From contig CM034546.1 of NCBI GenBank assembly GCA_020055645.1, positions 47,244,001-47,308,000 of the forward strand: a DNA stretch of 64,000 bases, read 5' to 3'. Positions 1-64,000 of this stretch are shown piece after piece. Within the stretch, counting starts at the first letter, position 1. Each line of letters starts with the position of its first letter. The notes beneath the pieces are model-generated. The model did no database searches. It was not told where the DNA came from and saw nothing but the letters and a program-made list of their open reading frames with translations. The position numbers and the translations under genes were made by a program. Origin of the DNA: Tomocerus qinae (Eukaryota > Arthropoda > Collembola > Entomobryomorpha > Tomoceridae).

Positions 1-300
1 TCTGCGCCACTCTACCTAACTACTACCACCGAATTCTGCTGTCTTCACTAGTATCTTTCTGCTGGATATTTTCACTTTTGTCAAGACTCAATTAGTATGG
101 TTGGTACAAAATTGGATGAAATCAGTTTTTTCCTGGAGGAAGTTAGTTTTGAACTTAAAGTGGCAATTTAGTTTCTTTTAAGTCTTAACTAAGTTCCTTT
201 AGGGACAGAAACTAAATTCAACGTGGATACTCTTCTTCTTGTCTACAATGTCAGCACCACAGTCACTCCTTTGCCAACGATGTTGTGGATTCCTGAAGTT
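1..300. repeat. Segmental duplication block a, left copy
   Basis: This stretch is a diverged direct copy of 39241-39540. Both begin with a TCTGCGC... motif, both contain a CTGGAGGAA/CCGGGGGAA-type purine segment, and both end in TTGTGGATTC. No open frame of interest is present. Parts resemble the interior of the small hAT-like element at 43615-43796 (phrases such as TCCTGGA and TTAGTTTTG), so the block may itself be an old transposon-derived segment. Confidence 0.6.
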
Positions 301-1167
301 AATCAATCGTTGTAGTAAATTGTTTAGTTTACGTTAGATTATGTGAGTATAAGATTAAGAATTGTTTCCAAAGTGTGATATCTGATTAGTCCTAGACTCA
401 CCTGCTCAATAATAACTTTGTAAAACCCACCTCCTTCCGTTTAGTTACCCATTAATGCTCACTCACCCAAATGACTGCCCTCAATATGAAATTCCAACTT
501 GCAATCAAAGTAATTTATGTATTCCTTTCCTACACAGTTACACAATTAACGTAAACTTAAAAGACACCTTTAACAGTTACCTACAATTTTTATTATGGCA
601 CAACGAACGTGGTGTACTATCTAACATCAGTGATCTATCTATGTTACTATTTCGGGCAAAGCATGGTAATGATTTTTGTTTATTGTGTTTTTAAATGGTA
701 GAATTGTGTGGAAAGGGTTTTTCCAACGCTACTTTCGTAAAATAAAATTGGGTTGATAATCACTCGCTCATGCATCCTCTGTCCCATATCCACAATTTAA
801 TCTTTATACTTCTTAACTCGGCCGTCGTTTCTCTCCTGTCTGCTCTCGGCTATTATACATGCATACTACACCGGGCTAACATTGCTCGTTTCAAAATGCT
901 TTCTCTCAGGATCCTTACCAACGCTATTGAGTACTATTGTCTTTACCATTACTATAATGCTTTCATTATTATTTGAAACATTGCTTTTTCGAAATGCATT
1001 CTAAACCATTAAAAATAAAACTACCTGGTGAATAAGTTTTGAAGTGTTTTACCGGTATTAGGGTAACGATTGGATATAAAAGACTCGAAAATTTTACCCA
1101 GGCAGGACCCAAGGTCTTCAGACTTATGCCATGGTTGTTGTATTGTTGTGGTGTTTGAGGGAAGGAT
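301..1167. other. Non-coding flank
   Basis: No supportable gene. Short open frames at 455-694 and 770-976 have no recognisable domain, no splice context and no conservation in the duplicated copy. About 990-1098 matches 43914-44095 (shared GGGTAACGATTGGAT), so it belongs to the segmental duplication. Confidence 0.5.
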
Positions 1168-1905
1168 CCCTATTTGTCAACACCTTTTTGTCAACAAATT
1201 ATTTTTGAGATCCCTTTTTGTCAACACGTAACTCGCTTTTTATCAACACGTAACACCCTTTTTGTCAACAGAATGTCTATGTATATATAATGTAGCACCA
1301 CTTCCAATTTAAGTTTACATTGTGAGACAAGATGTATAGTTTTAACTAAGCTACTCACTACCCTTGCCACTCGGCCTAGCAGATGCAAGTTTATGGAGTA
1401 AATATCCTGGTTTAAAACGAGCAGCACCTAACCGAGACAACATTAATCCGCATTTATGTGTAACTTTTCCTAACAAAAACAATCTTGAAACTCCACAGTA
1501 TTATTCAAAAATGTTAAAAAAGATTAATCAAAACTGATCTAAAGTGTCTTTCTCTGTATGGATATATACGGGACTTGAAAAAATACACCGCTATCCCCCT
1601 TGAATTTAGCTAATGATAGGGTACGTACAAGACAGTACGTTCTTACAGTCTTGTTATTATCTCATCTGCTTATTTAACCATTTATTTCGAACATTCCAAG
1701 TGCTTATCTAATTTATTACCTCATACTTATTTGACTATTTATTTCATATGCCAGAAATAAACCTCTATAGAAGTGGTGTTGACAAAAAGGGAAATTGCTG
1801 TTGACAAAAAGGAAAGTGGTGTTGACAAAAAAGAAAGCGATGTTGACAAAAAGGTTTTTTAATTTTTTTTACTCTGTTGACATTTTAGTGTTGACAAAAA
1901 GGGGG
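1168..1905. mobile_element. Foldback-type element with inverted arrays of a short motif
   Basis: The left end carries about five copies of TTTTTGTCAACA or close variants between 1171 and 1270. The right end carries about six copies in the opposite orientation, TGTTGACAAAAA, between 1776 and 1902. The interior has no coding capacity beyond short chance ORFs. Inverted arrays of a short unit at both ends are typical of Foldback-like or satellite-ended non-autonomous DNA elements. The paralogous region around 44090 lacks this stretch, supporting insertion. The exact ends and target duplication are not resolved. Confidence 0.6.
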
Positions 1906-2391
1906 TGAATCTGTTTGAGTTATACATAAGTACAGGTGCCAAGACGACCTACAGGTACAGGTACAGGACGCGACGACGGGTACAGGCGTAAATATTATTC
2001 CTTAATTGACCTTAGTAATAATAATTCTATTATCTATTATTATTCTTTTGGGGTGAAATTATTAAGCGAAACAATTTTCTTAAAGAATCTCAATTTGTTT
2101 TAATAATCACAAAATTACCTATCCAGGATTAATACAGTACTTACATCCAGAGTAATTTGTGGCCTTTTTTAACTCGAAAAGTACAAGTGTAACTTGTTTA
2201 TCTGTGATTTAATGGATAGTTGTCTTTAATTAGACTACAACGCACAAAAGTTAGGCCAGTAAAATTACATATCTTATCATTTTGTTGTTATTTTGCAAGA
2301 AGTCCATTATATCTGCAGTATTGACTATAATATTATATTTAAATAAACCATTTTATAAACAAGTTGTAAACAACCACAAAAAGAACATTTT
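1906..2391. other. Non-coding spacer
   Basis: No gene seen. A short run of GTACAG repeats occurs near 1930-1990. Like the foldback element beside it, this stretch has no counterpart at the paralogous site near 44100, so it may be part of the same or a nested insertion. Confidence 0.4.
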
Positions 2392-2865
2392 GTCAATGTT
2401 GCAAATCAAAAGCAACTTTTCAATTTGTTTCTCAGCATACACTGAATAAACATGTCTATCAACATAGGGAGACTACGTAATTTTATTATCAACTAGGGTA
2501 TGAGTAAATAGGAGGATGTGACAAGTAATTGAATCAGTAGTAGAGTGGAGGGAAGTTCCTCCTAGTTCTTCATTCGCTCAGTTTGCAACGTTGGAACTTT
2601 AACCAACTCATAGTGAGCAAGGCAAAACCTAGATCACATAAAAAACAACAGGCTATTCACCGTTATGAAAACTCACTTAATATAACGTATACGAAACATT
2701 GAAGCCTTTCACTTGGCAAACGACAAGTAAATAAGTTGTTTTTACATATAATCACGGGTTTGTTGGTTTGATACGACTATGAATGGAAGTGTGCATAAAG
2801 AGACTGGCTATTAAGTCTCATCCATAACCTGTTGTCAAAGTTTGAACTAGAGTTAAATATAATTT
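2392..2865. repeat. Segmental duplication block b, left copy; left flank of the array
   Basis: Closely related to 44101-44640 (shared ATGTTGCAAATCAAAAGCAA, GGGTATGAGTAAATAGGAGG and AATCACGGGTTTG). The last four bases, 2862-2865 (ATTT), are the left target-site duplication of the retrotransposon array; the matching ATTT is at 28556-28559. Confidence 0.8.
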
Positions 2866-4224
2866 TGTGAAGTCTCAAAAAGACGTTCACGTACTCGTAA
2901 GGCTCGGTTGCATAATATGTAAACTAAGACTCATTCAGCATATCTTAGATTGGCTCGTATAGGTAGAAATGCTTCTAGATTTAAGGAATTATCGGCTAAC
3001 AATTACTTATGCATCTCCAGTAATTCGTATGCAACTTCCCTAATTTCCTATTCATTTTCCAGTCCATGGTCGGTTCTTGAACTTACCTACAATGTCAATG
3101 TGATTTGATAAAAAGGCAAACCGATCGGTCCAGCTCTCATTATTAATCTCAACTTTGTTCCAAACACATCCATTCATTTATTATATATTATTATTATTTT
3201 CAGTTTACTTTATTTCATTTAAGTTTTATTTTTGACTGCACTGTTGATTATTCCAGTCCAGTCACTTACTTAAAGTATCACTTTCAACTGAATTGTAATT
3301 CAATTCAGGCAAAGATTCACTTTAGTAGTTAATTTTATTTCAAAGTTATACTTTTACTAAAAAGTACGGTGCTACAATTTGCCAGCCAGACCTTCCCAAT
3401 TCGTACGAGTTTCTCCGAAGAAGGAAGACCAGACCAGCAATACGGATCCACGCACAATAAAAAACAGGTTCCATTAATAAAATAAATATTTCCCTTAATA
3501 GCTTTGCTTAACCCAAGCCAAGCTCATTATCTCTGCAATTAATTGCCGAGACATTCGCTTTACTTTGGTCAAGCCAGTTATCCCTTAAACGGGCATTTGC
3601 ACTGATCTCCGTGCGTATTATCCATTCGCCCCAATTGGTATTAATCTTAAAATTGGTATTATTATTATTGGTATTCTTGTATTTCTAAATTCTAAGTGTA
3701 TTCGTAAATTATTGGCTTAAGAAGTGAAATTATACACACTAAACACGGATTACTTACTAGTCGTAAGCTCCGCAGGCATTGGTATAAAATAATTGGTATA
3801 CATACAAAAACATAAAACTGTGGTGTGTTGATAATATTACTCTAATATTATATTATATAATCTATAATAAATCTACCTTTCGAGAAATCAAAGAGTAACA
3901 ATCATAAGAGCCAGTTCATCTAGGGTTTTGAGCCTAACCAATCCGAGTACATTTCTCCCTCGTTATTCTTGTCAGTATTTTCTAAACTACATTCTATTTT
4001 GTGTGCACTGTGTAAAATCATTTCATTCTCTCATAAACTAAATTACAGATTTAGGGATACTGTATTTGAGAGTAGAAGTGCCATCAAAGAATCAGTAGAA
4101 CTATTTTAGATAGCGATCTACAGTTTTTGTGGTTTATTATTCGCATACGATTAGTATTACTAATTCTAAATTTAAAAATACACTCTACCATATCCCTACA
4201 CTAAAGCTAAATAATAACCTCACA
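2866..4224 (+). repeat. LTR 1 (outer 5' LTR)
   Basis: 1359 bp, from TGTGAAGTCTC to CCTCACA. Nearly identical to LTR2 and LTR4 over most of its length, with few substitutions. It should contain the promoter for the first unit, but I cannot place a transcription start or poly(A) site with confidence. The length is long for this element class. Confidence 0.93.
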
Positions 4225-4231
4225 AAAAAGT

Positions 4232-4249
4232 TGGCGACCTTGCCAGGAT
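4232..4249 (+). other. Primer binding site, unit 1
   Basis: TGGCGACCTTGCCAGGAT lies seven bases after the LTR and begins with TGG, the complement of a tRNA CCA end. The first eight bases resemble the tRNA-Arg type site of some insect gypsy elements; the tRNA identity is not established. Confidence 0.75.
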
Positions 4250-4490
4250 ATGGTCTAAATTTTCCTTTTTGTGCTCACAAAATTTTACAAAATTCTATTC
4301 TATACTTTCATTAATAAATTTTCCTTCTTTTCCAAGGCTTAAAGCAAAGAATACCAATTACTTGCGTTTTGCGTTTCATTTCTATCAACAGCTAAATACT
4401 CGAATCATTTAAAGCATTTTCGTTTGAGTCTCAAAGTAGCATTTATTTTACAAGCCATATTTTGAGTTGCAATTAGTTTTCTTTGTTAAA

Positions 4491-6325
4491 ATGGTAAATC
4501 CTAGGAGAGGAAGACGAGGAAATGCTCCGTCAGAAGAGCAGGTTAACGAACCCGAGGCGCCTATCACACCTAGGGTAATCCATAGTCCAATTCCACGGGC
4601 AGTAGATAGACCACAAGAGGATAGTGATCCTCCTCCACCCTACAATTCACCTTTGGCTAGAGCTCGTAGAGACCAAGAGGACATTTTAATAAATGTCATG
4701 ACATTAGGACAAGCGTCAGGTCAGGCGGCGCCAGTCTCCACACATCCTCCTCCACAAAATTCTTCACAAAGAATCGAATTGGAGAGATTACTTTTTGACA
4801 GGGCAGAGCAAGGTTCATCTCAGACACAAAACGTTAACAGAGATGCATTAACTTCCAATAATATGCAGGAGATGTTAACGCAAATGACACAAAATTTTGT
4901 CCAAGCCATGAATCGTAATCAGCAGTTCATGCATAATGCCATGATCCATAATCAGCAGGCTATGCAAGCATCTATTCGTGAGATGCAAGATGCACAACTA
5001 AATGCTATCAGGAATATACAAATTCCACCAGCTCAGCCTATGCCACAAAGACAAAATCAAAATGATTTTTTAGCCGGACAAAGAGCACCTCCAGCAGGAA
5101 TTCAACCTTTGCATAACGAAGCTCCGGCACAGAATTTGTCTAACATTCATAACTTACCTAATTTGAATGCTAATCCAATCTTTGGTCAGGCAAGAGATAA
5201 TCGTCCACAGGTTGGTGAACCTAATTTACGTAGACATGAGTGTGGATTGCCTGATAATGCACATATAGTTCGAGGAGCTAATGCCCCCGTAGGAAATATG
5301 CATGCAGCTGGTCTACCGACTCATCATTTAAAATCCGCACACATAGCTATACCCACCTACAAGGGATTTACTGACAGTAAAACTCCCTTTGACTTTCTCG
5401 TAGAGCTTGAGAAATATCGAGCTATTATTGGCTATTCCGAAGCAGATCTTCTTCGCTATGTTGTCCCGTTAGCTTTGACAGAAGAAGCGTTTAATTGGTA
5501 TCGCTACGAAAATGATTTTCAGAATTTTGCTGATTTCAGACATCGCTTTCGTACAGAATTTCAATCTGTAGGTTATGTGGATGATCTGCAGAGGGAACTC
5601 GAAAATCGTACTCAAGGAGTACAGAAACTCTGTCATCTTTCATTCGAGTCATAGCTGATTACTATGAGCGCAGAGGTATGGATTATACTGATGATGATGT
5701 AGTTAGACGTGTGCTTAAGCAAATGCACCCTGAATACAGACTTGCATTGCAGGGTAAAGTCATCAATAATATGAGACAACTTAAACAGTGTGCCCAAGAA
5801 GCACAAGAACTCTTGAAAAGTTGTCGCTCATATAAGCCACCTCCAATAACTGGTAATTTGGAGCCATCATTAGCTTGGAAACCTATTAGTAAGCCTAGGG
5901 AAATAGGTAAAACTGAAACTAGTGCACTGAGTTGGACAAATGATAATAATGACACACCTAAACTTCATTTCGCTGCTGTTGATGCATTTACGTTCCATCA
6001 TACGGAACCTAGTGCTAAACGTGAAGTTAGATTTCATAATCCTCCAGTTCAGCAGCCAGGTATAAATAGGAACAATAATAATGTTTCTCAAGCTAAATAT
6101 CCATTACAGATCACACCACCCAGAAACAACTATACTCACTCTCCTCCAAGGAATTTTCAACCTAATTCTCCCAACAGGGCGAATCAAAATTCACCCTCAC
6201 GTTCTTTCAATCCACAAGTTCAGGAGACAGTTAGAGAAAGGAGAAATTCGAACGGTTCAGAAACTAATGCTAATGCAGGGAATCGTTCTTTAAACTCCCC
6301 ACGCCCGAGCCCACCTCGGCAGTGA
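4491..6325 (+). pseudogene. gag, unit 1, frameshifted
   Basis: Start ATG at 4491 (MVNPRRGRRG...), stop TGA at 6323-6325. Compared with units 2 and 3 one G is missing in a short G run near 5616, so the frame is split into 4491-5654 and a downstream part ending at 6325. The N-terminal half is rich in Pro, Gln and Asn. The middle holds a Ty3-type capsid region (FDFLVELEKYRAIIGY, then NWYRYENDF). The C-terminal part is a low-complexity Pro/Asn/Arg tail without a CCHC zinc knuckle. The stop codon overlaps the next ORF's ATG as TGATG. The break could be real or a homopolymer sequencing error. Confidence 0.88.
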
Positions 6326-6966
6326 TGGCTCGGGACACCGAAAAACTTTCAAACAACTTTCTTGCCACAGTCGTAGATAATGAACCTACTATTTATGTAC
6401 AAATTCTTGGTCAGCAATTCTTAGCTTACCTAGACTCATGTTCCTCCGTCAGTCTTGCCGGTGATAAATTAATATCATTATTAAAAGAGAGAAAAATAGT
6501 AACTAAAACTGTCGCCAAACAAATTAACTTTTTAGTAGGCGGATGTTCTTCAGCTGAAACAGCGAATGTCACTATCAATTACCCATCCGGTAAACGAAAG
6601 CAAACTCTCACTTTACTACCTGGCATGCGAAAAGAAATTTTACTGGGAAGAGATTTTCTCGGACCCACATTAATTGGAATACACGTAGGTTTAGGTGGAT
6701 GGACTGTCGGTCTTGAAAGACAAAAACTCATTCCTTTTGTAAAAGCCAATGAAACTGTACATAATAGTTCCGTTTCATGTAATACCTCCACCCTACTTAA
6801 GTCACCACAAGCTGACAAAAAACTAAATCCCAATTCAGACTCTACAATGAAAATGTCGCTAAAAACCCTCCTGTTGACTGCGATAAAATATATCAGTCTA
6901 CTAATTCATGCGAAAAATGTGATAAACATTCTGAGTCTACTTATCATACTCCTGCTTCCATTTTAG
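6325..6966 (+). CDS. Retrotransposon aspartic protease ORF, unit 1
   Basis: The ATG at 6325 overlaps the gag stop (TGATG), suggesting coupled termination and reinitiation. About 213 residues. The region around FLAYLDSCSSVSLAG is the active-site flap of a retropepsin, and ILLGRDFLG is its second conserved motif. The usual Asp-Ser/Thr-Gly is Asp-Ser-Cys here, in all three units. The last ~50 codons overlap, in another frame, the beginning of the RT ORF, whose frame is open from 6816. Whether the two are joined by frameshifting is unknown. Confidence 0.8.
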   Translation: MARDTEKLSNNFLATVVDNEPTIYVQILGQQFLAYLDSCSSVSLAGDKLISLLKERKIVTKTVAKQINFLVGGCSSAETANVTINYPSGKRKQTLTLLPGMRKEILLGRDFLGPTLIGIHVGLGGWTVGLERQKLIPFVKANETVHNSSVSCNTSTLLKSPQADKKLNPNSDSTMKMSLKTLLLTAIKYISLLIHAKNVINILSLLIILLLPF

Positions 6967-9810
6967 CAGAAGTAGCAAGCGAAATAACTTATGATGTTTT
7001 TCATATCGATGTTGTTAGTCAACAGAGAAAGGAATTACCTGAAAGCTTAAAGCCACCTTCTCACCTTAGTCCTACTCAACAAGAACAACTTTCAGCAGTT
7101 ATTGAAAAGTACCTGCCTATGTTTAGTAAAAAGCCGGGACTATGCACATTATTCGAACATGTCATTGAAACAGTAGACTGCAGGCCAATTAAATCACATC
7201 CACGTCCAATGACTCCGGGGAAAAGGAAAGCATTTGATGAAGTTATGGACGAGCTCATAAAATACGATATTATCGAACCTTCGAATAGTCCATGGTCTTC
7301 TAACGCATTCCTCACTCCAAAGCCAAATGGCCAGCATAGATTTGTTGCAAATCTCAAAGCTGTCAATTCAGTCACAATTCCTGATGCATATTGCTTTCCT
7401 AGGAGTGACGATATGGTAACATTTATCGGTCCATGCCTATATTTTTCTACCTTTGATCTAATTAAAGGATTCTATCAATTTTTGATTAAACGTACACATA
7501 GGTGGAAAACAGCTTTTAATAGTCCGAGAGGCCTATACCAATTCAAACGTATGGCAATGGGATTACGTAATTCCCCAGCCACATTTCAAAGAGCTATGGA
7601 TGTCATTCTAGGCGATCTTAAGTGGAAGATTTGCGTAGTTTATTTTGATGATATTTTGATATTTTCTCGAACTTTTGAAGAACACCTCCTACATATTGAC
7701 ATGGTATTAAGTAAAATTCAAGCTGCTGGGCTTAACATTAACCCAGAAAAAGTACAATTATGTACAACTTCCTTTAAATTTCTTGGGTTCATTATCGAAC
7801 ACGGGCAATGTCACCCCGATCCCGAGAAAGTTGTAAAAATAAAGAACTACCCAGTACCACGTAAAGCAAAGGACATACAGAGATTTTTAGGTTTAGTTGG
7901 ATTTTATCGAAGATTCATTCCAGATTATGCCAAATATTCTAAATGTCTCACTAGGTTAGTAAAGAAAGATGTTACTTTCGAGTGGAATTCAGAGACACAA
8001 GCTTCATTTGACTTCTTCACGAATGCACTTTCTAATTTGACTACTTTGCGTTTACCAGACTTAAACTTACCTTTTATCATCCAAACGGATGCGAGCAAAG
8101 AAGCTATAGGTGCAGTGCTACTACAAGAACACGAAGGCATTCGCTACCCATTATGGTTTGCTAGTAGAACTTTGAAAGATTGTGAGACTAGATACTCTAG
8201 TCCCGAAAAAGAGTGTCTTGGAGTAATATGGGCTATAAACAAATTCAAAGGATTCGTAGAATATACAAGGTTTATAGTAGAAACAGATCACCAGGCTCTC
8301 ATTTGGCTTCGTAATTTTAAGGATCCTACCGGCAGAATAGCTCACTGGTTCATGGAGCTGCAGGGCTATGATTTCGAAGTAAGATATCGAAAAGGCAGTA
8401 ACAATCAAGCTGCAGATGCCATGAGCAGAATCTCCGAAGTCCATATGACAGAAATTGCAAATAAAATCACTCGCAATAGTATGAAAGAGGCACAAGACAA
8501 TGATGACTATTTATCTATACTTAAGCAATTCATAAACGAGACTCTTATTTCAGCTGACACTCCTACTTTGACTAAACTCAAAGAACAGGCAAAACGAGCA
8601 TTCATCACTGAAGATGGAATTCTTCTACGGTACGTAGGTCCTCGTGGTAAGCCATGGGAAGATGAGAGACTATATTGGAGAATTTGGATAGCTCCTTCCC
8701 AAATAAATGAAATAATAGAACTTTTTCATTCAAATGTTCTCTCAGGTCATTTAGGTATACGGAAAACCTACGGAAAGCTAGAGGATAGATTTTATTTTGC
8801 TAACTTACGAAGAGAAGTCGCTAGCTACGTAAGAAATTGCATTGAGTGTCAACGCACAAAATATCCTAAAACTCCACCGGTGCCAGCTACTTCATTCAAG
8901 GCAGAAGGTCCTTGGGATTTAGTATCTATAGATTTGATGGGTCCATACACCAAGGGTACAAAATCACATAGATACATTTTAGTAGTCGTATGCTACTTTA
9001 CAAAATTCGTTGAGATTTTCGCTTTGAAAGATGCAAAGGCAGATATTATAGTTAAAAAGCTATGGAAAGTATTCTGCCGTTGGGGGAGTACCTAGGTACA
9101 TAATATCGGATAATGGTAGTCAATTTGGATCTAACATATATTTAGATTGGTGCAGTATGTTAAATATCAAGACTTTTCACATTTCTCCATATCATGCTCA
9201 AGCCAATTTAACTGAAAGGTATAACCAAACCATAAAAAGCATGATTGTGGCTAATATAGAGAAATGCAAGGAATGGGATAAAAATCTTCATGAGATTAGT
9301 TTTGCTCTACGCACTAGCATTAACGATAGTACAGGATTCACTCCCGCATACCTTAATACAGGTAGAGAATTTCGCAATCCCTTTGATAACATCCTTGATT
9401 TAAATTTATCTCATTGTAAAGAAACAAAGGAAAGAGGAAAGCGAATAAATGCAATTCAAAGTATAGCCAGAGATATTTTGACTAAGAATCAAGAAAATTA
9501 TTTGCGTTACTACAATAGAGGAACTAAGGCACGTACATTTAATGTGGGCGATCTTGTGTGGTATCGTGCACATTATTTAAGTGATGCAAGTAAAGGTATT
9601 ACCGCCAGCCTTATGGGAAAAAGAGAAGGCCCTTATGAGGTAACTAAAGTTGTATCAACCAACGTATACAATTTGATTTCTCGAAAGGATGGTCAGGTAA
9701 TTAATAAAGTACACATAAATGACATGTCTCCCTATCTAACAGCCAACGGTCATGCAGAGACATCCCAAAATTGTGACAACTCCAGTTCCATGGGCGCACC
9801 GCCCCTCTGA
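6816..9810 (+). pseudogene. pol (RT-RNaseH-integrase), unit 1, frameshifted
   Basis: The frame is open from 6816 to 9095, then shifts because a G run near 9088 has five instead of four G, and resumes to the stop at 9810. It contains an RT with the YFDD motif near 7640, RNase H with TDAS and ETDHQAL, and an integrase zinc region (GHLGIRKTY ... CIECQRTK). The break falls inside the integrase catalytic core, between its first and second acidic residues. Outside the break it is almost identical to units 2 and 3. Confidence 0.9.
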
Positions 9811-10723
9811 ACGTTACAGCCCATACTCGTCTCCATTTTTCACGCGTCCAAAAATACCACTAACCCAGCAAGAGATGAAAAGAGTCTATGAAAATCGACA
9901 CTTTGACATGCAGCAAAGTTCGCCACTCGCTCGTCTTGAACACGACTACAATTACCGTGAAATTGGAGAAAGACAACCCACAACTAATCATACACCTGTA
10001 AATACTATCAAACCAAGATCTGAACCATTGAGATACCGTGTACAGCATGTATCAGTTCAAACAGCAACTCCTGAGTATGTCAAAGAAGTTACCAAATTCG
10101 GACGTATTTCTGGACTACAGATCGAGAGACTGAAAGACAAAGCGAGAGATAGAGGCGTTAAACATCCGAGATTTGTGGTTGATCAAGGAGTCCTAGCTAG
10201 TGAAACAGATGTCCCACCCAACCCAGAAGAAGATGACATGCCATGGATTCCTAAAAGTCTTATCGTCTCCGCACACTTCCAGCCTCAACGAAGAATAGTT
10301 ACCCTCCACAACAATGTAGCAGAGCCCACTGAAAAGAAAATTAATTCTTATATTCCCTACGAACCTCCTAAGTCCACTCTAATGTCAAAAGAACATTTCT
10401 TACGAATTTCTTATGACATAAAACCCAAACTAATTCGCAAAATCAGACCCCAAAAATCGAGTTTAACCGAGTTGGAGCAGAGACAAATCAAACTCCGACA
10501 AGAAATCAGAAAAACTAAATTGGAATTGGCAAAGGTCATGACCAATGCAAAAGTAACGAAGAAAGTGAAAAATTCCGGGTTCACTCCTGTTACACGTTCC
10601 ACTAGTGTTACCACACCCAAAAAGTACAAAAGAATTCGAGTACTCCAGATGAAGCTTATTCACCTTCCAAACCCGAGATTACCTCTAATAGTCCCGAAGA
10701 TGCTGCAGAATCTCTCCTACTAG
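9752..10723 (+). CDS. Third ORF, unit 1, altered C-terminus
   Basis: ATG at 9752, overlapping the last 59 bases of pol in another frame; 323 residues. It matches the unit 2 copy until about residue 300. A single-G difference near 10640 then changes the frame and the tail ends NLSY instead of GDSE. No signal peptide, membrane segment or other envelope feature is visible. The unit 3 copy has the same short tail. Confidence 0.75.
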   Translation: MQRHPKIVTTPVPWAHRPSERYSPYSSPFFTRPKIPLTQQEMKRVYENRHFDMQQSSPLARLEHDYNYREIGERQPTTNHTPVNTIKPRSEPLRYRVQHVSVQTATPEYVKEVTKFGRISGLQIERLKDKARDRGVKHPRFVVDQGVLASETDVPPNPEEDDMPWIPKSLIVSAHFQPQRRIVTLHNNVAEPTEKKINSYIPYEPPKSTLMSKEHFLRISYDIKPKLIRKIRPQKSSLTELEQRQIKLRQEIRKTKLELAKVMTNAKVTKKVKNSGFTPVTRSTSVTTPKKYKRIRVLQMKLIHLPNPRLPLIVPKMLQNLSY

Positions 10724-10963
10724 CTGGCGAGATAACTGATGAAGATATTTCAGTCACGACTGAACAAATGCATCTGGGTGACTCTGAATAGTTCTCTTGT
10801 ATCATTTAAAATTTCATTTTCATTTATTTTTGAGTATTCACATCAGTGCGTACTATATCTAATTATCTTTACAAATTAATTTCAATTAATCAAATGAAAG
10901 GGTTAAATTGTTGTGTGTGTTTTGCCGTTATCTCAATAAATTAAGAGTAACGACAAGATTAAC

Positions 10964-10972
10964 GGGGAGGGA
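10964..10972 (+). other. Polypurine tract, unit 1
   Basis: GGGGAGGGA one base before LTR2; the expected plus-strand primer site. It is one G shorter than in units 2 and 3. Confidence 0.8.
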
Positions 10973-10973
10973 T

Positions 10974-12333
10974 TGTGAAGTCTCAAAAAGACGTTCACGT
11001 ACTCGTAAGGCTCGGTTGCATAATATGTAAACTAAGACTCATTCAGCATATCTTAGATTGGCTCGTATAGGTAGAAATGCTTCTAGATTTAAGGAATTAT
11101 CGGCTAACAATTACTTATGCATCTCCAGTAATTCGTATGCAACTTCCCTAATTTCCTATTCATTTTCCAGTCCATGGTCGGTTCTTGAACTTACCTACAA
11201 TGTCAATGTGATTTGATAAAAAGGCAAACCGATCGGTCCAGCTCTCATTATTAATCTCAACTTTGTTCCAAACACATCCATTCATTTATTATATATTATT
11301 ATTATTTTCAGTTTACTTTATTTCATTTAAGTTTTATTTTTGACTGCACTGTTGATTATTCCAGTCCAGTCACTTACTTAAAGTATCACTTTCAACTGAA
11401 TTGTAATTCAATTCAGGCAAAGATTCACTTTAGTAGTTAATTTTATTTCAAAGTTATACTTTTACTAAAAAGTACGGTGCTACAATTTGCCAGCCAGACC
11501 TTCCCAATTCGTACGAGTTTCTCCGAAGAAGGAAGACCAGACCAGCAATACGGATCCACGCACAATAAAAAACAGGTTCCATTAATAAAATAAATATTTC
11601 CCTTAATAGCTTTGCTTAACCCAAGCCAAGCTCATTATCTCTGCAATTAATTGCCGAGACATTCGCTTTACTTTGGTCAAGCCAGTTATCCCTTAAACGG
11701 GCATTTGCACTGATCTCCGTGCGTATTATCCATTCGCCCCAATTGGTATTAATCTTAAAATTGGTATTATTATTATTGGTATTCTTGTATTTCTAAATTC
11801 TAAGTGTATTTGTAAATTATTGGCTTAAGAAGTGAAATTATACACACTAAACACGGATTACTTACTAGTCGTAAGCTCCGCAGGCATTGGTATAAAATAA
11901 TTGGTATACATACAAAAACATAAAACTGTGGTGTGTTGATAATATTACTCTAATATTATATTATATAATCTATAATAAATCTACCTTTCGAGAAATCAAA
12001 GAGTAACAATCATAAGAGCCAGTTCATCTAGGGTTTTGAGCCTAACCAATCCGAGTACATTTCTCCCTCGTTATTCTTGTCAGTATTTTCTAAACTACAT
12101 TCTATTTTGTGTGCACTGTGTAAAATCATTTCATTCTCTCATAAACTAAATTACAGATTTAGGGATACTGTATTTGAGAGTAGAAGTGCCATCAAAGAAT
12201 CAGTAGAACTATTTTAGATAGCGATCTACAGTTTTTGTGGTTTATTATTCGCATACGATTAGTATTACTAATTCTAAATTTAAAAAATACACTCTACCAT
12301 ATCCCTACACTAAAGCTAAATAATAACCTCACA
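10974..12333 (+). repeat. LTR 2 (shared between units 1 and 2)
   Basis: 1360 bp, TGTGA...TCACA. It serves as the 3' LTR of unit 1 and the 5' LTR of unit 2. No target duplication flanks it, unlike the outer array boundaries. Confidence 0.93.
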
Positions 12334-12340
12334 AAAAAGT

Positions 12341-12358
12341 TGGCGACCTTGCCAGGAT
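12341..12358 (+). other. Primer binding site, unit 2
   Basis: TGGCGACCTTGCCAGGAT, identical to units 1 and 3 and at the same distance from the LTR. Confidence 0.75.
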
Positions 12359-12599
12359 ATGGTCTAAATTTTCCTTTTTGTGCTCACAAAATTTTACAAA
12401 ATTCTATTCTATACTTTCATTAATAAATTTTCCTTCTTTTCCAAGGCTTAAAGCAAAGAATACCAATTACTTGCGTTTTGCGTTTCATTTCTATCAACAG
12501 CTAAATACTCGAATCATTTAAAGCATTTTCGTTTGAGTCTCAAAGTAGCATTTATTTTACAAGCCATATTTTGAGTTGCAATTAGTTTTCTTTGTTAAA

Positions 12600-14435
12600 A
12601 TGGTAAATCCTAGGAGAGGAAGACGAGGAAATGCTCCGTCAGAAGAGCAGGTTAACGAACCCGAGGCGCCTATCACACCTAGGGTAATCCATAGTCCAAT
12701 TCCACGGGCAGTAGATAGACCTCAAGAGGATAGTGATCCTCCTCCACCCTACAATTCACCTTTGTCTAGAGGTCGTAGAGACCAAGAGGACATTTTAATA
12801 AATGTCATGACATTAGGACAAGCGTCAGGTCAGGCGGCGCCAGTCTCCACACATCCTCCTCCACAAAATTCTTCACAAAGAATCGAATTGGAGAGATTAC
12901 TTTTTGACAGGGCAGAGCAAGGTTCATCTCAGACACAAAACGTTAACAGAGATGCATTAACTTCCAATAATATGCAGGAGATGTTAACGCAAATGACACA
13001 AAATTTTGTCCAAGCCATGAATCGTAATCAGCAGTTCATGCATAATGCCATGATCCATAATCAGCAGGCTATGCAAGCATCTATTCGTGAGATGCAAGAT
13101 GCACAACTAAATGCTATCAGGAATATACAAATTCCACCAGCTCAGCCTATGCCACAAAGACAAAATCAAAATGATTTTTTAGCCGGACAAAGAGCACCTC
13201 CAGCAGGAATTCAACCTTTGCATAACGAAGCTCCGGCACAGAATTTGTCTAACATTCATAACTTACCTAATTTGAATGCTAATCCAATCTTTGGTCAGGC
13301 AAGAGATAATCGTCCACAGGTTGGTGAACCTAATTTACGTAGACATGAGTGTGGATTGCCTGATAATGCACATATAGTTCGAGGAGTTAATGCCCACGTA
13401 GGAAATATGCATGCAGCTGGTCTACCGACTCATCATTTAAAATCCGCACACATAGCTATACCCACCTACAAGGGATTTACTGACAGTAAAACTCCCTTTG
13501 ACTTTCTCGTAGAGCTTGAGAAATATCGAGCTATTATTGGCTATTCCGAAGCAGATCTTCTTCGCTATGTTGTCCCGTTAGCTTTGACAGAAGAAGCGTT
13601 TAATTGGTATCGCTACGAAAATGATTTTCAGAATTTTGCTGATTTCAGACATCGCTTTCGTACAGAATTTCAATCTGTAGGTTATGTGGATGATCTGCAG
13701 AGGGAACTCGAAAATCGTACTCAAGGGAGTACAGAAACTCTGTCATCTTTCATTCGAGTCATAGCTGATTACTATGAGCGCAGAGGTATGGATTATACTG
13801 ATGATGATGTAGTTAGACGTGTGCTTAAGCAAATGCACCCTGAATACAGACTTGCATTGCAGGGTAAAGTCATCAATAATATGAGACAACTTAAACAGTG
13901 TGCCCAAGAAGCACAAGAACTCTTGAAAAGTTGTCGCTCATATAAGCCACCTCCAATAACTGGCAATTTGGAGCCATCATTAGCTTGGAAACCTATCAGC
14001 AAGCCTAGGGAAATAGGAAAAACTGAAACTAGTGCACTGAGTTGGACAAACGATAACAATGACACACCTAAACTTCATTTCGCTGCTGTAGATGCATTTA
14101 CGTTCCATCATACAGAACCTAGTGCTAAACGTGAAGTCAGATTTCAAAATCCTCCAGTTCAGCAACCAGGTATTAATAGGAACAATAATAATGTTTCTCA
14201 AGCTAAATATCCAGTACAGATCACTCCACCCAGAAATAACTATCCTAACACTCCTCCAAGGAATTTCCAAACTAATTCTCCCAAAAGGGCGAATCAAAAT
14301 TCACCCTCACGTTCTTTCAATCCACAAGTTCAGGAGACAGATAGAGAAAGGAGAAATTCGAACGGTTCAGAAACTAATGCTAATGCAGGGAATCGTTCTT
14401 TAAACTCCCCACGCCCGAGCCCACCTCGGCAGTGA
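12600..14435 (+). CDS. gag, unit 2, intact
   Basis: ATG at 12600; a longer frame exists upstream, but only from a TTG. 611 residues. Order: basic N-terminus (RRGRRG); Pro/Gln/Asn-rich region; capsid-like region at roughly residues 290-470, including YKGFTDSKTPFDFLVELEKY and NWYRYENDF; Pro/Asn/Arg-rich tail. No CCHC zinc knuckle is present, so RNA binding would rely on the basic ends. The stop is in TGATG, overlapping the protease ATG. The frame is unbroken, making this the reference copy in the window. Confidence 0.9.
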   Translation: MVNPRRGRRGNAPSEEQVNEPEAPITPRVIHSPIPRAVDRPQEDSDPPPPYNSPLSRGRRDQEDILINVMTLGQASGQAAPVSTHPPPQNSSQRIELERLLFDRAEQGSSQTQNVNRDALTSNNMQEMLTQMTQNFVQAMNRNQQFMHNAMIHNQQAMQASIREMQDAQLNAIRNIQIPPAQPMPQRQNQNDFLAGQRAPPAGIQPLHNEAPAQNLSNIHNLPNLNANPIFGQARDNRPQVGEPNLRRHECGLPDNAHIVRGVNAHVGNMHAAGLPTHHLKSAHIAIPTYKGFTDSKTPFDFLVELEKYRAIIGYSEADLLRYVVPLALTEEAFNWYRYENDFQNFADFRHRFRTEFQSVGYVDDLQRELENRTQGSTETLSSFIRVIADYYERRGMDYTDDDVVRRVLKQMHPEYRLALQGKVINNMRQLKQCAQEAQELLKSCRSYKPPPITGNLEPSLAWKPISKPREIGKTETSALSWTNDNNDTPKLHFAAVDAFTFHHTEPSAKREVRFQNPPVQQPGINRNNNNVSQAKYPVQITPPRNNYPNTPPRNFQTNSPKRANQNSPSRSFNPQVQETDRERRNSNGSETNANAGNRSLNSPRPSPPRQ

Positions 14436-14989
14436 TGGCTCGGGACACCGAAAAACTTTCAAACAACTTTCTTGCCACAGTCGTAGATAATGAACCTACT
14501 ATTTATGTACAAATTCTTGGTCAGCAATTTTTAGCTTACCTAGACTCATGTTCCTCCGTCAGTCTTGCCGGTGATAAATTAATATCATTATTAAAAGAGA
14601 GAAAAATAGTAACTAAAACTGTCGCCAAACAAATTAACTTTTTAGTAGGCGGATGTTCTTCAGCTGAAACAGCAGCAGTCACTATCAATTACCCATCTGG
14701 TAAACGAAAGCAAACTCTCACTTTACTACCTGGCATGCGAAAAGAAATTTTATTGGGAAGAGATTTTCTTGGACCCACATTAATTGGAATACACGTAGGT
14801 TTAGGTGGATGGACTGTCGGCCTTGAAAGACAAAAACTCATTCCTTTTGTGAAAGCCAATGAAACTGTACATAATAGTTCCGTTTCATGTAATACCTCCT
14901 CCCTATTTAAGTCACCAAATGCTGACATAAAACCAAAACTCAATGCAGACTCTACAATGAAAATGTCGCTAAAAACCTTCTCCTGTTGA
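14435..14989 (+). CDS. Retrotransposon aspartic protease ORF, unit 2
   Basis: ATG at 14435 on the gag stop; 184 residues. Same retropepsin motifs as unit 1 (LDSCSSVS and LLGRDFLG), again with Cys in place of the active-site Gly. The last ~30 residues differ from units 1 and 3, and a local length difference near 14977 places it in the opposite frame relation to the RT ORF, with a 17-nt overlap (RT frame opens at 14973). Confidence 0.82.
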   Translation: MARDTEKLSNNFLATVVDNEPTIYVQILGQQFLAYLDSCSSVSLAGDKLISLLKERKIVTKTVAKQINFLVGGCSSAETAAVTINYPSGKRKQTLTLLPGMRKEILLGRDFLGPTLIGIHVGLGGWTVGLERQKLIPFVKANETVHNSSVSCNTSSLFKSPNADIKPKLNADSTMKMSLKTFSC

Positions 14990-17921
14990 CTGCGATAAAA
15001 TAGATCAGTCTACTAATTCATGCGAAATATGTGATAAACATTGTGAGTCTACTTATCATACTCCTGCTTCCATCTTAGCAGAAGTAGCAAGCGAATTAAC
15101 TTATGATGTTTTTCATATCGATGTTATTAGTCAACAACGAAAGGAATGGCCTGAATGCATAAAACCACCGTCTCATCTTAATCCTACTCAACAAGAACAA
15201 CTTTCAGCAGTTATTGAAAAGTACCTGCCTATGTTTAGTAAAAAGCCGGGACTATGCACATTATTCGAACATGTCATTGAAACAGTAGACTGCAGGCCAA
15301 TTAAATCACATCCACGTCCAATGACTCCGGGGAAAAGGAAAGCATTTGATGAAGTTATGGACGAGCTCATAAAATACGATATTATCGAACCTTCGAATAG
15401 TCCATGGTCTTCTAACGCATTCCTCACTCCAAAGCCAAATGGCCAGCATAGATTTGTTGCAAATCTCAAAGCTGTCAATTCAGTCACAATTCCTGATGCA
15501 TATTGCTTTCCTAGGAGTGACGATATGGTAACATTTATCGGTCCATGCCTATATTTTTCTACCTTTGATCTAATTAAAGGATTCTATCAATTTTTGATTA
15601 AACGTACACATAGGTGGAAAACAGCTTTTAATAGTCCGAGAGGCCTATACCAATTCAAACGTATGGCAATGGGATTACGTAATTCCCCAGCCACATTTCA
15701 AAGAGCTATGGATGTCATTCTAGGCGATCTTAAGTGGAAGATTTGCGTAGTTTATTTTGATGATATTTTGATATTTTCTCGAACTTTTGAAGAACACCTC
15801 CTACATATTGACATGGTATTAAGTAAAATTCAAGCTGCTGGGCTTAACATTAACCCAGAAAAAGTACAATTATGTACAACTTCCTTTAAATTTCTTGGGT
15901 TCATTATCGAACACGGGCAATGTCACCCCGATCCCGAGAAAGTTGTAAAAATAAAGAACTACCCAGTACCACGTAAAGCAAAGGACATACAGAGATTTTT
16001 AGGTTTAGTTGGATTTTATCGAAGATTCATTCCAGATTATGCCAAATATTCTAAATGTCTCACTAGGTTAGTAAAGAAAGATGTTACTTTCGAGTGGAAT
16101 TCAGAGACACAAGCTTCATTTGACTTCTTCACGAATGCACTTTCTAATTTGACTACTTTGCGTTTACCAGACTTAAACTTACCTTTTATCATCCAAACGG
16201 ATGCGAGCAAAGAAGCTATAGGTGCAGTGCTACTACAAGAACACGAAGGCATTCGCTACCCATTATGGTTTGCTAGTAGAACTTTGAAAGATTGTGAGAC
16301 TAGATACTCTAGTCCCGAAAAAGAGTGTCTTGGAGTAATATGGGCTATAAACAAATTCAAAGGATTCGTAGAATATACAAGGTTTATAGTAGAAACAGAT
16401 CACCAGGCTCTCATTTGGCTTCGTAATTTTAAGGATCCTACCGGCAGAATAGCTCACTGGTTCATGGAGCTGCAGGGCTATGATTTCGAAGTAAGATATC
16501 GAAAAGGCAGTAACAATCAAGCTGCAGATGCCATGAGCAGAATCTCCGAAGTCCATATGACAGAAATTGCAAATAAAATCACTCGCAATAGTATGAAAGA
16601 GGCACAAGACAATGATGACTATTTATCTATACTTAAGCAATTCATAAACGAGACTCTTATTTCAGCTGACACTCCTACTTTGACTAAACTCAAAGAACAG
16701 GCAAAACGAGCATTCATCACTGAAGATGGAATTCTTCTACGGTACGTAGGTCCTCGTGGTAAGCCATGGGAAGATGAGAGACTATATTGGAGAATTTGGA
16801 TAGCTCCTTCCCAAATAAATGAAATAATAGAACTTTTTCATTCAAATGTTCTCTCAGGTCATTTAGGTATACGGAAAACCTACGGAAAGCTAGAGGATAG
16901 ATTTTATTTTGCTAACTTACGAAGAGAAGTCGCTAGCTACGTAAGAAATTGCATTGAGTGTCAACGCACAAAATATCCTAAAACTCCACCGGTGCCAGCT
17001 ACTTCATTCAAGGCAGAAGGTCCTTGGGATTTAGTATCTATAGATTTGATGGGTCCATACACCAAGGGTACAAAATCACATAGATACATTTTAGTAGTCG
17101 TATGCTACTTTACAAAATTCGTTGAGATTTTCGCTTTGAAAGATGCAAAGGCAGATATTATAGTTAAAAAGCTATGGAAAGTATTCTGCCGTTGGGGAGT
17201 ACCTAGGTACATAATATCGGATAATGGTAGTCAATTTGGATCTAACATATATTTAGATTGGTGCAGTATGTTAAATATCAAGACTTTTCACATTTCTCCA
17301 TATCATGCTCAAGCCAATTTAACTGAAAGGTATAACCAAACCATAAAAAGCATGATTGTGGCTAATATAGAGAAATGCAAGGAATGGGATAAAAATCTTC
17401 ATGAGATTAGTTTTGCTCTACGCACTAGCATTAACGATAGTACAGGATTCACTCCCGCATACCTTAATACAGGTAGAGAATTTCGCAATCCCTTTGATAA
17501 CATCCTTGATTTAAATTTATCTCATTGTAAAGAAACAAAGGAAAGAGGAAAGCGAATAAATGCAATTCAAAGTATAGCCAGAGATATTTTGACTAAGAAT
17601 CAAGAAAATTATTTGCGTTACTACAATAGAGGAACTAAGGCACGTACATTTAATGTGGGCGATCTTGTGTGGTATCGTGCACATTATTTAAGTGATGCAA
17701 GTAAAGGTATTACCGCCAGCCTTATGGGAAAAAGAGAAGGCCCTTATGAGGTAACTAAAGTTGTATCAACCAACGTATACAATTTGATTTCTCGAAAGGA
17801 TGGTCAGGTAATTAATAAAGTACACATAAATGACATGTCTCCCTATCTAACAGCCAACGGTCATGCAGAGACATCCCAAAATTGTGACAACTCCAGTTCC
17901 ATGGGCGCACCGCCCCTCTGA
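14973..17921 (+). CDS. pol (RT-RNaseH-integrase), unit 2, intact
   Basis: An open frame of 982 codons; no ATG marks its true start, so expression probably depends on the upstream ORF. RT: NLKAVNSVTIPDAY and YFDDILIFS (about 15752). RNase H: TDAS at about 16197, then SSPEKECLG and ETDHQAL. Integrase: an HHCC zinc region (SGHLGIRKTY, CIECQRTK), catalytic Asp in SIDLMG, Asp in SDNGSQF, Glu in TERYNQ. A GPY/F module (GPYEVTKVVS) follows near the C-terminus. This order is diagnostic of Ty3/gypsy, and all catalytic residues of RT and integrase are present. Confidence 0.93.
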   Translation, partial: KPSPVDCDKIDQSTNSCEICDKHCESTYHTPASILAEVASELTYDVFHIDVISQQRKEWPECIKPPSHLNPTQQEQLSAVIEKYLPMFSKKPGLCTLFEHVIETVDCRPIKSHPRPMTPGKRKAFDEVMDELIKYDIIEPSNSPWSSNAFLTPKPNGQHRFVANLKAVNSVTIPDAYCFPRSDDMVTFIGPCLYFSTFDLIKGFYQFLIKRTHRWKTAFNSPRGLYQFKRMAMGLRNSPATFQRAMDVILGDLKWKICVVYFDDILIFSRTFEEHLLHIDMVLSKIQAAGLNINPEKVQLCTTSFKFLGFIIEHGQCHPDPEKVVKIKNYPVPRKAKDIQRFLGLVGFYRRFIPDYAKYSKCLTRLVKKDVTFEWNSETQASFDFFTNALSNLTTLRLPDLNLPFIIQTDASKEAIGAVLLQEHEGIRYPLWFASRTLKDCETRYSSPEKECLGVIWAINKFKGFVEYTRFIVETDHQALIWLRNFKDPTGRIAHWFMELQGYDFEVRYRKGSNNQAADAMSRISEVHMTEIANKITRNSMKEAQDNDDYLSILKQFINETLISADTPTLTKLKEQAKRAFITEDGILLRYVGPRGKPWEDERLYWRIWIAPSQINEIIELFHSNVLSGHLGIRKTYGKLEDRFYFANLRREVASYVRNCIECQRTKYPKTPPVPATSFKAEGPWDLVSIDLMGPYTKGTKSHRYILVVVCYFTKFVEIFALKDAKADIIVKKLWKVFCRWGVPRYIISDNGSQFGSNIYLDWCSMLNIKTFHISPYHAQANLTERYNQTIKSMIVANIEKCKEWDKNLHEISFALRTSINDSTGFTPAYLNTGREFRNPFDNILDLNLSHCKETKERGKRINAIQSIARDILTKNQENYLRYYNRGTKARTFNVGDLVWYRAHYLSDASKGITASLMGKREGPYEVTKVVSTNVYNLISRKDGQVINKVHINDMSPYLTANGHAETSQNCDNSSSMGAPPL

Positions 17922-18903
17922 ACGTTACAGCCCATACTCGTCTCCATTTTTCACGCGTCCAAAAATACCACTAACCCAGCAAGAGATGAAAAGAGTCTAT
18001 GAAAATCGACACTTTGACATGCAGCAAAGTTCGCCACTCGCTCGTCTTGAACACGACTACAATTACCGTGAAATTGGAGAAAGACAACCCACAACTAATC
18101 ATACACCTGTAAATACTATCAAACCAAGATCTGAACCTTTGAGATATCGTGTACAGCATGTATCAGTTCAAACAGCAACTCCTGAGTATGTCAAAGAAGT
18201 TACCAAATTCGGACGTATTTCTGGACTACAGATCGAGAGACTGAAAGACAAAGCGAGAGATAGAGGCGTTAAACATCCGAGATTTGTGGTTGATCAAGGA
18301 GTCCTAGCTAGTGAAACAGATGTCCCACCCAACCCAGAAGAAGATGACATGCCATGGATTCCTAAAAGTCTTATCGTCTCCGCACACTTCCAGCCTCAAC
18401 GAAGAATAGTTACCCTCCACAACAATGTAGCAGAGCCCACTGAAAAGAAAATTAATTCTTATATTCCCTACGAACCTCCTAAGTCCACTCTAATGTCAAA
18501 AGAACATTTCTTACGAATTTCTTATGACATAAAACCCAAACTAATTCGCAAAATCAGACCCCAAAAATCGAGTTTAACCGAGTTGGAGCAGAGACAAATC
18601 AAACTCCGACAAGAAATCAGAAAAACTAAATTGGAATTGGCAAAGGTCATGACCAATGCAAAAGTAACGAAGAAAGTGAAAAATTCCGGGTTCACTCCTG
18701 TTACACGTTCCACTAGTGTTACCACACCCAAAAAGTACAAAAGAATTCGGAGTACTCCAGATGAAGCTTATTCACCTTCCAAACCCGAGATTACCTCTAA
18801 TAGTCCCGAAGATGCTGCAGAATCTCTCCTACTAGCTGGCGAGATAACTGATGAAGATATTTCAGTCACGACTGAACAAATGCATCTGGGTGACTCTGAA
18901 TAG
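17863..18903 (+). CDS. Third ORF, unit 2, full length, unknown function
   Basis: ATG at 17863 overlapping the pol end by 59 nt in another frame; 346 residues. Charged, Pro- and Ser-rich, with a likely coiled coil around residues 235-275 (LTELEQRQIKLRQEIRKTK) followed by a Lys-rich stretch and an acidic C-terminus (GEITDEDISVTTEQ). No signal peptide, furin-like site or membrane anchor, so it does not look like an envelope protein. I do not recognise a domain. Preservation of the frame in three copies argues that it is translated. Confidence 0.82.
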   Translation: MQRHPKIVTTPVPWAHRPSERYSPYSSPFFTRPKIPLTQQEMKRVYENRHFDMQQSSPLARLEHDYNYREIGERQPTTNHTPVNTIKPRSEPLRYRVQHVSVQTATPEYVKEVTKFGRISGLQIERLKDKARDRGVKHPRFVVDQGVLASETDVPPNPEEDDMPWIPKSLIVSAHFQPQRRIVTLHNNVAEPTEKKINSYIPYEPPKSTLMSKEHFLRISYDIKPKLIRKIRPQKSSLTELEQRQIKLRQEIRKTKLELAKVMTNAKVTKKVKNSGFTPVTRSTSVTTPKKYKRIRSTPDEAYSPSKPEITSNSPEDAAESLLLAGEITDEDISVTTEQMHLGDSE

Positions 18904-19075
18904 TTCTCTTGTATCATTTAAAATTTCATTTTCATTTATTTTTGAGTATTCACATTAGTGCGTACTATATCTAATTATCTTTACAAATTAATTTCAATTA
19001 ATCAAATGAAAGGGTTAAATTGTTGTGTGTGTTTTGCCGTTATCTCAATAAATTAAGAGTAACGACAAGATTAAC

Positions 19076-19085
19076 GGGGAGGGGA
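19076..19085 (+). other. Polypurine tract, unit 2
   Basis: GGGGAGGGGA one base before LTR3. Confidence 0.8.
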
Positions 19086-19086
19086 T

Positions 19087-20447
19087 TGTGAAGTCTCAAA
19101 AAGACGTTCACGTACTCGTAAGGCTCGGTTGCATAATATGTAAACTAAGACTCATTCAGCATATCTTAGATTGGCTCGTATAGGTAGAAATGCTTCTAGA
19201 TTTAAGGAATTATCGGCTAACAATTACTTATGCATCTCCAGTAATTCGTATGCAACTTCCCTAATTTCCTATTCATTTTCCAGTCCATGGTCGGTTCTTG
19301 AACTTACCTACAATGTCAATGTGATTTGATAAAAAGGCAAACCGATCGGTCCAGCTCTCATTATTAATCTCAACTTTGTTCCAAACACATCCATTCATTT
19401 ATTATATATTATTATTATTTTCAGTTTACTTTATTTCATTTAAGTTTTATTTTTGACTGCACTGTTGATTATTCCAGTCCAGTCACTTACTTAAAGTATC
19501 ACTTTCAACTGAATTGTAATTCAATTCAGGCAAAGATTCACTTTAGTAGTTAATTTTATTTGGAAGTTATACTTTATCTAAAAAGTACGGTGCTACAATT
19601 TGCCAGCCAGACCTTCCCAATTCGTACGAGTTTCTCCGAAGAAGGAAGACCAGACCAGCAATACGGATCCACGCACAATAAAAAACAGGTTCCATTAATA
19701 AAATAAATATTTCCCTTAATAGCTTTTGCTTAACCCAAGCCAAGCTCATTATCTCTGCAATTAATTGCCGAGACATTCGCTTTACTTTGGTCAAGCCAGT
19801 TATCCCTTAAACGGGCATTTGCACTGATCTCCGTGCGTATTCTCCATTCGCCCCAATTGGTATTAATCTTTAAATTGGTATTATTATTATTGGTATTCTT
19901 GTATTTCTAAATTATAAGTGTATTCATATATTATTGGCTTAAGAAGTGAAATTATACACACTAAACACGGATTACTTACTAGTTGTAAGCTCCGCAGGCA
20001 TTGGTATTAACTAATTGGTATTACATACAAAAACATAAAACTGTGGTGTGTTGATAATATTACTCTAATATTATATTATATAATCTATAATAAATCTACC
20101 TTTCGAGAAATCAAAGAGTAACAATCATAAGAGCCAGTTCATCTAGGGTTTTGAGCCTAACCAATCCGAGTACATTTCTCCCTCGTTATTCTTGTCAGTA
20201 TTTTCTAAACTACATTCTATTTTGTGTGCACTGTGTAAAATCATTTCATTCTCTCATAAACTAAATTACAGATTTAGGGATACTGTATTTGAGAGTAGAA
20301 GTGCCATCAAAGAATCAGTAGAACTATTTTAGATAGCGATCTACAGTTTTTGTGGTTTATTATTCGCATACGATTAGTATTACTAATTCTAAATTTAAAA
20401 ATACACTCTACCATATCCCTACACTAAAGCTAAATAATAACCTCACA
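19087..20447 (+). repeat. LTR 3 (shared between units 2 and 3), most divergent
   Basis: 1361 bp, TGTGA...TCACA. It carries private changes not found in LTR1, 2 or 4, for example near 19561-19580, around 19841, 19917-19930 and 20005-20025. An internal LTR more divergent than both outer LTRs indicates that the array was not made by simple duplication of one unit. Confidence 0.93.
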
Positions 20448-20454
20448 AAAAAGT

Positions 20455-20472
20455 TGGCGACCTTGCCAGGAT
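20455..20472 (+). other. Primer binding site, unit 3
   Basis: TGGCGACCTTGCCAGGAT, identical to the other units. Confidence 0.75.
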
Positions 20473-20714
20473 ATGGTCTAAATTTTCCTTTTTGTGCTCA
20501 CAAAATTTTACAAAATTCTATTCTATACTTTCATTAATAAATTTTCCTTCTTTTTCCAAGGCTTAAAGCAAAGAATACCAATTACTTGCGTTTTGCGTTT
20601 CATTTCTATCAACAGCTAAATACTCGAATCATTTAAAGCATTTTCGTTTGAGTCTCAAAGTAGCATTTATTTTACAAGCCATATTTTGAGTTGCAATTAG
20701 TTTTCTTTGTTAAA

Positions 20715-22550
20715 ATGGTAAATCCTAGGAGAGGAAGACGAGGAAATGCTCCGTCAGAAGAGCAGGTTAACGAACCCGAGGCGCCTATCACACCTAGGGT
20801 AATCCATAGTCCAATTCCACGGGCAGTAGATAGACCACAAGAGGATAGTGATCCTCCTCCACCCTACAATTCACCTTTGTCTAGAGGTCGTAGAGACCAA
20901 GAGGACATTTTAATAAATGTCATGACATTAGGACAAGCGTCAGGTCCTGCGGCGCCAGTCTCCACACATCCTCCACAACAAAATTCTTCACAAAGAATCG
21001 AATTGGAGAGATTACTTTTTGACAGGGCAGAGCAAGGTTCATCTCAGACACAAAACGTTAACAGAGATGCATTAACTTCCAATAATATGCAGGAGATGTT
21101 AACGCAAATGACACAAAATTTTGTCCAAGCCATGAATCGTAATCAGCAGTTCATGCATAATGCCATGATCCATAATCAGCAGGCTATGCAAGCATCTATT
21201 CGTGAGATGCAAGATGCACAACTAAATGCTATCAGGAATATACAAATTCCACCAGCTCAGCCTATGCCACAAAGACAAAATCAAAATGATTTTTTAGCCG
21301 GACAAAGAGCACCTCCAGCAGGAATTCAACCTTTGCATAACGAAGCTCCGGCACAGAATTTGTCTAACATTCATAACTTACCTAATTTGAATGCTAATCC
21401 AATCTTTGGTCAGGCAAGAGATAATCGTCCACAGGTTGGTGAACCTAATTTACGTAGACATGAGTGTGGATTGCCTGATAATGCACATATAGTTCGAGGA
21501 GTTAATGCCCACGTAGGAAATATGCATGCAGCTGGTCTACCGACTCATCATTTAAAATCCGCACACATAGCTATACCCACCTACAAGGGATTTACTGACA
21601 GTAAAACTCCCTTTGACTTTCTCGTAGAGCTTGAGAAATATCGAGCTATTATTGGCTATTCCGAAGCAGATCTTCTTCGCTATGTTGTCCCGTTAGCTTT
21701 GACAGAAGAAGCGTTTAATTGGTATCGCTACGAAAATGATTTTCAGAATTTTGCTGATTTCAGACATCGCTTTCGTACAGAATTTCAATCTGTAGGTTAT
21801 GTGGATGATCTGCAGAGGGAACTCGAAAATCGTACTCAAGGGAGTACAGAAACTCTGTCATCTTTCATTCGAGTCATAGCTGATTACTATGAGCGCAGAG
21901 GTATGGATTATACTGATGATGATGTAGTTAGACGTGTGCTTAAGCAAATGCACCCTGAATACAGACTTGCATTGCAGGGTAAAGTCATCAATAATATGAG
22001 ACAACTTAAACAGTGTGCCCAAGAAGCACAAGAACTCTTGAAAAGTTGTCGCTCATATAAGCCACCTCCAATAACTGGCAATTTGGAGCCATCATTAGCT
22101 TGGAAACCTATCAGCAAGCCTAGGGAAATAGGAAAAACTGAAACTAGTGCACTGAGTTGGACAAACGATAACAATGACACACCTAAACTTCATTTCGCTG
22201 CTGTAGATGCATTTACGTTCCATCATACAGAACCTAGTGCTAAACGTGAAGTCAGATTTCAAAATCCTCCAGTTCAGCAACCAGGTATTAATAGGAACAA
22301 TAATAATGTTTCTCAAGCTAAATATCCAGTACAGATCACTCCACCCAGAAATAACTATCCTAACACTCCTCCAAGGAATTTCCAAACTAATTCTCCCAAA
22401 AGGGCGAATCAAAATTCACCCTCACGTTCTTTCAATCCACAAGTTCAGGAGACAGATAGAGAAAGGAGAAATTCGAACGGTTCAGAAACTAATGCTAATG
22501 CAGGGAATCGTTCTTTAAACTCCCCACGCCCGAGCCCACCTCGGCAGTGA
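20715..22550 (+). CDS. gag, unit 3, intact
   Basis: ATG at 20715; 611 residues. Almost identical to unit 2, including the variant C-terminal tail, with small N-terminal differences (GPAAPVSTHPPQQ). Same capsid-like core and same lack of a zinc knuckle. The stop overlaps the next ATG as TGATG. Confidence 0.9.
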   Translation: MVNPRRGRRGNAPSEEQVNEPEAPITPRVIHSPIPRAVDRPQEDSDPPPPYNSPLSRGRRDQEDILINVMTLGQASGPAAPVSTHPPQQNSSQRIELERLLFDRAEQGSSQTQNVNRDALTSNNMQEMLTQMTQNFVQAMNRNQQFMHNAMIHNQQAMQASIREMQDAQLNAIRNIQIPPAQPMPQRQNQNDFLAGQRAPPAGIQPLHNEAPAQNLSNIHNLPNLNANPIFGQARDNRPQVGEPNLRRHECGLPDNAHIVRGVNAHVGNMHAAGLPTHHLKSAHIAIPTYKGFTDSKTPFDFLVELEKYRAIIGYSEADLLRYVVPLALTEEAFNWYRYENDFQNFADFRHRFRTEFQSVGYVDDLQRELENRTQGSTETLSSFIRVIADYYERRGMDYTDDDVVRRVLKQMHPEYRLALQGKVINNMRQLKQCAQEAQELLKSCRSYKPPPITGNLEPSLAWKPISKPREIGKTETSALSWTNDNNDTPKLHFAAVDAFTFHHTEPSAKREVRFQNPPVQQPGINRNNNNVSQAKYPVQITPPRNNYPNTPPRNFQTNSPKRANQNSPSRSFNPQVQETDRERRNSNGSETNANAGNRSLNSPRPSPPRQ

Positions 22551-23190
22551 TGGCTCGGGACACCGAAAACTTTCAAACAACTTTCTTGCCACAGTCGTAG
22601 ATAATGAACCTACTATTTATGTACAAATTCTTGGTCAGCAATTTTTAGCTTACCTAGACTCATGTTCCTCCGTCAGTCTTGCCGGTGATAAATTAATATC
22701 ATTATTAAAAGAGAGAAAAATAGTAACTAAAACTCTCGCCAAACAAATTAACTTTTTAGTAGGCGGATGTTCTTCAGCTGAAACAGCGAATGTCACTATC
22801 AATTACCCATCCGGTAAACGAAAGCAAACTCTCACTTTACTACCTGGCATGCGAAAAGAAATTTTACTGGGAAGAGATTTTCTCGGACCCACATTAATTG
22901 GAATACACGTAGGTTTAGGTGGATGGACTGTCGGTCTTGAAAGACAAAAACTCATTCCTTTTGTAAAAGCCAATGAAACTGTACATAATAGTTCCGTTTC
23001 ATGTAATACCTCCACCCTACTTAAGTCACCACAAGCTGACAAAAAACTAAATCCCAATTCAGACTCTACAATGAAAATGTCGCTAAAAACCCTCCTGTTG
23101 ACTGCGATAAAATATATCAGTCTACTAATTCATGCGAAAAATGTGATAAACATTCTGAGTCTACTTATCATACTCCTGCTTCCATCTTAG
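22550..23190 (+). pseudogene. Protease ORF, unit 3, frameshifted near its start
   Basis: The TGATG start is kept, but an A run near 22568 is one A shorter than in units 1 and 2, so the frame fails within the first ten codons. Downstream the protease frame is open again to 23190 and encodes the same motifs. From about 22785 onward it matches unit 1, not unit 2. Confidence 0.8.
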
Positions 23191-26033
23191 CAGAAGTAGC
23201 AAGCGAAATAACTTATGATGTTTTTCATATCGATGTTGTTAGTCAACAGAGAAAGGAATTACCTGAAAGCTTAAAGCCACCTTCTCACCTTAGTCCTACT
23301 CAACAAGAACAACTTTCAGCAGTTATTGAAAAGTACCTGCCTATGTTTAGTAAAAAGCCGGGACTATGCACATTATTCGAACATGTCATTGAAACAGTAG
23401 ACTGCAGGCCAATTAAATCACATCCACGTCCAATGACTCCGGGGAAAAGGAAAGCATTTGATGAAGTTATGGACGAGCTCATAAAATACGATATTATCGA
23501 ACCTTCGAATAGTCCATGGTCTTCTAACGCATTCCTCACTCCAAAGCCAAATGGCCAGCATAGATTTGTTGCAAATCTCAAAGCTGTCAATTCAGTCACA
23601 ATTCCTGATGCATATTGCTTTCCTAGGAGTGACGATATGGTAACATTTATCGGTCCATGCCTATATTTTTCTACCTTTGATCTAATTAAAGGATTCTATC
23701 AATTTTTGATTAAACGTACACATAGGTGGAAAACAGCTTTTAATAGTCCGAGAGGCCTATACCAATTCAAACGTATGGCAATGGGATTACGTAATTCCCC
23801 AGCCACATTTCAAAGAGCTATGGATGTCATTCTAGGCGATCTTAAGTGGAAGATTTGCGTAGTTTATTTTGATGATATTTTGATATTTTCTCGAACTTTT
23901 GAAGAACACCTCCTACATATTGACATGGTATTAAGTAAAATTCAAGCTGCTGGGCTTAACATTAACCCAGAAAAAGTACAATTATGTACAACTTCCTTTA
24001 AATTTCTTGGGTTCATTATCGAACACGGGCAATGTCACCCCGATCCCGAGAAAGTTGTAAAAATAAAGAACTACCCAGTACCACGTAAAGCAAAGGACAT
24101 ACAGAGATTTTTAGGTTTAGTTGGATTTTATCGAAGATTCATTCCAGATTATGCCAAATATTCTAAATGTCTCACTAGGTTAGTAAAGAAAGATGTTACT
24201 TTCGAGTGGAATTCAGAGACACAAGCTTCATTTGACTTCTTCACGAATGCACTTTCTAATTTGACTACTTTGCGTTTACCAGACTTAAACTTACCTTTTA
24301 TCATCCAAACGGATGCGAGCAAAGAAGCTATAGGTGCAGTGCTACTACAAGAACACGAAGGCATTCGCTACCCATTATGGTTTGCTAGTAGAACTTTGAA
24401 AGATTGTGAGACTAGATACTCTAGTCCCGAAAAAGAGTGTCTTGGAGTAATATGGGCTATAAACAAATTCAAAGGATTCGTAGAATATACAAGGTTTATA
24501 GTAGAAACAGATCACCAGGCTCTCATTTGGCTTCGTAATTTTAAGGATCCTACCGGCAGAATAGCTCACTGGTTCATGGAGCTGCAGGGCTATGATTTCG
24601 AAGTAAGATATCGAAAAGGCAGTAACAATCAAGCTGCAGATGCCATGAGCAGAATCTCCGAAGTCCATATGACAGAAATTGCAAATAAAATCACTCGCAA
24701 TAGTATGAAAGAGGCACAAGACAATGATGACTATTTATCTATACTTAAGCAATTCATAAACGAGACTCTTATTTCAGCTGACACTCCTACTTTGACTAAA
24801 CTCAAAGAACAGGCAAAACGAGCATTCATCACTGAAGATGGAATTCTTCTACGGTACGTAGGTCCTCGTGGTAAGCCATGGGAAGATGAGAGACTATATT
24901 GGAGAATTTGGATAGCTCCTTCCCAAATAAATGAAATAATAGAACTTTTTCATTCAAATGTTCTCTCAGGTCATTTAGGTATACGGAAAACCTACGGAAA
25001 GCTAGAGGATAGATTTTATTTTGCTAACTTACGAAGAGAAGTCGCTAGCTACGTAAGAAATTGCATTGAGTGTCAACGCACAAAATATCCTAAAACTCCA
25101 CCGGTGCCAGCTACTTCATTCAAGGCAGAAGGTCCTTGGGATTTAGTATCTATAGATTTGATGGGTCCATACACCAAGGGTACAAAATCACATAGATACA
25201 TTTTAGTAGTCGTATGCTACTTTACAAAATTCGTTGAGATTTTCGCTTTGAAAGATGCAAAGGCAGATATTATAGTTAAAAAGCTATGGAAAGTATTCTG
25301 CCGTTGGGGAGTACCTAGGTACATAATATCGGATAATGGTAGTCAATTTGGATCTAACATATATTTAGATTGGTGCAGTATGTTAAATATCAAGACTTTT
25401 CACATTTCTCCATATCATGCTCAAGCCAATTTAACTGAAAGGTATAACCAAACCATAAAAAGCATGATTGTGGCTAATATAGAGAAATGCAAGGAATGGG
25501 ATAAAAATCTTCATGAGATTAGTTTTGCTCTACGCACTAGCATTAACGATAGTACAGGATTCACTCCCGCATACCTTAATACAGGTAGAGAATTTCGCAA
25601 TCCCTTTGATAACATCCTTGATTTAAATTTATCTCATTGTAAAGAAACAAAGGAAAGAGGAAAGCGAATAAATGCAATTCAAAGTATAGCCAGAGATATT
25701 TTGACTAAGAATCAAGAAAATTATTTGCGTTACTACAATAGAGGAACTAAGGCACGTACATTTAATGTGGGCGATCTTGTGTGGTATCGTGCACATTATT
25801 TAAGTGATGCAAGTAAAGGTATTACCGCCAGCCTTATGGGAAAAAGAGAAGGCCCTTATGAGGTAACTAAAGTTGTATCAACCAACGTATACAATTTGAT
25901 TTCTCGAAAGGATGGTCAGGTAATTAATAAAGTACACATAAATGACATGTCTCCCTATCTAACAGCCAACGGTCATGCAGAGACATCCCAAAATTGTGAC
26001 AACTCCAGTTCCATGGGCGCACCGCCCCTCTGA
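23040..26033 (+). CDS. pol (RT-RNaseH-integrase), unit 3, intact
   Basis: Open for 997 codons from just after an in-frame stop at 23037. The part from ATG 23343 is 896 residues and essentially the same as unit 2, with RT YFDD, the RNase H acidic residues, the integrase zinc region, DDE residues and GPY module. The upstream overlap with the protease ORF has the unit 1 frame relation. Confidence 0.92.
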   Translation, partial: QKTKSQFRLYNENVAKNPPVDCDKIYQSTNSCEKCDKHSESTYHTPASILAEVASEITYDVFHIDVVSQQRKELPESLKPPSHLSPTQQEQLSAVIEKYLPMFSKKPGLCTLFEHVIETVDCRPIKSHPRPMTPGKRKAFDEVMDELIKYDIIEPSNSPWSSNAFLTPKPNGQHRFVANLKAVNSVTIPDAYCFPRSDDMVTFIGPCLYFSTFDLIKGFYQFLIKRTHRWKTAFNSPRGLYQFKRMAMGLRNSPATFQRAMDVILGDLKWKICVVYFDDILIFSRTFEEHLLHIDMVLSKIQAAGLNINPEKVQLCTTSFKFLGFIIEHGQCHPDPEKVVKIKNYPVPRKAKDIQRFLGLVGFYRRFIPDYAKYSKCLTRLVKKDVTFEWNSETQASFDFFTNALSNLTTLRLPDLNLPFIIQTDASKEAIGAVLLQEHEGIRYPLWFASRTLKDCETRYSSPEKECLGVIWAINKFKGFVEYTRFIVETDHQALIWLRNFKDPTGRIAHWFMELQGYDFEVRYRKGSNNQAADAMSRISEVHMTEIANKITRNSMKEAQDNDDYLSILKQFINETLISADTPTLTKLKEQAKRAFITEDGILLRYVGPRGKPWEDERLYWRIWIAPSQINEIIELFHSNVLSGHLGIRKTYGKLEDRFYFANLRREVASYVRNCIECQRTKYPKTPPVPATSFKAEGPWDLVSIDLMGPYTKGTKSHRYILVVVCYFTKFVEIFALKDAKADIIVKKLWKVFCRWGVPRYIISDNGSQFGSNIYLDWCSMLNIKTFHISPYHAQANLTERYNQTIKSMIVANIEKCKEWDKNLHEISFALRTSINDSTGFTPAYLNTGREFRNPFDNILDLNLSHCKETKERGKRINAIQSIARDILTKNQENYLRYYNRGTKARTFNVGDLVWYRAHYLSDASKGITASLMGKREGPYEVTKVVSTNVYNLISRKDGQVINKVHINDMSPYLTANGHAETSQNCDNSSSMGAPPL

Positions 26034-26946
26034 ACGTTACAGCCCATACTCGTCTCCATTTTTCACGCGTCCAAAAATACCACTAACCCAGCAAGAGATG
26101 AAAAGAGTCTATGAAAATCGACACTTTGACATGCAGCAAAGTTCGCCACTCGCTCGTCTTGAACATGACTACAATTACCGTGAAATTGGAGAAAGACAAC
26201 CCACAACTAATCATACACCTGTAAATACAATCAAACCAAGATCTGAACCATTGAGATACCGTGTACAGCATGTATCAGTTCAAACAGCAACTCCTGAGTA
26301 TGTCAAAGAAGTTACCAAATTCGGACGTATTTCTGGACTACAGATCGAGAGACTGAAAGACAAAGCGAGAGATAGAGGCGTTAAACATCCGAGATTTGTG
26401 GTTGATCAAGGAGTCCTAGCTAGTGAAACAGATGTCCCACCCAACCCAGAAGAAGATGACATGCCATGGATTCCTAAAAGTCTTATCGTCTCCGCACACT
26501 TCCAGCCTCAACGAAGAATAGTTACCCTCCACAACAATGTAGCAGAGCCCACTGAAAAGAAAATTAATTCTTATATTCCCTACGAACCTCCTAAGTCCAC
26601 TCTAATGTCAAAAGAACATTTCTTACGAATTTCTTATGACATAAAACCCAAACTAATTCGCAAAATCAGACCCCAAAAATCGAGTTTAACCGAGTTGGAG
26701 CAGAGACAAATCAAACTCCGACAAGAAATCAGAAAAACTAAATTGGAATTGGCAAAGGTCATGACCAATGCAAAAGTAACGAAGAAAGTGAAAAATTCCG
26801 GGTTCACTCCTGTTACACGTTCCACTAGTGTTACCACACCCAAAAAGTACAAAAGAATTCGAGTACTCCAGATGAAGCTTATTCACCTTCCAAACCCGAG
26901 ATTACCTCTAATAGTCCCGAAGATGCTGCAGAATCTCTCCTACTAG
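25975..26946 (+). CDS. Third ORF, unit 3, altered C-terminus
   Basis: 323 residues with the same frame-changing G-run difference near 26863 as unit 1; otherwise as described for unit 2. Confidence 0.75.
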   Translation: MQRHPKIVTTPVPWAHRPSERYSPYSSPFFTRPKIPLTQQEMKRVYENRHFDMQQSSPLARLEHDYNYREIGERQPTTNHTPVNTIKPRSEPLRYRVQHVSVQTATPEYVKEVTKFGRISGLQIERLKDKARDRGVKHPRFVVDQGVLASETDVPPNPEEDDMPWIPKSLIVSAHFQPQRRIVTLHNNVAEPTEKKINSYIPYEPPKSTLMSKEHFLRISYDIKPKLIRKIRPQKSSLTELEQRQIKLRQEIRKTKLELAKVMTNAKVTKKVKNSGFTPVTRSTSVTTPKKYKRIRVLQMKLIHLPNPRLPLIVPKMLQNLSY

Positions 26947-27186
26947 CTGGCGAGATAACTGATGAAGATATTTCAGTCACGACTGAACAAATGCATCTGG
27001 GTGACTCTGAATAGTTCTCTTGTATCATTTAAAATTTCATTTTCATTTATTTTTGAGTATTCACATTAGTGCGTACTATATCTAATTATCTTTACAAATT
27101 AATTTCAATTAATCAAATGAAAGGGTTAAATTGTTGTGTGTGTTTTGCCGTTATCTCAATAAATTAAGAGTAACGACAAGATTAAC

Positions 27187-27196
27187 GGGGAGGGGA
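27187..27196 (+). other. Polypurine tract, unit 3
   Basis: GGGGAGGGGA one base before LTR4. Confidence 0.8.
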
Positions 27197-27197
27197 T

Positions 27198-28555
27198 TGT
27201 GAAGTCTCAAAAAGACGTTCACGTACTCGAAAGGCTCGGTTGCATAAGATGTAAATCAGACTCCATCAGCATATCTTAGATTGGCTCGTATAGGTAGAAA
27301 TGCTTCTAGATTTAAGGAATTATCGGCTAACAATTACTTATGCATCTCCAGTAATTCGTATGCAACTTCCCTAATTTCCTATTCATTTTCCAGTCCATGG
27401 TCGGTTCTTGAACTTACCTACAATGTCAATGTGATTTGATAAAAAGGCAAACCGATCGGTCCAGCTCTCATTATTAATCTCAACTTTGTTCCAAACACAT
27501 CCATTCATTTATTATATATTATTATTATTTTCAGTTTACTTTATTTCATTTAAGTTTTATTTTTGACTGCACTGTTGATTATTCCAGTCCAGTCACTTAC
27601 TTAAAGTATCACTTTCAACTGAATTGTAATTCAATTCAGGCAAAGATTCACTTTAGTAGTTAATTTTATTTCAAAGTTATACTTTTACTAAAAAGTACGG
27701 TGCTACAATTTGCCAGCCAGACCTTCCCAATTCGTACGAGTTTCTCCGAAGAAGGAAGACCAGACCAGCAATACGGATCCACGCACAATAAAAAACAGGT
27801 TCCATTAATAAAATAAATATTTCCCTTAATAGCTTTGCTTAACCCAAGCCAAGCTCATTATCTCTGCAATTAATTGCCGAGACATTCGCTTTACTTTGGT
27901 CAAGCCAGTTATCCCTTAAACGGGCATTTGCACTGATCTCCGTGCGTATTATCCATTCGCCCCAATTGGTATTAATCTTAAAATTGGTATTATTATTATT
28001 GGTATTCTTGTATTTCTAAATTCTAAGTGTATTCGTAAATTATTGGCTTAAGAAGTGAAATTATACACACTAAACACGGATTACTTACTAGTCGTAAGCT
28101 CCGCAGGCATTGGTATAAAATAATTGGTATACATACAAAAACATAAAACTGTGGTGTGTTGATAATATTACTCTAATATTATATTATATAATCTATAATA
28201 AATCTACCTTTCGAGAAATCAAAGAGTAACAATCATAAGAGCCAGTTCATCTAGGGTTTTGAGCCTAACCAATCCGAGTACATTTCTCCCTCGTTATTCT
28301 TGTCAGTATTTTCTAAACTACATTCTATTTTGTGTGCACTGTGTAAAATCATTTCATTCTCTCATAAACTAAATTACAGATTTAGGGATACTGTATTTGA
28401 GAGTAGAAGTGCCATCAAAGAATCAGTAGAACTATTTTAGATAGCGATCTACAGTTTTTGTGGTTTATTATTCGCATACGATTAGTATTACTAATTCTAA
28501 ATTTAAAAATACACTCTACCATATCCCTACACTAAAGCTAAATAATAACCTCACA
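27198..28555 (+). repeat. LTR 4 (outer 3' LTR)
   Basis: 1358 bp, TGTGA...TCACA. The first ~80 bases hold several changes not in the other LTRs (for example ACTCGAAAGG and AAGATGTAAATC); the rest is close to LTR1. It is followed by ATTT at 28556-28559, the right target duplication. Confidence 0.93.
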
Positions 28556-28571
28556 ATTTATACATATATAC

Positions 28572-30105
28572 GTGGTAGAATGTGGTGGTTCAAAATGCAT
28601 TAGTAAAGAAAACGTGAACAGTCCAGTCCGGGAGAGACAGAAGGTGCTCATTTGTTAATATTAAGCAGAATTCCGAAAGCGAATTGCTTACAAAGGAGAA
28701 ATGCGATTGATTGAAATAATTTATTTAAGTGACCAATTGAAAACTATTACAAATACAGAGTATAGCAATATATTATCTCCCCGTCATGGTCACTCTAGGC
28801 TAGATAAGAATTAAAAAGAGGAAAGAATTATAATGGATAGTTAATAAGAATTCAATAACCTTCCGTTGAATACTTTTACCTTTCCTATTATTCCACCATT
28901 TCTAAAAATAACAATATTATGTGTATTCAAGCATTCTCTTCAGTCTGCTGACCGTTTCTCGAATACCTCCAAGTAGCAATTCAAAGTCAGTTCCGCAACT
29001 CTTAATTTGATTTGGCTCAGGAAGTAGATCTGGATTTTCCGTTCCGCCAATGCGTTGACTTTGACTAGAATAGAACATCCGATCAGTAAAGCATCTTATG
29101 TTAGTTTTTTACTGTCTGTAACTTTTTCTCGATATTTGTTTCTCTTTGTGACCGGTATTAAGTTCGGAGATGTCGATTAATGGATCACAAAACCATTTCC
29201 ATGTATTACAATTGGTTTCCTTTGTCTACCAACACAAATTGTACTCTTTCATGTGCAATACACTAAAATGCCCGTTTATATGTCCCAATATAAGCTAATA
29301 CATTGATCTAATACTGTCTCCTTTGTAATTACAATTATTTGTCTTTTGATTCAAATATTCTGTCGTTATGCATTCATTCAATGTCGTGAAATGTAGGGCG
29401 GATATTAATTTTCCTGAAATGTCTTTTAAAGTCTGTTACCTAAGATGTAGAATAAACGATGTAAGTATAAAACACTTTTTATTATGTTGAACAACTTTCC
29501 ACCAGAGTTTTGAATATGCACATAGTTGCCTGAAGTTTTCCATTTTTGCAAAAGAAAACATCCATTTTTACAGTAATCCAATGAATTGCTTAATGGACAA
29601 TAAAAACTGAACATCCTAACTCGACAAATGAAGCACCGATAAGTAATGATATAGGTTTTGATGCTTTACAACGAATTGACTAACGAATTAAGAAAATTAC
29701 GGAAATTATAACCTAGTCCTGATTTGTGACTACCAAAGAATGTTTCCAACGATGAAGAAACCAATGAATTGACATGGATGGTGAGCAAGGATACTTACTA
29801 GAATCTTTGCATAAACACAATTCCACGATTTCGTATAGAATTTCATTTGTAATCATTTTCTTTTAAGTTTGATTTCTACAATTTCATTTATAACAATTAA
29901 AAAATAACCGTAATACAGATAACGTCAATCTCTTAGATATACAATAGTGGACGATATGTAGACATTTGTCCCATAAAATATCATATCGGAACAAAAGATG
30001 CATTACATTTTGATAAACCACAATTTTGCATTTGCATTTTGCATACTTGACTAAAATTCGGTCGGTGGATTACATTATATCAGCTCGGACATATAATTAT
30101 CAGCT
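28572..30105. repeat. Segmental duplication block c, left copy; right flank of the array
   Basis: Diverged direct copy of 44673-46340 (shared TTCAAAATGCATT, CAGTCCGGGAGAG, CAGTTCCGCA, TTTGGCTCAGGAAG and GATGCATTACATTTTGATAAA). In the right copy this block directly continues block b, so the array separates two segments that are adjacent there. Only decayed minus-strand coding traces remain here. Confidence 0.75.
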
Positions 30106-30439
30106 TACGAGCTATCGCAAGGTATGGTGAACGGTTCTGGCAATAAATTTTGATAAGGAAAATAAAAAATAAAACCCTATGTGTTCAAAAAACATTGCTA
30201 AGTACGTTTTTATGGCAGCTTTACAGATGTGAATGTGGCCAGACTAACTCCAATTAACCTGAGGCGCATTTAGGTATCGCACCCGAGATTTGGACAGACA
30301 GTCAGATTTTTGCACCGTTGGATCGTCCTGTAAACCCATCGTCAACAGTTATTTGCCATATTATATAATATCTACAAGCTCACGGCTATGTAATAAATAG
30401 GTTTAGTCTGGTACGCATTGGATGCCGCGATGCAATGCC

Positions 30440-30860
30440 TAGTCGGCTTCGGTTTAAAGCACATCCGCTCACCGAAAGCGTCAACAAAGATGTTAGAAGA
30501 TAGCGTTTACTGTTTTGACAATGCTAATGTACTTCTTATATTGCCAAATTGTATTTACTATCCAAAACTAGGTTCTAATTATGTATAAACTACAATAGCA
30601 GTCTTGTAAGTGCTTTGGCTTTGCATCCTCTCCAGAGTTTGTTGTTTCATTTTGTAAGATGCCAGAAGACAGTAGGTAGATTGATATATTGAGTATTTGA
30701 GTCAAAATATATGTCATAAGGTACTTCCTTTTGTAGAATGATAAATAATACATAAACCTCCATTGATTTGTCACTCCTGTCTTCAACCTGAATCGAACTC
30801 AAACGGAGAACTATAAAACAACCGTAGGATTTTCTCAAGTTCCCACTAAGTTACACCCGA
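30440..30860. repeat. Segmental duplication block d, left copy
   Basis: Diverged direct copy of 38370-38800 (shared TTTCATTTTGTAAGATG, GTAGAATGATAAATAATACA and CATTGATTTGT). No gene is supported. Confidence 0.65.
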
Positions 30861-32196
30861 CCGTCTCATATTTATTCGCTGTTCAAAATTATACACAGAA
30901 ATGTCTTTTTTGTGTTTGAAACTTTAAAAAGTCAATTACTGAAAGTGCTTCAACATTGCTAGAAGAATTTATTGCAAATAACGGTTATTGGTAAGTTATA
31001 ATTCATTCCCGTTAAATATTTTTATGAGCTCATAAAATAATGCCATTGCCGAATTGCGAGTACTTATAAATGAATAAATATTTTTAAATGAGTTATGAAT
31101 AAACTTTAGTGAAATGGTTTAAATATTTTTGCATTCCCACTCAGCAACTATTGTACAGTATATTTATATTCTATCAACAGTTAAGCAGAGTAATAAATAG
31201 CCTATTCAAAGTACGTAAATTTGAATGATTTTGAATGGCTAAATAGGCACGGGTTTGTTAAAGAGGCATAGACGACACAATTATACCTAAGGTATCGACT
31301 GGGTTAGACATTTGCTTTGGTTCTGGTACGTTCCAGAAGTTAAGAAAGAGAAAAGAGGTCATGTAAAAGTTAGGGCAGTGGGACTTCACTTACTAAGTTA
31401 TGTACTCACTAACGAAATTCATGGAACATCGGCAGAGTAATAAAATATTCAGAATTCAGTACCCCATTTTACCTGTCTAAGATGATGCATTAAATTCAGC
31501 GTTTACAGTAGAAGTAGTATGAAGTACTGAGAGAATGAAAATCATATTTTCATTCTTATACCTCATAGCGATGTACAGTCTCATTTGCATGAACTGATAA
31601 GTCAGGCAAATGAGACTGCACTTGAACCCAGCGGTGATTGGTCTAGGCACCAAACATCGACGCTATCTTTCCCATTTAGACCCTTACCTGGACAATAATA
31701 CCTATAAGGTCCTTTTCTAATTAATGTAAGACTTATGGGAAATACTATAATATGTATTTCCTATAAGTCGAGATAACAGAGCAGTCCGCTCTTCCCAGAC
31801 ATTCAATTCTTGCACTCCAAACCATACACTTCTTTTTCGTGGCCAGTCCCACATAAAATTATTATTGCACATTCACTTTTGCTTAAAATAAACCCGGCTT
31901 CTTATTGCCAATAATATTCATTAAACAATCGTGCCTACAATCACGCTTATTCCGCATAAGGCTAAGTCAACGAAAAGGAGTAAAGAGACACATTCCATCT
32001 ACATACATACATCTCTATACACATTTCGTTGCGAGAGTACTTTCTGTCGATGTCACTAGCATAAACAACCATTTATTTGCATTTGGTCAAAACTGTAGAG
32101 TAACTCGAACTTCAGAGTAAGAATTGTGTTGCTTATTTATTGGCTCCTAAATTAAAGGAAATGCTTTGCAAAGAAAATGATACTGCTTCAACGGTG
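30861..32196. other. Non-coding stretch with three short hairpins
   Basis: No gene supported; the open frame 31905-32120 has no support. Three consecutive inverted repeats are visible: 31533-31555, 31576-31588 with 31606-31618, and 31730-31745 with 31754-31769. Confidence 0.45.
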
Positions 32197-32198
32197 TA

Positions 32199-33145
32199 GG
32201 GGAGACTGGGTATAGTGTACGAATGGGTATAGTGTACGAACTTAAGAATTTTCAAGGAACCCGTGACTTATTTCCATGTGTAAAATTTTCAAAATGCGTA
32301 GTATTTCATTGAAGGCGGCATAGCAAAAAATTGTAAAAATCCGGCTCACACACTATTTTATAAAATTAAAACTGTGTTTTCTGAGTGAAAAAACATGCAA
32401 AAGTAAAATTTCAAGGCGTCACATGATTTTGCACAGAGATCTATTTCAAAGATTTTAAAGAGTAAGAATTTTTTCACAGAGTAAACATATTCCTACAGAT
32501 GATATCCAATGTTATTTGCGACTATCATTGCAAATGTTTTCAAAACAGAAATATTTATGTCGAAAAAGTCGTAATGGGTATAGTTGACGAATATTCAATT
32601 ATCACTTATAACAGGGATATTTGTTACGATTTGAATACAATTTTGAGCCTTAAGTCATACTCACTAGTATATAAGAATGCTGCATAGGATAATTCTTGTT
32701 TTCAAAGCAGGGACTAGAAAAATATTTTGCCAAAGGTCACAAAAAGACGAAAATCCACTATATTGTTGGGAGAAAAGCAGAAAAATCGACAACTGAAGCA
32801 AAAAGGAAAATCCCTCCGTGACTGCCTCCACAAAATGGGGACCTTCAATAAAAAGAGAGACAAAATAAAATTTTTATCATTATATGGGAATAAAAATTAT
32901 TTCGTCCACTATCCCCATGGTATTCGTACACTATACCCAGTACTGGGTATAGTGTACGAAAAATGTTACCTTTCCAAAATAAAATATTGTACTTTCAAAT
33001 GTGGGACAAAAAATACTGAAAAATACGCGAACTACACATAATAACATACTCTTTACATCCAATATTTAAAATGAATTTATTTTTCTCTAAACGATTTTAT
33101 AAAATTGTCTAAACAAAAAGTTCGTACACTATCCCCAGTCTCCCC
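32199..33145. mobile_element. TA-flanked inverted-repeat element, 947 bp
   Basis: The left end GGGGAGACTGGGTATAGTGT and the right end (inverse ACACTATCCCCAGTCTCCCC) match over about 26 bp with one mismatch. TA flanks both sides (32197-32198 and 33146-33147), as in Tc1/mariner-like insertion. Further internal copies of the end motif occur at 32222-32240, about 32572-32591 and as a perfect 38-bp palindrome at 32923-32960. A 104-codon plus-strand frame at 32727-33041 has a Lys-rich start but no transposase motif I can name, so the element looks non-autonomous. Confidence 0.8.
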
Positions 33146-33782
33146 TACTAAAATACCGTGATTACTTAATAACGATTCCTGGAATTACGTTTACGTCCAA
33201 TGTCTTAGAACATGTTCTAGCAATATTTATTTATTATTTTTTAAAGCTTAAAACATTAAAGTGCTCCTATTTAAAATTAATAAAATTCGAGGTAATATTA
33301 CCTCAATTGATTGGGCAGTTCAAATAACAAATATGAAATGATTTGCTATTTTTTGATAAAATGCACACGTACATTCATTTTAGTAATTATTGTCCCTTGT
33401 CAAATAAAGCTAAACAAATAAAATACAGAAACCTTACCCAAGTGTTAAAATAGCCTCCATAGTACCTAAACTAACAGAATATATGAATTTGATTATTTTG
33501 TTTCGCCTTATAATCGAAAAACGACCGATACACATTTTACATGTTGAACAGGATTTACCAAATTTCTTGAAAATGGCTTTTTCGTGTTTAGATCCATGAG
33601 AAACTACACAGTATTTCCAGGACTCGATACATGAGGATGACGACTCAAATATCATGGAAGTCGTGAAAAGTACTATAATCCAACAAACAAACATTAAGAT
33701 GGCCCACAGTACAAAAATCAGAAAATTGACAGCTTCCATCTGAGAATGGTGCAAGATGAGCAAGTAGTTAGCTAAGTACAGT

Positions 33783-34696
33783 CGGTGTCCGGATATAAGT
33801 GCCAAAATAAAAGTGCCAATTGGCACTCTCAATGTCCATAAGTGTCAATTTCAAAAGTGCCAAAAATTTAAGTGCCAAAGCATTTAATGCCAAAATCCCA
33901 AAAGTTTGCTTTGGATGATATATTCTAAAATATTTATGCTTTTCTAGCAATTCTATTTGTAGTTCATAGTAAATGGAAGACTAACGAACTTAGATCAATC
34001 AAGAAAGCCTTGTGTAATTTGAATACGCTGATATGTAAACGCTAAGCTGATAAGCTAAAGTCCTAGCTTAGGGAACAAGTATCCTACATTTATTTCTGTT
34101 TATCATTTGCCTTGGCCCCAGTAGTTGAAAAGAAACACCTGCACAGGTATTCCTATATAAAACATGTGTTGTTAAAAACGTAAGATATTGGAAACATGTA
34201 CAAGAAGATGTACTAAGAACAACAAATTGCTTGGAAGTTGGCATCATGGTTTTAATTATTATCTAGAGTGAATAAACCGCATCCATCAATTTAGATGTTA
34301 TTGTCCCATTTCCAAAGCGAATAAAGTAATTGTTCGCTTATGATCGTTTACTTTAACAGCGGAATGGCAACACCTCAAAAGAAAAGGTACAGGGAGCTTG
34401 ATGAAAAGATTTCTTTTCAGGTTGTACAGTATCTCACAAAACCTAATATTATTATCGATTATTTAAATGCATGTACACATTTAGTGGGACGGAATAATCA
34501 AGGATGAAAGACTTAAACTCACATAGGATTATAATTTACAAAGTAATACCCTTGTACATAACATGAGACTTAACAATGACTAATTAAACTTGCATTGGCA
34601 TTTAATTTCATTGGCACTTTTGTTTTTGGCACTTCTCAAAATCTCTGAAAAAAATAATTGGCACATTTGACCGTTGGCACATATATCCGGGAACCG
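33783..34696. mobile_element. Inverted-repeat element inside receptor exon 3, 914 bp
   Basis: The ends CGGTGTCCGGATATAAGTGC and, inverted, CGGTTCCCGGATATATGTGC form the terminal repeats. TACAGT flanks both sides (33777-33782 and 34697-34702) and is single in the unbroken paralogue near 41591, consistent with a 6-bp target duplication. A TA duplication with asymmetric ends is the alternative. Many subterminal AAGTGCCAA/TTGGCACTT motifs occur. No transposase is visible, so it is non-autonomous. The superfamily is not assigned. Confidence 0.8.
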
Positions 34697-35309
34697 TACA
34701 GTTCTCTCTTGAATATGAAGTTGGCAGCGAAGAAATAAACATTGTACACGCTATTGGCATCGAGCATGATTAGCTGTAATAATCGATAGATTTTGGGTAA
34801 ATTTTTCGAATCTCTAAGTGCATCTTCCGTTCGGTACATTTTTCTGCCAAAACTTCAATAACACAGTAATTAGTTTTTATAATAATAATATGTATACTAT
34901 TATGTATGGACGAAATAATTAATTCTTGTTTAATTTGAGTAAAGTTACCTCAATTCGTCAAAGAAAACTTTGAAAGTAGGGCCACACAGAACTGCAACGG
35001 CCATATGAACCAATGTCAATGCAAATCCGCAAAAAAAGAACCAAAAATTGAGTACCGCCAAAAGCGTGAAGTAGATATAGTCGTCAGGGTCAAGTAGAGA
35101 CGTAATGAATAATGAGTCGAATGGAATAATGAATATTACACTTCCAAATATGATTGGATACGTGGCAGTAACCATAAATCCCAGGAGGAGAAATACGTCT
35201 ACCAACTCAATTCGGTTTTGATATTTCCTTTTAAAATAGATCTCTAATAAAAATGATAATATTATTATTAATTTTAATATCTTATGCCACTAAAGATTCT
35301 CTACTTTTA

Positions 35310-35634
35310 GCTCGCCTGAGGAAGCGAGCTTATAGAACCGCACAGTCTGTCCGTACGTACGTCACCACGATAACTTTCGAAAGCAATGACGGATATTGAC
35401 CAAACTTTGCAAAAACAATGCCTATGGACCACTGACGATCCCTATTGAATCAATTTTGATTTTCTGTTGATTGTGATAGTCAACATCAATCTATTTTGAT
35501 TTTCTGTTAGTTTTTATATTGAATTATGAATTAAATAATCTAGTTTGAATTACTGCTTACTTTAATAATCAAAATAAAATTTCTATTATTATTACAACCA
35601 AAATGTGCACACGGTCCATTTTACTCAGGCGAGC
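35310..35634. mobile_element. Small inverted-repeat element in receptor intron 1
   Basis: GCTCGCCTGAG at 35310-35320 and CTCAGGCGAGC at 35624-35634 are perfect 11-bp inverted ends around 303 bp of AT-rich sequence. The right paralogue's intron lacks the segment, supporting insertion. The target duplication is unclear. Confidence 0.6.
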
Positions 35635-36110
35635 TTCTGTTACGGCTTGCTGTAGGTTTTTTACATACAATCTACATGGTTTATTAAGGCATAGCTATAG
35701 CAATACCTCTTATAATTACAATAAACATTATTATAAGTTGTTTACTTACTGCGCCATTTAGAGAGTGTATTAAATATGACGTTGCCAACCCTTATTATCG
35801 TATTCCTCTTGAATATTGTTACATGGATAATGATCATTATAACAGCATCTCCTAAAATGATGACGTAACTCGAACAAGCAGAAATGGTATCTCCATGAAG
35901 AGTGTTATATACAGCTCTGGCCAGGATATAAAACCAATAAATGTGTGCATATAAAACAAATAGATACCATTTTAACCTGACCCATTTGTTTGTAGACCAT
36001 GACAAATGTTTTTCAGGACAGTCTGAATTCCAATGAAGGGGTACACCGCCCCAGAAATTGCCCCATTTCACATACCATGAAAATATTGTTTTCGAAATGG
36101 CTTTTACCAT

Positions 36111-37199
36111 TGTCCAATTGTTAGGTGATCGAAATTATTTGCAAATTGCTATTAAATGAAATAATTAATTATAAACTTTTTTAGACGAAAGTTAACGAAT
36201 AGCTATTTATAATGGAAACTTGATACTTTCATCATTCACTGCAGAAAATTGTAAAAGCCTAAAAGAAGTTCAACATAGGACTAAATTGCAAACTGCGGAG
36301 ACTGGAGACATAATATACAATATACAGTCAACTATTTATAACTTTATATTTTAAACAAGTCAAAACTCTTGGCATTGAAGTAGGTAAATCGACGTGTAAA
36401 GGGTCGGCTGGTTTATCTTTATTGATTTTTATGTTAATATCGACATATTATTATGTTCATGGAATGTGGTGTATATGCACAGTATTCGGTAGGATTCCCT
36501 TTATTCCATAATATATATTTTATTAATTCTATATACCTATATATATTCTAAATAATATATATACCTCGGCAGTTCACTAAAATATTTAACATCTCATTTC
36601 AATGGTATATGTGGCTACATTCCTATCACTATAAAGTCAAAACTATTATTAAACTAGTAGACTTGTCAATACCATAAATGATCGGCTGGCCACTTGTTCT
36701 TATTTTCTAGGAATTAAAAAATATCTTTGCAAACCAGCATGATAATGAAAAGGTTAAAAAAGTCAAATTTTATTTTGTTTATAAAACTAATAATAACACC
36801 TGATCAGAGCACTTACATTTTCACCTATTTAAGCATTTAGATAAATTGCATTTTATTCAAAATTCAATAATTTGAATCAAGACATTGAAGTTTCTATATT
36901 GCATTGCAATAAATAGCAATATTGAACTAATTGGATCATGTTATATGTATAGTCCCCATTCCCCATCATATTATAATGTATGCAAGTGGTAACATGAGGT
37001 TGAGCAGAGGGTTTAGACATCAGCTTTGGTTTTGCCGGGACCTATTCACTTGGCTTGAACACTACCGAGTATAGACTCTACTATGTAGCCATGACATAAA
37101 GCTTCAAATCACTTGTAAAGCCTCACAAGGGTACACAGTCTCCTTAAGCTTCATAATACCCCAAGGCCCCGTAGCCTTATATACGCAAAACTAGATGCA
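36111..37199. other. Upstream and intergenic region of the left receptor gene
   Basis: No gene seen. The first ~580 bases are duplicated at 42643-43250 and may include the promoter of the receptor genes, since they are similar in both copies. The rest is AT-rich without recognisable features. Confidence 0.4.
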
Positions 37200-37850
37200 A
37201 AAGATACACGGACTTATTCGTAGGACGCATCATTAAGCACTGATTGAATTTAAAATGTCATGATAATTTTTGGGTCGTGTTGTATTTATACATCAAATAT
37301 GTATAATATTGATCATATTGTGACAATTTATAAACAAAATAGTTTCTGAGAATGACTATACTTCAGTTGTTACGAAATCGCAACATAATATATTTTGATA
37401 CGCTTAGCTTTAGCTTGCAGAGATGGGAATATTGTGTTTATTCTATCGATTACTTACAACCCCACACAATAAGTAATATAAAATGATATAAATACTTAGA
37501 TGTAATGTAAAAATGTTAATATTTAAATAAATCACATCATTTTCAGTTAACAACACACTTTTACATTTTAGTTACGATGGGATAAAATATAATCAGACTA
37601 GTAGTGGGGTTACTGGCGATGGCAGCACAGCATGATAGATAGCTTCTGTAGTCGGAGGAGTCTGAGTCACCACTGTATTACACGAACCGTTTAAGGTTAT
37701 GAGCATCGCATATGTATTGATTTTCAGCCCTTGAGATTTAGAGATGCGTATAGTTACGACGTTGTAATTTGTCTGTGATGAAATGAGCAATCAGTGCAAA
37801 ATGGCAGACAGTTTCCTCCTAAAGCAGACACCGACAAGTCCCGCAGAGGT
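37200..37850. repeat. Dispersed repeat, copy 1
   Basis: Similar in the same orientation to 52110-53100 (shared GACGCATCATTAAG, TTGATTTTCAGCCCTTGAGA, GAGATGCGTAT and CAGTTTCCTCC). The minus-strand open frame 37593-37790 lies in the best conserved part but is not kept open in the other copy. Confidence 0.55.
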
Positions 37851-38263
37851 TTCTGGCAAAATTTATAATTTACGGAAGGCAGCCAGTTGAACTTACATTA
37901 TTTTTTGCGATTTCAACACTTATTCTCCACTTTCACTACAATTCCCTGTGTATTATTAGAACCTCTTTGGTTGTGAGTTGTTATGTGATTATGTGGTAAT
38001 GACCACCAAATAAATGGTTAGGTATCAAACTGAATTTCAAAATTTCCCCTACATACATAACCCGAAGTGCGATTCCTTTTTTGGACCCTCATTAGGCTTT
38101 GTAGCCACCGTAGACCATGAGATCCAGTGGAAAGTACGGGGTCAGGTCAAGCCCTAAGTAGAATATGGAAACGACACTGCCTTAAGTAATTCTGAAAGGT
38201 AGGTAATATTATGATATATAGTTCTATAATATTATTGTTCTTGAAATCACGATTCACAGTCCT

Positions 38264-38313
38264 TGTATATTATATTATTTATATTATAATATTATTATTA
38301 TATTATATTATTT
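38264..38313. repeat. AT-rich simple repeat
   Basis: Runs of TATTAT and TAATAT units; no gene. Confidence 0.6.
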
Positions 38314-38369
38314 GTTAAAGTATACATATTCAGTAATAAATATTGGAACATTTCTTCCTTTTAGTATAA

Positions 38370-38800
38370 GCATTCTTACTAAAGCGCATCCGATCATCGA
38401 ATGCTTCAACTTGAACGAGATTATTGTTTTGTATTAGTTATGTATTCTCAAATTGTATTTACAAGGCAATGCTATGTTCTACATTCGTTTATACTACAAT
38501 GAACAGTCTTGTAAGTTGTAAGTTGTATTGTAACATTGTAAGTGCTCTGACAGCTCTGCGTCATCTCAAGAGTTTGTTTTTGTTGTTCTTGTTTCATTTT
38601 GTAAGATGTGAGAAGACAGTAAAGGTAGATTAATAAATATCGAATGTTGGAATCAAAATGTATTACCTGTACTTGTATGTAGAATGATAAATAATACAAC
38701 GTAAACATCCATTGATTTGTTACTCCTGTTTTGCATTTGCAACAGAATCGAACGCAACGGAGAACTATTAAAGTAACAACCATCGGCTTTTCTCAAATTC
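38370..38800. repeat. Segmental duplication block d, right copy
   Basis: Partner of 30440-30860. Contains chance ORFs on both strands only. Confidence 0.65.
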
Positions 38801-39240
38801 CCTCTTAGTTTGAATTTGCTCGCCGTTTAGAAATAAACATCGAAAGGTCTTTGCATTTATTCTTGAAACTTATAAAAGTGAATTGTAAAAGACGATTGAA
38901 AAATCAATAAATTCGGCTAAATAGGTATAAACCCTAATGCTCTTGGTCTACGTCAATAGCTGTCAGGACATTGGTGCAGGAAAAAGTATGATTGCTATAA
39001 AATGGAGAAAATATATTTCTTCCTGGACAATATTAGTTGCGTAGAGGACAAAAATAGCAAAATGAATTTCATCCGTTTCGCAACTAATTTTGTTCGCGAA
39101 GATAAATACAGTTTGGAAGGTTTTCGTTATTTCCGGACAACAGAAACCAATTAAAACGCTCGTATTAGGGAATGCAGAATGACCGGTAATGGACCTTAGT
39201 GCATAAAATGGAATATAACTCTGATCTAATTATCGATCAT

Positions 39241-39540
39241 TCTGCGCTACCCTACGTAACTACCACCCTCGAATTTCATCGTCTTCATTGTCGTTTCCTG
39301 CTGGCTGCTGGACTTTGCCAACGTTTGTACAACCATGAAATATCATACTTTGTACAACTTTGACGCAATTAATTTTGTCCCGGGGGAAATTATTTTTGAA
39401 CTGGAATTGTCAAATTATTTCGTTCAACTCTAATTTCTCCCATGGACAAAAACTAAACTCATCGTGGACAGTCCTCTTTGTTTTCTTTCTTCTACACCAT
39501 GCACTGTCACTTCCTTGTCAACCATGTTGTGGATTCTAGC
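39241..39540. repeat. Segmental duplication block a, right copy
   Basis: Partner of 1-300. In this copy block a lies upstream of the receptor block, whereas at the left it lies upstream of block b, so the duplication is rearranged. Confidence 0.6.
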
Positions 39541-39729
39541 AAGCACGTGTATACAAAACTGAGTTTTGGAAGGGGCTAAGGTTTCCAATGGATGAAAATA
39601 AACTAGAGTAGAGAGCTAGAGCGATGAATCTATTTATTTACTTATTGACTTACATGTAACTTAGTTATTTGTATTTAACTGGAACAGTAGACATATTTAA
39701 GAATGCTATTAAACTCACTTAACATAATA

Positions 39730-39867
39730 TAATTGTGTGTGAATACGGACATAAATGGTCCAATTTTCAACTAAACCTTTAGTATTTAGTCATCCTAGCT
39801 TCCAGGCGAAATAATACTGAAGGCTTAGTTGAAAATTGGACCAGTTATGTCCGTATTTACACAATTA
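39730..39867. repeat. Near-perfect hairpin element, 138 bp
   Basis: The left arm (GTGTGAATACGGACATAAAT...CAACTAAACC) and right arm (...TAGTTGAAAATTGGACC, then TATGTCCGTATTTACAC) pair over more than 40 bp with few mismatches around a ~40-nt loop. This is typical of a palindromic miniature transposon; a small-RNA precursor is possible but not supported further. Confidence 0.6.
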
Positions 39868-40513
39868 GATACTTTACACTGAATAGAACAGGAAAAATAC
39901 ACACTCTATACCGTCCTTCATGATCAGTATATCGATTCCTGGAACTACGTTTACATCCAAAGACTTAGAACATGTTCTAGCATTATCTATTTATAATTTT
40001 TTTTAATTTAAAAAAATAAAGTGCTTCTATTTTAACCTCACTTCAACCTCACAGAGGTATTATTTTCTTACCCCCATCTCAACCTCAATTTATGTATGTA
40101 ATGGTTTTCTTCACGACCAAGCAATTAGTCGCATGTGACCTCAGCCTCACTCTCTTGTACAAGACATGTGGCCGACCTCACCTTAACCTAAATCTATTTG
40201 TAATAAAAATGAGTGACCTAATAGAAATATCACAATTTTTTCTTTATACAGAGTCCTCACATCACTAATAGTAAAACTATATAATATGTTTAACCTAAAA
40301 TCACTTCAGTAAAATCCTCCTAATGAGGTGAAGTTTGAGGATGAGTGTCCGAATATGAGGTAGATATGAGAGAGGGGTCCAAACTTTAATCGATACGTTT
40401 TATTATTTGGTCGTTAGAAAAAAATCAGCAATGCAAGCCAGCTAGATAAGTCAACTTCTTTTGAATTTATGATATATTCTCATTTCAATCAGGTTTACAT
40501 TAAATATTTAATT

Positions 40514-40789
40514 TTAAACTTGATTACTCATAAAACTTAAGGGCTTCCAAATTTTGTCGTCCACCACATAATTATTTAAATCCAAATTGAAGGTATATTC
40601 GGGAATAAGTTTTGAAACTTTGTCTTCGATTACCACAAGGAGATACGTATATGTACAACGCCCCGACGCAGTCATGGAACCAAGTACATTGGATTGGATA
40701 TAACCACGAAGTATTGTGATTTTTGCTAAATTCAGTGTCACAATTATTCTGTACCCAGTGTAAGAATTCACCGCAAATATAAAGGTCAT
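40514..40789 (-). CDS. Unrecognised 91-codon open frame
   Basis: ATG at 40789, stop at 40514, downstream of the receptor gene on the same strand. No membrane segment, signal peptide or known motif; splice context is unclear. It could be an exon of an unknown gene or chance. Confidence 0.2.
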   Translation of the reverse strand: MTFIFAVNSYTGYRIIVTLNLAKITILRGYIQSNVLGSMTASGRCTYTYLLVVIEDKVSKLIPEYTFNLDLNNYVVDDKIWKPLSFMSNQV

Positions 40790-40833
40790 AAATATATTAA
40801 TTAGAGGGAAAATACATACATCATAACTTAGGC

Positions 40834-40953
40834 AACCATTTAACCTTAATCCACTTTTCGTATTGTGTACGAAATAGCATCAGTGCCAAAAACCAAATGT
40901 AGATTTAGAATATTTCGTACACAAAACAAAAATTGGATTCAGGCTAAATGGTT
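40834..40953. repeat. Foldback miniature element, 120 bp
   Basis: The arms AACCATTTAACCTTAATCCA and (inverted) AACCATTTAGCCTGAATCCA continue for ~42 bp with about six mismatches; ~34-nt loop. It shares the core CCTTAATCCA with the foldback element at 62482-62640, so both seem to belong to one family. Confidence 0.6.
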
Positions 40954-41245
40954 TCATTCAAAGGGACGATATTATTTGTCCCTGCAAAGGAGTTTGAGCC
41001 TCTCTTAGTCGCTAGTCGTGCGCTAACCTGTAAACATTGAACCTCATATGCAGGGACACGTATTATACCCGACTACCCTTAATGACCCTAAGTATAAAGC
41101 AAAAAACTCCAGGTAATACCTCAAAACACTAGTTCAAATTGCAGACATGAAATGATGTAGTGTTTTTTGATAAAGTACATGCATTTTAGTAATTATTGTC
41201 ACTTGTCAAATAAAGCTAAACAATTTAAATACCTCTAATATAACC

Positions 41246-42642
41246 TTACCCAAATGTTAAAATAGCCTCCATAGTACCTAAACTAACTGAATATATGAAT
41301 TTGATTAGTTTGTTTCTCCTTATAATCGAAAATCTTCCGATACAGAATTTACATGTTGTACAGGATTTACCAAATTTCTTGAAAATTACTTTTTCGTGAT
41401 TAGAACGATGAGAAACTAAACAGTATTTCCAGGATTCGATACATGAAGATGACGATTCAAATACCATAGAAGTCGCGAAGAGTAATATCATCCAGCCAAT
41501 AGACATTAGAATGGCCCACAGTAAAAGCAGCAGAACCATGGCAGTTTCCATCTGAGAATGGCGCAGGATGAGCAAGTAGTTAGCCAAGTACAGTTGTTTC
41601 TTGAATAAAAAGTTGAGTGCAAATAAAGCAATATTGTACAAGCTATTGGCATCGTGGATGATTAGCTGCAATAATCGATAGATTTTGGGTACATTTTTCG
41701 AATTTCTAAATGTATCATCCGTTTGGTACATTTTTCTGCCAAAACTGCAATAAAATCAGTAATTAGGTTGTGTGTGGATGAATGAATGTGTCAATATATG
41801 GATCAAATAATTAATCCTTGTTTAAGTTGAGTTACCTCAATTCTTCAAAGAAAACTTTGAAAGTAGGGCAACACAGACAACCAACGGCCACATGAAACAG
41901 TGTAAATCCAAATCCACAAAATGCGAACCAAAAATTGAGTAACACCAAAAGCGTGAAGTAGAAATAATTGAAGTCAGCGGGGCCAAGTAGTGATGTCATG
42001 CATACTGAGTGGAATGGAATAATTAATATTCCACATCCAAATATGATTGGATATGTGACGGCAACCAGAAACCCCAGTATGAGAAACACGTCTATCATCT
42101 CAATTCTGTTTTGATACTTCTTTTTAAAATAGGCCTCTGGTAAAATCATAATAATATTATTACGTTTAATATCTGTCGTTTAAGATCCTTTAATTTTTTA
42201 CATGGAATTAACATGGATAATTATAGCAATGCAATACCTCTTATAACTTATTATAATTAATATTTTAAGATGCTTACTTACTGCGCCATTTAGAGAGCGT
42301 ACCAAATATGGCGTTGCCAGTTCTTATGAACGTATCTCTCTTGAATATTGTTACGTGGATATCGACCACTGGAATAGCAATTCCTAAAACGAAGACGTAG
42401 CTCACACAAGCAGATAAGATGTCACTGTGAAATGTCTGATAAACAGCTCTGGCCAGGAGATAAAACCAATAAATGTGTGTATACAAAACAAACAGATACC
42501 ACTTCAGCCTGACCCATTTGTTTGTAGACCATGACCAATGCTTTTCAGGACAGTCTGGATTCCAATGAAAAGGAACACCTCCCCAGAAATTGCCCCATTT
42601 CACATACCACGAAAATATTTTTTTCGAAATGGCTTTTACCAT
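41246..42642 (-). CDS. Multipass chemoreceptor-like protein, intact paralogue
   Basis: Three exons on the minus strand: 42642-42282 (phase 1 donor GTAAGT), 42136-41836 (phase 2 donor GTAACT) and 41744-41246; 386 residues. Six to seven hydrophobic segments: two in exon 1 (WYLFVLYTHIYWFYLL; VSYVFVLGIAIPVV), two or three in exon 2, at least two in exon 3 (LLLLLWAILMSIGWMILLFA). The C-terminus TMEAILTFG resembles a degenerate TYxxxxxQF motif of insect-type gustatory receptors, and total length fits. The TAA stop sits in a GGGTAAGG context that could also be a donor; ending here is preferred because both paralogues keep the stop. Ligand unknown; membership in the 7TM chemoreceptor superfamily is inferred. 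Confidence 0.75.
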
Positions 42643-43250
42643 TATCCAATTGTTAGGTGATCGAAATTATTTGCAATTAAATGAAATAAATGAAATAATT
42701 AATTAAACTTTTTTAGACGAAATAGATAACGAATAGCTATTTATATTGGAAACTTGAAACTGACATCATTCTCTGTAGACGATTGTAAAAGCCTAAAAGG
42801 AGTTCAACATTGGACTAAATTGTTAACTGCGGAGACATTAACAATAAAGTCAAGTTATTGACTTTATTGTCAGTCAACTATTTATAACTCTATTATTATT
42901 TGAAATAAATCAAAACTCTTGGCATTGAACAAAGTCAACTAAGTACATGTAAAGGGTCGGTTGGGTTAAGCGTTTATTGATTCTTGTGTTGAAAATATGT
43001 CGACGTCGACATCGTATGTGCAACATAGTTCATTGAATGTGGTATATATTTACAGTATAGGCAATGGGATTCCATTTATTCTATAAAGAAAAATATTTAC
43101 CTCAGCAGATCACTAAAATATTAAATATCTCATTTTAATGATATATGAGTCTACATTCCAGTCACTCTAAAGTCAAAACTATTGGGATGGCTTTAAATTA
43201 GTATACTTGTCAATAACACATAAATGATTGGTTGGTCTGGTCATATTTAT

Positions 43251-43614
43251 TCTTATTTTCTTAAAAATATTTTTGCAAAAATAGGTTACTACTTTTCCTG
43301 ATAGGGAAAGTGGGTGAAAAACATAAAATTAACTAAAATTCGATACAATTCCAGCTCTATTAGTCCTACAAGGTTGTGTAAGCTCGATTGATGAAAGCTG
43401 AAATGCCCGGACACTACTAAATATTAAGTTACATTTTACATTCAGCATCCCATGATAGAGCATAAACTTCTCTGCCGTTATATTTCCGTTTTACAATGGT
43501 TTATTCGTAATGCATTTATTTCATACCGCTATACACACAATTACTTTAATTCCAGGATATTACCAACATGTTCTTTTCCGATTTCTCAGTTGTCCTTTAT
43601 GAATGCTGTTGTTC
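43251..43614. other. Non-coding spacer
   Basis: No gene seen. The plus-strand open frame 43452-43847 runs into the miniature element at 43615 and is not credible. Confidence 0.4.
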
Positions 43615-43796
43615 AGGGTTGCGGTGTCCGGATAGGAAGGTGTGGACAAAAGTGGACAAAAGTGGTTTTATCCAGGGCAAAACTAGTTTTATCCTGGAAG
43701 AAATTAGTTTTGTCCACTTTTGTCCTGGATAGAAAGTGGACAAAACTAATTTCATCCTGGACAGTAATAGTTTTATCCGGACAAAACGCAACCCTG
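43615..43796. mobile_element. hAT-like miniature element, 182 bp, with 8-bp target duplication
   Basis: It starts CAGGGTTGCGGTGTCCGGAT and ends with the inverse of CAGGGTTGCGTTTTGTCCGG. It is flanked by CTGTTGTT at 43607-43614 and 43797-43804. An 8-bp duplication and CAGGG ends fit the hAT superfamily. The interior is made of repeated phrases such as GTGGACAAAA and TTTTATCC, which create meaningless ORFs on both strands. Confidence 0.85.
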
Positions 43797-44100
43797 CTGT
43801 TGTTGTTTCTGTTTGGCACCGAAACAGCAGCATTAAAATTAATTTAGTTAAGTTAGAGTAGTGTAAAATTAAGTATTTTTTGTAAAATGTGATATCTGTT
43901 ATTAGCCCTAGATATCATTATCTAAACCATTGAAAATAAAATTACCTTGTAAATTATTTGAAATCAGCATGAGTTATTCTGATCCTGTGAGAAAATCTGC
44001 GTTAGAAGCGGCATCGGCTTACAAAGCCATAGTTTTCAAGTATTCTACCGATATTAGGGTAACGATTGGATAAAAGACTCGAACATTTTACCACTTGGTC

Positions 44101-44660
44101 GATGTTGCAAATCAAAAGCAACTTTTCAAGTTTCGTACAAAACTTTGGCATTTCCTTAAAATTAAAAATCAACTGTTTCTCAACATACAAGTTAATCAAA
44201 GCAATGAACAGCATTTATCGTATAAACAAGTCTACCAAACTACCAACATGCAACATATGGAACCTACGTAATTTTAATATCAACTATATAGGGTATGAGT
44301 AAATAGGAGGATGTGACAAATAATTGAATCAGTAGTAGAGTGGAGGGAACGGAGGGAAGTTCCTCTTAGTTCTTCATTCCTCTCCGTTTGCAATGTTGGT
44401 TGAAAGTTACCCAACTCAGTAAACAATGCAAAACATAGATCACATAAAAAGCAACAGCCGACTCACCGTTATGAAAACTAACTAATTAACGTAAATGAAA
44501 CAATGAAGCCTTTCACTTGACAAACGACAAGTAAATAAGTTGTTTTTACATATAATCACGGGTTTGGTATACGACCATGGATGGAAATTTGCAAAGAAAT
44601 AACAAGCTTCATCCATGACCTGATGAAATGAAAAGAATTTTTTAAACTAATGATTTAAAA
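44101..44660. repeat. Segmental duplication block b, right copy, with empty retrotransposon site
   Basis: Partner of 2392-2865. It runs without interruption into block c at about 44660-44673, where the left copy has the 25.7-kb array. No LTR fragment is present, so this is a pre-insertion version of the site, although it has diverged locally. Confidence 0.75.
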
Positions 44661-44672
44661 CGCATATTATAG

Positions 44673-46340
44673 ATGGTGGAATATATTATGTAGGTTCAAA
44701 ATGCATTTAAGGCAAACGTGGGCAGTCCGGGAGAGTGAGAAGGTGCTCCTTGGTACTATCTAACAGAACTTCAAAAGTGAATTGCTTTCAAAGAAGAAAT
44801 GCGACACAAGAACTACTCTTAAGTCGGATGTATCGGTAATTAGAATTCAAAAAGCTTCCGTGCAATACAATTACCTTTACTAGCTGTTCTACAACATTAT
44901 ACTTACATCACTAAACTGACTTGTTTTAGCTACATCCGTTGTCGTTACTCGATCTCCTAGTTCATCTCTCAATCTCTGGTAGGGAAATATCTACGTAAAG
45001 CAAATAAAGTTACTTCCTCCAAGTCTCGAATGCCATATGCGTCTTTCTCAGCTTTTATTCAGTCGTTATTCAGATTCCCAAGACAAACTTTACCATGCAA
45101 ATTTTCAAAGTATCTCACAAAAACTTTTAAAAATTAAAAATCAAGTAAAAAATTAATTTCTCAAGGCTTGTCTTCACCTTCAGTCTTCGTAGCGTTTCTT
45201 GAATATCTATCAAGTGGCAATTGAAAATCAGTTCCGCATTCCATGATGTCCATTTGGCTCAGGAAGAAGACCTGGATTTTCGTTCTCCGTTCGACTAGAA
45301 GAGCATCCGATTAGTGAATCATCTCAGCGGATACGGTTAGCTTTTCATCGTCTGTAACTTTTACTATATACACTTGTGGCACTTGTGGCTCTTGTGGCAC
45401 CGGAACTTATACTAAATTCGGAAATGTCGATAAATGGACCACAAAACCATTTCCATGTAATACAATTGGTTTCCTTTGGCTACCCACACAATATGTAGTC
45501 CTTCTTGTGCAATACACTGAAATACTCGTTCATGTGTCATTATTAGCGAATAAATTGGTCGACATGTCTCCTTTGTAATTACAATTGTTTTTTGATCAAG
45601 AAATCTGTCATTCATTCGTCACACAATGCAGTGGTATTCAAAAGAACATTTGCAATGTGTTTTGCATACACTGCGAATATAAATTCTCATGACATGTCTC
45701 TAAAGTCTGTAAACCGAGAGCTGTACAATAAAAAGCGGTGACGTCTAAATATAAAATAATAATAAGATTCACAAAATTTCCACTAGAAGAGTTTTGAATG
45801 CACACAACTACCAGTAATTTCCCATTTTTCAAAGTAATTTATTCATATTTACAGTACATCAAATTATATTATGTTTATTGAGGTAATCTAAAGATTTCCT
45901 TAATCGTAAACATGGATTAAACATTCTAGCTCAGTAAAACAAGTCTAAGATGTATAATAATAATATAGGTCTCCTTTACACTGAATTTCGTTACGGGTTA
46001 TATACGAACATTAAAATTCGTACGGAAATTACAACCTGGGTCCATATAATGTTTCCAATAATGAAGAAACCAATGAATAGTCATGGGTATGGTAAGCAAG
46101 GATGCTTACTTGGAACATAGAATAAACCCAATTCGGTTGTTTCGTTAAGATATGCACCTAGATATACAATAGTGGACGAAATGTAGAGATATTTCTTCAC
46201 ATGTCACGACTCTTCGGAACAAAAGATGCATTACATTTTGATAAAGTTTACCACAATTTGGCATTTGGGGATCCTTTTAATTAACTAAAATTCGGCCATT
46301 GGATTACGCAGACATGTAATTATTCATTCTATACGTTGTA
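44673..46340. repeat. Segmental duplication block c, right copy
   Basis: Partner of 28572-30105. Retains longer minus-strand open frames than the left copy (45412-45615 and 45638-45832). Confidence 0.75.
45412..45832 (-). pseudogene. Possible decayed coding region
   Basis: Two adjacent minus-strand frames (45832-45638 and 45615-45412) have protein-like composition, for example TIVITKETCRPIYSLIM and GNQLYYMEMVLWSIYRHF. The left copy around 29160-29615 aligns at nucleotide level but holds several stops. I do not recognise the family. It could be a relic exon of a gene included in the duplication. Confidence 0.25.
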
Positions 46341-48112
46341 CTATCTAATAAAAACCTAAACCTACTGAAAAGGGCAAGTAGATTACGAAATTACCTGAAA
46401 ATAACACACATGCCATATTATGCAGTAGAATTAAATGATATTTCTCTTGTCAGTCTTTCTCTAGTCAATATCACTATAACTTATAAATGTTCTCAGTATT
46501 AGCAGACTAAGGCTGGATAATATTAGCATGTTTATTAAACATTGAATAAAGTATCGTTAGTAAATCTAATTCGATTTCATTTCCGACTTATACAACGACT
46601 TTCTCCTATACAGCTACCACAAAATATTAAAATTACACAAGCAAAATCACATTAGGTTGTTCAAAGAACCCCAAAATGTCTCTCCTGTTTTGTAAATCTT
46701 GTGCAACCTGTCTGCTCTGCAAAGTAGTTTTTATTAGCCAGACCCTAACATTTAAAACAGGGATAGACAAAGGATGAATATCATCAAGCAAGCAGATGCA
46801 CGCCACCCTTGCCAGACAGGCAATATAATATGCATTTATTGTCATAGACAGGGAGCATGAATCTATTGCTTTGCAAGTGGTTTGTAATGAAAGAAAACAC
46901 TTCAAGTTCGTAAAAGGGTAGATAATTAGATTTCTGAATATGGTCTCCTGTAATAAGTGCATATTAATTCTCTTTATAATCTCACTGATACTAAAATTGT
47001 ATCTTCAAAAGTGTTTATGTCTACAAAATTGACATTTCCCCTTCATAATTAGTTTTCCTGTCTTTTGACTACGGTCTTCTTTTGATATTTATTTAACTTT
47101 AGATAGAGTATTCAGTTGTAATTCACTATGGGCTAATAATATTAACTTTCATTGGAACCCAAACGTTTATAAATAGTAGACCACTAAAACTGAATCTCTA
47201 AAACCACAAATCTACAGTAGGTTACTAGAAGTTAGTTGCATGCATGATAAACTGTATCGTCCATTTTGTCAACGCAGTAAGTTAATGTTAGCCTTTGCAT
47301 TTTGGCTCTAGTCATGACCTGGCTATCTCATTTACCTAGATAGATGGATAGATATCTCATTTACCTTAATTATTATTAAGTTATTATTTAAGGATATTTT
47401 CTTAAGGAATCATCTTAGAATTTTTTAATATTCTAATAGGTCTTTCGTCAGTAATACTAATAACAATGCTTTTCCTTTCATCCATTGGACGTCATACACT
47501 GTAAAAAGGTATAACTCAATTCTTTTGCATACATTCACTAATAATTCGCGTATATCTTAATTCTAGATGATTTAATATGAGAGAGAGTAATGTTTATGCA
47601 TCAATTTGTTCATATTACAATATTTACGTCATTTTCTTCACTAACTTTATCAAAATCAATATTACTCCCATCGGTTGTAACCCCAACTGACAACTTTTTA
47701 GTGTAGGTTTACATTGTCGGTTAACTTCAGTCTTCATCATGAATCATTGAAACCATTCAATATACAATGAAAGTACTGTTTTATTACAATGTCGACTACT
47801 TATGCCCCTAAAACCTTTCTTAATGTAAATGCGCAGCCAAGCAAGTATAATATTAGGTACATTTCCAATACTCCTCCAAATTTAGTTGTCTCTATAAACT
47901 TCTAATGTTCTACTCTCAGATTCAATCCCTTCAATGAAATAATACGTAATATGCAATCTCCTTGTAATGTACATGCTTAGCTTACATCCTCATTGAGGGC
48001 TGTAATAATATCCTGGCAGGCAGCCACCCACTCAAAATGGTTGTACGACCAACCTTTTGGATAAACTACTTTATTTTGTTGAAATCTGGTTGGCTGACGT
48101 CAACTCAGTAAT
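46341..48112. other. Intergenic, no supported gene
   Basis: The open frame 46633-46962 on the minus strand shows no domain or splice context. The remainder is AT-rich and featureless to the eye. Confidence 0.4.
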
Positions 48113-48373
48113 TCATCCTTGTGGAGTAATTGTACCTGGGGGATTATATTTTCCAAAAACTTGCTCTACAAAATAATTCCCCAAAAGCATAATAATATAT
48201 CTATCAAATAACCAAGTTTCATATTTCTTTCCATTTAAATAGGTACAAACAATTAAGTTACCTATGCGACTGGATGCAAACAATGACTGGACTATTGGAA
48301 ATACATTATAGAAGATTAAAAACACAACACAGACAAACATAAATAGAATACGCAACATTCCTGGATTTATCAA
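48113..48373 (-). CDS. Short open frame with hydrophobic N-terminus, uncertain
   Basis: From an internal ATG (MLRILFMFVCVVFLIFYNVF) it would encode about 81 residues with a signal-peptide or anchor-like start and an unremarkable rest. No homology is recognised; it could be a relic exon. Confidence 0.15.
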   Translation of the reverse strand: MINPGMLRILFMFVCVVFLIFYNVFPIVQSLFASSRIGNLIVCTYLNGKKYETWLFDRYIIMLLGNYFVEQVFGKYNPPGTITPQG

Positions 48374-48580
48374 CGAAAAAATAATGAAAACTGTGTCTTT
48401 GATCCATCATTCTTTGTCAAACTATCAGAGATTAATGATTCGAAAAGAATTGTCCTCCGCTTGCTTTTCGTACTACAACTTCCTCAAAGGTGTTTCATTT
48501 TACATTTTCAGAGTTACCACTAACTAATAATCCCCCTGGGTTATTATACCGATTCTTATGGTAAACCTGCAGTCAAAATA

Positions 48581-48802
48581 ATGAGTGTTTTTCTAGCGTT
48601 GAATTCTCTTCGTAGTCTACTGATAGCAATTGTGTGGATGTGCCATTCATACTTTGTCACTGGAGCACAAAGCAACGCGGAAATAAAGGGAGTAGCAACA
48701 AGTGGTCCAGCTCACCTGTATCTTCTCAATTTCCTGTCTTGTCTCAATGCAATGTACAGCATAGTCTTAGAGTCAATCCCGGTCTATCAGACACAACGGT
48801 AA
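48581..48802 (+). CDS. Short open frame with signal-peptide-like start, uncertain
   Basis: ATG at 48581, 73 residues. The N-terminus MSVFLALNSLRSLLIAIVWM resembles a signal peptide. It ends just upstream of the F-box gene on the same strand, and a GT lies at its 3' end (CGGTAATG), so it could be an exon. No domain is recognised. Confidence 0.2.
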   Translation: MSVFLALNSLRSLLIAIVWMCHSYFVTGAQSNAEIKGVATSGPAHLYLLNFLSCLNAMYSIVLESIPVYQTQR

Positions 48803-48940
48803 TGAATCAGTAGCTGTCTAATAGGAAGTTAGACTTCACTCTCCCTCCTACTCCTATCGACTTCTGTTTGCCACATACTGATAAAACAATAATATAAATC
48901 TCACTCTACCTGTTCGGATCGTCGCTGAGAAATACAAAAA

Positions 48941-51313
48941 ATGTCGTTGTCTACTTTATCAAACATTAATGAAGAAATACCTGGACCTTCTCAAGTGTCA
49001 GTAGAAGAAGTAGTTGGACAAAACGATGTGGTAAGAGTTTTAATAATTTTCGTCATTGCAAGCATCGTTTACAACATTATAAATAAAGCAATTATCAGCT
49101 AAGGGGATTCGAAATAGATAGATATGAAATATTTTTCCATGAAAGCTAATTACATATTGAAATTGGAAAAAGTTGCACAAATTTAAATTTTCAAAACGAC
49201 TAAGTACAATGAATTATTATAAGTCTCAAATTAAAATTCATGAATACATAAAATTCAATTTTTAATAGATTTATGGGTTTTAGTAATCCTAAATTGGCAA
49301 TAGATTGTGATAATTGTCTTTTGCATTTTATGTTGTAGCCATATTAACTAAAAACAAAATAATTTATAGCTTGAGCTTGACTCATTAGTATCAGTTTGTT
49401 TTCTGAAAATGTGTACATGTATAAAATTCAAATTTTTATTTACGTAACTGAGGAAAAGAAAATTACATTTTTAATAATTTTTATTATATTCAAATAGATA
49501 CTGAGCAAAATTTTTCAAAACTTAAACGGGAATGATTTGAAAACATGTCGGCAGGTGTGTCGAAAGTGGCGTGACGTCTCTCAGGTTCAATTTAAAACCG
49601 AAATGAATTTAGTTGTTGATGAATGCTACCTACGAAGGCGTAAAGGAAGATACCGCAAACGAAATTTTGAATCATTTTTACATGATTTTGGAAAAAATAT
49701 TCCATTGGACTCGGTCAAATTGTACAACAAATACTGCGTTGCAGAAGAAGATAAATGGATCACAAATTGGCTAGAATTATTTGGAGGAGAAATCAAAACT
49801 CTGACAGTTATAGTCTGTCATTCTAAACATCAAACGTTGATGAATCAACTTTGGGCTTTTCGGTTTCTCATTTTCAAGTATTTTCTCAACTTGGAGAATT
49901 TGTCGCTGATATTTGTTGCATCAGACAGGCAAAAAATGCCAGATCATGTACCATGCAATAATTCTTATAGCATTCCTTGGATCAGTAACTATGGCAAAAT
50001 AACAGGAGTTGAATTACTTGGATTAAAGTCAGTAAAGTATCTCATCCATGAAAAATCTTATTGGAATTATGATGCGAAGAGCGAAGTCGTGCTAACTCTA
50101 TTCGATATTCTTTCTGCCGCAAAAAATCTGCAAATTCTGGAAATGAATCTAAATCCAAACAATACTTCTACTCTCTTACGGATTCCCCTAGGAAATTTGC
50201 GAAATCTGAAAAAATTGATATTGGTGGATTGGAAATGCAGTTATTTTCAAGTTCTCAGAGCAATTAGGCATCTGGCAGACGTACGAGTAGGACATTTCAA
50301 GTTGGAAACGCTTTCTGTGGAATGCAATTGTCCCCACTATGGATATAGTGGGATTGAAGACATCCACTCGAGATTCCTACTCATTTTTCTCCGAAGTCAA
50401 AAGGATTGTCTCAAAAATCTTATTCTCACGCATCCACCATTCCCTGGTTGTTCTGCTCTAAATTCCGAATGTAGAAATCCATTCTTTAACACTCTGAATG
50501 GTAATGTTATTCATTTACGTATTTATCACCTTGAAAATAATCAGGTTTCAGAGTATTAAAAAATACTTAATAATCTGGCTTAGAGTTAGTTATTAGTCAT
50601 TGCTTTTTTTCATAATTTGTCATAATAAGTCATAATTTTATATATTTTACCTAATTTTAAATATTTTACAATTTTCAGGTGGAGAAAATTTGGATTTTCC
50701 AAAGTTAGAGAAATTGGAGCGATTTTCTCTACGTAATTCATACAGGAATTTCGTTTGGGTATTCTCCGGTCACCCAAACTGGACTGAATTGTTTCCCACG
50801 TTGAAAAGATTCGATTATCATTACGTAATTGAATCAGGCTATTCTGCTTTCCCAAAACTTCTGGAGAACATGATGATTCCTTGCGGAACTGTCTCAGAGA
50901 TGACTTTGGCCATCAATACTTATCTATCTTGCTCCTACGTTGCTGTAGATGATGGAGAGGATATTCAGTCCATAAAAGGATTGTTCCGTTTGGTGAAAGA
51001 AAAGTTTCCCAACTTGAGAGTTTTAAATATTCGGAGTGAGAAGTTCAAAAGGTATTGGCTCTACAAAGGTGGATTCTCCCATTACAGCAAAAAGTACACA
51101 CTGTGGTCAGTTACAAATACTGATCCCGATGAAATTGTCGTCAATGAATACAAATGCTTTGGGGAAATTGAAGAGGAGAGGAACCAAGAGGAATGCCTGG
51201 CGGCGGCGTCCAGTGTAGCGACATCTCCAGCTACTGATGAACTGGGACGAGACTACGATACCTGGCTAAGCCGACTTTCGTTGAGTCCCACAGGACTCTG
51301 TTTGGACATCTAA
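48941..51313 (+). CDS. F-box and leucine-rich-repeat-like protein
   Basis: Three exons: 48941-49030, 49498-50500 and 50679-51313. Introns are phase 0 (GTAAGA...ATAG) and phase 1 (GTAATG...TCAG). 575 residues. The start ATG follows AAAA. The F-box spans the first intron at about residues 28-65 (NDVILSKIFQNLNGNDLK, then CRQVCRKWRDVSQ), the usual SKP1-binding module of SCF ubiquitin ligases. After it come Leu-rich segments (LENLSLIF, LQILEMNLNP, LRNLKKLILVDW, LEKLERFSL, LRVLNI) that look like an irregular LRR substrate-binding region. An acidic, Ser-rich tail follows. Such genes form large families in arthropods; the substrate is unknown. Intron 2 could be read through to a stop at 50559, giving a shorter form. 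Confidence 0.82.
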
Positions 51314-51400
51314 AGATGAACTGTAAGCTATTTCATAATACTTTTTGGATGTTTTGTGTTGATCATGTACACGCTTCTCAGATAATGTGACAATGCTAAC

Positions 51401-51475
51401 TAAAAACTTTAAAAAAACTTTAAAAACTTAAAAACTTTACAAACTTTAAAAAACTTTAAAAACTTAAAAAAGCTA
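51401..51475. repeat. Simple repeat of AAAAACTTT-like units
   Basis: Imperfect tandem units of AAAAACTT(T) just downstream of the F-box gene; possibly within its 3' untranslated region. Confidence 0.6.
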
Positions 51476-52109
51476 ACCCTTCAAAAAAAATTTTTAAAAT
51501 TTAAAAAAACTTGACATTTTCAAATTTCAATAATGTTTCGCATGTATGTATAAATAATTTTTTTAAACTTTAACTGCATTCCTAAGATTTCACTTAAGTC
51601 GTATAAATGAATTCCAAATTTTTTCTATTTTCAGGAAATACCCTTACCTTGATGTATCCTGATTGGGACATTCGAATATGAACAATTTGACAACTGCTGA
51701 ATCACTTAGTGAACATCTGGGGGCGCCCTATCATTAGATTAGGTTAGATTATGATAAATTAGGTTTAGTCTATGGCCGGTATGTTACTAGGCTGTGTTAC
51801 TTCTGGGTTTTGAGATTATGACGTCGAATTTTAATAGCAAATACCAAATAGTACCTAAACTAAATACATGTACCTTATCTACTTTAAATAGTAATAATAT
51901 TTGTTGCATGAGAACGATCATCATGAAATACTTAAGTTTCAAACCAAATCAGCTTTAAACATAAACTTGAATGAAGTATAATGGATTAATAAACTATGTG
52001 GTATAGTAAAATAAATTAAATAGATTATAATGTAAAATTCGTGCATATTATACTATTATCTATGTGCACATTATGTAGTAATGTTTAGTTTGAAAATGAC
52101 TGCTAATAA
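51476..52109. other. Non-coding downstream region of the F-box gene
   Basis: No gene seen. A possible acceptor (TTTTCAGGAAATACC) occurs near 51634, but no coding frame follows. Confidence 0.35.
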
Positions 52110-53100
52110 TGTACGAAAGACTTGACGCATCATTAAGAACTGATTGGAACAGAAATTTAATATTGATGATAATTTGTGGATCATATTTCAAATAAAATTA
52201 TGTATATTACGGTTTATGTTATGACTATTTGTAAGCAAAAAGTTTTCTGAAAAAGGCGTTTCTTAAGGTATCAAATATGCAATTTCAGTTGGTACCGAAA
52301 ATACGCAACATCCATAGCTTAGCCTACATATTGCTGCTTATAGCTGCATATATTGTGTATTTTCGGTGGCAGCCTGTAAATGCATATTGCGTATTTTCGG
52401 TGTCAGATATAAGCTGCATATTGTTTGATAGCTTAAGGGACGTATAATTAGCTTAATTATATTGCCATAAATGTTACTAAATGTAATATGTCGCCAACAA
52501 TATTTATCGTAATTATATTACTAGTATATAATAATTAATAATAATATTGTAATATAAAATGTGGTATTATATATGTAATGTATAATGTAATAATAATTCT
52601 GCCGTTGAAAAATAGTTTTCCCTTTTCCTTTAGATTTCAGTGTTAACAAAATACTTTTACATTTTAGTGAGGATTATATGATATAGCGGGGTTAATCGCG
52701 ACAGTAGAACAGTATCTACAGTCAGTCTACAGTATCTACTTGCGACATTAATACAGTCTCTGTCAAGTCAGAGCCAGCACAGTGGGTCGGTAGAGTCATC
52801 ATGTAAAATTTAATAATAATATTATTATGATTATAATTTGGGCATCAGGGTAACGGGGTTACATGCGACAATAGTACAGTATCATCAGTAGGAGTCAGAG
52901 ATTATAATACACTAAAGTGATATTCAGTAAAGAGTGAGTAGTGGAAATGTAGTGGATGAATAGCATCATCCATGGGTATAATAGGTATTGATTTTCAGCC
53001 CTTGAGACTTTGAGATGCGTATGGTTACTACGTTCTATCTTGTCTGTGATCAAGTGTGCAACAAGTAAGTGCAAAGTGGCAGGCAGTTTCCTCCAGCCCT
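52110..53100. repeat. Dispersed repeat, copy 2
   Basis: Partner of 37200-37850, interrupted by additional AT-rich sequence. Around 52290-52440 a motif ATTGCGTATTTTCGGT occurs in both orientations, forming a local inverted repeat. Confidence 0.5.
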
Positions 53101-53914
53101 ATACCGTAGCTTTTGATAAATAGTGAAAGCTGCGTACACTGTGCAATGCTAACATTTATGATGCATAAAAGAAACCTACAACATTTTTTCGTAGTAATTG
53201 TTAATATTTAAGGGAGAAAGACCTCTTAAGGAATGAATCAGCATAAATTCACTTTTCGTTTTGGGGATGAAATAGGTTTATTTTATGCACAGACTAAAAT
53301 TTTTTTCTCAATATGCCCCAACACACTCATCGGTAAAAAGAAAGTGGATTGATGCTGCCACTTAAAAAGAAAAGTTTATATAAGTAAGGTCATTCGACCC
53401 TTCTTCGGAGGGGATACGTAAGTAAGGAGTGATATTAATATTTATCTTATCCTGCGAATAATGTTATACACACTTCACTTCTAATTCCAATGTTATCAAT
53501 TTATTAATTAAGTGTATATATTTCAGATATGGTTGATGAACATGGAAAATTATGCAGACAAATATGTAACCTCGGATCCTTTCTAAAATTGGAACCAACG
53601 CCAATGGAAAACTATATTTTCCTAACTTTGATCCGGTTTATTAATTTGCATCATACATATGTGAATCTTTATACTACTGCATAAGTATAATATTAAATTG
53701 TATAATTAACATTAAAGTTAATGAGAAGGCAATTAATGGATACAATAATTAATTAATTAATTATTGAATCCAAATAAAATATTTACTTTATTCCTATTAT
53801 TAGTACAAATAATTATTGTATCCGAATAAGCTTTCAATGTTTTGCAGCCGATATGAAGATTTAATAATTACTTGTATAATGTGAAGAAAATCATATCATA
53901 GTGCAAACTAAACA
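53101..53914. other. Intergenic, no gene seen
   Basis: AT-rich sequence downstream of the first gustatory receptor gene, with ATTAATTAATT runs near 53745-53765. No coding support. Confidence 0.4.
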
Positions 53915-56471
53915 TCATTTAAAGAATCCTCTTGATTTCTTAAATTAAGAGAAGCAACATTATAAAACTGAAGTTGAAATGCACCGTAAGTCGCTAAGAC
54001 ACTAAAAAACTGAAAAATAGATCCAATTTAATACACATAATATAGGAAATTTTCTTCAATTAATTAGAAATTATAAACATTTTTGGCACATACCAATCCT
54101 AGAAATCCATAAGTAAATGTAAAAAATTGGCATCCAAGTCCAATCTGTGAGATTTCACTTTCACTTTTCAATACGTCAAATAAATTTTGATTCAATGCTT
54201 TAGAATTATTGTCATCTGTTTTGGCATCGTGACGTCTGTTAAATTCCCTTACTTTGTATTGAAACAGCCACTCCCTTAAGTTTTTCATCTATTACAAGAA
54301 AATTAAAATTAGCCCATGGAATTAAACCCCAACAATATTTCCAAAAATAATTAAAACTAATTTGTCATTTCATCAAAAATCTGTTACCTTAAGTGTTCCT
54401 TCAGCTGAAATAATTATTGTCACGAAAAACTTGATGATGTAAGTAAGGGTAAGAATCATTAGAATGTTACTGTCATCATATCGTATAGCAAATGCCAATA
54501 CAAAAGGAATATGCAGGATACCAAAGAAAAGATGTAGAACGTAAAAAAATATTGAAGGACCAAAAAATTCATTGATTGTTTCAGTAGCTTCCGAAATGCT
54601 AAGATAATGCTGTGTCATCTGCAAATCAAAATAAAAGAATGGATAGAAACTATTATTTAGGATTACTCGATTACTGCTATGCCAATTTTGATTTTACTAC
54701 CTGGGAAATATCTATAGTATCCTTGGATTTTAAGAAGACAACAAAACGGAAACAGTTATGATTTATCATTACCGCAGAAATAATAATTATACACACGAAT
54801 AAGTCATCAATGTACACAGAATACATTTCTAGTGTGTATTCCGTAATAAATTTAAAAGTAACTTGGTATTCTGGTCCAGCTTTCAGAACTGCAGAACTGT
54901 AGTATCCATAACAGTTTAAGCCGACAATGCAAATCATTGACAGAAAAACAATGATGTTTGTTAAAATGATCTGAAAGGAAATGAAAACGCCATTTACATT
55001 ATCTCTATTTTTGATATATACATTTGTATGTGTAACAATCTTCAGCAGCGTGATAGATACTTACTTTTCTTGTACCATTTTCATTCTTACTTCTGCCTTG
55101 ATTCAATAATTTTTCCAAAACATTTTGCTTCGTCCAGCACGTGTAGAAGAAAGCAAGAAAGATTGGAATATGTGACATACCATACACTATTTCAGCCAAG
55201 TTTTCAGGTTTTGCAATAAAATCACTGTCTGTCATTTTGTGCAATTTTTTTATCTTGTTCCAAAATAATCGAATGCAGAAGCAGCTGTTCAAAATAAATG
55301 TCACCACCTGTAAAAATAAAACAACTAAATAACATAAAATTTTTCTAAATTTAAAGACTTCAATTGTAAACATATTTACATTTTGGATCTTTAGCAAATT
55401 TTTTTTCTAATTTTACTATTTCTCTTACTTAGCTAAGGGAAAAGTGCCTGGAAGGAACTGATTATTTTACTATGTTTACAGAAGCTAATAGAAGAGGCGG
55501 TATAACTCGTAAACCATCAAGCAACAAATGTTCATAGTGCGTCAAGTGCATGCACGCAGCTTTAGTACTGCAAACCAGAAAGGAAGACCTGTTTATTACC
55601 TAAAACTAATATTTATTTAAAATTTTGGCTTGTTCTCCTTCGCATATTTAAAAGGTAAATATAGAACAGCCGGCCTGTAATATATTACGCAACTACTAGT
55701 TTCCGCTCCGCTGCTATAATAATAGAATATTCGCTCCTTTTGACGATATTGACATTTCTGTCGTTCATTTGAACTCCACACTCAAAGAAAAGTACTACTT
55801 GCATTTTTTTTAAATTTTTACTTCTGGGAAGCCAAAAAAGCAGTGAATGTTTAAAATATCTTTACTTTGACAATTTTAAAAATAGTTTAGAATCCAAATT
55901 CACATTTAGTCACTTTAATGCTTACTTTGAAAAATTGCTACTTGGAATTTAATTTGAAATTTACATTTATAGTAAACTTATGCCCTTCATAAACATATAT
56001 CGTATATTAAACTTTCATGAAAGATGAAATATATTATTATGTAATTTAAAAGGCAGTTATAATTGAATTGAATTATTGCCCCCAGCAGGTATTCTAAAAA
56101 ATAGCAAGATTATCTGAAATGAATTGAATTATAATACCTTTTTATGAGACAAGACATTAAGGATAAAAATTTATTCTAAAAAGTATTTGATAAAATATTA
56201 ACTCTAAAGGCGCTTAAATATAATACATTAATGATTAACAGGGTATTACCTTTTGAATTTTGTTGGTATGAATTTTGTAATGCCCATCTTGAGATTTTTT
56301 AATGCGAAAAGGGATACTGCATGTGTAATATGCAAAGTTAAAAATACATATTAGGTAGCAAAAGACAGAACCATAAATTGTTATCTTTTCTTCAAACACG
56401 TGAGATCGTCTCCGAAGTTGTACACTAGACGATGGAATTTCACAAGTGAGATTTTCCATTTCCCTTTCCAT
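53915..56471 (-). CDS. Gustatory receptor (7TM insect-type), gene 1
   Basis: Six exons on the minus strand: 56471-56250, 55307-55065, 54970-54701, 54618-54388, 54288-54094 and 54010-53915. All five introns are phase 0 with GT/AG ends; 418 residues. Each exon carries one or two hydrophobic helices (for example ITIYGSVFCYLICIFNFAYY; IILTNIIVFLSMICIVGL; DLFVCIIIISAVMI; FFYVLHLFFGILHIPFVLAF), giving about seven to eight. Short exon 6 gives the family signature ATYGAFQLQF (TYxxxxxQF) and ends SRGFFK. Such receptors are ligand-gated cation channels of the chemosensory neuron membrane, with the N-terminus inside. The ligand is unknown. The next gene upstream is a paralogue with the same exon plan. 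Confidence 0.88.
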
Positions 56472-57091
56472 TTTAACTTCTGAAATTACAGTTTAACCAA
56501 TATTATTATAATATTAATAAAAGTAGAGTCTAGTTACTAGATTATGACTAGAAAGAAATTGTACAAAGAATAGTGAAATGTGTCTTCACTTGCAATGTAT
56601 ATGAATTCCCTGCTTAGATTAATTCTGCAAGACCACTATGCTGACTGGTATGTAGATAATTAAATCTCATTTATCTATTTATTACAAACTGTAAAGTAGT
56701 TCTAAACATGTGTATGGTGAATAATGTTATGTAGTTATATATAGGTACTTATTCATGGAATTGTATATTTATAAGTTATATTAGGCAGGTTGTGTAAGTT
56801 AAAAGTTATCGCACTCCGTCCAGTTTGTTTGCTTAGTGAGATGATAAAAATGCTTGAACGTGTAGCAAAAGTCAATGACACATAATTTGCCACTTTGCAA
56901 AGTGCAACGTGTATGTTGTTCCATAAATACAACTATCCTAGTTGTCGTCTTTTCATAGCAACCATGCATTCACATCGTCATAAGCTGGGGAGACCCAACT
57001 GTCATTTTACAAGCTAAAAGCGAACAAACGCCTGCACCTGCAATGTTATTATACTTTCGGATATCCACCCAATTTTGTTAGACACTATAAA
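56472..57091. other. Upstream region of gustatory receptor gene 1
   Basis: No gene seen; presumably holds the promoter, but no element can be named. Confidence 0.35.
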
Positions 57092-57221
57092 AAGTGGGAA
57101 TTAATGGGAAATGGGAAAAAGTGAAATGTGTGATTACGGGAAATAAATGTCGCCACAAATAAGGTATATTTCCCAGTCCATTTTACTTTTTTCCATTTTC
57201 CCACTTCTATTATTTCCCACT
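57092..57221. repeat. Imperfect palindromic element
   Basis: The left arm (AAGTGGGAATTAATGGGAAA...) and right arm (...TTTCCCACTTCTATTATTTC, then CCACT) pair imperfectly over ~45 bp, with a second pair of TGGGAAAT-like boxes inside. Probably a degraded miniature transposon. Confidence 0.5.
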
Positions 57222-57345
57222 GTTAATCATGGTTTCAAATAAAACCCCAATGGTGCTGAACTACTGTTTTGTGTATGATGAAGTTAAAATATGTTACATT
57301 TCAAGTTGAAAAATGATTTTTTAACAAATGTTGACAATGAAATTT

Positions 57346-57394
57346 GTTTTGCCCACTTTCGTCCACATCGTTTTATCCGGATACCGAAACCCTG
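57346..57394. mobile_element. End fragment of the hAT-like miniature family
   Basis: Its inverse, CAGGGTTTCGGTATCCGGAT..., continues with TGTGGACGAAAGTGGGCAAA and matches the first ~49 bp of the element at 43615-43796. No second end is found nearby, so it is a truncated copy. Confidence 0.6.
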
Positions 57395-60013
57395 GAGGTG
57401 ATACATCAATCTGAACTAGTCTAGACCAACATTTAACTCTGTAAGCTGTTAGTACATTAACGGCACTTTTATAAAAATAAACGGCACCAAAAAAAATGTA
57501 TAAGGTACTATACAACCACTGATCTAGCTAGACAATGACAATATGTGAAGTAGACCAACTGAATACCGACTCGTTCATGGATGGATTTAGCATCTTTGGC
57601 CTAGGACAATAAAATACCTCTATTATTGGCTGAAACCTCCAAAAACAAAATGCACTCAGAATTTAAAGATAATACTTGCTAATGCAGTCAACAGATAAAA
57701 TTACAGAATGATCAATATTCTGCTATCATTAATTGTATAAAACGTAATCCTCAGGTAATTATTTACACAGATTTTTCAAAATCTAGAATTATTTACAATT
57801 ATCTGCGGTAATGTTTATTAATCTCGAGTGTAGAAACTGAAAAAATTTATTGTGGAAAAGAAGAATTATTTAAAAGCAAAAAACAATTTGATGGCCAAAA
57901 AAATTTGCAAGTATCATTCCTTTGTCTTTAAATATTTTAAGGCCTAGCCACCCAACAAGTAGAGTGGATTCAAGTGGATTATGTCTTTGTATTTGTTGTA
58001 TGTAAGCCTATAAATATACCTCTTTGTTTTTTTAAATGACCTTGATTCCAGGCGCCCTGCCTAATGATAATAAAATTAAAGCAATTAGAATGTGGCATGC
58101 ATTCGCATAAATCTGTGATCCGTCTCTACTTGCGATAATAAATTTTACTTAGTAAAACAGTTGTATGAAGTTTTTATTATTCATCTAATTTGTTTGCCGG
58201 CATAATTTTTATCATTGCTTAATGGGATCACCCAGATGTGCCACAATTTTGTCCTCTTGAGTCCATTTAATTAAAACCTACGAAATACATACTATTTAGC
58301 TCCTAAGTCATAAGTATTGTTATATCTATATTAGTTAGACATTAAACAAGAGCATTGTAATTTAACAATTCGTACAAATGTGTAAGATTGAGCGTAATTT
58401 CGCTAAGTTATATTACCATCCTTGTTCAATACAGCCCTGCACAAACTAAACCTTGTTTAATTTAATGTGAACTTTTCTGCTAATCAATTATACGCATTTT
58501 TTGCATGTTCAAGTAAGATTAATGGTTTAGTTAATCGTAAGTGTATCTTTCTGGGTCTGTCTTTATTCTTTTGCTGCCAACCATGTACCAAAAGTGGATG
58601 GTATGATTGCAACCGAGTAATGTTAACAACCCACAAGATTCTTAGTAATAGGAATTTTATAATACGTACTCGCTTTGCTATTTGTTCCAAGCAGATGCGG
58701 CGGTAGGTATCCGAAGGGCCCTGGGCGAGAACTAAAAGCGGGGTCTCTTGTTTTTTCTTGCAATTTTGGTTTAAAAGTATATATCTAAATGTAATAATTA
58801 TGGTATATAAAATTCAAAAAACCCAAAATAAGATTTTATTATAAATAATTTATTGCATTTAAAATGATGTTCAACTATAATATTTGGTATAATTCTTAAT
58901 TGCTCATTACTTCTTGATTGTTATACTATAATATACACAAAAATTAAATTAGATGGCTTCATATATTATGCTATAATATTTCATTTTTAGTGAGGAAGGT
59001 CTGCACAATTGTAATAAAACGTGACTATAAAATATATTTAATCTTCAAAAGTTGTAAAAAATATTTACAATTTTTCGCCATTAATTGCTAACGGATCAAG
59101 AAATTATCGGCAACATTATTTATTACACATGTATATGGAATGGGCCGTATTTAAAACTCCGGTCAAGCACATCCAGGGCCCTTTGCGGTCGCCCAATCCG
59201 CCCGTAGAGTGTTCCGCCTCTGGCAGGCAGCAGACACAACTTTAAAATAGGCTGCTGAACTAAGACATACGCCAAATAGCTTTAACTGCTCGATTTTGAT
59301 GGGACAATAAACACAAACACGAATTAATCATGTGGCATTCTGGATATTTCAAGTATCGTGATTTATGGATTGGATAGATTAAATAAGTTCGGCATTTGTA
59401 CATGCATATACTTAACACGAATGCATAGCTTGTGGATTTCATAATAATATGCACTCTTGCTTGACACTTGATGTTTTAATTGGCGAATCTGTATTAAAGC
59501 GGTCAAGTGGCTTGACAAACGAAATAAATATCTGCCCAATGTGTATATTTTATGTAGTATGATCATAGTGTAGTAATATGGTTTATAAATGATAGTTATC
59601 TGAAATTGATAAGATCCGCTATGGCCACATTTCAATTTAAAAATTTAAAGCCGTTATAAATAAAACATCATTGGATTCTGAGAAATATTAGACATCAAGA
59701 CATACTGAGTAAACCAATAATTTTTTTGGAAATGTGGTTCAATGTACCAAATCCCATAAAACAGTGTTAACTACGAAGATTGTACATTTTATGTTCAATT
59801 TTTGTCATCTAATTAAATACTTAGCTATATCTATGACAATATAGATAATAGGTATCAATATCACTTGTAGTGAATTTTAAAAGAAATTATGAATAAGTTA
59901 AGTATTTAATATTAACAGCTTTACCCAATGAAATTAAGCACTTATTTATTTAAACAACATCAAATATAATTTTTATAAACTTAAATGTGTTTTTTTCTTC
60001 GTATCATCAATTA
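57395..60013. other. Intergenic between the two gustatory receptor genes
   Basis: No gene supported. ORFs at 58467-58706 and 59260-59635 lack domains and splice context. A GGGCCCTGG box near 58720 and its inverse near 59180 may mark an old AT-rich inverted-repeat element; the ends do not align well enough to call. Confidence 0.4.
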
Positions 60014-61976
60014 TTATGAACCACTGGCATTATGTTCGTTGTTGTAAAACTGTAACTGAATGGCTCCGTAGGTTGCACAAATACTAACAAACTAAAAATA
60101 ATAAAAAATAATAAGTAAATAATAAAACGTTAAATAAAAATAGCAATTCCAATGAAGTCTTGCCTAAAATAATCTCAATGCAATTCACGATTCGTAATCG
60201 CATACATCATTTTAGAAGTTGACGTATCAAAATAACGTAGCTTAACAAATCTTCTGTTTTTCAGCATTGCATTGGATTATAGTTGGCAAACTCTAGCAGG
60301 AAATATTAAATGTCCGATTAAAGATAAGTTATTTACCAACGCCAGAAATCCATACGTAAGAGTAAACAATTCACAGCCGAATCCAATTTCATTCGTTTCA
60401 GAGTCCCATTTTAGAATTTCATAAACGTCTTCAGTTTGGTTAGGGGCACCATCTGGCTTTTCTGCTAATTCCTTAATTTTGTACTTAAAAAGCCATCCTT
60501 TTAAACAAGCCATCTAAAATAGCAAATTACATTTTTAAATCCAATCTAAGAATACTTTTCAATTTATTTCATTTTTAATTTAAAAGCTTGCAAATTCATA
60601 CTTCCTATAAACACATGTAAAATTGCATAAAGCTTACCAATCTGTTAGCATCAGCTGCAATAACGAAAATTATAAGACAAACTGTAACAAGAGTAAAAGT
60701 CTTTATTAGTTCAGGATGATCTTGATCCTTTCCAACAGCTATTGGACGGTCTAGACATAAAAATAGTAAATTTATGACAAAAATGGGAAGTAATGTTCCG
60801 ATGAAGTCATTTATTCTTTGAATCACATCCCGGACGTTAACATAGTGTCGCCAAACCTGTTTAACATGAATTGTTTGTTTAAAACTCATTTCGTGAATGA
60901 TTCAATAATTATTTTTAGTTAGTTAAATTTAGTAGCATTAGGAAAAAGTGTATTAATAGCTAGTTCAATAAAAATAAAAATACTTTGTCAATTTTCTTTG
61001 AGTCGCCGTTTAAATAGTTGAAAAATCCTTTGCAACAGTGATAAACCTGAATGGCTGAAATGAGACTGATTAAAATACTTGAAATTCGGAGATGGGAGCA
61101 GTATGCTTTAACTATCCCATGAAATATTCCTAAAGATATCATTCCCCAGTCAAAGTCAATTAGTTGTAATTGTTCAGTGCGATTTCTTATTTCCAAAACA
61201 TCTTTAGAGTCGTTTAAATTCAAACTATATAGCTTGCTTGTTGTCTCAATCTCCTCCACAAACATTTTTTTCCAAGTGAAGATCTCCATTATGGTAAAAG
61301 TTAGAAACAGAATCGCAACTGATATATTTACCGCAAGCGTACGAACCTAAAATTAAAAATGATGAAAATTAACTATAAAAATTATATTATAAATTAATAA
61401 TAAATATTTAAATATTTTTTAATATAATTTAAGACTACATTTGTTTTTGTACGCTGATATTTGTTTTGAGAAAGATTCCAAAAACTTTCCAATGCATTTT
61501 TCTTTCCCCAGAAAATACAAATAACGGTGACAAAATAAATGATATCAGAATACGGTGTGATGACTTTTATAAGTTTTTGTGGCTTTTCAAGTATGCTATC
61601 TCTCTGATACGTTCCATAAAGATAACTAGTCACAGATGTCCGAGTAACATAGGCCACTGCAAGAAAATGCAGAATTCCTGTCAGTACCTATAACATTTAA
61701 AAAAGGTAAATGAATTTCACAATGAGATTGTAATTGACTTAATATTATTTTTCTTACCTGTTGCACTTTATTAGTATGAATTTGGTAAGTTCCACTGTCA
61801 GAATTTCTCAGACAGAAAGGAGTGACAAGAGTATAAAATGTAATATTAAAAAATAATATATTGTGGTAAATCACAGTTGGATATAACTTGGTTTTGTTTT
61901 TTTCAAAATCACTAGAAAATCTATTCCAAAACCTTCGGAAAGGATTTGAAACATTTGTATCTGTTGCTATCTCCAT
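60014..61976 (-). CDS. Gustatory receptor (7TM insect-type), gene 2
   Basis: Six exons on the minus strand: 61976-61758, 61687-61439, 61346-60984, 60856-60638, 60513-60337 and 60091-60014; all introns phase 0; 434 residues. Exon boundaries correspond one for one to gene 1 (for example YQIHTNKVQQ versus YKIHTNKIQK at the exon 1 end). The longer exon 3 has an extra charged loop (WKKMFVEEIETTSKLYSL). Hydrophobic helices occur in every exon except the last. Exon 6 encodes ATYGAIQLQF, the receptor signature, and ends NASGS. The gene is intact and about 3.5 kb upstream of gene 1 in the same orientation, a tandem duplicate with considerable divergence. Ligand unknown. Confidence 0.88.
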
Positions 61977-62481
61977 CCTCGTGTTTAGTCAAAATCCTAC
62001 ATTAAACTGTTTATCCCTATTTACACTAGTCGAGCAACACCGAAGTAAAAAAGCTTTAAAGAACAAATGCAATGTAAAGTCTTATCTCTCAGTGAAAGAG
62101 TATTGAATTGGCACCCAACGACAGGCTGCACTTGTTGTATATACATAAATTTTATCTAAACTGGTTTACACAGAAATTTTGTTGAGTTTAGGTACGTCAA
62201 GTTTGTATAAATAAATACCAACATGTATGTTACCATACTCGCATACTAAAAATACAAGATAAACAGAAATCGTTCTCTTAAGGAGGGGTCATATCGAATG
62301 ATCGGAATTAGCAGCCTCAATACAGAATTAAATTTGATCCGCAATGAAAATAAATAAACTAAATTTTGTGGGTAGCAACAGAATTTGTCTTCACAAAATT
62401 GATTCCAAATTGCAAAATAGGTTTTAGGCCAACATATTTTTGAGGAAGATTTGATACCGTCCAAATTTAATGTAATATCGT
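61977..62481. other. Upstream region of gustatory receptor gene 2
   Basis: No gene seen; likely promoter region. Confidence 0.35.
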
Positions 62482-62640
62482 CCTTTAAGAATGGAAGTAA
62501 CCATTATCCACTTTTTGTTTGGCAATGGAAAGAGTCTCCTCTACTTTTCGTTAGGACCTTAACATTCTTAAAGTGGATTGAGGTTACTGGTGTACCAAAC
62601 TAAAAATGGATTAAGGTCTTTTCCATCCTTAAGGTACAAT
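62482..62640. repeat. Foldback miniature element, degraded
   Basis: The left arm CCTTTAAGAATGGAAGTAAC, then TATCCACTTTTTGTTTGG, pairs imperfectly with the right arm (inverse ACCTTAAGGATGGAAAAGAC, then TTAATCCATTTTTAGTTTGG). The core resembles the element at 40834-40953. Confidence 0.5.
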
Positions 62641-62951
62641 AAATATGCTGCTTTTATCAAAATCAAAAATAATTAAAAGGTTTTTTTTCAAAAACGACTT
62701 TGCAATTTCTTGAAAATTCAGTGTGATTACATGTGACTTTTGTATATTGATTTTCGTTCCCTGTTAAATATACAAATTCAAAAGATATGCTTCATGCTCA
62801 CATTTTTTATTCTTTTAATGGCAGTTTTTGTAAATTGTCTTAAACAGACTTTAGATTTTTCTGATTTCTAACCTTTTTGGTAACGAAATTGGGGCATTTG
62901 AAAACAACTGCAGAGATTCTGCTGAGTCCATATTGATTCCGATAGTAATTA

Positions 62952-63947
62952 CCGTATTAATCGATTTAGTTCCCCATATCGCAATAATTCCCCAGTTGGG
63001 GAACTAAATGAATAATTTTGTGAAAATATGGCTCTTCAAATGTTTAGTTCCCCATATCGAAATAGTTCCCCACCCCAAAATTCTAAATTAACGGTATAAG
63101 TACCATATACAAATCAAAGGAGTGCGTCTGTACTTAGCCAGTGCACTTGTACCTAGTCAGTGCATATTATGTGCCTACATCTTTACTAATCCGTATTCAG
63201 CATAAGAGAAGGGTGAATACTATCTATTAAGGATATTATAGATAAATTTCAGTTGGTAGAAAATGTCTGAAACTGAAGGAAAAATTCGTTTGACTCCCAC
63301 AAAGCCAATTTCATATATTATTCGTAATTTGGACTTTAAATTAAAAGCGATACAATTATGTGTCAATTAACGTATTTATCGACATTGCTGTAATCTCAGG
63401 AGGCTGTAAAAAAATTCAAGCAGCAGATGTTAGTTGGAACAAACCGTTCAAGGATTCAATTCGAAAGGAGTACGACAACGAATGGAACGAAAATTGACAT
63501 TGAAATAATACAAAAGATTGACATTGAAATAATATAAAAGATTGACATTGAAGTATTACAAAAAATGGACATTTAAATAATACAAAAAATTGACTTTGAA
63601 ATAATACAAAAAATTGACATTGAAATAACAAAAAAATTGACATTGAAATAATACAAAAGATTGACATTGAAGTATTACAAAAATTGACATTTAAATAATA
63701 CAAAAAATTGACATTGAAATAACACAAAAAATTGACATTGAAATAATACAAAAGATTGACATTGAAGTATTACAAAAAATTGACATTGAAATAAAACAAA
63801 AAACTGACATTGAAATTTTATTTGTCATTTGAAATATAGTTCCCCATATCGTAATAATTCCCCATGGGGGGAACTATAAAAGTATTTTTGACCAAAAACA
63901 GGGCTCGAAATGGGAGTTCCCCTGGGGAACTAAATCGATTAATACGG
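62952..63947. mobile_element. TA-flanked inverted-repeat element, 996 bp, with minisatellite
   Basis: Perfect 24-bp terminal inverted repeats: the left begins CCGTATTAATCGATTTAGTT (62952-62975), and its exact inverse is at 63924-63947. TA flanks both sides (62950-62951, 63948-63949), as for mariner-like insertion. Subterminal phrases TAGTTCCCCATATCG recur at about 62968, 63040 and 63838. The interior carries a tandem repeat and no transposase, so it is non-autonomous. Confidence 0.85.
63491..63815. repeat. Minisatellite, about 14 units of 23-24 bp
   Basis: Units of the type ATTGACATTGAAATAATACA, followed by a few A. Variant units (GAAGTATTAC, ATTTAAATAATAC, GAAATAACA) recur in a similar order, suggesting a higher-order period of four to five units. 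It creates a spurious repetitive minus-strand ORF. Confidence 0.85.
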
Positions 63948-64000
63948 TATCCATTTTTATAAATCCAAACTCCCAACACCTCCTTAAGGTGTATGTATTT

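Follow-up and report, generated by a model that had tools for sequence, protein, structure and literature searches.

The 64,000-nucleotide window (the whole stretch of Tomocerus qinae DNA analysed) contains a tandem array of an LTR retrotransposon at positions 2866-28555, in which four LTRs (1358-1361 bp) alternate with three internal regions (6749-6753 bp). Rather than being plain duplicates of one another, the units carry patches from other members of the same family. With slightly better than even confidence, we regard a single integration, followed by misaligned LTR-LTR recombination and the overwriting of blocks by gene conversion, as the best reading of this locus.

Architecture and coding content of the array

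The boundaries of the array are base-exact:

2862..2865, no strand: left 4-bp target duplication, ATTT
2866..4224, + strand: LTR1, base haplotype
4225..10973, + strand: internal region 1
10974..12333, + strand: LTR2, base haplotype (1 substitution and 1 single-base gap relative to LTR1)
12334..19086, + strand: internal region 2
19087..20447, + strand: LTR3
20448..27197, + strand: internal region 3, nearest to the base haplotype (7 private substitutions)
27198..28555, + strand: LTR4
28556..28559, no strand: right 4-bp target duplication, ATTT

The LTRs end in TGTGAAG...CCTCACA, and ATTT flanks the array at its outer edges only. At the internal LTR junctions there are zero host bases and zero additional duplications, the LTR abutting internal sequence both ways. 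With n internal regions and n+1 LTRs (three and four) and one outer duplication, this is a shared-LTR tandem array. The earlier note had described three internal regions, four LTRs and ATTT at the outer edges only, which holds to the base; differing target duplications at internal LTR boundaries, which it had named as a refuting finding, are not present, the LTR/internal junctions being direct.

Two 4-mers drawn from the rest of the window match with a probability of 0.0065, the random expectation for the agreement of ATTT. Eight family copies are readable at both ends (the array, L005, L006, and L008-L012), and a perfect 4-bp duplication flanks seven of them, the exception being L008, whose 3' LTR end is unrecognisable; ATTT is thus a credible target duplication. 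Five of the eight are solo LTRs (L005, L006, L010, L011, and L012), each with its own 4-bp duplication, so LTR-LTR exchange does occur in this genome. In the 334-Mb assembly, a query of the LTR's initial 335 bp finds matches of at least 98% only in the four LTRs of the array; among other copies, the closest has 95.7% identity in the internal region and 89.7% in the LTR. A full-length match to the initial 371 bp of the 3' flank occurs at the array site alone, and therefore the assembly contains no alternative haplotype with a different number of units.

Unit 2 carries the following frames:

12549..14435, + strand: gag frame, Retrotrans_gag PF03732 (E 3.4e-05; 24.4 bits against a cut-off of 24.1)
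14973..17921, + strand: pol frame, with Pfam matches to RVT_1, RT_RNaseH, Integrase_H2C2, and rve
17851..18903, + strand: third frame, 350 aa, with no Pfam match, no cysteine, and no hydrophobic segment

Judged from these frames and its termini, the element is a Ty3/gypsy (Metaviridae) LTR retrotransposon: it has gag and a pol ordered RT, RNase H, integrase, together with TGTG...CACA ends and a short target duplication, and among PDB entries the Ty3 Gag-Pol polyprotein matches best (E 1.6e-99). A simple pattern scan of the unit 2 frames gave one match to the RT YxDD pattern; simple patterns for a protease motif and a gag zinc knuckle, applied to the unit 2 gag and middle frames only, gave no match. 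A purine-rich tract lies ahead of the next LTR in all three units, and an identical 36 bases directly follow LTR1, LTR2, and LTR3.

The frames differ in integrity between units. Gag is 628 aa in units 2 and 3 and is broken into 404 and 246 aa in unit 1, and pol is 759, 982, and 997 aa in units 1, 2, and 3, respectively. All three units have a protease-pol frame break that is absent from L009, a related full-length copy consisting of a single unit (pol 1178 aa). Units 1 and 3 also have in common a shorter third frame. An env-like identity for the third frame, as in errantivirus-type gypsy elements, is unsupported: the unit 2 frame lacks cysteine, a hydrophobic 19-residue window above 1.6, and a Pfam match. 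Among ten flanking frames compared with Pfam, an F-box frame alone was above the curated cut-off.

Differences between units and their donors

Differences between units fall in blocks, two of them in internal regions (approximately 380 and 510 bp) and two in LTRs (460 and at most 90 bp):

5854..6231, + strand: patch T1, unit 1, inside gag, 22 substitutions private to unit 1
14674..15181, + strand: patch T2, unit 2, around the pol frame start, 33 private substitutions and one gap
19562..20021, + strand: LTR3 patch, 12 private substitutions and 2 single-base gaps
27198..27287, + strand: LTR4 patch, diagnostic sites 27230-27265, 90 bp identical to the truncated LTR C1:27246154(-)

Outside the blocks, whose limits were drawn by eye on the variant map, a choice that lowers the counts given here, the internal regions differ pairwise at 9/5864, 13/5863, and 10/5865 sites, and the LTRs at 0/864 sites in each of six pairs (blocks cut out beforehand). 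Whole LTRs, blocks included, differ by at most 18 substitutions (highest for LTR3-LTR4).

Clustering was assessed with 5000 shuffles, counting those that reached the observed maximum within 50, 200, and 400 bases. None did so for unit 1 (0, 0, 0) or unit 2 (0, 0, 0); the counts were 1, 23, and 120 for unit 3, 302, 9, and 122 for LTR3, and 0, 5, and 65 for LTR4, while private sites number 0 in LTR1 and 1 in LTR2. Of the scattered private internal substitutions outside the blocks, 8/17 show the L009 state and are therefore old variants. The clustered differences and the L009 states at scattered sites together reject plain mutation after duplication.

The donor of one block could be traced. The first 90 bp of LTR4 match a 465-bp truncated LTR fragment approximately 20 Mb distant, with no internal region in the 30 kb inspected there; LTR1 differs from the fragment at 7 sites there, and the chance of such an identity is approximately 1.5e-6. 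Because the fragment is ~14% different beyond these 90 bp, the match shows that this block of LTR4 arose by ectopic gene conversion; we infer the direction to be from the fragment to LTR4. For the LTR3 patch, no single copy fits, and its states are partly those of other copies.

No donor for T1 or T2 was found in this assembly. L009 was rejected for both: of the 22 T1 sites, it shares the state of unit 1 at 13 and that of the other units at 6, and matches neither at the remaining 3; of the 35 T2 sites, two of which are gap columns, its state is that of unit 2 at 13, that of the other units at 20, and a different one at 2. The T1 changes are mostly synonymous (13 synonymous and 8 not, of 21 counted, with pS 0.16 and pN 0.027; 14 and 8 of 22 in a second count), which suggests that this block evolved in a functional lineage. 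Those of T2 are not mostly synonymous, like sequence originating from a decayed copy.

Origin of the array

In the reading we prefer, a single Ty3/gypsy integration would have produced the ATTT duplication, after which the LTRs would have misaligned and homologous recombination, between sister chromatids or homologues, would have added internal-region-plus-LTR units in place to a total of three. This gain would be the reciprocal of the exchange that yields solo LTRs as its deletion product. Blocks would then, or during the same repair events, have been replaced through gene conversion by sequence of other family members. We infer both the growth step by unequal exchange and this order of events. 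The frame break common to the units and absent from L009 favours one founder; in unit 2, however, it sits inside T2 and may have arrived with that block rather than from the founder, which slightly lowers our confidence. Had a single insertion exchanged unequally with itself, the units would differ by new mutations only, so this process alone is insufficient; the scattered substitutions in the L009 state require either several small conversions or units from different cDNAs. The earlier note had proposed LTR-LTR unequal exchange or cDNA recombination: one integration with LTR-mediated growth fits, but the blocks and the L009 states take the units beyond new mutations. Ectopic gene conversion, seen in LTR4, was absent from its proposals.

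The old family variants, the functional-lineage character of T1, and the want of a match for T1 and T2 among assembled copies would also be expected if freshly made cDNAs of sibling elements had joined a resident copy via their LTRs, in the manner of yeast Ty elements, each unit being a separate reverse transcript. We consider this possible, if rather unlikely, since one frame break is common to units 1 and 3 and, by position, also to unit 2, and since the LTRs are identical outside the blocks, though between the array and L009 LTRs diverge more than internal regions. T2 also looks as if from a decayed copy, and the LTR4 block matches a truncated fragment that lacks an internal region in the 30 kb inspected there. 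It is unlikely, in our judgement, that this is an animal germ line array grown by integrase-independent cDNA recombination, with units from unassembled siblings and later gene conversion.

One outer duplication and heterogeneous units are likewise predicted by a multimer formed before integration (by template switching, as a tandem transcript, or as a cDNA concatemer) and inserted in one event. For Triticeae, complex shared-LTR elements are reported to arise by template switching; for rice, a tandem transcript is left possible (PMC11899658). However, the inserted product would have been very large, at 25.7 kb, the related full-length copy L009 consists of one unit, and no feature of the array demands a multimer, so that we hold this origin to be improbable. 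Equally doubtful is a partial assembly artefact, in which expansion, collapse, or haplotype switching would have generated the unit number or block pattern. Single-base gaps (6/7 internal, 4/4 LTR), several within short one-base runs that some assemblies misread, are compatible with it, but every unit has private markers, the longest marker-free internal stretch (~2 kb) is short relative to long reads, the contig spans 140 Mb, the full-length 3' flank occurs once, and a real locus far away matches the LTR4 block. The unit number of three is known from one assembly. That three elements inserted independently or in nested fashion, a reading for which no supporting point was found, is extremely improbable: as the earlier note reasoned, each insertion would leave its own duplication, and the direct internal junctions, with neither duplication nor host sequence, contradict such an origin.

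This young array has private markers in each unit and one target site, and solo LTRs of the same family and an identified conversion donor can be set beside it, which makes it a good natural case for telling apart the routes by which tandem retrotransposons are made: unequal exchange, recombination of cDNA, and gene conversion. Its unit number is expected to be unstable.

Comparable arrays in other genomes

Shared-LTR arrays are already known in yeast, plants, and mammals; the present array is a further case and leaves the known repertoire of mechanisms unchanged. The earlier suggestion that three-unit tandems are rarely documented in animals needs tempering in view of a human two-unit HERV-K locus, kangaroo centromere arrays, and the shared-LTR tandems of plants. 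In yeast, Ty5 tandem elements reportedly form via the LTR by cDNA recombination (going by the title of Ke and Voytas, 1997), whereas for the array described here a cDNA origin is one candidate reading.

Passages on rice and other plants describe shared-LTR tandems of high identity with alternating LTR/internal units and, as here, a single duplication (4-5 bp) at the outer edges; of 28 rice tandems, 82% are gypsy (PMC11899658). The rice locus TLI2 is built of two internal regions with three LTRs, compared with three and four here; the hosts are plants, and the passages contain no block-conversion analysis like that given for the present array (PMC11899658). In the portion of the literature on the human HERV-K (HML-2) tandem provirus at 7p22.1, an LTR is shared between units, as here, and the locus is polymorphic for one or two units; unlike the present array, it is a retrovirus with two units and three LTRs (PMC11807958). 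Tandem LTR units of kangaroo centromeres are ascribed to exchange between two LTRs (as cited in PMC11899658), but those arrays are centromeric, and the titles concerned name satellite and megasatellite DNA. The relevant portions of PMC6523648 and PMC7943196 contain nothing on comparable shared LTRs.

For human LTRs, passages on non-allelic gene conversion trace clustered variants to distant donor LTRs, with tracts of 3-86 bp (minimum) and 14-450 bp (maximum) (PMC4921805). Those passages include no shared-LTR array; the LTR4 block resembles the tracts that they describe.

Structure and coding content of the array

The array comprises four long terminal repeats (LTRs; 1358–1361 bp) in alternation with three internal regions of 6749–6753 bp each (units 1, 2, and 3):

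2866–4224, LTR1
4225–10973, unit 1
10974–12333, LTR2
12334–19086, unit 2
19087–20447, LTR3
20448–27197, unit 3
27198–28555, LTR4

The motif ATTT lies directly 5' of LTR1 and directly 3' of LTR4. The earlier note had described three internal regions, four LTRs, and ATTT at the outer edges; this proved exact, and its coordinates were confirmed. Its rejection of nested insertions was also borne out: the internal LTR/internal-region junctions inspected contain zero host bases, which contradicts nesting. Two 4-mers from the remainder of the window would agree by chance with a probability of 0.0065. A perfect 4-bp duplication is present in seven of the eight family copies readable at both ends (truncated copies left out): the array (ATTT), L009 (AGGT), L005 (ACCT), L012 (GAGT), and L006, L010, and L011 (ATAT in each). 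The exception is L008, the 3' end of which is not clear. The length of the array's duplication is consistent with the family.

The unit 2 pol frame encodes the Pfam domains RVT_1, RT_RNaseH, Integrase_H2C2, and rve, the unit 2 gag frame scores barely over the Pfam cut-off for Retrotrans_gag, and the closest PDB relative is Ty3 Gag-Pol; the array element can be assigned to Ty3/gypsy, with long LTRs. Simple patterns for the gag zinc knuckle and the protease site gave no match in unit 2. Among the best 120 of 4359 protein matches listed for the RT region, the top identity is 63% (source “jgi”), and the organism-labelled matches begin with ticks (43–44% identity), followed by ants, a bee, a butterfly, fish, a frog, and others. 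Each unit carries a third frame (327–350 aa) overlapping the pol end:

9740–10723, third frame of unit 1
17851–18903, third frame of unit 2
25963–26946, third frame of unit 3

This frame looks protein-coding, given the excess of third-position changes between unit 3 and L009 (22 versus 7 and 6, over 910 bases). The unit 2 copy has no Pfam match, cysteine, or hydrophobic segment and is therefore not env-like.

Family copies and a common founder

In the assembly searched (334 Mb, 115 contigs; the window is C1:47244001–47308000), a query of the LTR's first 335 bp gave 25 matches, of which only the array's four LTRs reach at least 98% identity; the next match is at 93%. Reading the loci around these matches revealed five solo LTRs, each flanked by its own duplication, the remaining loci being one complete single element (L009; G000:C1:10451310–10461309) and truncated or rearranged pieces. 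The two LTRs of L009 are identical over 1355 bp, which is evidence that this sister lineage inserted recently in the Tomocerus qinae genome; its identity is 95.7% to unit 3 (internal region) and 89.7% to LTR1 (LTRs). A pol protein query, with 47 of 1292 candidates scored, listed 55 matches, among which tandem spacing, judged by eye, is confined to the array's three units. For the 3' flank, a query of its first 371 bp has a single full-length match in this assembly, at the array locus. Positions 28705–28834 of this flank are a short dispersed repeat, where 27 of the 29 other flank-query matches fall (up to 94% identity).

The protease-pol frame is broken in all three units, versus a single 1178-aa frame in L009; the corresponding frame is 1170–1213 aa in 16 other matches listed for the pol query, one with an internal stop. 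Taking the sequence as it stands, with breaks unrepaired and no claim to unit activity, the pol frames are 982 aa (unit 2), 997 aa (unit 3), and 759 aa (unit 1, which has a further break). A shorter third frame is common to units 1 and 3, unlike unit 2 and L009. The lesion and the base haplotype (the sequence common to most units) are shared by the units, which argues for descent from one defective founder. The argument is slightly weakened because the unit 2 break falls within T2, a block of substitutions around the start of the pol frame, with which it could have arrived.

Blocks of variation and their sources

On a variant map of all units, the variable sites cluster in blocks, with limits set by eye:

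5854–6231, T1, in the gag of unit 1: 22 substitutions versus units 2 and 3
14674–15181, T2, in unit 2: 33 substitutions versus units 1 and 3
19562–20021, LTR3 block: 12 substitutions versus the other three LTRs
27230–27265, LTR4 block: 6 substitutions and one gap versus the other three LTRs

The observed clustering in units 1 and 2 was reached by 0/5000 shuffles; with windows of 50, 200, and 400, that of LTR4 was reached in 0, 5, and 65 of 5000 shuffles, and that of LTR3 in 302, 9, and 122. With blocks excluded, the pairwise comparisons of internal regions show 9/5864, 13/5863, and 10/5865 differing sites, and those of LTRs 0/864 for every pair; whole alignments, blocks included, hold 36–65 substitutions (internal regions) and 1–18 (LTRs). 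In the internal regions, 17 private substitutions lie outside the blocks; of these, eight have the L009 state, in eight L009 agrees with the majority, and one fits neither. As new mutation should rarely match L009 (P ~4e-11 with 1.45% assumed for each match, 6e-7 with 5%), many unit differences predate the array.

For the LTR4 block, a source that matches is present in the assembly at C1:27246052–27246154 (minus strand), which is 98% identical to the first 103 bp of LTR4 and 94% identical to LTR1–3. Base by base, LTR4 equals the 465-bp fragment at this locus over 90 bp and then diverges from the rest of it by ~14%; 90 identical bases at such divergence have a chance of ~1.5e-6, and LTR1 differs from the fragment at seven sites inside the same 90 bp. 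Because LTR4 deviates from the other three LTRs, we infer transfer from the fragment to LTR4. A transcribed donor at this locus is unlikely, since the surrounding 30 kb hold no further match to LTR4 or internal region 3; a lost full-length sister of the fragment is a possible donor.

No donor of T1 was found in the assembly, the query matching the three units, L009 (95%), and two places at 71–73%; the same holds for T2, whose query matches the three units, L009 (92%), and four further places at 72%. The LTR3 block has no single donor among 24 matches (best beyond the array, 93%), and at two sites its state occurs in all other copies with a letter there (eight of 10 aligned). In the gag frame, T1 differences are mainly synonymous (13–14 versus 8 non-synonymous, of 21–22 counted), and T1 therefore derives from a lineage subject to selection. 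T2 shows no such synonymous majority (5 versus 15 and 6 versus 14 in two overlapping frames; by another count, 8 versus 25 in either frame), so its source may be a decayed copy.

Growth of the array and its surroundings

Ty5 is said to undergo cDNA recombination, and tandems have reportedly been described in kangaroo (LTR arrays) and in Drosophila (by McGurk and Barbash, in 2018). Published accounts describe shared-LTR tandems with a single outer duplication in rice and other plants, those of rice being mostly gypsy (PMC11899658), a human HERV-K shared-LTR locus that has either one or two units (PMC11807958), Triticeae shared-LTR elements attributed to template switching (PMC1950507), and Ty elements in tandem with a common LTR (PMC7055915). 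No description of an invertebrate three-unit gypsy array was found in the literature searched, which lies mostly outside subscription papers, and no first is claimed.

The most likely history is a single integration, after which misaligned LTR–LTR exchange would have enlarged the array and ectopic conversion would have patched its units; the family's solo LTRs are the reciprocal product of such exchange. Of the two mechanisms offered by the earlier note, LTR–LTR unequal exchange is thereby favored, with ectopic conversion added to it, and recombination of element cDNA into the resident copy stays a real rival, because the assembly contains no donor for T1 or T2 and many of the private variants are of old origin. 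Formation of a multimer before integration and an error of assembly are both less likely than growth by exchange with conversion.

Elsewhere in the window, at 49498–51313, an F-box gene precedes a frame judged leucine-rich by eye; the F-box frame has no homologue at E 0.001. A duplicated segment (33317–36435 and 41131–42990; three pieces, 82–85% identity) carries minus-strand frames that are hydrophobic by eye and multi-pass-receptor-like, none of the four frames tried reaching the Pfam cut-off. A minisatellite with a 24-base unit (13.7 copies) occupies 63490–63816.
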